Origin: an uncultured Bacteroidales bacterium
GTDB lineage: Bacteria > Bacteroidota > Bacteroidia > Bacteroidales > Paludibacteraceae
Length of the DNA stretch: 34,847 bases
Assembly (NCBI GenBank): GCA_902769535.1
Contig: CACXPH010000017.1
Coordinates: 1 to 34,847, forward strand
Direction of reading: 5' to 3'
Part shown: positions 1 through 34,847 of the stretch, in pieces
How positions within the stretch are numbered: the stretch's first letter is position 1
How the letters are laid out: every line of letters starts with the position of its first letter
Made by a program: the position numbers and the translations under genes
Notes under the pieces: model-generated
The model's input: the letters and a program-made list of their open reading frames with translations, nothing else
Told to the model about the DNA's origin: nothing
The model's database searches: none

Positions 1-70
1 ATACTTGAAATTGCTAACTAACTGATTGATAGTCAGGGAGAAAAATGGGATTCCAACTCAGATTTCGTGT

Positions 71-93
71 GAGTTCGAGTCTCATCCTGCGCA
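71..93 (+). tRNA. 3' end of a tRNA-like RNA (T-arm and acceptor half only)
   Basis: A T-arm is visible: a 5-bp stem GTGAG/CTCAT (one G-T pair) around the 7-base loop TTCGAGT. It is followed by a possible acceptor 3' strand CCTGCGC and an A discriminator. No CCA is encoded. A matching 5' strand (GCGCAGG) is absent from positions 1-70, and no normal D-arm or anticodon arm can be placed there. This is therefore either the end of a longer RNA that begins before the window, or a tRNA 3' remnant left at an integration site. A strong terminator starts 7 bases later, which argues that it is transcribed. The type is uncertain. Confidence 0.35.
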
Positions 94-99
94 CAAAAG

Positions 100-132
100 A
101 TGACATAATGTAACGATTATGTCATTTTTTTT
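100..132 (+). terminator. Rho-independent terminator of the tRNA-like RNA
   Basis: A perfect 10-bp stem (ATGACATAAT at 100-109, ATTATGTCAT at 116-125) closes a 6-base loop and runs into eight T residues (125-132). It lies just after the tRNA-like 3' end and before the promoter of the next operon. Confidence 0.85.
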
Positions 133-161
133 GTATATATCATTTTTTTTTTGTAATTTTG
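130..161 (+). promoter_or_regulatory. Bacteroides-type promoter of the DUF2147-rdgB-porZ operon
   Basis: TTTG at 130-133 and TAATTTTG at 154-161 are separated by 20 bases, matching the Bacteroides -33/-7 consensus (TTTG, TAnnTTTG). The start codon at 205 leaves a leader of about 35-40 bases. The -33 box overlaps the end of the upstream terminator's T tract. Confidence 0.75.
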
Positions 162-204
162 CGCCCGAGTTCTGCAGATGAATTGCGAAGATTCAAAGAA
201 AGAT

Positions 205-633
205 ATGAAAAGGATATTTTGGATAGCAGCATTATTAATGCTGTCGATGGCCGGAAAGGCACAAATCAGTCAGATCCTTGGCGACTGGAAGACGGTAGAT
301 GACAAGACCGGAGAGAGACGCTCGGTAGTAACGATCTATAAAGGCTCGGACGGGTTGTATTATGGTAAGATCAGCAAGATGCTGATGTACACGGACCTGG
401 ACCTGAAGTGCGATCAATGCAAAGGAGAAGATTATAACAAGCCTATTGAGGGTCTGGTAATCATCCGTGGAATGGAAGCAAAGGATGGCGAGCTGGTAGG
501 GGGCAAGGTGCTTGATCCCGAATCGGGTAAGTTCTACTACGGCAAGATCTACCTCAAGAACGGCAAACTGGTTCTTCGCGGGTCACTGGACAAACGCGGG
601 TTCCTGGGGCGGAATCAGACATGGGAGAGGTAA
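205..633 (+). CDS. DUF2147 family exported protein
   Basis: The protein is a small secreted one of about 142 residues. It begins with a signal peptide (MKRIFWIAALLMLSMAGKAQ) that probably ends after residue 20. The rest fits DUF2147 (COG4731): a GDWKT.DD..G start, a central IYKG..GLYYGKISK segment, a CDQCKGED cysteine pair and a GLVIIRGM stretch. The family is predicted to be all-beta and has no established reaction. An upstream ATG at 178 in the same frame would put nine charged residues before the signal peptide, so 205 is preferred. It is the first gene of an operon with rdgB and porZ. The family call rests on pattern memory. Confidence 0.8.
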   Translation: MKRIFWIAALLMLSMAGKAQISQILGDWKTVDDKTGERRSVVTIYKGSDGLYYGKISKMLMYTDLDLKCDQCKGEDYNKPIEGLVIIRGMEAKDGELVGGKVLDPESGKFYYGKIYLKNGKLVLRGSLDKRGFLGRNQTWER

Positions 634-677
634 CGCTCAGTATGCTACTCTTCGGGGTACCGGCCCCCTGCCTACGA

Positions 678-703
678 GTTTTGAGGCACCCCTTCCTCAA
701 AAC
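678..703 (+). other. Intergenic hairpin between the DUF2147 gene and rdgB
   Basis: A perfect 9-bp stem (GTTTTGAGG / CCTCAAAAC) encloses 8 bases in the 118-base gap 634-751. The octamer GGCCCCCT flanks it on both sides (663-670 and 705-712). No T run follows, so it is not a standard terminator. It may be an RNA processing or stability element, or a small inserted palindrome. Confidence 0.55.
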
Positions 704-751
704 AGGCCCCCTCAGAGTACATACTTCGCTATAAAAAAAGAAAAGAATAAT

Positions 752-1480
752 ATGGTTTTAGTTTTTGCATCGAATAATGCGCATAAGTTAGAGGAAGTGC
801 GCGGGATTATGCCGGCCGGTATTGAGGTACTGAGTCTTAGAGATATCGGTTTTGAATCCGAGATAGAAGAGACGGGTACGACACTGGAGGAGAATAGCCT
901 GATAAAGGCTGAAGCCGTTTATCATTGGATATTGGACAATGGACATTGGACATTGGACGGTGTGTTTGCGGATGATACGGGATTGGAGATCGATGCGTTA
1001 GGCGGTAAGCCGGGAGTGTACACCGCGCGCTGGTACTCGCGTTCGCACTCCTCAGACACGCGTAACGACAATGTCGTTACGATAGGTCCTCGGAAGCTCC
1101 GCTCTCCCCAAAAATCAGCAGATTATTTGGGGACCCCAATGTCTGAACGGGAGATTTTTGCGGCCAATAGGGCAAAGGCTTTGCGTGAATTGAAAGGAAA
1201 AGAAGATCGAAGCGCACAATTCCGAACGGTAATAACTCTTATAAGGTTAAAGGACGGCGCAGAGCGCCTACAGGACGCTACGCTACAGGTAGAAGGGATT
1301 GTACGGGGACGGATAGCAGAGGAAGAGTTCGGACAAGGCGGGTTCGGGTACGACCCGATCTTCATTCCGGAAGGCTACGACAAGACTTTCGGTGAGTTAC
1401 CGGCAGCAATAAAAAACGGGATTAGCCATCGGGCTCGCGCCTTGCAGGCTCTGGTAAAGGTTATAGGTTATGGGTTATAG
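752..1480 (+). CDS. rdgB: XTP/dITP diphosphatase (RdgB/HAM1) with two inserts
   Basis: RdgB hydrolyses ITP, dITP and XTP to monophosphates and so keeps deaminated purines out of nucleic acids. The start MVLVFASNNAHKLEEV gives the family SNN.HK substrate motif. GTTLEENSLIKA, FADDTGLEIDALGG.PGVY and FGYDPIF are further family landmarks, as is the C-terminal SHRARAL. At 242 residues it is longer than the usual 190-200. The extra length sits in two places: about residues 58-69, encoded by a 7-base repeat, and about residues 95-132, encoded by DNA holding two hairpins. Both lie in surface loops in the fold, so activity may be kept. The frame opens far upstream, but residues before 752 are unlike the family. 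It overlaps porZ by 11 bases. Confidence 0.93.
   Translation: MVLVFASNNAHKLEEVRGIMPAGIEVLSLRDIGFESEIEETGTTLEENSLIKAEAVYHWILDNGHWTLDGVFADDTGLEIDALGGKPGVYTARWYSRSHSSDTRNDNVVTIGPRKLRSPQKSADYLGTPMSEREIFAANRAKALRELKGKEDRSAQFRTVITLIRLKDGAERLQDATLQVEGIVRGRIAEEEFGQGGFGYDPIFIPEGYDKTFGELPAAIKNGISHRARALQALVKVIGYGL
924..958 (+). repeat. Heptanucleotide repeat inside rdgB (unit ATTGGAC)
   Basis: Five consecutive 7-base units: ATTGGAT, ATTGGAC, AATGGAC, ATTGGAC, ATTGGAC. They encode WILDNGHWTLDG, a segment about seven residues longer than in normal RdgB proteins, which equals three 7-base units (21 bases) added in frame. Confidence 0.9.
1061..1132 (+). repeat. Double-hairpin insert in rdgB
   Basis: Two palindromes lie in a stretch with no counterpart in ordinary RdgB. 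CGTAACGAC/GTCGTTACG (1061-1069 and 1073-1081) is a perfect 9-bp stem with a 3-base loop. CCCCAAA/TTTGGGG (1106-1112 and 1126-1132) is a 7-bp stem. The translated segment (about residues 95-132, rich in S, R, D and N) looks like a disordered loop. This resembles a small non-coding insertion that kept the frame. Confidence 0.6.
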
Positions 1481-1485
1481 GTTAC
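1458..1485 (+). repeat. Heptanucleotide repeat at the rdgB/porZ junction
   Basis: Four units (AGGTTAT, AGGTTAT, GGGTTAT, AGGTTAC) span the end of rdgB and the start of porZ. The repeat supplies the last residues and stop codon of rdgB as well as the porZ start codon, and so creates the 11-base gene overlap. Confidence 0.85.
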
Positions 1486-4400
1486 GGATCATAGCAGTTC
1501 TTCTTTGTGCATGGACTTTTATCACGGCACAGGCAGGAGGATGGACGACGCATTTCGCGTATAACAACGTGACGCAGATAGCGATGGCGTCGGATAAGGT
1601 GTTTGCCATCTCAGACGGCAGTCTGTTCAGTGTGGACAAGCAGACCGAGCAGGTGCGCATATACAACCGTCAGTCGGGTTTGCACGCGACGGGGATCACG
1701 TGCATCCATTACGACGAGAAAGGGCAACAACTGATCATTGCCTATGATTTCGGTAAGATGGACATCTTGTCGAGCAGCGGTGTGCAGTATATCGGTGCGT
1801 TGTACGACAAGGACATGACGCAGCGCAAGACGATCTATAACATCACCATCAGCGGTCGCACGGCTTATCTGTCCACGCATTACGGAGTGCAGACGATGGA
1901 TTTGCGCGAGAACAAGTTAGTGGACAGTTATTGGTTGCGTCCGAATGGAGCGGAGACGCCTATTAAGGATGTACTATTGCGTGGCGACAGCATCTATGCG
2001 TTTGGCGAAGACAGTTTGTATTGCGCAAAACTGAGCGATCCGCTGTCGGACTATACGTACTGGCATCGCGAAAAACTCGGACGTATTGAGCGAGACAATG
2101 ATAAAGGTAAACACTATCAGGATGCCACTGACCACTGGTACGCCGGCTACACCGAGGGAATTGTTCGCTTCACACCTACCGAGCGTCTGACATATAAGCC
2201 AAACGGTCCGCTGCAGAATAATCCTTATCGTCTAACGGCACAGAACGGTATGCTGTATATGGTTCCTGGAGGCAGATGGGCCAGTGAATATCAAACACCT
2301 GCCGTAGTGATGTGCTACGACGGGCAACAATGGACGAATATCACGACCGACGCCATTAAGGCACAAACGCAGAACGAACCGAAGGACTTCCTGAACGTAG
2401 CCGTAGATGCGAAAGACAGAAATCATTATTTCGTAACCAGTTACGGCACAGGACTTTACGAATTCCGCGGCAATCAACTGGTGAGTCATGAGATAGCAGG
2501 AGGGGACAACTCGCTGACTGCCGTTGTGCCATCAAATCCAGCGCGTTATACTCGTTTGGATGGCGCCACGTTTGACACTAACGGTTCACTCTGGATGCTG
2601 GATGCCAACACGATGGGGCAGTTGCAATGCAAAGCCCATGATGGCTCATGGCATGGCATGGACATCAAGGCCGATAACGAGAATATAGCGCTTCACACAC
2701 CGGCAGGACTGGTGCTTGACAATCATCGGGCCAACCATAAATGGATTGCCGCCGCTCGCTACAATACATTTGTATGCCTCATCGATGACCACGGCTCTGC
2801 CTTTGACACCTCAGACGACCGCGTTCAACTGCGTACGGAATGGACCGATCAGCACGGAGAGACCTTCAAACCGGAGAATATACACGACATACGGCAAGAC
2901 GCTCAAGGTCGTTTGTGGTTGGCAACAGAGCAAGGAGTAGTCTATATTGATGCCGATACCGATTTCTTCGCATCCGATGCGATTGTTCGTCCTGAAATCA
3001 CTGATGAGAATGGTGAAAATCCCGTTGTTTCGCAACGTATTCACGCACTGTGTGAGGACGCGGAAGGACAGATGTGGTTAGGTACTCAGTTGCACGGAGT
3101 CTATGTCCTGAACAGCGAAGCGACGCAGATCATAGCGCATTACACCACAGACAACACCGCTATGCCTTCGGACGGCATCTTGTCGATAGCCTGCGACATA
3201 CAGAACGGCCATGTGTTCGTCGGGACAGGCGAAGGACTGGTAGAATACGACCCGAAGGGATGGGGGGAAGGTATTGAGAATGATGAATTGATGAATGGTG
3301 ACGCTTCGCTTAATGAGGGAGGCAGCATGCAGCAATGGAAATTACATTTCTCCTACTCTAATCCGGAAGAGATAGCGGCTTCGTCCAAACAGATCTACGC
3401 CGCAGCGAATGGTTCGTTGTTCAGCGTGGACCGCGCCGATGAGGCTCTTGTATATTGGAACAAGGCGACAGGTTTACATGGTACGTCCGTCTCTCATATC
3501 GCGTACGATGCGGCATCCAACAAACTGATTATTGCTTATGAGAACGGGCAGATAGACCTATTGGACGATGAGGGAAATGTGACACAGATGCCTGATTTAT
3601 CCATGAAGGCGGGCTCGATAGAGGTGACCGTCAACAGTATTTGTGTTGGTTCGAAGCACGTGTATCTTGCGATGCCGTTCGGTATTATTACTATTCAGCC
3701 GCGTAAAAGCGAAGTGAGTGACACCTATTATATCGGTGCGAATGGTATGTCTGTTCATGTGCAGCATGTAGCCGAATGGAATGACTCGATCTATGCTTTC
3801 TCGTTCGACCGGATGTATAAAGCTGCGCTGAAAGATAACTTGGTTGACTATTCGTTCTGGCAATCGGAGGTACTGCCGTTCGAGCAAGCGAGTCAGGTAG
3901 CAATATTCAAAGATCATCTCTATGTGCTGGCACACGATTCGCTCTATCGTCGCGAAGGTACGAACTGGCAGTTGGTTCGTCCGGAGAAAATCGTCTGGAT
4001 TCATGTGCATGACGGACAGTTAGTGGCTTACCAAAGCGGTACAGGACTGTTTAAGTTAACAGATGAGGATCAGTGGATAGGTCTGACGGACGGCTATGTA
4101 GCGACGGACGCTGTTTATTCGAACGGTGAATACTGGTTGGCAGAAGAAGGCAAAGGGTTAGTACGGATAGGAACGGAGGGAGATCAGTTCTTCCGTCCGG
4201 AAGGTCCGATGAGTAATTTCGGTTACAGACTCTTTGCAGCGCACGACCAGATATATGTAGCGCCGGGAGGTAGATGGGCTACGCAATTCGGTCGTCAGAG
4301 CGGTATGAGTATCTACGACGGACAGAGTTGGCGAGGTATTCCATGGCAAGACACATGGTACTACACGGACCACGACATCCGCGATGTTGTCAGTTACGCC

Positions 4401-5537
4401 ATCGATCCGAATGATGCGGGCCATTTTTTCGTAGCCACCTACGGAACAGGTGTGTTTGAATTCAAGGATTACAAGGCCATCGCGCATTACGATAGCGTCA
4501 ACAGTACGTTACGCGTAGCGCAGAAAGGATTAAGCGACTATTATTTCACGCGTACAGATGGCGCCATGATGGATGAGCAAGGTAACCTGTGGGTACTGAA
4601 TGCAACCGGTACAGGCAAGCCGATTCATGTGCGTAACACGTTCGGACAATGGAAAGGACTGGATTTACCGTTGACATTCACTACACCTACCGGTATATGG
4701 GTTGACAGCCGGAATGCGAACCGTAAATGGCTATTCGATCAGCGCGGAGACAATAAGGGAGTGATTCTTCTGGACGACGGAGGTACACCGACGAGCACGT
4801 ATGACGACCGGTATGTCAAGCGCAGTTCTTGGATCGATCAGAACGGCAATACCATTACTCCTTCTTCTTTCTATAGCTTTGCGCAAGACCACACGAATCG
4901 CATCTGGATCGGCACGGACAAGGGTATCGTACTTATTCCAAGTGGCGTAGATTTCTTCAGTTCGAACAGTTGTAATCGTATCATCATTCCGCGTAACGAT
5001 GGTACGAACTTAGGCGACTACTTGTTGGGAGATGAGCAGATCAACTGCCTGGCGGTGGATGGCGGCAACCGGATGTGGATTGGTACGGCCTCTTCGGGTT
5101 TGTACCTGATTGAAGATGACACGATCACCGTGGCGCATTTCACCGAGAACAACTCCTTACTGCCATCCAATACCATTCAGTCGATTGCTATCCTGCCGAA
5201 GACGGGTGAGGTGTTTGTGGGCACAGACAAAGGTATTGCCTCTTACCGTAGTGACGCGAGTGAGGCGCAGGAGGACATGAGCGGTGCGTATGCGTATCCT
5301 AACCCTGTACGACCGGGTTATAGCGGTGTTATTAGTATCACGGGACTGATGGATAACACGGTGGTTAACATCGTGGATGCAGGCGGTAACTTAGTCTGCA
5401 AGACTAAGAGTCACGGAGGCACAGCAGTCTGGGATGGAAAACTCCCGGATGGCAGACGAGCTACTCCGGGAGTCTATACAGCGATGTGTAATGCCGCTAA
5501 CGGGCATACAGTCGTTAAGATCTTAGTGGCCTATTAG
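1470..5537 (+). CDS. porZ: PorZ-like type IX secretion protein with duplicated propeller region
   Basis: PorZ belongs to the cell-surface attachment complex (PorU-V-Q-Z) of the type IX secretion system, which links cargo to A-LPS. A signal peptide (residues 1-22, ending AQA) precedes beta-propeller blades of the Reg_prop kind ([25 protein letters not shown]...[12 protein letters not shown]). About residues 1273-1355 form a sorting-type C-terminal domain ([16 protein letters not shown] ... [10 protein letters not shown]). At 1355 residues it is nearly twice the 780 or so of known PorZ. Residues 25-600 and 623-1265 are homologous copies: [34 protein letters not shown] and [26 protein letters not shown] recur about 598 residues apart. 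It overlaps the converging folE by 15 bases. Confidence 0.85.
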
Positions 5538-6107
5538 TTTCATAAACTCTTCGCGAGTTTTGGCTTGATTGAACACGCCAGTGAAGTCCGAAGTGACTGT
5601 CATGGCGTGTTGTTTCTGCACGCCACGCATCTGCATGCAGAGGTGTTCCGCTTCGATGACGACCATGACACCTAAGGGGTCGAGGGTGTTCTGGATGCAG
5701 TCCTTGATTTGGGTTGTAAGACGTTCCTGCACTTGCAGGCGACGGGCGAAGACATCCACCACGCGGGCAATCTTACTAAGACCTGTGATACGTCCGTTGG
5801 GGATATAGGCTACGTGGACCTTTCCAAAGAACGGCAACATATGATGCTCGCAGAGGGAGTAGAAATCAATATCCTTGACGACGACCATCTGGCGGTAGTC
5901 CTCTTCAAAGAGGGCAGAACGTAAAATGGCCTCGGGGTCTTCGTTATATCCTTTACAGAGGAACTGGAGTGCCTCTCCAACGCGTTTGGGGGTTTTGACA
6001 AGGCCTTCGCGTTGGGGATCCTCTCCTATCTGACGAAGCGACGCTTCAACGGCTTTCGCAATAGCCTCCGTCACCTCGGGTTTGCTATGAAAATCCTGCA
6101 GATTCAT
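5523..6107 (-). CDS. folE: GTP cyclohydrolase I (type IA)
   Basis: FolE converts GTP to 7,8-dihydroneopterin triphosphate, the first step of folate synthesis. At 194 residues it has the usual length. [35 protein letters not shown] carries the zinc-binding Cys and the catalytic His region. A second zinc Cys occurs in [22 protein letters not shown] and TSDFTGVF are further family motifs. Its start codon overlaps the stop of the SPOR gene as TAATG, so the two are translationally coupled. Its 3' end overlaps the converging porZ by 15 bases, leaving no room for a separate terminator on either side. Confidence 0.97.
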
Positions 6108-6496
6108 TATTGCATTACCAAAATCTTGTCACGCACAATGTAAGTATCACCCATCAGTTCGGGGTACTGCGCAACAAACTGTTTCTTATACTCTTTTGCC
6201 TCTTCGTAGGTACGGAAATCGCCAAGGCGCACTTTCCAGAACGGCGGCAGGTACTGGACATATATAGACTGGCTGATTCCGTTGCGCAGTTTCTGCTCCA
6301 AGTCCAACGCTTCGCTCTTGGCAGTCTGTTGCTGGTTGGACGAGTATATCTGCACGCGGTAACCATCCATCTCCACGAGTTCGTGCTTGCCGTTCATGGC
6401 CTCATCTAACAAGACCGTCATCATCGAGTCCTGCACGATCTGCACACCGGGAAGGGAGTCTAAAATCGATAGTAATATGACGAGGATTAATTTCAT
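6107..6496 (-). CDS. SPOR-domain exported protein
   Basis: A 129-residue protein with a hydrophobic N-terminus ([19 protein letters not shown]) that looks like a signal peptide. A SPOR domain covers about residues 45-127 (GYRVQIYSS ... ALDLEQKL ... [30 protein letters not shown]). SPOR domains bind peptidoglycan glycan strands lacking stem peptides, often at division sites, so it should act in the periplasm. It lies in an operon between the nucleoside kinase gene and folE, with TAATG coupling to folE. No specific role can be assigned. Confidence 0.85.
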
Positions 6497-6502
6497 TAAT
6501 CA

Positions 6503-6537
6503 ATTTATGATTTATGATTTATGATTTATGATTTCCA
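6503..6537 (-). repeat. Heptanucleotide repeat (ATTTATG on the + strand) upstream of the SPOR gene
   Basis: Four perfect copies of ATTTATG followed by ATTTCCA. They fill half of the 75-base gap between the nucleoside kinase stop (6572) and the SPOR start (6496). Further A/T-rich, less regular units continue to about 6556. Confidence 0.95.
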
Positions 6538-6571
6538 ATTTTATATTTTTGATTTACAAATCTCGTGCCAT

Positions 6572-8266
6572 TTAATAGCGGAAGGATGAACCACCGACGA
6601 ACTCACGCAAGAACGATGTAGGCGGAATCTCACGTTCCGGAACCGGAATGAAGTACTGGAGGAACTTAAGCAGGCGGTGTGCCTCGCTATATTCATCACA
6701 GAACTTAGGCACCTCTTGTAGGATCGGTTCGGCATGGCGTTTGAGCACGGCAAACTCGAAGATCAGAGCCGAGTTGAACATGACATCCGCTTCTTCCTGG
6801 AATGGGTACACCCATTTGGTCTCGCCGCGAATGACTGACGGGCAACGCGCAATCGTCTCGCGTGCCGAGAATCCACGGTATTTATAATCACGTACCACAC
6901 GTCGCAGGAGACGAATATCCGTTGTCGGGATCCAGTTATGGTTGTCGATATTGATCGTAGTGAGCGCCGAGACGTATATCTTATACGTGAGGCTACGATC
7001 CACATCCGGAAGGATGCACGGATTGAGTGCGTGCAGACCTTCGATGACGAGCACGGAGTCTTTCTGCAGTTTCAGTTTATTGCCGCGGAAGACACGTTCA
7101 CCTTTGGTGAAATCGTAGGTAGGCAGGTTTACTTCCTTGCCGTCCATCAGTTCGTGCATCTGTTGGCGGAAGAACGGCAGATCGACTGCATTCACGTCCT
7201 CAAAATCATATTCACCGTTCGCATCCTTCGGCGTATCCACACGATTGACGAAATAGTCATCCATCGAGAGCACTTCCGGACGGATACCATCGACGAGCAA
7301 TTGTATCTGCAGACGCTTGGAGAACGTCGTCTTACCAGACGAAGAAGCACCAGAAATGAAGACAATCTTCGGTCGTTTGGCTGCAATCGCATCAGCTATC
7401 TGGGCTATTTTCTTCTCGTGCAATGCCTCTGCCAACTTGATGAGTCCGAAGGACTTGTTCTGCTGACAAGCGACGTTGAAATCACTTACGTTCTGGATAT
7501 GCAGCAGTTTGTTCCAACGATTGTATTCCTGGAAGATCGAGTACATCTTATCCTGGGCTACCACATCCTCGAGTTGGGTCGGGTTATTACGATTCGGGAT
7601 GCGCACGAGCAAACCGTCCTGAAAGGGCTGAATGTCGAACACATTAATATAACCCGAGCTGGGGAGCAAGACATTGGTGTAATAATCGATATACTCGCCC
7701 ATCCGGAAGTAACGGCAGTAGGGATTTCCGAGTGCTTCAAAGATCGATGACTCGTTGTTATAGCGCTCGGCGAACATACGGATCACCTCTTTGGTCTGCT
7801 TCTCCTCTTCGATAATCGGTCGGTCCTCGGCAATGATTTGCAACATGCGTTCTTTGATGGCTTTGACCATCTCACGCGTCAGTACGGGCGGTTCTTTCTC
7901 ATCATCGGGATCAGCCTCTTTGTTCTGATGCCACTGAAGGGTGCAGTAATAGCCCTTGCTAATCGGGTGCTCGACACGTAAATCCATCTCCGGGAACAAC
8001 TCGTTCACTGCGCAAGAGAGGACCATGTCGAGGGTGCGCACATACGCGCGCATTCCGGAAGGCGAACTGGCATCCAGGAACTCTACGTCTTTGGGTTTGT
8101 AGAGCAGAAAATCGAGGTTCTCCACCTTATAATTCACATGCGCCGCGATGATCGGGAACGGCATTTGAATACCCAAGAGGTCCTTGAGTTGGATCAGCGA
8201 TATTCCTCGCGGTACCTCGTGATACGAACGCGTGTTCTTGCAGTAGATGGTGATCGTTTGTTCCAT
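6572..8266 (-). CDS. Nucleoside (uridine-like) kinase with N-terminal TGS and ThrRS-like domains
   Basis: A 564-residue protein typical of Bacteroidales. The first 65 or so residues resemble a TGS domain (ITIYCKNTRSYHEVPRGISLIQL). About residues 70-230 resemble the second additional domain of threonyl-tRNA synthetase (HPISKGYYCTLQ). About residues 298-490 form a P-loop kinase of the uridine kinase/phosphoribulokinase family, with the Walker A FISGASSSGKTTFSKRL near residue 306 and SMDDYFVNR and VIEGLHALNP motifs. It probably phosphorylates uridine or cytidine for salvage, and the N-terminal part may be regulatory. It sits between kdsA and the SPOR gene. Confidence 0.88.
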   Translation of the reverse strand: MEQTITIYCKNTRSYHEVPRGISLIQLKDLLGIQMPFPIIAAHVNYKVENLDFLLYKPKDVEFLDASSPSGMRAYVRTLDMVLSCAVNELFPEMDLRVEHPISKGYYCTLQWHQNKEADPDDEKEPPVLTREMVKAIKERMLQIIAEDRPIIEEEKQTKEVIRMFAERYNNESSIFEALGNPYCRYFRMGEYIDYYTNVLLPSSGYINVFDIQPFQDGLLVRIPNRNNPTQLEDVVAQDKMYSIFQEYNRWNKLLHIQNVSDFNVACQQNKSFGLIKLAEALHEKKIAQIADAIAAKRPKIVFISGASSSGKTTFSKRLQIQLLVDGIRPEVLSMDDYFVNRVDTPKDANGEYDFEDVNAVDLPFFRQQMHELMDGKEVNLPTYDFTKGERVFRGNKLKLQKDSVLVIEGLHALNPCILPDVDRSLTYKIYVSALTTINIDNHNWIPTTDIRLLRRVVRDYKYRGFSARETIARCPSVIRGETKWVYPFQEEADVMFNSALIFEFAVLKRHAEPILQEVPKFCDEYSEAHRLLKFLQYFIPVPEREIPPTSFLREFVGGSSFRY

Positions 8267-8272
8267 TGTTGT

Positions 8273-8307
8273 AACGGTTAACAGTTATCGGTTATGGGTT
8301 AACGGTT
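8273..8307 (-). repeat. Heptanucleotide repeat (AACGGTT type) between kdsA and the nucleoside kinase gene
   Basis: Five units: AACGGTT, AACAGTT, ATCGGTT, ATGGGTT, AACGGTT. The repeat fills the 25-base gap and runs into kdsA, where it supplies the stop codon and the last residues (TVNP). Confidence 0.9.
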
Positions 8308-9080
8308 ATGGTGTGTTCTATTTCCAAAGCTTGTTCAAGCAGATTTTTCATGTCCGCCAGGCGCACTTGGTTAGCGGCATCAGAGATGGCTTTGTCCGGA
8401 TCCGGGTGCGTCTCGATGAAGAGTCCGTCCACACCTACAGCGAGTGCGGCGCGCATGAGATAAGGCACCATGGTGCGGTTTCCACCAGTGACGCCGTTCT
8501 GCGAGGACGGTTGTTGGACTGAGTGCGTGGCATCAAAGACGACAGGACAGCCGAAACGACGCATCTCTACGAGGGACGTCATGTCCACTACGAGGCGGCC
8601 GTACCCGAAGGATGAACCACGTTCGGTAAGCCATATATGTCCTTCGCGTGCGGCATTCGGTTGCACCTGCTCGATCTTCTCAATCGCTCCTCCCATGTCC
8701 CAGGGAGCCATGAACTGGCCTTTCTTCACATTCACGATGCGTCCGGTAGCAGCCGCAGCCTGAAGCAAGTCTGTCTGACGAGAGAGGAAGGCGGGTATCT
8801 GCAACACATCCGCCACTTCGGCCGTCGGTGCACACTGATGAGTCTCATGTACATCGGTGAGGATAGGCAGGCCGAACTGCTCTTTGACGTCTTGTAAGAC
8901 ACGCAGTCCTTCGTCCATACCGACGCCTCGCGGGGAAGCCGAAGTTCGGTTGGCTTTATCGAAAGAGGACTTGAAATAAAGCGTTATCCCAAGGTCGTAG
9001 CAAAGGCGTCTGAGCGTCTCAGCAGTCGTCATGACGACGTCTCTATTCTCAATGGCACACGGGCCGGCAATGAGGAACAT
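8292..9080 (-). CDS. kdsA: 3-deoxy-8-phosphooctulonate synthase, metal-dependent class
   Basis: KdsA condenses phosphoenolpyruvate with arabinose 5-phosphate to give Kdo-8-phosphate for the lipid A inner core. At 262 residues it has the expected length. The start FLIAGPCAIEN has the Cys that marks the metal-dependent class. FKSSFDKANRTS, LPILTDVHE, VNVKKGQFMAPWDM, TERGSSFGYG and FDATHSVQQP are the usual active-site stretches. Its last residues lie in a 7-base repeat, so the natural C-terminus may vary between strains. Confidence 0.97.
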   Translation of the reverse strand: MFLIAGPCAIENRDVVMTTAETLRRLCYDLGITLYFKSSFDKANRTSASPRGVGMDEGLRVLQDVKEQFGLPILTDVHETHQCAPTAEVADVLQIPAFLSRQTDLLQAAAATGRIVNVKKGQFMAPWDMGGAIEKIEQVQPNAAREGHIWLTERGSSFGYGRLVVDMTSLVEMRRFGCPVVFDATHSVQQPSSQNGVTGGNRTMVPYLMRAALAVGVDGLFIETHPDPDKAISDAANQVRLADMKNLLEQALEIEHTITVNP

Positions 9081-9086
9081 AAATCA

Positions 9087-9121
9087 ATTTGTGATTTGTG
9101 ATTTATGATTTGTTATTTCTC
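9087..9121 (-). repeat. Heptanucleotide repeat (ATTTGTG/ATTTATG) upstream of kdsA
   Basis: Five units: ATTTGTG, ATTTGTG, ATTTATG, ATTTGTT, ATTTCTC. They fill the 32-base gap between the GH16-like gene and kdsA and include the stop codon of the former. Confidence 0.9.
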
Positions 9122-10468
9122 TGCTTCCTTGGCATTGCGCTGTGCGAGCGGGGAGTCTTCTACGCCGCGGAAAGCACGTGCCCATTGCACACGCATTTTA
9201 CCTTCTCCGCCCTTCTCCGCCATCGGCAACCAGCTCTGTGCAATGAAGAACATTGGTTCTTTGGGCAGGCGGTTCGGCAAGCGAAGAATCTCCATATCGT
9301 TCACACTCCAGATGAGTTCATTCTTCGTCCAGCGGAATGAATAGACGTAGTAGGCAGAGCGGAACATACCGGTGAGGTTAATCATCTTCGTCTTATTGCC
9401 GTTCACGAGACCCATTTGGTGCGATTTGCCATTATAATGGTATAACGCGATCATCGGGCTATTCGGTTTACCGGTAGTCAAACCAAAGAAATGGTGTCCA
9501 TCTCCTTTCGTACGCACTTTCGCCATAAACAGACCGGACTCTTGAGCGAAGGCCTCTTTAGTATTCATCACATCGGAGGTGTATTCGAATACTTGCTCAA
9601 TGAAACCTTTCTTTTCATCCCATGCCACGGCCTTCTTGCTCTCCTCGCGAGTCTCGAGACTCATACGACCATCCACGAAGAAGGTGTTCTTTCCGCCGTT
9701 ATAGGCTTGACGCTCGGTCGTGCGGGAGTGGCCATCTTTCATTGCAGGGTTCGGATAACCGAAACCGGCTTTCCAGTTCTTGGACGAGCTCATGTCGTCA
9801 TCAAACGCAGGACGGAAGAGTTCAGCCCAATCGATGCGTTCTTCGCGCTGGGTATAGTAGAACTTGATATCATCTGATTTAGCCAGTTCAAGATAGCGTT
9901 GTTCGGCCTTGTACTGCTCGGAGTGCTGCCAGCGTTTAGCATCTGCCCAAAGGGCATGGCGTTTCTGGAAGTTCTCTTTGTGTACCTCTTCTTCAAGCTC
10001 TTCCAGACGTTTGAGATCGGGTGAGTTGAGTACCTTGAGATAGTTCTTGTAGTAGGACGAGTAGTACAGCATATTGTACCGGCGCAACTCAGCGGACTTG
10101 AGTATCTCCTTGAAACTCTTGATTTTTTTAAAGTCCTCGGTCTCACGGAATGCCAGGAAAGCCTGGAACTCCTCATCTTTGAGTGCACGGCGGTAACGAC
10201 GAATGCTGGAGGAATTGGACAATGCCTCGTACTCCTTCATCATGCGTCCCTCTTGCGTATCTTTGTACTTACGGTTAACGAGTTCCTTCTTGGTTTCCTG
10301 AAAATCGCTACTACCCACGACTTTCTTAAGTTTCTGATACTCCGCCAATTCAGGTGATTTCTCGATTTGCCGATAGCGTTTTACGCGCTCTTGCATCTCA
10401 TAAACGGTTTTCTCGAATGCCTCTGTCGAGAGCATTTTGCCGGTTAATCTGGCCGTAAATAAATTCAT
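9113..10468 (-). CDS. Helical-repeat protein with C-terminal GH16/concanavalin-like domain, probably non-catalytic
   Basis: A 451-residue protein without a signal peptide. Residues 1-210 are charged, mostly helical repeats of about 25-35 residues built on a [S/D].E(L/F)..Y..L ... S.DFK pattern (SPELAEYQKLKKVVGSSDF, EEFQAFLAFRETEDFKKIK, SAELRRYNMLYYSSYYKNYL, SPDLKRLEELEEEV). Residues from about 215 to 435 resemble a glycoside hydrolase family 16 or laminarinase-like sandwich (SGLFMAKVRTKG, FRWTKNELIWSVNDMEILR, PMFFIAQSWLP). The GH16 catalytic signature E.D..E is not present at the expected strand (HHFFGLTTGKPNSPMIALYHY), so lectin-like binding is more likely than hydrolysis. It lies between the LOG gene and kdsA. 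Confidence 0.65.
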   Translation of the reverse strand: MNLFTARLTGKMLSTEAFEKTVYEMQERVKRYRQIEKSPELAEYQKLKKVVGSSDFQETKKELVNRKYKDTQEGRMMKEYEALSNSSSIRRYRRALKDEEFQAFLAFRETEDFKKIKSFKEILKSAELRRYNMLYYSSYYKNYLKVLNSPDLKRLEELEEEVHKENFQKRHALWADAKRWQHSEQYKAEQRYLELAKSDDIKFYYTQREERIDWAELFRPAFDDDMSSSKNWKAGFGYPNPAMKDGHSRTTERQAYNGGKNTFFVDGRMSLETREESKKAVAWDEKKGFIEQVFEYTSDVMNTKEAFAQESGLFMAKVRTKGDGHHFFGLTTGKPNSPMIALYHYNGKSHQMGLVNGNKTKMINLTGMFRSAYYVYSFRWTKNELIWSVNDMEILRLPNRLPKEPMFFIAQSWLPMAEKGGEGKMRVQWARAFRGVEDSPLAQRNAKEAEK

Positions 10469-10478
10469 AACAATGAAT

Positions 10479-10506
10479 ATTTATGATTTATAATTTATGA
10501 TTTCAA
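10479..10506 (-). repeat. Heptanucleotide repeat between the LOG and GH16-like genes
   Basis: Four units (ATTTATG, ATTTATA, ATTTATG, ATTTCAA) occupy the short gap and overlap the LOG gene. They supply its stop codon and the residues just before it. Confidence 0.9.
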
Positions 10507-11028
10507 ATTTTTGTACAGCTCTTCCAACGAGTTTACGAAAATAGGTTCGTAGCTCTGCTGGGCAGGGATAAAGTTCAGCTCCTGCATGTGCGTTATCTGC
10601 GCCTTAAGTGGCTCGTAGAAGCCGTTATAGTTCATCACATAGACGGGTTTGTGATGCTCACCTACGATGGCAGAAGAAGTAGCATCCATCATCTCGTCCA
10701 ATGTGCCATAACTGCCCGGCAGACAAACGATTACATCCGCTTCGTCACGCATCCGTTGTTTGCGTTCGGACATATTGTTCACCTCTATCAGATAGTCGCA
10801 GTTCGTCGCCAGTCGTCCTGCCGCTTTGATACGCGGAGGGATGACACCTATCACATGTGCACCTGCCGCTTTCGCCGCGTCGCTTGTCCGGGACATCAGT
10901 CCGCCTGTGGCACCTCCGTAAACCAGCGTATGGCCGTTTTTACCTATCCAGGTGCCCAGCGCATCCCCGAGTTGCAGATACTCCTCAGGAATTGCATCCT
11001 TCGCCGAACAATAGACCGCTATACGCAT
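10495..11028 (-). CDS. LOG-family (TIGR00730) nucleoside monophosphate phosphoribohydrolase
   Basis: A 177-residue Rossmann-fold protein of the LOG family, formerly annotated as lysine decarboxylase. The nucleotide-binding motif GGATGGLM and the catalytic motif PGSYGTLDEMMD (PGGxGTxxE type) are both present. Family members cleave AMP or cytokinin riboside monophosphates to the base and ribose 5-phosphate, and bacterial ones probably act in nucleotide housekeeping. It lies directly after gyrB and is separated from it by a 7-base repeat. The substrate cannot be told from sequence. Confidence 0.88.
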   Translation of the reverse strand: MRIAVYCSAKDAIPEEYLQLGDALGTWIGKNGHTLVYGGATGGLMSRTSDAAKAAGAHVIGVIPPRIKAAGRLATNCDYLIEVNNMSERKQRMRDEADVIVCLPGSYGTLDEMMDATSSAIVGEHHKPVYVMNYNGFYEPLKAQITHMQELNFIPAQQSYEPIFVNSLEELYKNLKS

Positions 11029-11029
11029 A

Positions 11030-13153
<2,124 letters not shown>

Positions 13154-13194
13154 GCACGCACGTGATTTTTTTGCATTTTTTTGTATTTTTATGA

Positions 13195-13587
13195 TTAAAT
13201 ACCGGAAACAGCCGCTCTTTGAACCACAGAAAGAGGCGTTATAGTGGTTTTTTGCTCGCGACGTTTGAAGGGATGGACGGGCGAGAGGAAGAGTTGAAAA
13301 ACCCGATGGTCTTTGTAGAACATATGTTTGGGATTCGTTTGCGGTCGGCAAATGATCCAAAAGCCGCATTGTTCGGCTTCTTTGAGGGTGTTTACGCGCC
13401 CTTTGAACAACGCAAGCTCTTCGTTCCAGAAGATGATCTCAATAGCCATAGACGACTTGCGTGTACGACGATGGACTATCTCTGCGCCAAGCGTATCCTT
13501 GAGACGCAGGAAGAAATGGTAAAGAACCGGGTGGATTTTGCAGTTCTTTGCCTTAGAAACCGCTATTTTAGATATTTTTATGGGCAT
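13195..13587 (-). CDS. Hypothetical protein (doubtful ORF)
   Basis: An open frame of 130 codons, not recognised as any family. It is favoured over the opposite-strand ORF 13219-13626 because it uses the C-ending Ile, Phe and Leu codons common in neighbouring genes (many ATC, TTC, CTC) and lies on the same strand as gyrB. The best-looking part runs from an internal ATG (SSMAIEIIFWNEELALFKGRVNTLKEAEQC), which may be the true start. No promoter of the usual type is seen upstream. It ends about 40 bases before the gyrB -33 box. Confidence 0.35.
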   Translation of the reverse strand: MPIKISKIAVSKAKNCKIHPVLYHFFLRLKDTLGAEIVHRRTRKSSMAIEIIFWNEELALFKGRVNTLKEAEQCGFWIICRPQTNPKHMFYKDHRVFQLFLSPVHPFKRREQKTTITPLSVVQRAAVSGI

Positions 13588-13797
13588 TTCCTAAAATCAC
13601 GCGATAATATACATAGTATATTATAGGTATAGGTGGGATACGATATAGATAGGATATAAGTAGGAGATTGATCCCATGGGGCTATTATTTCTTTTTCTTG
13701 TCGGTTTCTCCCGGCAGGTCGAGGGATGGTTGTTTGACGTTCAACGATGGAGTCGATTACTACCAAGACCCCATCTGAAGTAATAGGCACATTCTCG
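13588..13797. other. 210-base gap with possible decayed coding fragment
   Basis: No confident gene. The part 13610-13665 is A/T-rich and irregularly repetitive. On the minus strand one frame reads TSDGVLVVIDS and an adjacent frame reads TPSLNVKQPSLDLPGETDKKKK followed by a stop. Joined by one frameshift near 13750, these would resemble the C-terminal tail of a protein. This may be the remnant of a lost gene or chance. Confidence 0.25.
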
Positions 13798-14202
13798 TTA
13801 ACGGCGGGGATGAACGGTATCCATGAGGGTGTCAAAATTGTTGCGGAAAGAGAAGACATCACGCAGGGCGTAATAGTTCTGCGGATCTTCGCAATAATCG
13901 TAGGCAAAAGTCAGAAATGTCAGACGGCTTTCATCGAAGGAAAAGACGCCTGCCATGCGTGCCAGATCGTCCACACAGAAATGACCAAGTACCACGCATA
14001 ACTTAGCTATTTCCAGCTTCTTATCATCGAAAGACTGCTGATCAAGCGTTTGCATTACCAGCGCCATTTGTTGGTGCGTAGCACACTCAATGTAATGACG
14101 ATCATGAGGCCGTCCTTGCGGGGCATGATGATCACGATGATGTTGTGCTCCTGCCGAAATGACAGAAAGCGCCAAAACGAGAACAATAAAGAGTTTCTTC
14201 AT
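13798..14202 (-). CDS. DUF4476 domain exported protein
   Basis: A 134-residue protein. MKKLFIVLVLALSVISAGAQ is a clear signal peptide, followed by a His-rich linker (HHRDHHAPQGRPHDRHY). The mature part fits DUF4476: helical pairs such as QSFDDKKLEIAKLCVVLGHFCVDDLARMAGVFSFDESRLTFLTFAYDYCEDPQNYYALRDVFSF. The function is unknown, and the His cluster could bind metal. The start at 14202 is chosen over 14211 because MKK begins the signal peptide. It is read from its own promoter, divergently from mdh. Confidence 0.8.
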   Translation of the reverse strand: MKKLFIVLVLALSVISAGAQHHRDHHAPQGRPHDRHYIECATHQQMALVMQTLDQQSFDDKKLEIAKLCVVLGHFCVDDLARMAGVFSFDESRLTFLTFAYDYCEDPQNYYALRDVFSFRNNFDTLMDTVHPRR

Positions 14203-14222
14203 AATACGCATAATTTATGCCG

Positions 14223-14254
14223 CAAAGGTACAACAAAAATCGCACATTTGCAAA
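14223..14254 (-). promoter_or_regulatory. Promoter of the DUF4476 gene
   Basis: On the minus strand TTTG (14254-14251) and TACCTTTG (14230-14223) are 20 bases apart, a perfect match to the Bacteroides consensus. The leader is about 15 bases. It is divergent from the mdh promoter 45 bases away. Confidence 0.85.
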
Positions 14255-14299
14255 TAATTCTTACAAAAATCATAAAATTTGCACTTTTATTTACAAAAA

Positions 14300-14331
14300 T
14301 TTGTATATATACAAAATTTTATGTAACTTTG
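14300..14331 (+). promoter_or_regulatory. Promoter of the mdh operon
   Basis: TTTG (14300-14303) and TAACTTTG (14324-14331) are 20 bases apart, a perfect consensus. The leader of about 65 bases contains a heptanucleotide repeat. Confidence 0.85.
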
Positions 14332-14349
14332 CGGGCTATTTGAAGAAAT

Positions 14350-14384
14350 CAAAATTAAAAATTAAAAATTAAGAATTAATTATT
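14350..14384 (+). repeat. Heptanucleotide repeat (AAAAATT type) in the mdh leader
   Basis: Units CAAAATT, AAAAATT, AAAAATT, AAGAATT, AATTATT lie just before the mdh start at 14405, inside the predicted transcript. Being A-rich and unstructured, it could help ribosome loading in an organism without Shine-Dalgarno sites. Confidence 0.85.
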
Positions 14385-14404
14385 GATTAAAAATATATAC
14401 AATT

Positions 14405-15346
14405 ATGAGCAAAGTAACTGTTGTAGGCGCAGGAAACGTAGGTGCTACTTGCGCAAATGTATTGGCCGTTAACGAGGTAGCCAATCAAGTATGTCTGATT
14501 GATATCAAAGAGGGTTTTGCCGAGGGTAAAGCCATGGATATCATGCAAACCGCTCAACTCATGGGCTTTGATACGGTTGTTGAGGGTGTAACGAATGATT
14601 ACAGCAAGACTGCCGGTTCTGACGTAGTGATCATCACTTCCGGTCTGCCGCGTAAGCCGGGTATGACGCGTGAGGAGCTCATCGGCGTGAACGCAGGTAT
14701 TGTAAAGAGTGTTTGCGACCAGGTATTGAAATACAGCCCGAACGCCATCCTCGTGGTTGTTTCCAACCCGATGGACACCATGGCTTATCTGACACTCCAC
14801 GCACTCGGTCTGCCGCGTAACCGCGTGATCGGTATGGGTGGTGCATTGGACAGTGCACGTCTGAAATACTTCCTGAGCCAGGCTTTGAAGTGCAACGCGA
14901 ACGATGTAGACGGTTTCGTTATCGGTGGTCACGGTGACACAACGATGATTCCGTTGACGAGCTACACGACATACAAGGGTATCAACGTAAGCGAGTTCCT
15001 GAGCGCAGAGGAGTTGGAGAACGTGGTTAAGAGCACGATGGTTGGCGGTGCAACGCTGACAGGTCTGCTTGGAACGAGTGCATGGATGGCTCCTGGTGCA
15101 GCAGCTGCTTCGGTAGCAGAGGCAATCATCAAGGATCAGAAGAAGATGATCCCGTGTTCTGCAGCCCTCGAAGGCGAGTACGGCATGAAGGACATCACGA
15201 TCGGTGTACCGTGTATCATCGGCAAGAACGGAATCGAGAAGATTCTGGAGCTCAACATCAGCGAGGAAGAGCGCGCTAAACTGCACGAGAGTGAGGCAGC
15301 TGTCCGTAAAACCACAGCGATTTTGAAAGACCTGAACGTTCTTTAA
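14405..15346 (+). CDS. mdh: NAD-dependent malate dehydrogenase
   Basis: Mdh interconverts malate and oxaloacetate with NAD, in Bacteroidales as part of the reductive branch from phosphoenolpyruvate to succinate. At 313 residues it is the LDH-like type. VTVVGAGNVGAT is the dinucleotide-binding loop, and the Asp of LIDI favours NAD. LPRKPGMTREEL carries the substrate-specificity Arg. VSNPMDTMAYL and GGHGDTTM (catalytic His) complete the site. It leads an operon with SPT, a dehydrogenase and an LD-carboxypeptidase. Confidence 0.97.
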   Translation: MSKVTVVGAGNVGATCANVLAVNEVANQVCLIDIKEGFAEGKAMDIMQTAQLMGFDTVVEGVTNDYSKTAGSDVVIITSGLPRKPGMTREELIGVNAGIVKSVCDQVLKYSPNAILVVVSNPMDTMAYLTLHALGLPRNRVIGMGGALDSARLKYFLSQALKCNANDVDGFVIGGHGDTTMIPLTSYTTYKGINVSEFLSAEELENVVKSTMVGGATLTGLLGTSAWMAPGAAAASVAEAIIKDQKKMIPCSAALEGEYGMKDITIGVPCIIGKNGIEKILELNISEEERAKLHESEAAVRKTTAILKDLNVL

Positions 15347-15350
15347 AATC

Positions 15351-15378
15351 ATTTAGGATTTATAATTTCAAATTTCAA
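15351..15378 (+). repeat. Heptanucleotide repeat between mdh and SPT
   Basis: Four units (ATTTAGG, ATTTATA, ATTTCAA, ATTTCAA) end 5 bases before the SPT start codon. The unit family is the same as at minus-strand junctions, but here the downstream gene is on the plus strand. Confidence 0.9.
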
Positions 15379-15383
15379 ATTAG

Positions 15384-16568
15384 ATGGATCTATTTGAAAA
15401 ATGTGACCATTTTGAGACGCTCAAACAGGTTCGCAAATTAGGTATCTATCCGTACTTCCACGAGTTGGAAAGCCGTCAAGCCCCTGTGGTAAAGATGGAG
15501 AACCACCGTGTGATCATGTTGGGTAGTAACAACTACCTCGGATTTACCGAGAACGAGGCCGTTATCAAAGCCGGCCACGCTGCGCTGGACAAGTACGGAA
15601 CGGGCGTGAGTGGTAGCCGTTTCCTGAACGGTACCCTCGACCTGCACTTGCAGCTTGAGAAAGAGATCGCGGAATTCACCGGTTACGAGGAGTGTATGAC
15701 GGTTTCGACGGGTTTCCAGACGAACCTCGCGATCATCTCGGCTATCTGCGGTAAGGATGACTACATCCTCAACGACCGTGAGAACCACGCATCTATCTAC
15801 GACGCTTGCCGTTTGAGTTTTGCGAAGGTGCTGCGTTACCGTCACTCCGACATGCAGGACTTGGAGCGTCAGCTCAAGTCGATTCCGGAGAATGCCGGTA
15901 AGTTGATCGTGACGGACGGTGTGTTCTCGATGCGCGGTGATATCTGTAAGTTACCGGAGATCTGCGCGCTGGCAGAGAAATACGGTGCACGTGTGATGGT
16001 GGACGATGCGCATGGTTTCGGTGTGTTAGGTCCCGGCGGTCGTGGTACAGCGGCTCACTTCGGACTGACAGACAAGGTGGACATCACCATGTTGACGTTC
16101 TCGAAGTCGTTAGCTTCCATCGGAGGTTGTATGTTGACGAGTCACCGCGTAGCTGACTGGTTGCGTCACGTGAGTCGTCCGTTCATCTTCTCCGCATCTA
16201 TCACGCCGTGCTCGGCTGCCACAGCACTCGAGGCATTGCACCAGTTGATAGCTGATCCAGAGCGTCCGACGCGTCTGATGAACATCGCCAAGTATTTCCA
16301 GAAACAACTGTTAGCTGCAGGCGTGAAGATCATCGAGGCACCGACACCTATCGTGCCTATCTTCACCTACAAGACGCTCGACACGCTGTATTTCGGAAAG
16401 AAGATGTTCGAGGAAGGAGTGTATGTCAATCCTGTTATCGCGCCGGCTTGTGTAGAAGGCGAGTGTCTGCTGCGTACGACGCTGATGGCAACCCACACCG
16501 AGCCGATTATCGACGAGGCAGTAGAGATTATCGCACGTGTATTGCGAGAAGGTGCACCGCAAATGTAA
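15384..16568 (+). CDS. spt: Serine palmitoyltransferase (alpha-oxoamine synthase family)
   Basis: SPT condenses serine with a long-chain acyl thioester to 3-ketosphinganine, the first step of the sphingolipids typical of Bacteroidales. The 394-residue protein shows the family's PLP fold: MLGSNNYLGF, GTGVSGSRFLNGT, DRENHASIYDACRLS, VTDGVFSMRGD, VDDAHGFGVLG and the PLP lysine in TFSKSLASIGG. The N-terminus (KLGIYPYFHELES) is like SPT of Bacteroides and Porphyromonas rather than BioF or Kbl. The related enzymes BioF and Kbl remain possible from motifs alone. The dehydrogenase that follows supports a sphingolipid role. Confidence 0.88.
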   Translation: MDLFEKCDHFETLKQVRKLGIYPYFHELESRQAPVVKMENHRVIMLGSNNYLGFTENEAVIKAGHAALDKYGTGVSGSRFLNGTLDLHLQLEKEIAEFTGYEECMTVSTGFQTNLAIISAICGKDDYILNDRENHASIYDACRLSFAKVLRYRHSDMQDLERQLKSIPENAGKLIVTDGVFSMRGDICKLPEICALAEKYGARVMVDDAHGFGVLGPGGRGTAAHFGLTDKVDITMLTFSKSLASIGGCMLTSHRVADWLRHVSRPFIFSASITPCSAATALEALHQLIADPERPTRLMNIAKYFQKQLLAAGVKIIEAPTPIVPIFTYKTLDTLYFGKKMFEEGVYVNPVIAPACVEGECLLRTTLMATHTEPIIDEAVEIIARVLREGAPQM

Positions 16569-16569
16569 T

Positions 16570-16597
16570 TAACGGCTAAAGGCTAACGGCTAATGGC
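16570..16597 (+). repeat. Heptanucleotide repeat (TAACGGC type) between SPT and the dehydrogenase gene
   Basis: Units TAACGGC, TAAAGGC, TAACGGC, TAATGGC. The last unit contains the ATG start of the next gene. Confidence 0.9.
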
Positions 16598-17402
16598 GAA
16601 AGTATTAGTTATTTCCGGCGGAAGTTCGGGTATAGGAAAAGCGACAGCCATGCTCTTTGCGGAGCGTGGCTGGCGTGTTTTTGAGTTAAGTCGGTCGGGT
16701 GCTCCCGACAGAGCAGATAGCCATTCGGACAAAGGTTCAATGACGCATATCAAATGCGATGTCTGCGACGAGAAGAGTACCAAAGCCGCTATCGCGGAGG
16801 TGCTGAAACAGGCCGAGACGATCGATGTGGTCATCTCGAATGCGGGGTTCGGTATCTCGGGTTCGGTGGAGTTCACGGAGATCAAAGAGGCCGAGCACCA
16901 GATGGATGTCAACTTCATGGGTGCTGTTCGTTTCACGCAGGCTGTTCTGCCGCAGTTACGCAAGCAACGAGGCGGACGATTGATCTACACCTCGTCGGTA
17001 GCTGCCGCATTGCCTGTACCTTATCAAGCTTTCTATTCGGCTTCCAAAGCGGCTATCAACGCGATGGCGCTGGCCTTGGCGAACGAGGTGAAGGATTTCG
17101 GAATTTCGGTGAGCGTTATGATGCCGGGTGATGTCAGCACGGGCTTCACGGACGCACGTTGTAAGTCAACGGCAGGCGAGGAAGTGTATACAGGCGCGAA
17201 CAAGGCCATCACGACCATGGAGCGCGATGAACGCGCAGGTATGAGTCCGAAACAGATGGCTGAGTTGTTCTATCACATAGCTACCTGTCACAGTCCGCGG
17301 CCGCAGTACGTAGGCGGGTTCAGTTACCGCGTGCTTTGCTTCTTAGACCGCATCCTGCCGAAGCGTTTCGTTAACTGGATCGAATATAAGGTTTATTCTT
17401 AG
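16593..17402 (+). CDS. Short-chain dehydrogenase/reductase, candidate 3-ketosphinganine reductase
   Basis: A 269-residue classical SDR. The cofactor motif is SGGSSGIGKA, followed by SNAGFG (NAG motif), a catalytic Ser in YTSSVAAALP and YSASK (catalytic Tyr and Lys). The C-terminus (SYRVLCFLDRILPKRFVNWIEY) is hydrophobic and amphipathic, as in membrane-associated lipid SDRs. It lies 24 bases after SPT, so reduction of 3-ketosphinganine is a reasonable guess from context and not shown by sequence alone. After beta-2 a hydrophilic insert (SGAPDRADSHSDKGS) is coded by DNA with a perfect hairpin (16694-16709). The stop codon lies in a 41-base tandem duplication. Confidence 0.8.
   Translation: MAKVLVISGGSSGIGKATAMLFAERGWRVFELSRSGAPDRADSHSDKGSMTHIKCDVCDEKSTKAAIAEVLKQAETIDVVISNAGFGISGSVEFTEIKEAEHQMDVNFMGAVRFTQAVLPQLRKQRGGRLIYTSSVAAALPVPYQAFYSASKAAINAMALALANEVKDFGISVSVMMPGDVSTGFTDARCKSTAGEEVYTGANKAITTMERDERAGMSPKQMAELFYHIATCHSPRPQYVGGFSYRVLCFLDRILPKRFVNWIEYKVYS
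16694..16709 (+). repeat. Hairpin in the loop-coding region of the dehydrogenase gene
   Basis: GTCGGG and CCCGAC form a perfect 6-bp stem around TGCT. It encodes part of a polar loop after the second strand of the Rossmann fold, a site that tolerates insertion. Confidence 0.5.
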
Positions 17403-17480
17403 CCGCAAGGGCACGATTATTTCTTGATTAAGCATATTCTTAGCCGCAAGGGCACGATTATTTCTTGATTAAGCATATTC
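17395..17480 (+). repeat. 41-base tandem duplication at the dehydrogenase/LD-carboxypeptidase junction
   Basis: Bases 17395-17435 are repeated exactly at 17436-17476, and four more bases continue the pattern. The unit begins ATTCTTAGCCGC and ends GATTAAGCAT. It contains both the stop codon of the dehydrogenase gene and the TTG start of the next gene, so each exists twice. The first copy of the TTG start opens a frame that ends after about 14 codons. Confidence 0.97.
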
Positions 17481-18343
17481 GCATAGTATCTCCGTCAGGA
17501 GCGATTGATCCGAGCTATATTGATGGCGCGGCCACGCGTCTGCGCACATGGGGATATATAGTGAGCGAGGGCGCGCACGCACGTGCGAAGTGGGGACGTT
17601 TTGCCGGCACGGATGAAGAGCGTTTGGCCGACTTGAACGAAGCACTCCGCGACGCGAGTGTGGACGCCATTCTTTGCGCACGAGGCGGGTACGGTCTGCA
17701 GCGCATCCTCGACCGTGTAGCACCTATCACGAAACCGATTATTGGTTTTAGTGACATCACAGCGTTGCATCAGTTGGCAGGTATTGAGCATATGCCATCG
17801 CTGCACGGTATTATGTGCAAGCACATCGCCACCTTGCCGGAAGAGAGCGAACCTATTCAGGCTTTACGTAAGATGCTCGCCGGAGAAGCGATCGAATACC
17901 GCTGGGCTCATCACCCGTTAAACCGACCGGGCGTAGCCGAAGCACCTATCGTAGGCGGCAATCTGAGTGTGTTGTACGGGTTGCAAGGCACTCCTTACGG
18001 TCTGAACAAACTCAGTTATCAATTCCCTATCCTGCTTATCGAAGACATCAGCGAGCGGCATTATCACATCGATCGGATGATCCGCAACCTGAGCATGAGT
18101 GGCGTGTTGGCGCACCTGAGCGGTCTCATTGTAGGCCAGTTCAGCGACTGCGAAGACGACGAGCTGATGGGTTGTTCCGTTTATGAGACAATAAAAGAGG
18201 TAGTCGCTGACTACGACTACCCCCTTCTTTTCAATGCCCCGTTCGGGCATGTGGAGCATAACTTGCCGTTATGGCTTCATCGTCATGCGTCCATCGACTG
18301 CGGCACGGATAGTGTCTTGCGTCTGGACGGCCTCAAGATATAA
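17465..18343 (+). CDS. ldcA: LD-carboxypeptidase, peptidase family S66
   Basis: S66 enzymes remove the terminal D-alanine from murein tetrapeptides during cell-wall recycling in the cytoplasm. At 292 residues this is full length. RIVSPSGAIDPSYID opens the family fold. CARGGYG and GFSDITALH carry the nucleophilic Ser region, LLIEDISE the Glu, and NAPFGHVEHN the His of the triad. The frame has no ATG near the conserved start, so TTG at 17465 is the most likely initiator. It is the last gene of the mdh operon and overlaps the converging nucleotidase gene by 75 bases. Confidence 0.92.
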   Translation: MIKHIRIVSPSGAIDPSYIDGAATRLRTWGYIVSEGAHARAKWGRFAGTDEERLADLNEALRDASVDAILCARGGYGLQRILDRVAPITKPIIGFSDITALHQLAGIEHMPSLHGIMCKHIATLPEESEPIQALRKMLAGEAIEYRWAHHPLNRPGVAEAPIVGGNLSVLYGLQGTPYGLNKLSYQFPILLIEDISERHYHIDRMIRNLSMSGVLAHLSGLIVGQFSDCEDDELMGCSVYETIKEVVADYDYPLLFNAPFGHVEHNLPLWLHRHASIDCGTDSVLRLDGLKI

Positions 18344-19018
18344 ATCCCTGATCAACAGATCACTCTTCCAGCAGTCCACATAACGTGTCAACGCGTCCAT
18401 GTGGTCTGTTCCACCGGATAGGTAATCGCTCGTAGCCACAGTGTATAAGGCTTTCGGGTTGACGGGTTTACCTCCTACCTGTACATCAGCCAAGTGGCCG
18501 TCAATGACGGTGACGCGCATTCCCGCTACACCTTGTCCGCCATACTGCGCGAAGGACTCGCAAAGCGAGATAATATCTTCGCCTTTGAGGGTGAGCACTA
18601 CAAGATGGTTGTCAAACGGCATGAGTTCGAACACATGTCCCTTCGTGATGGGTCCTTGAGGCCACTCGCAACGCATTCCCCCCATGTTCACGATCGCGAT
18701 ATTCAACTTACCCGGGTACACTTTTTTCGCTGCTTCCCATAAGGCGTCGGTAGCCCAGTTGAGCATCGGACACTCGGGTTCACGCACCCAGAGACGCTCG
18801 GGCGCATAACCGATCTGCACATTCATCTCGCGCTCCAAGTCGGCTTTGGTAGGAGCCAGATAGGCGATATACGCGGCATCCTGCACACCGTCAGCACGCG
18901 CATCTACGGGCAGCGCCTCGGTGGTAACGGAAGTGACTTGAACGGGTTGCTTCGTGCAGGCCGTGAACGCAACGGAATACAGAATACAGAATACAGAATA
19001 CAGAATTAGTTTTCGCAT
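18269..19018 (-). CDS. 5'-nucleotidase C-terminal domain lipoprotein
   Basis: A 249-residue lipoprotein holding only the C-terminal, nucleotide-binding half of UshA-type 5'-nucleotidases: IVNMGGMRCEWPQG, GHVFELMPFDNHLVVLTLKG and YTVATSDYLSGGTDHM. The metallophosphatase half is absent here, and a gene for it lies at 28062-28883. The lipobox is FTAC (Cys near residue 21). The hydrophobic core ILYSVFCILYSV is encoded by a 7-base repeat. It overlaps psuG by 13 bases at its start and the converging ldcA by 75 bases at its end, and is last in the psuK-psuG operon. Alone it should not hydrolyse nucleotides, so it probably pairs with the separate N-terminal half. Confidence 0.88.
   Translation of the reverse strand: MRKLILYSVFCILYSVAFTACTKQPVQVTSVTTEALPVDARADGVQDAAYIAYLAPTKADLEREMNVQIGYAPERLWVREPECPMLNWATDALWEAAKKVYPGKLNIAIVNMGGMRCEWPQGPITKGHVFELMPFDNHLVVLTLKGEDIISLCESFAQYGGQGVAGMRVTVIDGHLADVQVGGKPVNPKALYTVATSDYLSGGTDHMDALTRYVDCWKSDLLIRDLYLEAVQTQDTIRAAVDGRMTMKP
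18974..19008 (-). repeat. Heptanucleotide repeat encoding a signal peptide core
   Basis: Five units (GGAATAC, AGAATAC three times, AGAATTA on the + strand). Read on the minus strand they encode LILYSVFCILYSV, the hydrophobic core of the lipoprotein signal peptide, with a seven-residue period (21 bases, three units). Confidence 0.95.
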
Positions 19019-19920
19019 AACGCTTTCGCTGTTTGTGCCGCCAGGCGGGCATTATTAAGAACGAGTTGGATATTCGCAGCCAAACTGTCACCTCCGGTGA
19101 GGTCTTTGACTTTCGCTAAGAGGAACGGCGTACACTGTTTGCCGTGGACTCCTGCTGCTTCCATGTCTTGGAGTGCGTGCTCAATGGCGCAGTCTATGAC
19201 TTCTTTCGGCATCGAGTATTCTTCGGGAATAGGGTTCGTGACGAGCATTCCGCCTTTGAGTCCGCAGTCCAGTTTGGCTTTGAACGTAGCCGCGAGTTCT
19301 TCGGGTGTGTCGATACGATAGTCCACATTAAAACCACTATGGCGGGTATAGAAAGCAGGTAGTTCGTCCGTACCGAAACCGATGACAGGCACTCCTTTGG
19401 TCTCCAGGTACTCGAGCGTCAGGCCTAAATCAAGGATGGACTTGGCGCCTGCACAAATGACCATAAGCGGCGTCTGCGCCAACTCTTCGAGGTCCGCCGA
19501 GATGTCGAAAGTCTGCTGTGCATGACGGTGTACACCACCTATACCTCCGGTAGCAAAAACCTTGATTCCTGCCATGGCGGCAATGATCATGGTCGTAGTG
19601 ACGGTTGTTGCGCCATCCTCTTTGCGAGCGATGAGTACCGGCAAGTCACGGCGCGAAGCCTTGATTACCTCTTGGCCTTTGCGACCGAGGTATTCGATCT
19701 CTTCGGGTGTACAACCTGCTTTGAGTTGGCCGCCTATAATGGCGATGGTAGCAGGCACGGCACCGTTCTCACGGATGGTCTGCTCCACACGCAGTGCTGT
19801 CTCCACGTTCTGCGGATAAGGCATGCCGTGACTGATGATGGTCGATTCGAGAGCCACAACCGGTTGGCCGGCTTGCAGGGCTGCCTGCACTTCAGGCGAG
19901 ATAGAAAGATACTTATTCAT
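19006..19920 (-). CDS. psuG: Pseudouridine-5'-phosphate glycosidase
   Basis: PsuG splits pseudouridine 5'-phosphate into uracil and ribose 5-phosphate. The 304-residue protein shows the family throughout: VVALESTIISHGMPYPQNVETA, PATIAIIGGQLKAG, the catalytic-site stretch DGATTVTTTMIIAAMAGIKVFATGGIGGVHR, CAGAKSILDLGLTLEYLETKGVPVIGF, and TPFLLAKVKDLTGGDSLAANI. It follows psuK, separated by a long 7-base repeat, so the two steps of pseudouridine breakdown are encoded together. Confidence 0.96.
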   Translation of the reverse strand: MNKYLSISPEVQAALQAGQPVVALESTIISHGMPYPQNVETALRVEQTIRENGAVPATIAIIGGQLKAGCTPEEIEYLGRKGQEVIKASRRDLPVLIARKEDGATTVTTTMIIAAMAGIKVFATGGIGGVHRHAQQTFDISADLEELAQTPLMVICAGAKSILDLGLTLEYLETKGVPVIGFGTDELPAFYTRHSGFNVDYRIDTPEELAATFKAKLDCGLKGGMLVTNPIPEEYSMPKEVIDCAIEHALQDMEAAGVHGKQCTPFLLAKVKDLTGGDSLAANIQLVLNNARLAAQTAKALCEN

Positions 19921-19990
19921 ATTTATGATTTATGATTTCAAATTTATGATTTCAAATTTATGATTTCAAATTTATGATTTCAAATTTACA
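19921..19990 (-). repeat. Long heptanucleotide repeat between psuK and psuG
   Basis: Ten units in a row: ATTTATG twice, then ATTTCAA and ATTTATG alternating, ending ATTTACA. At 70 bases it is the longest such array in the window. It fills the whole gap and contains the psuK stop codon. The 14-base super-period suggests duplication of unit pairs. Confidence 0.97.
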
Positions 19991-20882
19991 AAAGGATATT
20001 TGCGATATCCGGGTTAACGGCTTTGAGACTCATGAGGGTGGCACGGGCAGCCATGAGGCCATACTGCGCGGTCTTCGGGAAGTCAATGCCTTTCACATGC
20101 GCATAGACAACACCTGCCAGAAACGCATCGCCCGCACCTGTGGTGTTAACAATCTCACCCGGCAGTGCAGGGAATAGCCACTCCTCTGCAGCCGTGCGGC
20201 AATAGACTCCTTCGCTACCGAGGGTGATATAGACATGCGCCACGCCGAGGTCCAAGAGTATCTGTGCAGCCGCTCCGTAGGTAGCCGTTTCGGTGACTGC
20301 CAGTGCCTCTTTGAGGTTCAGCTTGAGGGTATGCAGATACGGCAGTTTCGCTTTGCGCAGTGCATTGACCACACGATGTGCCTTGGTAGTACTCACACCG
20401 TCAATGAAGAGCGGAACGGTTACGTTGTCCATCAACCAGCGGATAGCATCCTCGGTAATATTCGTGTCCGCCACGATATAATCAGAGATGTTCAGTTCAC
20501 CACTTCGTTTCTCGAGCCACTCGGGTGTTATCGCACGGATAGCCTCCGTGTCCGCCACGGCTGCGATCATCTCTCCGCCGTGGTTATTGATACACAAGTA
20601 TGTGCCGGTTCGTAGTTGAGACTCGCGATCGGACAAGTGCACATCAATGCCCTGCTGCTTGCAGTAGTCGTATAACAAGCCGCCGAACAGGTCGCCACCG
20701 AAAATCGTCAAGAGTTGTGTGCGTGCACCGAGAAGGGAAAGATTGTGGGCAATATTGCGCGCCACGCCGCCGTATCCGACCTCTATGTGGCCGGGATTAG
20801 AATCCGCAGCTATAAAAGCGTCATTGAGCGTTGCCGACAGATCGACATTCGCACCTCCGATAACAGAAATGAGTGTTTCCAT
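19986..20882 (-). CDS. psuK: PfkB-family pseudouridine kinase
   Basis: A 298-residue PfkB/ribokinase-fold kinase. The N-terminal substrate region is VIGGANVDLSATLND and GYGGVARNIAHNLSLLGA. The C-terminal signature is NTTGAGDAFLAGVVYA with the catalytic Asp. Its position directly before psuG indicates phosphorylation of pseudouridine to the 5'-phosphate. Other PfkB substrates cannot be ruled out by motif alone, but the pairing is characteristic. It has its own consensus promoter. Confidence 0.92.
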   Translation of the reverse strand: METLISVIGGANVDLSATLNDAFIAADSNPGHIEVGYGGVARNIAHNLSLLGARTQLLTIFGGDLFGGLLYDYCKQQGIDVHLSDRESQLRTGTYLCINNHGGEMIAAVADTEAIRAITPEWLEKRSGELNISDYIVADTNITEDAIRWLMDNVTVPLFIDGVSTTKAHRVVNALRKAKLPYLHTLKLNLKEALAVTETATYGAAAQILLDLGVAHVYITLGSEGVYCRTAAEEWLFPALPGEIVNTTGAGDAFLAGVVYAHVKGIDFPKTAQYGLMAARATLMSLKAVNPDIANILL

Positions 20883-20905
20883 GATTCCTCAGACCTTTGC
20901 GACTG

Positions 20906-20937
20906 CAAAGGTACAATAAAAAAATGAAATACGCAAA
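20906..20937 (-). promoter_or_regulatory. psuK operon promoter with overlapping palindrome
   Basis: On the minus strand TTTG (20937-20934) and TACCTTTG (20913-20906) are 20 bases apart. The -7 box is part of a perfect inverted repeat (ACCTTTGC at 893-900 past 20000, GCAAAGGT at 905-912 past 20000, 4 bases between) that covers the likely transcription start. This is a possible operator, or a start-site hairpin. Confidence 0.8.
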
Positions 20938-20979
20938 TAAAAGAAGATTTTTGTGGGGAAAAGTGGACAAAACCTATAT

Positions 20980-21050
20980 AAAACAAAGAAGGTTGTCTCA
21001 CGACAACCCAATCTTTTTACTTAACCTTAAATCTAATACCATGAAAAACA
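20980..21050 (-). ncRNA. Predicted small RNA of about 70 nt
   Basis: A complete transcription unit without a gene in it. A perfect promoter (see 21056-21087) is followed after about 45 bases by a terminator hairpin: GGTTGTC/GACAACC, a 7-bp stem (20991-20997 and 21002-21008) with a GTGA loop on the minus strand, then TTCTTTGTTTT. No open frame of note lies on the minus strand. The psuK promoter begins only after the terminator. This fits a free small RNA, or a short leader that is terminated before psuK unless anti-terminated. No known family is asserted. Confidence 0.55.
20991..21008 (-). terminator. Terminator hairpin of the predicted small RNA
   Basis: A perfect 7-bp stem with a 4-base loop. 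On the minus strand it is followed by the T-rich run TTCTTTGTTTT. On the plus strand it is followed by CAATCTTTTTA, so it could work in both directions. Confidence 0.7.
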
Positions 21051-21055
21051 CGGTG

Positions 21056-21087
21056 CAAAAGTACTGCTTTTTCATAATATGACCAAA
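21056..21087 (-). promoter_or_regulatory. Promoter of the predicted small RNA
   Basis: On the minus strand TTTG (21087-21084) and TACTTTTG (21063-21056) are 20 bases apart. The surrounding bases (GGTGCAAAA.TACTGCTTTTT and TGACCAAAT on the + strand) are nearly identical to those of the acpP promoter at 28020-28051, which suggests a strong housekeeping promoter. Confidence 0.85.
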
Positions 21088-21142
21088 TATTTTTGCAAAA
21101 AAATGCTATAAAACATAAAATTGTAAATTATACTTTGCAAAA

Positions 21143-21820
21143 TCACCCTTCTAAGAGATCCGGACGACGTTGTTGGGTGTGTTCGAGTGATTGGTCGTAG
21201 AGCCACTCTTCAATCTTGGCTTGGTGGCCTGAGAGCAGTATTTCCGGCACTTTCCATCCTTTATAGTCGGCAGGACGCGTATAAACACCGGCTTCTAAGA
21301 GTCCGTCCTGGAACGAGTCGTTTAATGCACTTTCGACATCTCCAAGCGCACCTGGCAGCAGACGCACGATAGCGTCCGTCATCATCGCAGCCGGCATCTC
21401 ACCTCCGGTGAGCACAAAGTCGCCGATGCTATACTCGCGCGTAATAAGATGATCGCGCACGCGTTGATCGACACCTTTATAGTGTCCACAGAGGATGATG
21501 ATGTTCTGTTTGAGAGAAAGACTGTTTGCTGCTTTCTGATCAAATCGTTCGCCGTCAGGAGCTGTGAAGATGATCTCGTCATAGTCCCGTTCGGACTTGA
21601 GATGCGAGATGAGTCGGTCGATCGGTTCGACCTGGAGCACCATTCCAGCACCAAAACCAAAGGCATAGTCATCCACTTTGCGATGTTTGTCCAGTGTCCA
21701 ATCGCGTAAGTTATGCACGTATATCTCGCAAAGGCCTTTATCCTTCGCGCGCTGGATGATGGAGTGGTTAAGCGGCGACTCCAAGAGTTCAGGGCAACAA
21801 GTTATAATATCAATGCGCAT
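21143..21820 (-). CDS. trmD: tRNA (guanine-37-N1)-methyltransferase
   Basis: TrmD methylates G37 of tRNAs with G36, using S-adenosylmethionine, to prevent frameshifting. The 225-residue protein has the trefoil-knot region [13 protein letters not shown] ... [15 protein letters not shown] and [43 protein letters not shown]. The N-terminal binding loop reads [14 protein letters not shown], whereas most TrmD have a P(Y/F)GGG.GM sequence there. Two positions therefore differ, though the rest is normal. It is the last gene of the long minus-strand cluster and is separated from yidD by a 7-base repeat. Confidence 0.95.
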
Positions 21821-21853
21821 TTATGATTTATAATTTCAAATTTATGATTTAGG
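21819..21853 (-). repeat. Heptanucleotide repeat between yidD and trmD
   Basis: Five units: ATTTATG, ATTTATA, ATTTCAA, ATTTATG, ATTTAGG. It fills the gap and covers the yidD stop codon. Confidence 0.93.
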
Positions 21854-22085
21854 GTACAGGGTCGTAGCCGGAACCACCCCATGGATGGCAACGCAGGATG
21901 CGCTTGATACCAAGCCAACCGCCTTTGAACGGACCGTATTTGAGTACGGCCTCCACCATATACTGGCTGCAAGTCGGCGTGAAGCGGCAGGACGGCGGTG
22001 TGAGCGGCGATATACAATACCGATAGAAATAAACCGGCAGGAGGAAAAATTTCCTGAGAAATATTTTCCATTTGTCATTGGTCAT
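21849..22085 (-). CDS. yidD: Membrane protein insertion efficiency factor YidD
   Basis: A 78-residue protein that assists YidC-mediated membrane insertion. The family core is complete: [58 protein letters not shown], with three conserved cysteines. The start MTNDKWK at 22085 overlaps the rnpA stop as ATGA and gives normal length, so the in-frame ATG at 22118 is rejected. The rnpA-yidD order is the common bacterial one. Confidence 0.95.
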
Positions 22086-22096
22086 TTGTGATTGCT
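22069..22096 (-). repeat. Heptanucleotide repeat at the rnpA/yidD overlap
   Basis: Units CATTTGT, CATTGGT, CATTTGT, GATTGCT. It lies across the end of rnpA and the first codons of yidD, and so encodes part of both proteins. Confidence 0.7.
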
Positions 22097-22426
22097 TATT
22101 TTCTTCAGGGCTTTGCATACTGCTTTCTCTATCAGCGCATAGGGTTGTTGTTCTTTATCCATGTAGTTAAAGGCAATCAGGTAATGCCCGTCCAACAGGT
22201 CTTGGTTTTGCCTATAGGCCTCACGCATGAGACGCCGTAGATGGTTTCGGTGCACGGCACGTTTGAAGAGCGATTTGGGTGCCCAGATAAGCACTTGAGA
22301 TTCCTCTTGCGTCGGTTGATACGTCACCCGCAGCGGCCAAGCCACGAACCGCTCACCCTCTTTGTAGAGTCGGGCGATGTGTAGTTGTCCACAGAGTTTG
22401 TTCTGTTTGGGAAACGTATTAGCCAT
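22082..22426 (-). CDS. rnpA: Ribonuclease P protein component
   Basis: RnpA is the protein subunit of RNase P, which matures the 5' ends of tRNAs. The 114-residue protein has a basic N-terminus ([22 protein letters not shown]) and a family signature helix [19 protein letters not shown] with the RNR-type motif. MANTFPK at 22426 is preferred over the ATG three codons earlier. It is tightly packed between hemD and yidD. Confidence 0.95.
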
Positions 22427-22438
22427 ACACCTCACGCC

Positions 22439-23185
22439 TTACTGGTTATTCTCCAGATAATCCGCGATAGCCAATGGCAAGGACGCAAAGGTCTTACCTT
22501 GTCCGGCCTCGATATCTACGCGGTAGCCTGCCTCTTCCAACGCACGCAGGGTACTCTCACCGAAAGCGGCAATAAGCGTTTTGCCTTGTTGCCAGTTCGG
22601 GAAGTTCTCCTTGAGAGACATCACACCGGCCGGCGTGAAGAGTGCAATCAAGTCATAATCAAACGGTTTGTCTTGCGGCCAAGGAGTAGTCACGGTGCGG
22701 TACATGATTGCCGGTGTTACCTCCACGCCGTTCTTGGCAAACATATTGATCTGGTCGTCTGTATGAATATCAGAGAGTACCATGAGGTATTTCTCATTCG
22801 GACGGCGGTGCATAGCCGGAAGAAGATCCTCGAACTTATTACCGTTTTCCGGGAAGAAGACTTTACGCTTGCGGTAGTTGATGAATTTCTGCAAATACAG
22901 ACCGACCGACTCCGAGTTGCAGTAGTAATGCATGGAGTCAGGCACATTGAGCCGCATCTCTTCACAGAGGCGGAAATAATGCTCGGCACCCAGACGGGAG
23001 TTCAAGATGACAGCCGTATAATCCAGCGGATTGATACGCTGTTTGCGGAACTCGCTCGCCTCCAGTCCTTCAATATGTATGAACTGGTAGAAATCACACT
23101 CCACCCCGAACTGGTTTTCCAGTTTTGTGTAGGGGTTGTGCTCGGTCATCGGGCGAGGTTGTGAAAAAAGAATTCTTTTTATCAT
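22439..23185 (-). CDS. hemD: Uroporphyrinogen-III synthase
   Basis: HemD closes hydroxymethylbilane to uroporphyrinogen III in tetrapyrrole synthesis. HemD sequences are poorly conserved. The call rests on length (248 residues), on the two-lobe pattern (ILFSQPRP start, YTAVILNSRLGAEHYF, YLMVLSDI, YDLIALFTPAGVMSL, IAAFGESTLRALEEAGY) and on its neighbours. The frame extends 45 codons upstream into the DUF4271 gene, but MIKRILFSQP overlaps the DUF4271 stop as ATGA, a typical coupling. The hemD-DUF4271 pairing is common in Bacteroidota. Confidence 0.88.
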   Translation of the reverse strand: MIKRILFSQPRPMTEHNPYTKLENQFGVECDFYQFIHIEGLEASEFRKQRINPLDYTAVILNSRLGAEHYFRLCEEMRLNVPDSMHYYCNSESVGLYLQKFINYRKRKVFFPENGNKFEDLLPAMHRRPNEKYLMVLSDIHTDDQINMFAKNGVEVTPAIMYRTVTTPWPQDKPFDYDLIALFTPAGVMSLKENFPNWQQGKTLIAAFGESTLRALEEAGYRVDIEAGQGKTFASLPLAIADYLENNQ

Positions 23186-23835
23186 AGAATAGTTATCGTT
23201 TTTGCAGATAAGTAAATAAGCAGTGCCATGGGAAGCACCTCCAGTGTTGCGATGTAGAACACAAGGTACAGAACGGAGACTAACGAGACCATGTAGGTTC
23301 GTACGGCGCGGTAAGCCCATGCCAGCAAATAGAGCACTGCCATGATTCCCACTAACCAGTGTAAAATCACGGGATTCGGCACGTGCATCAACACTAACAC
23401 CATCGGGTAAAGGATCACGGCGCCTAAGGTGGCGATGTTTCCGTAGGCCTCAAACGGATCGCCAAAATGACTCGAGAGGGAGAAGGTGTAGTTAAGCAAG
23501 AGGTTGCATACCATCTTCACCAGGATCACCGCTACTATCAGTCCGACTATTGCTCCAAAAGCAGCAAACGACGCATGATCAGGCGAACAGAAACACAGAC
23601 ACAGAGCCATCGCCGGAGTTCCTATTCGGAAAAGGGCAATCAGTAACTGTCCCATGAAATTGGTCGGTGCCTCTTTGTACATTCGCTCCGTACGAGTCTG
23701 CAGACCGGAGGGAGACTGCGTGATCACACCCGGCTGGAACCACTCAGCCAGCACTGCGCAAAGCAACAGCGCTAACATCGTCCAGCCGCACCAAGGAGCA
23801 CTCACCGCAGATAATATATGACTCACTCCGTCCAT
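23182..23835 (-). CDS. DUF4271 membrane protein
   Basis: A 217-residue integral membrane protein with about six hydrophobic segments (for example MLALLLCAVLAEW, FGAIVGLIVAVILVKMVCNLLL, IATLGAVILYPMVLVLM, WLVGIMAVLYLLAWAY, VLYLVFYIATLEVLPMALLIYL). The pattern and the position next to hemD match DUF4271, a Bacteroidota family without known function. It overlaps hemD by 4 bases and the U32 gene by 13, so the three are co-translated. Confidence 0.85.
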   Translation of the reverse strand: MDGVSHILSAVSAPWCGWTMLALLLCAVLAEWFQPGVITQSPSGLQTRTERMYKEAPTNFMGQLLIALFRIGTPAMALCLCFCSPDHASFAAFGAIVGLIVAVILVKMVCNLLLNYTFSLSSHFGDPFEAYGNIATLGAVILYPMVLVLMHVPNPVILHWLVGIMAVLYLLAWAYRAVRTYMVSLVSVLYLVFYIATLEVLPMALLIYLSAKTITIL

Positions 23836-25085
23836 AAATATAGTTTATCGCCGCGGCGGATAAGTGTATCCGTTTTGAGCGAGAAGAATTGTCCTTTGGA
23901 TATACGCATAGCGGGTTGACCTTTTGCATCGCGCAGTCCTTCCGCCTTGCATTCATACACACCGGTGGTCTCACCGGTAATGAGCAGATCTTGCCCCTCT
24001 TCGATGGCATCCACCGCCTCTACAAGGAACTCTGCCACACTGAGGTTCTTGAAGAAATTCGTACATTTGGCCGCGTAGATCTTCTTGCGCGTCGCCTTGT
24101 TCCCGTACGAATGCGTCCATTCGCCGAGTCGTTGGCCTTGGTAGTAACCGTCCCAGAAACCGCGATTGAAGACCCGACTGAGTCGTTCGTTCCAATCGGC
24201 GATCTTGGGTTCAATGATTGCATTGTCGGCATATTCACCGCGTTGCCATGCCTCGACTGCTTCTTTGTAGCACCGCACAACGGTGTCCACATATTCGGCT
24301 CCACGAGCACGGCCTTCGATCTTGAGTACCCGCACACCGGCATCGAGCATCTTATTGAGGAAATGGATAGTCTTAAGATCCTTCGGACTCATGATATACT
24401 GATTGTCGATATCCAGTTCGAGGTCCGAGGACTTGTCCTTGACGGTATAGCCACGACGGCATACTTGCACACACGCACCGCGGTTAGCCGACAGGCCGTA
24501 GTTATTGAGACTCATGTAACACTTTCCGCTCACCGCCATGCAGAGCGCACCGTGGCAGAACATCTCAATACGTATCGGGTTGCCGCTACGACCGCATATA
24601 TGCTGCGTTTGGATGTCTCTGTAGATAGATGCCACCTGCTCCATGTTCAGTTCGCGCGCCAGCACAACAACATCTGCAAATTGCGCATAGAACTTAAGCG
24701 CCTCCGTGTTTGCGATGTTGAGTTGGGTGGACAGATGCACTTCCTGACCAATCGAATTGGCGTATTGCATTACCGAGATGTCCGAGGCAATGACGGCATC
24801 CACGCCGACAGCGTGTGCCTTATCGACTATCTCGCGCATCAACGGCAGGTCTTCGGGATACATGACAGTGTTCACCGTAAGGTAAGTCCTGACGCCTGCT
24901 TCGCGACAAGTAGCCACGATCGTGCTCATGTCGTCCGTCGTGAAATTGACTGACGAGCGGGCGCGCATGTTTAGGTGCTCAATACCGAAATAGACGCTGG
25001 TAGCCCCGGCATTGATTGCCGCCGCCAAACTCTCCCAGCACCCAACGGGGGCCATGATTTCAATATTTGAGATTTGTGATTTCAA
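23823..25085 (-). CDS. Peptidase U32 family protein (RlhA-like)
   Basis: A 420-residue U32 protein. The family signature E.F..G.LC....G.C..S is seen as EMFCHGALCMAVSGKCYMS, followed by the conserved cysteines in NRGACVQVCRRGY that probably bind an iron-sulfur cluster. Characterised U32 members hydroxylate 23S rRNA (RlhA) or ubiquinone, and peptidase activity is doubtful. The conserved start IEIMAPVGCWESLAAAINAGATSVYFG begins near residue 8. The first residues (MKSQISNIE) come from a 7-base repeat. An alternative ATG at 25055 would cut into the first strand, so 25085 is preferred. Confidence 0.9.
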   Translation of the reverse strand: MKSQISNIEIMAPVGCWESLAAAINAGATSVYFGIEHLNMRARSSVNFTTDDMSTIVATCREAGVRTYLTVNTVMYPEDLPLMREIVDKAHAVGVDAVIASDISVMQYANSIGQEVHLSTQLNIANTEALKFYAQFADVVVLARELNMEQVASIYRDIQTQHICGRSGNPIRIEMFCHGALCMAVSGKCYMSLNNYGLSANRGACVQVCRRGYTVKDKSSDLELDIDNQYIMSPKDLKTIHFLNKMLDAGVRVLKIEGRARGAEYVDTVVRCYKEAVEAWQRGEYADNAIIEPKIADWNERLSRVFNRGFWDGYYQGQRLGEWTHSYGNKATRKKIYAAKCTNFFKNLSVAEFLVEAVDAIEEGQDLLITGETTGVYECKAEGLRDAKGQPAMRISKGQFFSLKTDTLIRRGDKLYLWTE

Positions 25086-25113
25086 ATTTCAAATTTATGA
25101 TTTTTGATTTATC
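25057..25113 (-). repeat. Heptanucleotide repeat spanning the asd stop and U32 start
   Basis: Eight units of the ATTTCAA/ATTTATG/ATTTGTG family, one of them with an extra base. The repeat encodes the last residues and stop of asd, fills the 9-base gap, and encodes the first residues of the U32 protein. Confidence 0.93.
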
Positions 25114-26099
25114 AGATACTCCGCTATTTGTACGGCATTGAGCGCGGCACCTTTGCGGATCTGGTCACTCACACACCAGAAACTCAGGCCGTTCTCGTCC
25201 GTCAGGTCTTTGCGGACACGACCGATGAACACCTCATCCTTACCGCTCAGGAACAGCGGCATCGGGTAAATCTTATTTTCCGGCTCGTCCATGAGCACAC
25301 AACCTTGAGAGGTAGCAAAAGCTTCTTTGGCCTCAGCCACGCTGATGGGTCGTTCGGTCTCGAGCCATATACTCTCGCTATGGGCACGGAGCGAAGGCAC
25401 ACGCACACAAGTCGCACTAACTTTGACGTCCGAATGCATGATCTTACGCGTCTCGTTGAACATCTTCATCTCCTCTTTGGTGTACCCGTTGTCAGTGAAC
25501 ACATCGATATGAGGGATGAGGTTATACGCCAATTGATACGCGAACTTATTCACCGTTACTTCCTCGCCGTTCAGCACCTGACGGTATTGGTTCTCCAACT
25601 CTTTCATCGCCTGCGCACCTGCTCCTGACGCAGCCTGATAGGTTGCTACATGTACACGACGAATATGACTCAGACGCTCGATAGCCTGCAAAGCCACTAC
25701 CATCTGGATCGTCGTGCAGTTCGGGTTGGCAATGATATTACGGGGACGGTTGAGTGCATCCGCTGCATTCACTTCGGGCACCACCAGAGGCACATCCTCG
25801 TCCATACGGAAGGCCGAAGAGTTATCAATCATGATGGCACCGAAACGAGTGATGTCCTCTGCGTACGCACGGGACACGCTCGCACCCGCGGAGACAAAAG
25901 CAATATCGACGCCTTTGAAAGCGTCGTCATGTTGGAGCAGTTGTACGGTGTACGGTGTGCCTCTGAACGTATAGGTTCTTCCTGCACTGCGTTCCGATCC
26001 GAAAAGTCTTAGTTCGGAGATAGGAAATTGCCGCTGTTCAAGAACAGCAAGCAATTCCTGTCCGACGGCGCCTGAAGCGCCTACGATAGCTACTACCAT
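25095..26099 (-). CDS. asd: Aspartate-semialdehyde dehydrogenase
   Basis: Asd reduces aspartyl phosphate to aspartate semialdehyde with NADPH, feeding lysine, threonine, methionine and diaminopimelate synthesis. The 334-residue protein begins [15 protein letters not shown] (NADP-binding loop). The catalytic Cys is in [12 protein letters not shown] and the His in [29 protein letters not shown] is another family stretch. One base separates its start from the stop of the small wHTH gene upstream. Confidence 0.97.
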
Positions 26100-26100
26100 A

Positions 26101-26295
26101 TTAAGCCAAAGCTACGATGGTATCAGCCTCAGCTGCAGTGAAAGTCAGTTTGCCCTCACGTGCCAGCCAGCCCAGAGCCAAATAGAGGTCCTCATTCTTC
26201 AGCTTGGTAGCTTTCTTAAGAGCCTTCACACCCTGAGCGCCATTCTGCAGCGCACCCCAAACGAGGCCTGCATTCTCGCCAATTTTTGTAATCAT
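26101..26295 (-). CDS. DUF2582 winged-helix protein
   Basis: A 64-residue protein matching the small DUF2582 winged helix-turn-helix family ([48 protein letters not shown]). The central [16 protein letters not shown] is the expected recognition helix region. It could bind DNA, but no target is known. It ends one base before the asd start, so the two are co-transcribed. Confidence 0.85.
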
Positions 26296-26337
26296 AATAC
26301 CTTAAATAAATTTATAAGTGACTAATAGGACATTTAA

Positions 26338-26351
26338 AGGGTGTCCACCCT
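26338..26351 (-). terminator. Weak hairpin after fabF
   Basis: AGGGT/ACCCT with a 4-base loop, followed on the minus strand by TTTAAAT. It lies in the 62-base gap between fabF and the DUF2582 gene. The short stem and poor T run make it a weak terminator at best. Confidence 0.3.
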
Positions 26352-26357
26352 ATGGTT

Positions 26358-27617
26358 CTACTCCTCCCATTTCTTGAACACGAGACAAGCGTTGTGTCCG
26401 CCGAAGCCGAAGGTATTACTGAGGGCATACTTGATATCACGTTTCTGCGCCTTATCGAAGGTGAAGTTAATGCGATAGTCAATTTCCTCATCTTTGTCCT
26501 CCGGGTCGTGATTGATGGTCGGCGGGATGATTCCGTCTTTGAGTGCCATGACGCACGCCATAGCCTCTACGGCACCCGTCGCACCGATCAGGTGACCGGT
26601 CATCGACTTGGTCGAATCGAGGTTCATCTCGTACACATGCTCACCGAACACACGCTGGATCGCTTTGACCTCCGTCACATCGCCAAGCGGCGTGGAGGTG
26701 CCGTGTGTATTGATGAAATCAATCTGCTCGGGTTGTAAGCCGGCATCTTTGAGTGCCAGACGCATCACCCGCTCCGCACCTTTGCCTTCCGGATCCGGCG
26801 CGGTCATATGGTACGCATCGGACGTCATTCCTTCGCCTACTATCTCCGCATAGATCTTCGCGCCGCGTGCAATGGCGTGCTCATAGGTCTCAAGAATGAG
26901 ACAAGCGGCACCTTCACCTAACACGAAACCGTCGCGGGACTTAGAGAACGGACGACTCGCTGTCTCCGGGTGTTCATTATTGGTAGAGAGGGCATGCAGC
27001 GAGTTGAAGCCACCGATGCCGGTGTAGGTCACATCCGCATCCGCGCCGCCTGTCAACAATACATCCGCATGACCGAGACGAATCTGATCAAAGGCCGAAC
27101 CTACTGCGTGCGACGAAGAGGAGCAAGCGGTGGAAACCGAGAAACTCGGGCCACCGAGACCGAAACGGATGGATATCTGTCCGGCTGCGATGCTCGGGAT
27201 AGCTTTTGGAATCATGAACGGATTGAAACGCGGCACACCGTCACCCTTGGCAAAATCAATGATCTCTGCCTCGGTGGACTGCAGGCCACCCATGCCACTA
27301 CCCCAGATCACACCGACGCGACTGCGATCCTCTTTCTCGAGGTCGAGTCCGCTGTCGATAAGCGCTTCGTTAGCCACCCACACAGAGAACTGCGAATAGC
27401 GGTCCATCTTACGCGCTTCCTTACGATCCATCAGCGGTGTCGGATCAAAATTCTTCACTTCACCCGCAAACTGGGTCTTAAAATTCGTGGCATCGAACGC
27501 CGTGATCGGCGCGATTCCGTTCTTACCGTTGATCAACGCTTCCCAGGTCTCAGGCGCCGAATTACCCACCGGGGTAAGTGCACCTAAACCCGTTACTACA
27601 ACTCTTCTTAACTGCAT
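26358..27617 (-). CDS. fabF: 3-oxoacyl-[acyl-carrier-protein] synthase II
   Basis: FabF extends acyl-ACP with malonyl-ACP in fatty acid synthesis. The protein has 419 residues from MQLRRVVVTGLGALTPVG, and the in-frame ATG five codons earlier is less likely. The nucleophilic Cys is in VSTACSSSSHA. The two catalytic His residues are in NTHGTSTPLGD and FGFGGHNA, and the Lys is in STKSMTGHLIGATGAV. It follows acpP, as in many bacteria, with a hairpin in the gap. Confidence 0.97.
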   Translation of the reverse strand: MQLRRVVVTGLGALTPVGNSAPETWEALINGKNGIAPITAFDATNFKTQFAGEVKNFDPTPLMDRKEARKMDRYSQFSVWVANEALIDSGLDLEKEDRSRVGVIWGSGMGGLQSTEAEIIDFAKGDGVPRFNPFMIPKAIPSIAAGQISIRFGLGGPSFSVSTACSSSSHAVGSAFDQIRLGHADVLLTGGADADVTYTGIGGFNSLHALSTNNEHPETASRPFSKSRDGFVLGEGAACLILETYEHAIARGAKIYAEIVGEGMTSDAYHMTAPDPEGKGAERVMRLALKDAGLQPEQIDFINTHGTSTPLGDVTEVKAIQRVFGEHVYEMNLDSTKSMTGHLIGATGAVEAMACVMALKDGIIPPTINHDPEDKDEEIDYRINFTFDKAQKRDIKYALSNTFGFGGHNACLVFKKWEE

Positions 27618-27649
27618 AAATCCTCTAACCATCTAATAAAAAGCATACG

Positions 27650-27674
27650 AGTTTACAGTGTTCCCGTAAACTCG
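27650..27674 (-). terminator. Hairpin between acpP and fabF (possible attenuator)
   Basis: GAGTTTAC/GTAAACTC is a perfect 8-bp stem with a 9-base loop. On the minus strand it is followed shortly by CTTTTTATT. It could stop part of the transcripts after acpP, or protect the acpP 3' end, giving more ACP than FabF. Confidence 0.55.
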
Positions 27675-27695
27675 CAAACTCAAGTGAAAAGAAAA

Positions 27696-27935
27696 TTACT
27701 TGCCGACTTTCTTCTCAACATAAGCGATTGCGTCGCCTACGGTAGCAATCTTCTGGGTATCCTCGTCCGGAATTTCTACATTGAACTCCTTCTCGAACTC
27801 CATGATCATCTCAACGGTGTCAAGAGAATCAGCACCCAGATCGGTTTGGAAATTAGCCTCGTTCGTAATTTGAGACTCCTCTACACCCAGTTTATCAGCA
27901 ATAATTGCTTTTACTTTTGCTTCAATTTCTGCCAT
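27696..27935 (-). CDS. acpP: Acyl carrier protein
   Basis: ACP carries growing acyl chains on a phosphopantetheine arm. The 79-residue acidic protein has the attachment Ser37 in [27 protein letters not shown], the conserved DSL motif. It is first in the cluster with fabF and has a strong promoter and a leader of about 80 bases. Confidence 0.98.
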
Positions 27936-28019
27936 AACTCTTAAATTTTAGTTATTGTTTATGTGTGTTTTTATTAATCTCAGTAGTATTTTATTTCCGC
28001 GTATTCGGAAAAATCGGTG

Positions 28020-28051
28020 CAAAATTACTGCTTTTTTTTGAATTGACCAAA
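28020..28051 (-). promoter_or_regulatory. acpP promoter
   Basis: On the minus strand TTTG (28051-28048) and TAATTTTG (28027-28020) are 20 bases apart. The flanks match those of the small RNA promoter at 21056-21087 closely. The region lies directly beside the 3' end of the metallophosphatase gene (28062). Confidence 0.85.
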
Positions 28052-28061
28052 TTTTTTTGCC

Positions 28062-28883
28062 TTATTTTTCATTTTTGCAACCTAAATGTAGCACAATCTT
28101 ACCCAAATAGGCTCCACTCTTACCCATTTGGCATACCGGCATACTGTCTCCGTCGAGATTGGCCACGCGTAAATTATCATATAATTTATGGGTATGCCCA
28201 CCAATGACTACATCGATGCCACGGGTATGACTTACGAGAGCCGTGTCGCATACATCTTCCGGCGCTTTTCCGAAAGTACCCATGTGACTCAAACACACCA
28301 CGAGGTCACATCCTTGTGCCCGCAACGTATCTGCAGCCGCTTGTGCTACCGGATAAGGTTCCAGATAAACAGCCGGCAGGAAATTCTTATCAGAGATTAT
28401 ACCCTTCGGGTCGCAACCTAAACCGAAAATACCAATCTTGAGTGCACCCTTGCGCACGATGGTATAAGGTTTAACGATGCCTTCCAGCACCGTTCCCGTG
28501 AAGTCATAATTAGCACAGACGATAGGGAACTTAGCCGTCTTAAGCACGGCAGCCAGGGTGTCGAGACCGTTGTCGAACTCATGATTACCAAGCGTTACGG
28601 CATCGTAACGCATCCTGTTCATCGCATCCAACTCCACCCGACCGTGGTAATAATTGAAATAAGGTGTCCCTTGACAGAAATCACCGGCATCCACCAGCAG
28701 CAGGTTCTTATCCGCCTTGCGCTCCTCCGCAATCAGCCCCATCCGACGGGCATACCCGCCTTGGTCATTGGCTTTGGGTTCCACCTGCGAATGCGTATCA
28801 TTCGTATGCAGGATCGTCAGATGATCCGGTGTGCATGCGATGCATAAAAGAGCTACAAGAGCATAGAAGAAAGCGTGTTTCAT
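28062..28883 (-). CDS. Metallophosphatase lipoprotein (5'-nucleotidase N-terminal half)
   Basis: A 273-residue lipoprotein (lipobox LCIAC, Cys near residue 17) with all metallophosphoesterase motifs of the UshA N-terminal domain: LHTNDTH, LLLVDAGDF, TLGNHEFDNG, VCLSHMG and VIGGHTH. It lacks the C-terminal substrate-binding domain, which is encoded separately at 18269-19018. Facing the periplasm, it probably removes phosphate from nucleotides together with that partner. It lies downstream of mutL with a 7-base repeat between. Confidence 0.92.
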   Translation of the reverse strand: MKHAFFYALVALLCIACTPDHLTILHTNDTHSQVEPKANDQGGYARRMGLIAEERKADKNLLLVDAGDFCQGTPYFNYYHGRVELDAMNRMRYDAVTLGNHEFDNGLDTLAAVLKTAKFPIVCANYDFTGTVLEGIVKPYTIVRKGALKIGIFGLGCDPKGIISDKNFLPAVYLEPYPVAQAAADTLRAQGCDLVVCLSHMGTFGKAPEDVCDTALVSHTRGIDVVIGGHTHKLYDNLRVANLDGDSMPVCQMGKSGAYLGKIVLHLGCKNEK

Positions 28884-28889
28884 AGTATT

Positions 28890-28917
28890 AAAATCAAAAA
28901 TCTAAAATCTAAAATCT
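28890..28917 (-). repeat. Heptanucleotide repeat (AAAATCT) between mutL and the metallophosphatase gene
   Basis: Units AAAATCA, AAAATCT, AAAATCT, AAAATCT. It fills the 25-base gap and contains the mutL stop codon and its last Phe codon. Confidence 0.92.
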
Positions 28918-30714
28918 CTTCGCCAGTTCTTCATCACTGAGCACGGAAACGATGGTTTTACCATCGGGTGCAAGGCGATATTGAGGCAGTGCCATTAGAC
29001 GTGTTATCAAGTCTCGCATCTCCGTTTCCGCGAGTATTTTCCCGTAGGGAATAGCCGTGGCTTTGGCCAAGTTCAAGGCAATCTGTTTGCGCCATTCCTG
29101 ACGGGTGTCTGCACCACATTCCTGCACTTGTGCCAAGATCTGCTGCAGTACCGGTACGGGTGACTGATTAGCCAGTTGTGCCGGGATACCTTGTATCGAA
29201 TAGCTGTCCGGACTGAGTTGTTCCAGATCAAAACCGATCGCACGCAGGTCGTCTAACAGCTGCGTCATGAGCGCCATCTCGTCCTGTGCAAGCGGTAAGA
29301 CCTCCGGGAAGAGCAATTGCTGACTCGCACCCCGGGTGAGCGACAGTTGTTCCATAAACTGGGCATAGAGGATGGCTACATGCGCTCGGTGCTGGTTAAG
29401 CAATAGCAATCCCTCCTCACCCGGCGCCAGGATATACCGTCCTTTATACTGCCACACCGGACTGTCTTGATCCATCGGACGCAGTCCATCATTGAGCTCC
29501 GCAGGAGAGCTCATTTCATCATTGAGCGGCTTTGCCGCGCTCATTCCCTCATACAAGCTCTCCCAGTTCTTGGGTGCCCGATCGGGATAGATGGCTCCGC
29601 GCGTATGGAAAGGATTATAGGTAGGATCCACCGACACCTGCGGACGACTGACGGGTTGGTCGGTCGGCAGCGGTATATCGATGGAACTCTGTGTATCAAA
29701 ATCAATAGTCGGCGCCAGGCTGAACTTACCTAAGGCTTCGCGAACGGAGGCCATGAGAATCTGGAAGATCGTCTGCTCGTCGGCAAACTTAATCTCTGTC
29801 TTCGTCGGGTGAATATTGACATCTATCGCCTCCGGGTCGATGTCGAAATAGATGAAATACGAAGGTTGGTAATCGCTTGTCAGCATGCCCGAATAGGCGG
29901 TCATCACTGCCTTCTGGAAATACGGATGCCGCATGTACCGGCCGTTGACGAAGAAATACTGCTCCGCCTTGCGGGTGGCGTTTTCAGGCTTGATCACAAA
30001 CCCGCGGATAGAGACCATCTCCGTCTCCGTATGCACATCCACGAAAGCGGAGGTATAGACATTCCGTTTCGGATTGCCGTACACCGCCTCGATGCGCTGT
30101 TTCTCCGTACCTACCGGCAGTTCGAGCAGGATCTCGTCGTTGTGCACAAAAGTGAAGGCCACTTTGGGATAGACCAGCACGATGTGATAGAACTCTGTGA
30201 GGAGGTTGCGCAGCTCCGTCTGGTCGGTCTTGAGGAATTTTCTTCTTACCGGCACATTGAAGAACAGGTTGCTCACCTTGATATTCGTTCCCACAGGACA
30301 CGCACAAGGTTCCTGACGTACGACGTCCGAACCGTGTATCTCAATGAGCGTACCGGTCTCGTCCTGTGCCCGGCGGGTGGTCATCTCCACCTGTGCCACC
30401 GCGCAGATAGAGGCTAAAGCCTCTCCGCGGAAACCCATCGTGCGAAGGGAGAACAAGTCCTGCGCCTCGCGGATCTTACTCGTGGCATGGCGCTCGAACG
30501 CCAGACGGGCATCCATCTCGCTCATGCCTATTCCGTCATCTATCACCTGCAGCAGCGTCCGGCCGGCATCACGAACAATCACCTGAATACGGGTTGCACC
30601 CGCGTCCAGGCTGTTCTCCACCAACTCTTTCAGACACGACGCAGGACGTTGGATAACCTCTCCTGCCGCTATCTGATTGGCGACGCTGTCCGGTAAAAGA
30701 TGAATGATATCCAT
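28909..30714 (-). CDS. mutL: DNA mismatch repair protein MutL
   Basis: MutL links mismatch recognition by MutS to strand removal. The 601-residue protein has the GHKL ATPase motifs ELVENSLDAGATRI, DDGIGM, RHATSKI and GFRGEALASI in its first 120 residues. A linker spans about residues 340-420, followed by the C-terminal dimerisation domain. The stretch LLLLNQHRAHVAILY lies where MutL endonucleases carry DQHA(X)2E(X)4E. It has Asn for Asp and no Glu, so this motif is degenerate. The linker contains a ten-residue repeat (LNDEMSSPAE, LNDGL) coded by hairpin DNA. It starts directly at the stop of the small membrane protein gene. Confidence 0.96.
   Translation of the reverse strand: MDIIHLLPDSVANQIAAGEVIQRPASCLKELVENSLDAGATRIQVIVRDAGRTLLQVIDDGIGMSEMDARLAFERHATSKIREAQDLFSLRTMGFRGEALASICAVAQVEMTTRRAQDETGTLIEIHGSDVVRQEPCACPVGTNIKVSNLFFNVPVRRKFLKTDQTELRNLLTEFYHIVLVYPKVAFTFVHNDEILLELPVGTEKQRIEAVYGNPKRNVYTSAFVDVHTETEMVSIRGFVIKPENATRKAEQYFFVNGRYMRHPYFQKAVMTAYSGMLTSDYQPSYFIYFDIDPEAIDVNIHPTKTEIKFADEQTIFQILMASVREALGKFSLAPTIDFDTQSSIDIPLPTDQPVSRPQVSVDPTYNPFHTRGAIYPDRAPKNWESLYEGMSAAKPLNDEMSSPAELNDGLRPMDQDSPVWQYKGRYILAPGEEGLLLLNQHRAHVAILYAQFMEQLSLTRGASQQLLFPEVLPLAQDEMALMTQLLDDLRAIGFDLEQLSPDSYSIQGIPAQLANQSPVPVLQQILAQVQECGADTRQEWRKQIALNLAKATAIPYGKILAETEMRDLITRLMALPQYRLAPDGKTIVSVLSDEELAKRF
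29487..29542 (-). repeat. Direct repeat with two hairpins in the mutL linker
   Basis: The 11-mer CATCATTGAGC occurs at 29487 and 29517, 30 bases apart. After each comes a palindrome: GAGCTC/GAGCTC (29494-29512) and an imperfect GAGCG.../...CGCTC (29524-29542). The repeat keeps the frame (ten codons) and encodes a polar linker. Confidence 0.65.
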
Positions 30715-30951
30715 TTAGAGGAAGATATAAAAACCGAAGATGAGCATGGCGAGGAGGATTATCCAGAGCCAGAGACGCGATTGCTGTTTCTTGCGCAGCG
30801 TGCTCATGTTCTTCTCATGCTCCTCGCGAAAAGCCCCGCGACGAAGACGCGCAAGTCTTTTATCCTTGCGCGCCTCCTTTTCCTCATCGAAGTAAATGGG
30901 GCGATAGTCCCACTCACGGGGTTTATTTACTTTCGGAAATAAAACCGACAT
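30715..30951 (-). CDS. Small tail-anchored membrane protein, unknown
   Basis: A 78-residue protein not recognised as a named family. Residues 1-58 are highly charged (FDEEKEARKDKRLARLRRGAFREEHEKN), probably helical and cytoplasmic. Residues 59-78 (LWLWIILLAMLIFGFYIFL) form a single membrane segment at the C-terminus. Its start overlaps the lipoprotein gene's stop as TAATG and its stop touches the mutL start, so all three genes are one operon. A similar small gene before mutL is common in Bacteroidales. Confidence 0.8.
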   Translation of the reverse strand: MSVLFPKVNKPREWDYRPIYFDEEKEARKDKRLARLRRGAFREEHEKNMSTLRKKQQSRLWLWIILLAMLIFGFYIFL

Positions 30952-32636
30952 TATTTAACGATTGCCTGAAACTCCGGATCCTCTGCGAACTTAGCGAACT
31001 CGATATCTTGCGCTGCACGTGCTTTGAGGTAAGCGTCCTGTGCGATAGCCGCACGGAGGTTCGAATAAACAGCCTGTACATCATTGGTACGAGCAGCTAC
31101 AACAGCCTTGAGGTAAGCGGTTGTCGCGTTCGGATCCTTAACAGCGTCAAGGGTCTTCGATGCAGCAGCATAGTCCTCGTTGAGGATCTGCTGAACGGCA
31201 GCGTTGTTCGTAGCGGTCTCGCCGTAAGCCTGCTTAGCAGCAGCGTAGTCACCCTTCTGGGTATAGAGCGTACCGAGCGCCGCATTGAGGTTACCCTTCG
31301 TGCCTGCAGCCTTACCGAGGTACTCCTCTGCCTTAGCCAGATCACCGTCAGCCATCGCTGCGACACCTGCGTTGTAGTTCACGTCCGGATCGTTCGGGTT
31401 GATCTCCAGTGCCTTCGAGAAGCAGCGACGAGCCTCAGCGATCTCTCCGTCTTGGAAGTAGATCTGACCCATGCTGTTCCATGCGCGGTAGTCGTTATAG
31501 AGTTCAGCGGCTTTCTTATAGAGCGCCAGTTTCTCTGCTTTGTCGTTGGTCAGCGTAGCGGCATAGAGCAACTCCTCCACGCTCAGTTGAGCCGGGTCGT
31601 TCTTTGCTAACTCGCGGATCTCGTCATCGGTCTTACCGATCAGGTCGGTGGTAAGGATGAGGCGACTGCGACGGAGTGCCGGCAGGATCTCCTCTGCGAT
31701 GGTGGCATAGACAGCACTCAGGTTCTTGATCTGTGCCTCACGCTCTTCCGGATCGCTATACATAGCGAGCACGCGGAGAACGAGGTCCTTGTCCTGCATG
31801 TTGCTGTTCTCCAAAGCGCGACGGAAACCTTCCCAGTCCTCAGCAGTGATGGTGGACTCCACAGCGGTCGTCACTTTGCTCTTCTTCAGGTCACGTTTGA
31901 GGAAGTTAGCAGCTGCTTTCTGACGGTTCTGAGCCAGTTTCTCGTTCAGATCCACACCACCATCCGGCGAAGCGTAACCGGCAACTTCAACCTTGCTGAT
32001 CTCTTTGCGCTCGTTATCCTGAGCCTCTTTGATAGCAGCCTGCAAGTCCTTCACACCGGCACTGCGGGTCTCGCTCGAACGAAGCTCAGCACTCTGGATA
32101 AGGAACTTGATATCTGCCTCGGTGAGCTCTTGGATCACGCGTTGGAACTTATCCGGCGTGGTAGCCGTCTTGTTGTCCTTGGCCTCTGCCAGTTCGGAAG
32201 TAGCTACAATACCGTCAGCGATCTTCACGTCCGGAATCTCGATGATTTTCTTGCCCACACGCGCCTCGAAACGCAGATAGAGTTCCGACTTACGCATAGC
32301 CGGAACATAGTCAAACGAGCAGCTCTGGTTGTACGTACCGCCGTACTTATAGCTAACGGTTCTACCGTTCTCTTTAGCCTTCTCACCTACGTAGGTAACC
32401 GGCTCACCGAGTGCCTCTTGGCCTTCGTACTTCAGTACCGGAGTAACGACCAGAATACCTTTCTTAGCGAATTTCTTTTGAGGGAAAGTACCGGTGATCT
32501 CTGCATTCACCTTGTTACCCACCTTCTCCAGCGGGCTCGGATTAACGGTGATCTCATCCGGTTTTTGCAACGTCTTGTTGCACGATGCCAACATTACTGC
32601 AGCAGCAATGAGGCTGAGGAATAAACCTTTCTTCAT
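30951..32636 (-). CDS. Lipoprotein with OmpA-like and TPR regions
   Basis: A 561-residue lipoprotein (MKKGLFLSLIAAAVMLASC, lipobox LASC). Residues 20-190 form a beta-rich region. About residues 200-260 resemble an OmpA-like peptidoglycan-binding segment (KVEVAGYASPDGGVDLNEKLAQNRQKAAANFL). About residues 350-520 hold TPR motifs (AWNSMGQIYFQDGEIAEARRCFSKALEINPNDPDVNYNAGVAAMADGDLAKAEEYLGKA). This layout suggests a periplasmic scaffold anchored to the outer membrane and perhaps murein. The longer upstream frame crosses the promoter and is rejected. It heads the operon containing mutL. Confidence 0.85.
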   Translation of the reverse strand: MKKGLFLSLIAAAVMLASCNKTLQKPDEITVNPSPLEKVGNKVNAEITGTFPQKKFAKKGILVVTPVLKYEGQEALGEPVTYVGEKAKENGRTVSYKYGGTYNQSCSFDYVPAMRKSELYLRFEARVGKKIIEIPDVKIADGIVATSELAEAKDNKTATTPDKFQRVIQELTEADIKFLIQSAELRSSETRSAGVKDLQAAIKEAQDNERKEISKVEVAGYASPDGGVDLNEKLAQNRQKAAANFLKRDLKKSKVTTAVESTITAEDWEGFRRALENSNMQDKDLVLRVLAMYSDPEEREAQIKNLSAVYATIAEEILPALRRSRLILTTDLIGKTDDEIRELAKNDPAQLSVEELLYAATLTNDKAEKLALYKKAAELYNDYRAWNSMGQIYFQDGEIAEARRCFSKALEINPNDPDVNYNAGVAAMADGDLAKAEEYLGKAAGTKGNLNAALGTLYTQKGDYAAAKQAYGETATNNAAVQQILNEDYAAASKTLDAVKDPNATTAYLKAVVAARTNDVQAVYSNLRAAIAQDAYLKARAAQDIEFAKFAEDPEFQAIVK

Positions 32637-32748
32637 AATGTAAATTTTATTTTTTATGTATGTTTCTACACATGTTTCAGTGCACCTTTGCACACTTTGC
32701 GCGAATGTCGCCATTTTTCTCGGGACAAACCCTCGATTAAAACCGCTG

Positions 32749-32780
32749 CAAAGGTACTGCTTTTTTTCGACATACACAAA
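32749..32780 (-). promoter_or_regulatory. Promoter of the lipoprotein-mutL operon
   Basis: On the minus strand TTTG (32780-32777) and TACCTTTG (32756-32749) are 20 bases apart. The leader is about 105 bases, long for this window, with no clear structure. Confidence 0.85.
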
Positions 32781-32795
32781 TTTTTCTGGATTTTT

Positions 32796-34058
32796 TTAGC
32801 ACTTTAGCGTAATAATATCCTGTATGCGTGTGGTGTACGCGGGACTTTTAGCGCCAATATCGTACAATTCAGCGGCTTTCTCTGTCGGAATATTCGGTGT
32901 AAAACCGATGGTACGTTTGCCGTGTCGGTTGTTAATCTTATCGAGCGTCTGCTGCAGGCGCTGGTCGCGTTGTCGGTCACGCGTGTCGAAGAGCGACTGC
33001 TGTACACCGCTGTCCGGTGAGACATTGATGACGATCACGCCTGCGCGTTTGTACGGCGTGTTCGGTCGCCATTGTGTGCGTACCACGCGCAGCAAAGCTT
33101 CCGTCATCTCCTGCGTGTTGGCGGTCGGCGTGGAGAACGTGACGGTGGCTTGGATGATAAACTGCTGCTCCTGAAAACGCGAGGTATGTGCGAACACGAT
33201 CATCTGTCGGCAGACCGAATGCTGCTTACGCAGTTTCTCCGCCACGTTCGCGCAGAACTGGCACATTGCCTGTTCCAGCAGATCGCGGTCGGTCACGCCG
33301 TGCGCAAACGTACGGGAACAAGTGATCGATTGCTTCTCCGGCAGTTCCCGCACCGAGATGCAGTCTTCGCCATTCAATTCCCGCCAGGTGTTCAGACCCG
33401 GTTGGTGAAGCAGATTCTTGGCAAAAAGAGCTTGTTTGGACGCAAAATCCAGCGCAGTCCGCACACCTGCCGCCTGCAGTTTAGCTACCGACTGCCGACC
33501 TATTCCCCAAACCTCATCGATCGGATAGCCGCCTAAAGCCTTGACGCGTTTATCCTCGCTGTCAATGACGCACACGCCGTGGTATCCTGCATATTTCTTG
33601 GCATAATGCGAAGCGACCTTACAGAGCGTTTTGTTAGGTGCGATACCGATAGAAACCGGTACCCCGATGCCGCGCAGAATCTCCGTGCGGATACGCTCGC
33701 AGAGTGCCTTGGCTTCCGCCGTGTCCGTGATATACGAAAGGTCCATGAACGCTTCGTCAATCGAATATTGCTGCAGGTCGTCCGTATAGCGGCTGAGCGT
33801 CCGCATAATGCGGCTGGAGAGGTCGCCGTATAACGCGAAGTTGGACGAGAAATGCACAATCCCGTATTTCTCCGCCAACGGACGAATCTGATAGAACGGC
33901 ACACCCATCTTGATGCCCAGTTGCTTCACCTCGTTCGACCGCGCCACAACACAACCGTCGTTGCCCGACAGTACCACCACCGGCTTATCGCGCAGATCCG
34001 GACGAAAGACCCGTTCGCACGACACAAAGAAATTATTGCAATCAACGAGAGCGTACAT
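32796..34058 (-). CDS. umuC: Y-family DNA polymerase V catalytic subunit UmuC
   Basis: UmuC is the error-prone translesion polymerase, active with cleaved UmuD. The protein has 420 residues from MYALVDCNNFFVSCERVF. Catalytic acidic residues are in the first motif (Asp of VDCNNF) and in YSIDEAFMDL. The helix-hairpin-helix region is GYPIDEVWGIGRQSVAKLQAAGV. The C-terminal little-finger region ends with RTIGFTPNIPTEKAAELY. It overlaps umuD by 17 bases. An upstream in-frame ATG (34109) lies deeper in umuD and is rejected. Confidence 0.95.
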   Translation of the reverse strand: MYALVDCNNFFVSCERVFRPDLRDKPVVVLSGNDGCVVARSNEVKQLGIKMGVPFYQIRPLAEKYGIVHFSSNFALYGDLSSRIMRTLSRYTDDLQQYSIDEAFMDLSYITDTAEAKALCERIRTEILRGIGVPVSIGIAPNKTLCKVASHYAKKYAGYHGVCVIDSEDKRVKALGGYPIDEVWGIGRQSVAKLQAAGVRTALDFASKQALFAKNLLHQPGLNTWRELNGEDCISVRELPEKQSITCSRTFAHGVTDRDLLEQAMCQFCANVAEKLRKQHSVCRQMIVFAHTSRFQEQQFIIQATVTFSTPTANTQEMTEALLRVVRTQWRPNTPYKRAGVIVINVSPDSGVQQSLFDTRDRQRDQRLQQTLDKINNRHGKRTIGFTPNIPTEKAAELYDIGAKSPAYTTRIQDIITLKC

Positions 34059-34479
34059 CGTGGATGGTATGCGTGATGACACCCCAGATAATGAATGCGT
34101 TCTCGTCATCCACGCGGATCTTACTGTATTTGTCGTTATGCGGAATGAGCCACGCGCACTGACCCGAAGGGTCGGAACGAAACTCCTTCACCGTGAACTC
34201 GCCGTCGATATACGCCGCCACATAATCGCCGTCTGAGGCCTGTATGCTGCGGTCAATAACCACCAGATCCCCACTGAAGATCCCGGCGTCCTGCATGCTA
34301 TCCCCTTCGATGCGGGCATAGAACGTGGTCTCCGGATGACGTATCAACTCCCGCGTGATATCAATCCGCTCCGTGCAGTCCGCTGCAGGCGAAGGAAAAC
34401 CCGCATGCAAATGTTCCGCCAACGCCAACTCCGGCGACTCCTGCTCCGCCGATGTAATATGACTCAACACTTCCGACAT
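34042..34479 (-). CDS. umuD: UmuD, self-cleaving translesion polymerase subunit
   Basis: UmuD cuts itself when stimulated by RecA filaments and then joins UmuC. The 145-residue protein has a cleavage site A26-G27 in HLHAGFPSPA. The Ser61-Lys98 dyad is in EGDSMQDAGIFSGDLVVID and GEFTVKEF, closely matching the E. coli spacing (Ser60, Lys97). It lies directly before umuC, overlapping it by 17 bases. A 16-base palindrome covers its promoter, which suggests damage-inducible control by a LexA-like repressor. No lexA gene is in the window. Confidence 0.95.
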   Translation of the reverse strand: MSEVLSHITSAEQESPELALAEHLHAGFPSPAADCTERIDITRELIRHPETTFYARIEGDSMQDAGIFSGDLVVIDRSIQASDGDYVAAYIDGEFTVKEFRSDPSGQCAWLIPHNDKYSKIRVDDENAFIIWGVITHTIHDVRSR

Positions 34480-34501
34480 AATCTATTCGTCATTTTGCCC
34501 G

Positions 34502-34532
34502 CAAAAGTACTACAAAAAAATGACATATGCAA
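34502..34532 (-). promoter_or_regulatory. umuDC promoter
   Basis: On the minus strand TACTTTTG (34509-34502) is preceded at 20 bases by CTTG (34533-34530), a near match to TTTG. The extended -33 sequence TGCTTGCATATGT is shared with gyrB apart from one base. The leader is about 15-20 bases. Confidence 0.7.
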
Positions 34533-34539
34533 GCATATG
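34524..34539. promoter_or_regulatory. Palindromic candidate operator of umuDC
   Basis: CATATGC-AA-GCATATG is an inverted repeat with 7-base arms and a 2-base centre, lying on the -33 box. The outer arm is not needed for the promoter, since gyrB has the inner part only. It may be the binding site of an SOS repressor. Confidence 0.5.
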
Positions 34540-34567
34540 CCATTCTTTTTTGCGAATTTCTTCGCTT

Positions 34568-34847
34568 TTAGCCGTTTTGCTGGTCGTACGCATCACCGCA
34601 AACCTTCCACAGGTAAGCCGTCATGGTCTTCTTGCCGGTCGGCGAGTCTTTCTGCGCGTTGAACGCTTGCAGATCTTGTGCCATGTGGGTCAGGTCTTTG
34701 CGACGAGTCTTCACCGCTGCCGATACTGCTGCGAAGCGAGTACGTGCATTGATGGAGTCCTCGGTCTGCGAGATGTTGTTACCGTAGGTGTTCTCCTTGC
34801 GGATGTACAGACGCGTGCAGTTCGGGTTGGTGGTTGCTGCCGTACGG
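34568..34847 (-). CDS. C-terminal end of an unknown protein (partial)
   Basis: An open minus-strand frame runs from the window edge to a TAA at 34568-34570, giving 92 codons. It reads RTAATTNPNCTRLYIRKE followed by a polar helical region (NISQTEDSINARTRFAAVSAAV, RRKDLTHMAQDLQAFNAQKD) and ends AYLWKVCGDAYDQQNG. The 5' end is outside the window. Codon use (many AAC, ATC, CTG, ACC) fits the genome. The family is not recognised, although the pattern recalls small Bacteroidales proteins of just over 100 residues. No terminator is visible after it on the minus strand. Confidence 0.6.
   Translation of the reverse strand, partial: RTAATTNPNCTRLYIRKENTYGNNISQTEDSINARTRFAAVSAAVKTRRKDLTHMAQDLQAFNAQKDSPTGKKTMTAYLWKVCGDAYDQQNG

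What the first reader, a model, noticed from the sequence alone, without database searches (positions are those of the whole stretch)
924..28917. Sixteen unrelated short tandem repeats share an exact seven-base period
Arrays at 924, 1458, 6503, 8273, 9087, 10479, 11030, 14350, 15351, 16570, 18974, 19921, 21819, 22069, 25057 and 28890 have different units (ATTTATG/ATTTCAA, AACGGTT, TAACGGC, GAATACA, ATTGGAC, AAAATTA, AAAATCT, CATTTGT) but all step by seven bases, with 4-10 units. Nearly all sit at gene junctions, and many contain the neighbour's stop or start codon. Seven is not a codon multiple, so this is not protein-driven. A common period with unlike sequences points to one generating process (a polymerase, a template-copying or a slippage mechanism) rather than spread of one element. 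Heptanucleotide repeats are known in cyanobacteria; I do not know of a described equivalent here.
Basis: partly seen in the sequence, partly recalled or inferred. Interest (0 to 1): 0.8.

Follow-up and report, generated by a model that had tools for sequence, protein, structure and literature searches.

The report
Seven-base repeats overwriting genes and gaps
An uncultured gut-type bacterium carries many short stretches that repeat every seven bases, both between genes and inside spare loops of housekeeping proteins, and related species carry different repeat words at some of the same spots, as if the stretches were being copied around each genome.

Summary
TRF finds all 16 arrays. The window has 12-13 arrays at lag 7; 30 dinucleotide shuffles gave none. 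In 835 kb of this genome 91 of 200 arrays have period 7, or 120 with periods 14 and 21.

The reading needs three changes. (1) About half lie at junctions: 65 of 132 in co-directional gaps, 59 inside predicted reading frames, among them RdgB, RuvA, MurG, IspD, RsgA and Fmt. (2) The units are not unlike: 137 arrays use 61 units (119 expected), with 218 same-unit pairs (21 expected), and vocabularies differ between species. (3) Some orthologous loops in sister species hold an array of another unit at the same length (Fmt, MurG, RsgA).

Best explanation: 7-nt arrays arise by slippage, then are copied and homogenised within and between loci by short, length-neutral recombination or template switching; selection leaves them where frame and stops allow. 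Copying is inferred, not seen; shared variant order was only marginally above shuffles.

Heptanucleotide arrays are known in many bacteria; this is a new variant of that kind.

The parts
923..958 (+). ATTGGAC array, about five units, inside the rdgB/Ham1 reading frame (752-1480), coding HWILDNGHWTLD in the loop before the ADDTGLE motif
   Evidence: TRF 7 x 5.1; Ham1 PF01725 on frame 512-1480; ortholog loop comparison
1458..1484 (+). AGGTTAT array over the stop of the Ham1 frame (1480) and the start region of the PorZ-like frame 1470-5537
6503..6534 (-). perfect ATTTATG array (CATAAAT in gene sense), 6 nt upstream of the SPOR-domain gene 6107-6496
   Evidence: lag-7 identity 25/25
8272..8311 (-). 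TAACGGT-type array between the DAHP synthase end (8292) and the PRK/uridine kinase-like gene start (8266)
9087..9118 (-). ATTTGTG array between the GH16-like gene end (9113) and the DAHP synthase start (9080)
10479..10510 (-). ATTTATG array holding the stop codon of the PF03641 (LOG-like) gene 10495-11028, upstream of 9113-10468
11029..11064 (-). 14-bp (two-heptamer) ATTTATG/ATTTCAA array filling the gyrB to LOG-like junction
   Evidence: TRF 14 x 2.6, 100%
14351..14389 (+). AAAATTA array upstream of the frame 14405-15346 (its family was not tested)
15351..15381 (+). ATTTATA/ATTTCAA array between 14405-15346 and the class I/II aminotransferase gene 15384-16568
16570..16602 (+). TAACGGC array between the aminotransferase stop (16568) and the short-chain dehydrogenase start (16593); a unit (TAATGGC) carries the ATG
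18975..19006 (-). perfect GAATACA array at the stop of 19006-19920 and the 5' end of the 5'-nucleotidase-C-type frame 18269-19018
   Evidence: lag-7 identity 25/25
19921..19988 (-). longest array: (ATTTATG ATTTCAA)n between the PfkB gene end (19986) and the indigoidine-synthase-A-like gene start (19920)
   Evidence: TRF 14 x 4.4, 100%
21819..21851 (-). degenerate ATTTATG/ATTTATA array at the start of the tRNA_m1G_MT (TrmD-like) gene 21143-21820
22069..22101 (-). degenerate CATTTGT array at overlapping short frames near 22071-22118
25054..25112 (-). ATTTCAA/ATTTATG array with a phase break, between 25095-26099 and the U32 peptidase gene 23823-25085 (start codon uncertain)
28889..28917 (-). AAAATCT array between the stop of 28909-30714 and the start of 28062-28883

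Best explanation
These are members of a genome-wide, lineage-specific swarm of short heptanucleotide arrays, about 30 bp (4-5 units) each. Shown: period 7 dominates in this genome and in the G006 sample. Arrays sit in short co-directional gaps and inside predicted reading frames. Units recur at unrelated loci far beyond chance in own and G006, and vocabularies differ between the species sampled. Some orthologous loops carry arrays of a different unit, in Fmt, MurG and RsgA at identical length. Inferred: a new array starts when DNA synthesis slips or switches template by seven nucleotides. Existing arrays then convert each other, within a locus and between loci, by short-tract non-crossover recombination or template switching. 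An exchange between two period-7 arrays in register does not change length, so it is tolerated even in a coding loop, and it keeps the period fixed while the unit changes. Selection removes copies that break genes; what stays is in loops (in frame, without in-frame stops) and in gaps between the stop of one gene and the start of the next. No function is needed to explain the set; single arrays may have been put to use.
For: Restricted vocabulary: 61 units for 137 arrays against 119+-3.9 expected; 218 same-unit pairs against 21+-5.9; G006 82 against 2+-1.6; 9.5 and 15.3 pairs when units are drawn from genome or intergenic 7-mers; holds without the commonest units and at a stricter threshold. 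CDS arrays alone: 42 pairs against 2.7 (maximum 8) under a stop-free null (11 of the 66 CDS consensus units are not themselves stop-free). Longer units recur too: of 28 period-11 arrays, 49 of 378 pairs lie within two mismatches, null mean 2.3, maximum 4. Species specificity: exact AAAGTCG x3 in 17 of 61 genus genomes, most in G021 (17 hits), G006 (15) and G351 (14), none in own; AAATCAT x3 in 7 of 61, 30 hits in G360; overlapping registers are counted as hits; reversed-pattern control zero in both. Site reuse: nine own coding loops against four close relatives give 34 cells found; 8 hold an array (score 11 or more), 7 with another unit; random 81-bp windows reach that score in 11 to 36 of 3000. 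Same length, different unit: Fmt loop 30 nt in own, G002, G004, G014; MurG 33 nt in own, G014, G003; RsgA 33 nt in own and G014. IspD loop array 32/33 identical between own and G014 while the rest of the main aligned block is 340/473, as expected if copies are kept alike by a shared pool. The in-frame TGA slot reads TTA in 11 of 12 CDS arrays of three TGA-bearing families (counted by eye).
Against: Sharing of variant order between loci is only marginal: own 11 pairs against unit-order shuffles mean 6.9, maximum 10, and column shuffles mean 4.1, maximum 11; G006 17 against 8.6 (maximum 23) and 5.55 (maximum 14); 20 shuffles each. Neighbouring arrays do not share units once the commonest unit is dropped (2 of 255, p 0.93) or at threshold 14 (2 of 123, p 0.74). 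G002 is not beyond its null (5 same-unit pairs, null maximum 5). Five of the 8 occupied ortholog cells are G014; RuvA (0 of 8 cells) and DUF1015 (0 of 6) show none. Relative to close relatives without an array, RsgA (33 against 12 nt) and Fmt (30 against 9 nt) fit a plain gain of three units. The commonest own unit occurs as an exact triple at only one own locus. Units overlap a little between species (rates 0.003-0.007 against 0.0023 random), so part of the restriction could be a sequence preference. No strain-level data, so no exchange was seen directly.
Confidence: 0.5

Rival explanations
1. Independent replication slippage at each locus. The polymerase tends to slip by about seven nucleotides (the contact-length idea credited to Mrazek et al. 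2007), and arrays survive where nothing is broken. No copying between loci.
For: Period 7 is the leading period in own and G006. Arrays at orthologous junctions come and go between species. RsgA: 33 nt against a 12-nt loop that in relatives already reads CAG....CAG (+21); Fmt 30 against 9 (+21). Variant-order sharing is only marginally above shuffles. Period 7 is reported as the top category in most genomes.
Against: Ten-fold excess of same-unit pairs in own and more in G006, in coding and non-coding arrays alike. Against the commonest length in close relatives the net differences are 0 (MurG), +12 (IspD, RuvA second loop), +48 (RuvA first loop) and -3 (RdgB); apart from zero these are not multiples of 7. 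Single-unit slips would frameshift genes that are essential in model bacteria (recalled).
Confidence: 0.28
2. Selected cis-regulatory elements at gene junctions: stop codons in all three frames, promoter boxes, or an unstructured leader for translation without Shine-Dalgarno pairing.
For: In 61 co-directional junction arrays, three-frame stops occur in sense in 41 and antisense in 20 (sense-only 25, antisense-only 4); control junction 30-mers 29 and 24 of 273. CATAAAT orientation 11 to 2. The pair CATAAAT-TTGAAAT spells TAAATTTG, which fits the Bacteroidota -7 box TAnnTTTG (consensus recalled).
Against: 59 of 132 arrays are inside predicted reading frames. The sense bias comes mostly from arrays that cover the upstream gene end (19 to 2); for arrays wholly in the gap it is 6 to 2. 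TAnnTTTG is sense-biased in arrays (13 to 3) but in control junctions as well (23 to 6), and a full TTTG-N19-21-TAnnTTTG occurs in 1 of 61. Many orthologous junctions of sister species have no array.
Confidence: 0.1
3. A dedicated element or enzyme (for example a reverse transcriptase, an HUH transposase acting on repeats, or an unusual polymerase) inserts arrays.
For: Period-7 density differs strongly among species of one genus (0 to 10 per 100 kb in 80-kb samples), as if a factor were present or absent. Array lengths cluster at 24-39 bp (111 of 137).
Against: No gene-presence test was run, and target duplications were not scored; none was noticed in the loops compared. Density samples are small and many genomes incomplete.
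Confidence: 0.07
4. Assembly or binning artefact.
For: The named genus relatives with titles are nearly all metagenome-assembled, and so probably is this genome.
Against: Arrays occur in genomes from many separate projects (record titles, arrays in their loci), and frames stay open through them. Exact AAAGGTK triples occur in 13 of 296 phylum genomes, 12 of them at least 90% complete.
Confidence: 0.02

Closest known systems
Heptanucleotide class of long simple sequence repeats (Mrazek et al. 2007; not held, seen only as described in PMC4679880 and PMC4692102)
   Same: Tandem 7-nt units, 7 the leading category in most genomes; polymerase-slippage explanation offered there
   Different: Here about half lie inside predicted reading frames, vocabularies differ between species, and the unit is replaced at some orthologous loops
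TAACTGA direct repeats of marine Beggiatoaceae, cyanobacteria and five Bacteroidetes (MacGregor 2015, PMC4679880; abstract, sections 12 and 15 and passages read)
   Same: Short heptamer arrays just upstream of start codons, stops in all three frames in the forward sense, some inside frames, possible mobility raised; Paludibacter listed
   [quoted passage not shown] here about 60 units in 137 arrays of one genome
Four-heptanucleotide elements of Geobacter metallireducens (GGGACCG, 49 copies; PMC2700814, passages read)
   Different: One unit family read as a regulatory RNA element; no comparison of orthologous loops in the passages seen
GGGAATC / GGGGAYT heptamer repeats of Xanthomonas and Nostoc (PMC4692102, passages read)
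   Same: Species-enriched heptamer arrays, with length and sequence variation between close relatives
   Different: G-rich, quadruplex-forming, over-represented between genes; the arrays here are mostly A and T
Short tandem repeats across the tree of life (PMC12699852, passages read)
   Same: Names Bacteroidota as a phylum with high repeat density
   Different: The words heptanucleotide and hepta do not occur in its main text; no unit or ortholog analysis of this kind in the passages seen
Phase-variation simple sequence repeats
   Same: Tandem repeats near starts or inside genes
   Different: Coding arrays here keep the frame; copy-number switching was not testable

Membership tests
Heptanucleotide long simple sequence repeats (5-11 nt class) | Tandem arrays longer than chance, with period 7 the leading class | tested here: met
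   None in 30 shuffles of the window; 91 of 200 arrays in 835 kb have period 7
Heptanucleotide long simple sequence repeats (5-11 nt class) | Units that are not multiples of three avoid coding sequence | tested here: inconclusive
   Density 12.4 per 10 kb in co-directional gaps against 0.8 in CDS, but 59 of 132 arrays are in CDS
TAACTGA repeats | TAACTGA is the repeated unit and related heptamers are rarely repeated | tested here: not met
   61 different units in 137 arrays; TAACTGA (canonical AACTGAT) is not among the 45 commonest printed
TAACTGA repeats | Array within several nt upstream of a start codon, stops in all three frames in sense | tested here: inconclusive
   Median 23.5 nt from array centre to start in co-directional gaps; three-frame stops in sense in 41 of 61; about half of all arrays are elsewhere
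Phase-variation SSRs | Copy number changes between cells and switches expression | not testable with these tools
   No strain-level data
G-quadruplex heptamer repeats (Xanthomonas/Nostoc type) | Runs of three or four G per unit as the repeated word | tested here: not met
   Array letters in own: T 1513, A 1385, G 693, C 571; the commonest unit is AAATCAT, though some units such as ACGGGTT hold a GGG run
Mobile element with its own enzyme | Linked transposase or reverse transcriptase, or target-site duplication | not tested
   No gene-presence search was made; target duplications were not scored in the loop comparisons

The most novel reading that the evidence does not exclude
A genome-wide recombination network of 7-nt arrays rewrites operon gaps and loops of essential proteins by length-neutral, in-register exchange between unrelated loci. 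Tandem repeats at dozens of places thus evolve in concert within a species while keeping the period fixed, possibly through an unusual polymerase or short-homology recombination activity present in some species of the genus and absent in others.
Probability: 0.2. Interest if true: 0.8.

Novelty: new variant of a known kind. Interest (0 to 1): 0.55.

Why it matters
The predominance of seven-base repeats in bacteria has stood as an observation with a guess (polymerase contact length) since 2007. This genus offers a natural experiment: close species with many, few or no arrays in the samples taken, and orthologous loops of housekeeping genes where the array word changes while length and frame stay. 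That makes the choice between local slippage and copying between loci testable. It also warns that short odd peptides such as KGERLKV or VTGDGLP in predicted proteins can be repeat-coded inserts rather than functional motifs.

Tried and rejected
Block copying shown by shared variant order: looked convincing in a raw list (78 of 159 own pairs sharing at least 18 bp have two or more variant steps, 10-bp flanks included), but on the arrays alone at 21 bp it is only marginal against shuffles: own 11 against at most 10 (unit order) and at most 11 (columns); G006 17 against at most 23 and at most 14; 20 shuffles each. Not claimed.

Local spreading: same-unit pairs within 20-kb stretches were in excess (20 of 336, p 0.0015), but this is due to AAATCAT alone (2 of 255 without it, p 0.93) and is gone at threshold 14 (2 of 123, p 0.74). 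Not claimed.

Three-frame stop function: the sense bias is real but mostly in arrays that already cover the upstream stop codon.

Promoter reading of the ATTTATG/ATTTCAA arrays: TAnnTTTG is biased to sense in array and control junctions alike.

Period locked at 7 in every species: not so. G002 has many 8-, 15- and 16-bp arrays, G013 and G010 samples have more 11-bp than 7-bp arrays, and by eye some orthologous junctions hold 8- or 9-bp arrays.

AAAGGTK x3 as a word special to this genus: 13 of 296 phylum genomes have it, but the reversed control also hits 7 of 296, one of them 20 times. Not used as support for species specificity.

Literature: ten searches (one search was on translation starts) listed no paper whose title or opening abstract describes replacement of heptamer arrays at orthologous loops. 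Only listings were seen, save the four papers named, and only open-licence PMC papers are held. Mrazek 2007 is not held, so it is cited second-hand.

Not done: no structure was predicted, no gene-presence correlation with array density was run, and viral contigs were not scanned.

Full report
WHERE IT IS. The window is contig C17 of a 1.89-Mb, 39-contig genome, 84.85% complete. Its gyrB is up to about 97-98% identical to metagenome genomes named Paludibacteraceae or Bacteroidales bacterium, several from goat, sheep and yak fore-stomach samples. PorZ, GTP cyclohydrolase I and GyrB are present. No tRNA gene was found in the window.

THE OBSERVATION. TRF finds an array at all 16 listed places; lag-7 identities are. 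The lag-7 scan finds 12-13 arrays in the window and none in 30 dinucleotide shuffles. In 834,847 bp of this genome (window plus 40 stretches) the non-overlapping scan for periods 1-30 gives 200 arrays: period 7, 91; 11, 28; 14, 20; 8, 19; 21, 9; 9, 8; every other period 3 or fewer. In the same call, period-7 density per 100 kb was 10.9 in own, 10.0 in G006, 5.0 in G016, 2.5 in G013, 1.2 in G010 and 0 in G007 (80 kb each for the relatives). Five genomes of other families gave 1 period-7 array in 400 kb, E. coli K-12 none in 50 kb, and two loci labelled Euzebyella and Cytophaga none in 44 kb. An earlier set with a third distant locus did show some (about 3 of period 7 and 3 of period 14 in 65 kb). 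In a larger sample G006 has 41 period-7 arrays and G002 16, with 13 of period 8 and 11 each of 15 and 16. So the richness and the exact period belong to some species, not to the whole genus.

WHERE THE ARRAYS SIT. With a home-made gene caller (hexamer score; start codons approximate), 132 arrays of period 7, 14 or 21 fall as follows: 65 in co-directional gaps, 59 in reading frames, 3 convergent, 2 divergent, 3 at stretch ends. Per 10 kb that is 12.4 in co-directional gaps, 2.75 convergent, 1.7 divergent and 0.8 in frames. In co-directional gaps the array centre lies at a median 14 nt from the upstream stop and 23.5 nt from the downstream start. The coding arrays encode odd inserts, for example VTGDGLPVTGDGLPVTG in RuvA, GERLKVKGEKR in MurG, KGERLKVKVES in IspD, EVMGYGLPVM in Fmt, QSTEYRVQNTD in RsgA, and in the window HWILDNGHWTLD in RdgB. 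Twelve array-bearing frames were checked by family: Ham1, RuvA, IspD, Fmt, RsgA, DUF1015, RsmH (MraW), DapB, MnmA-type, QueA-type and a THUMP-like frame by Pfam, MurG by PDB match. In the MnmA- and QueA-type frames the array is at the predicted start, where the start codon may be misplaced. The RdgB insert lengthens a loop relative to the solved homolog 1vp2. That murG and ispD are essential in model bacteria is recalled, not tested here.

LENGTH. Arrays cluster at 24-39 bp (111 of 137; median 30); in frames 33 of 66 are 30-33 bp. Exact lag-7 match runs fall from 579 (length 5) to 7 (length 9) and rise again to 25, 26, 11 and 20 at lengths 10-13; lag 8 shows no such second peak.

VOCABULARY. 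Reducing each array to its consensus heptamer (rotations and strands merged), own has 137 arrays but 61 units (119+-3.9 expected from array base composition) and 218 same-unit pairs (21+-5.9, maximum 38 of 300 simulations). G006 has 57 arrays, 30 units and 82 pairs (2+-1.6, maximum 9). G002 has 28 arrays, 23 units and 5 pairs (1+-0.9, maximum 5), so it is not beyond its null. Sampling units from genome or intergenic 7-mers gives 9.5 and 15.3 pairs. The own result stands without the commonest unit (127 pairs, null maximum 39) and at threshold 14 (74, null maximum 26); G006 without its two commonest units has 18 (null maximum 7). Same-unit rates: within own 0.023, within G006 0.051, within G002 0.013, across species 0.003-0.007, random 0.0023. 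Coding arrays alone: 43 units in 66, 42 pairs against 2.7+-1.7 under a stop-free null (11 of the 66 consensus units are not themselves stop-free). Coding and non-coding arrays share units at rate 0.0115. Recurring families also exist at other periods: period 11 in own (49 of 378 pairs within two mismatches, null mean 2.3) and period 16 in G002 (22 of 78, null 0). Whole-genome exact searches of 61 genus genomes: AAAGTCG x3 in 17, with 17, 15 and 14 hits in G021, G006 and G351 and none in own; AAATCAT x3 in 7, with 30 hits in G360 and 2 overlapping hits at one locus in own (own's arrays of this family are mostly mixed with ATTTCAA, so few are exact triples). Overlapping registers count as separate hits; reversed controls were zero in both. 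AAAGGTK x3 is in 13 of 296 phylum genomes, own with nine separate places, but its reversed control hits 7 of 296, one with 20, so that word is weak evidence.

ORTHOLOGOUS SITES. Six conserved genes (gyrB, LOG-like, GH16-like, DAHP synthase, PRK-like, SPOR) give five junctions in up to 26 related loci besides the window. Arrays are present in some species and absent in others, with different words, and the gap itself ranges from overlap to hundreds of bases. In coding loops: MurG is 33 nt in own (GGTGAAA words), G014 (AAAATTA), G003 (AAAATCA), G002 (a decayed 21-nt repetition read by eye; score 5) and G004 (no array), and 30 in G005, G006 and G008. Fmt is 30 nt in own (GTTACGG), G002 and G004 (ACAATGG) and G014 (AAAGTCG), but 9 in G003, 24 in G020 and 6 in G006. 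RsgA is 33 nt in own and G014, 12 in G003, G004 and G021, 15 in G002, 30 in G020. IspD is 33 nt in own and G014, 21 in eight other genomes, 24 in five, and 63 with a GAGCAAG array in G005; G016 and G009 also have 33 nt (weak score 9 and none), three loci 51, one 6, two not anchored. RuvA is 57 against 9 nt and 33 against 21-24 nt in the four closest. RdgB is 36 nt in own, 39 in G002 and G004, 45 in G014 (AAAGGTG type), 54 in G003. The two DUF1015 loops show no 7-bp array in the relatives read (G020 has an 8-bp one by eye). An UlaG-like frame (label recalled) shows the same at 36 nt: CTTTCGA words in L058 and L060, AATGTCA/AATATCA in L062, and a 54-nt 8-bp array in L057. Over nine own loops and four close relatives (34 cells found, 2 missing) 8 hold an array scoring 11 or more, 7 with another unit; 5 of the 8 are in G014. 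Random 81-bp windows reach this in 11 (G002), 25 (G006) and 36 (own) of 3000. These loops were chosen because own has arrays there, so this shows that the same places are prone in sister species, not how common such places are.

TWO TELLING DETAILS. (1) The IspD array is 32/33 identical between own and G014, while the rest of the main aligned block is 340/473: a stretch without an array in most other relatives is more conserved than its gene. (2) Coding arrays of TGA-bearing units would meet an in-frame TGA every 21 nt. In 11 of 12 such arrays (AAAGGTG 5 of 5, GAGCGGT 4 of 5, TTGAAAG 2 of 2) the slot reads TTA, and in the other TCA, although eight single changes would remove the stop. This was counted by eye, for three families picked after seeing the list; one further AAAGTTG array read in the opposite sense was left out. 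The divergent-gap array L040:4530-4561 shows the same GTG-GTT-GTG order without needing it (one case).

MECHANISM. Slippage alone explains the period but not the shared words, the unchanged lengths in MurG and Fmt, or net changes such as +12, +48 and -3. Copying alone does not explain why 7. The best joint reading is slippage for birth and short, in-register, non-crossover exchange for spread and turnover, with selection on frame and stops. Two tests gave it little or no help: variant order is only marginally more shared than in shuffles, and there is no regional clustering beyond one unit. RsgA and Fmt also fit a simple three-unit gain. Hence confidence 0.5.

KNOWN OR NEW. Heptamer arrays are known, and Bacteroidota are named as rich in short tandem repeats (passage). 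Intragenic copies are reported for Beggiatoaceae and Geobacter. I did not find a report of species-specific many-unit vocabularies or of same-length unit replacement at orthologous loops in the ten searches made (listings only, save the four papers named). From memory only: repeat-coded peptides of this style occur in predicted proteins of other phyla; not tested.

Noticed in passing
window 17394-17480: A perfect 41-bp unit repeated 2.1 times (TRF 100%) between the short-chain dehydrogenase and the S66 peptidase-type frame; unlike the heptamer arrays.
   Followed up: no
window about 1055-1180 (RdgB residues 102-143): RdgB carries about 40 extra residues after the ADDTGLE region; in many genus relatives the match breaks into residues 1 to about 100 and about 127-138 to 238, and 1vp2 skips 102-143.
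   Followed up: partly
L195-L214 (G002) and L162-L165, L215-L234 (G006): Dispersed families of 16-bp (G002) and 23-bp (G006) tandem units of the type AGCGGTCT...CAGCG, recurring at several loci; by eye a similar one sits at the junction orthologous to window 18975 in G002 (L207).
   Followed up: partly
own genome, period-11 arrays: 28 period-11 arrays with recurring units such as ACATAGGATAT and AAACATAGGAC, densest in divergent gaps and nearly absent from reading frames (2 of 28).
   Followed up: partly
window 11029-11064 and 19921-19988: The alternation CATAAAT-TTGAAAT spells TAAATTTG, a fit to the Bacteroidota -7 promoter box (recalled); a 14-bp array of about three copies gives TTTG-N20-TAAATTTG.
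   Followed up: partly
L319 (G005 IspD loop): An independent GAGCAAG array of about four units in the same IspD loop, inside a 63-nt insert.
   Followed up: no
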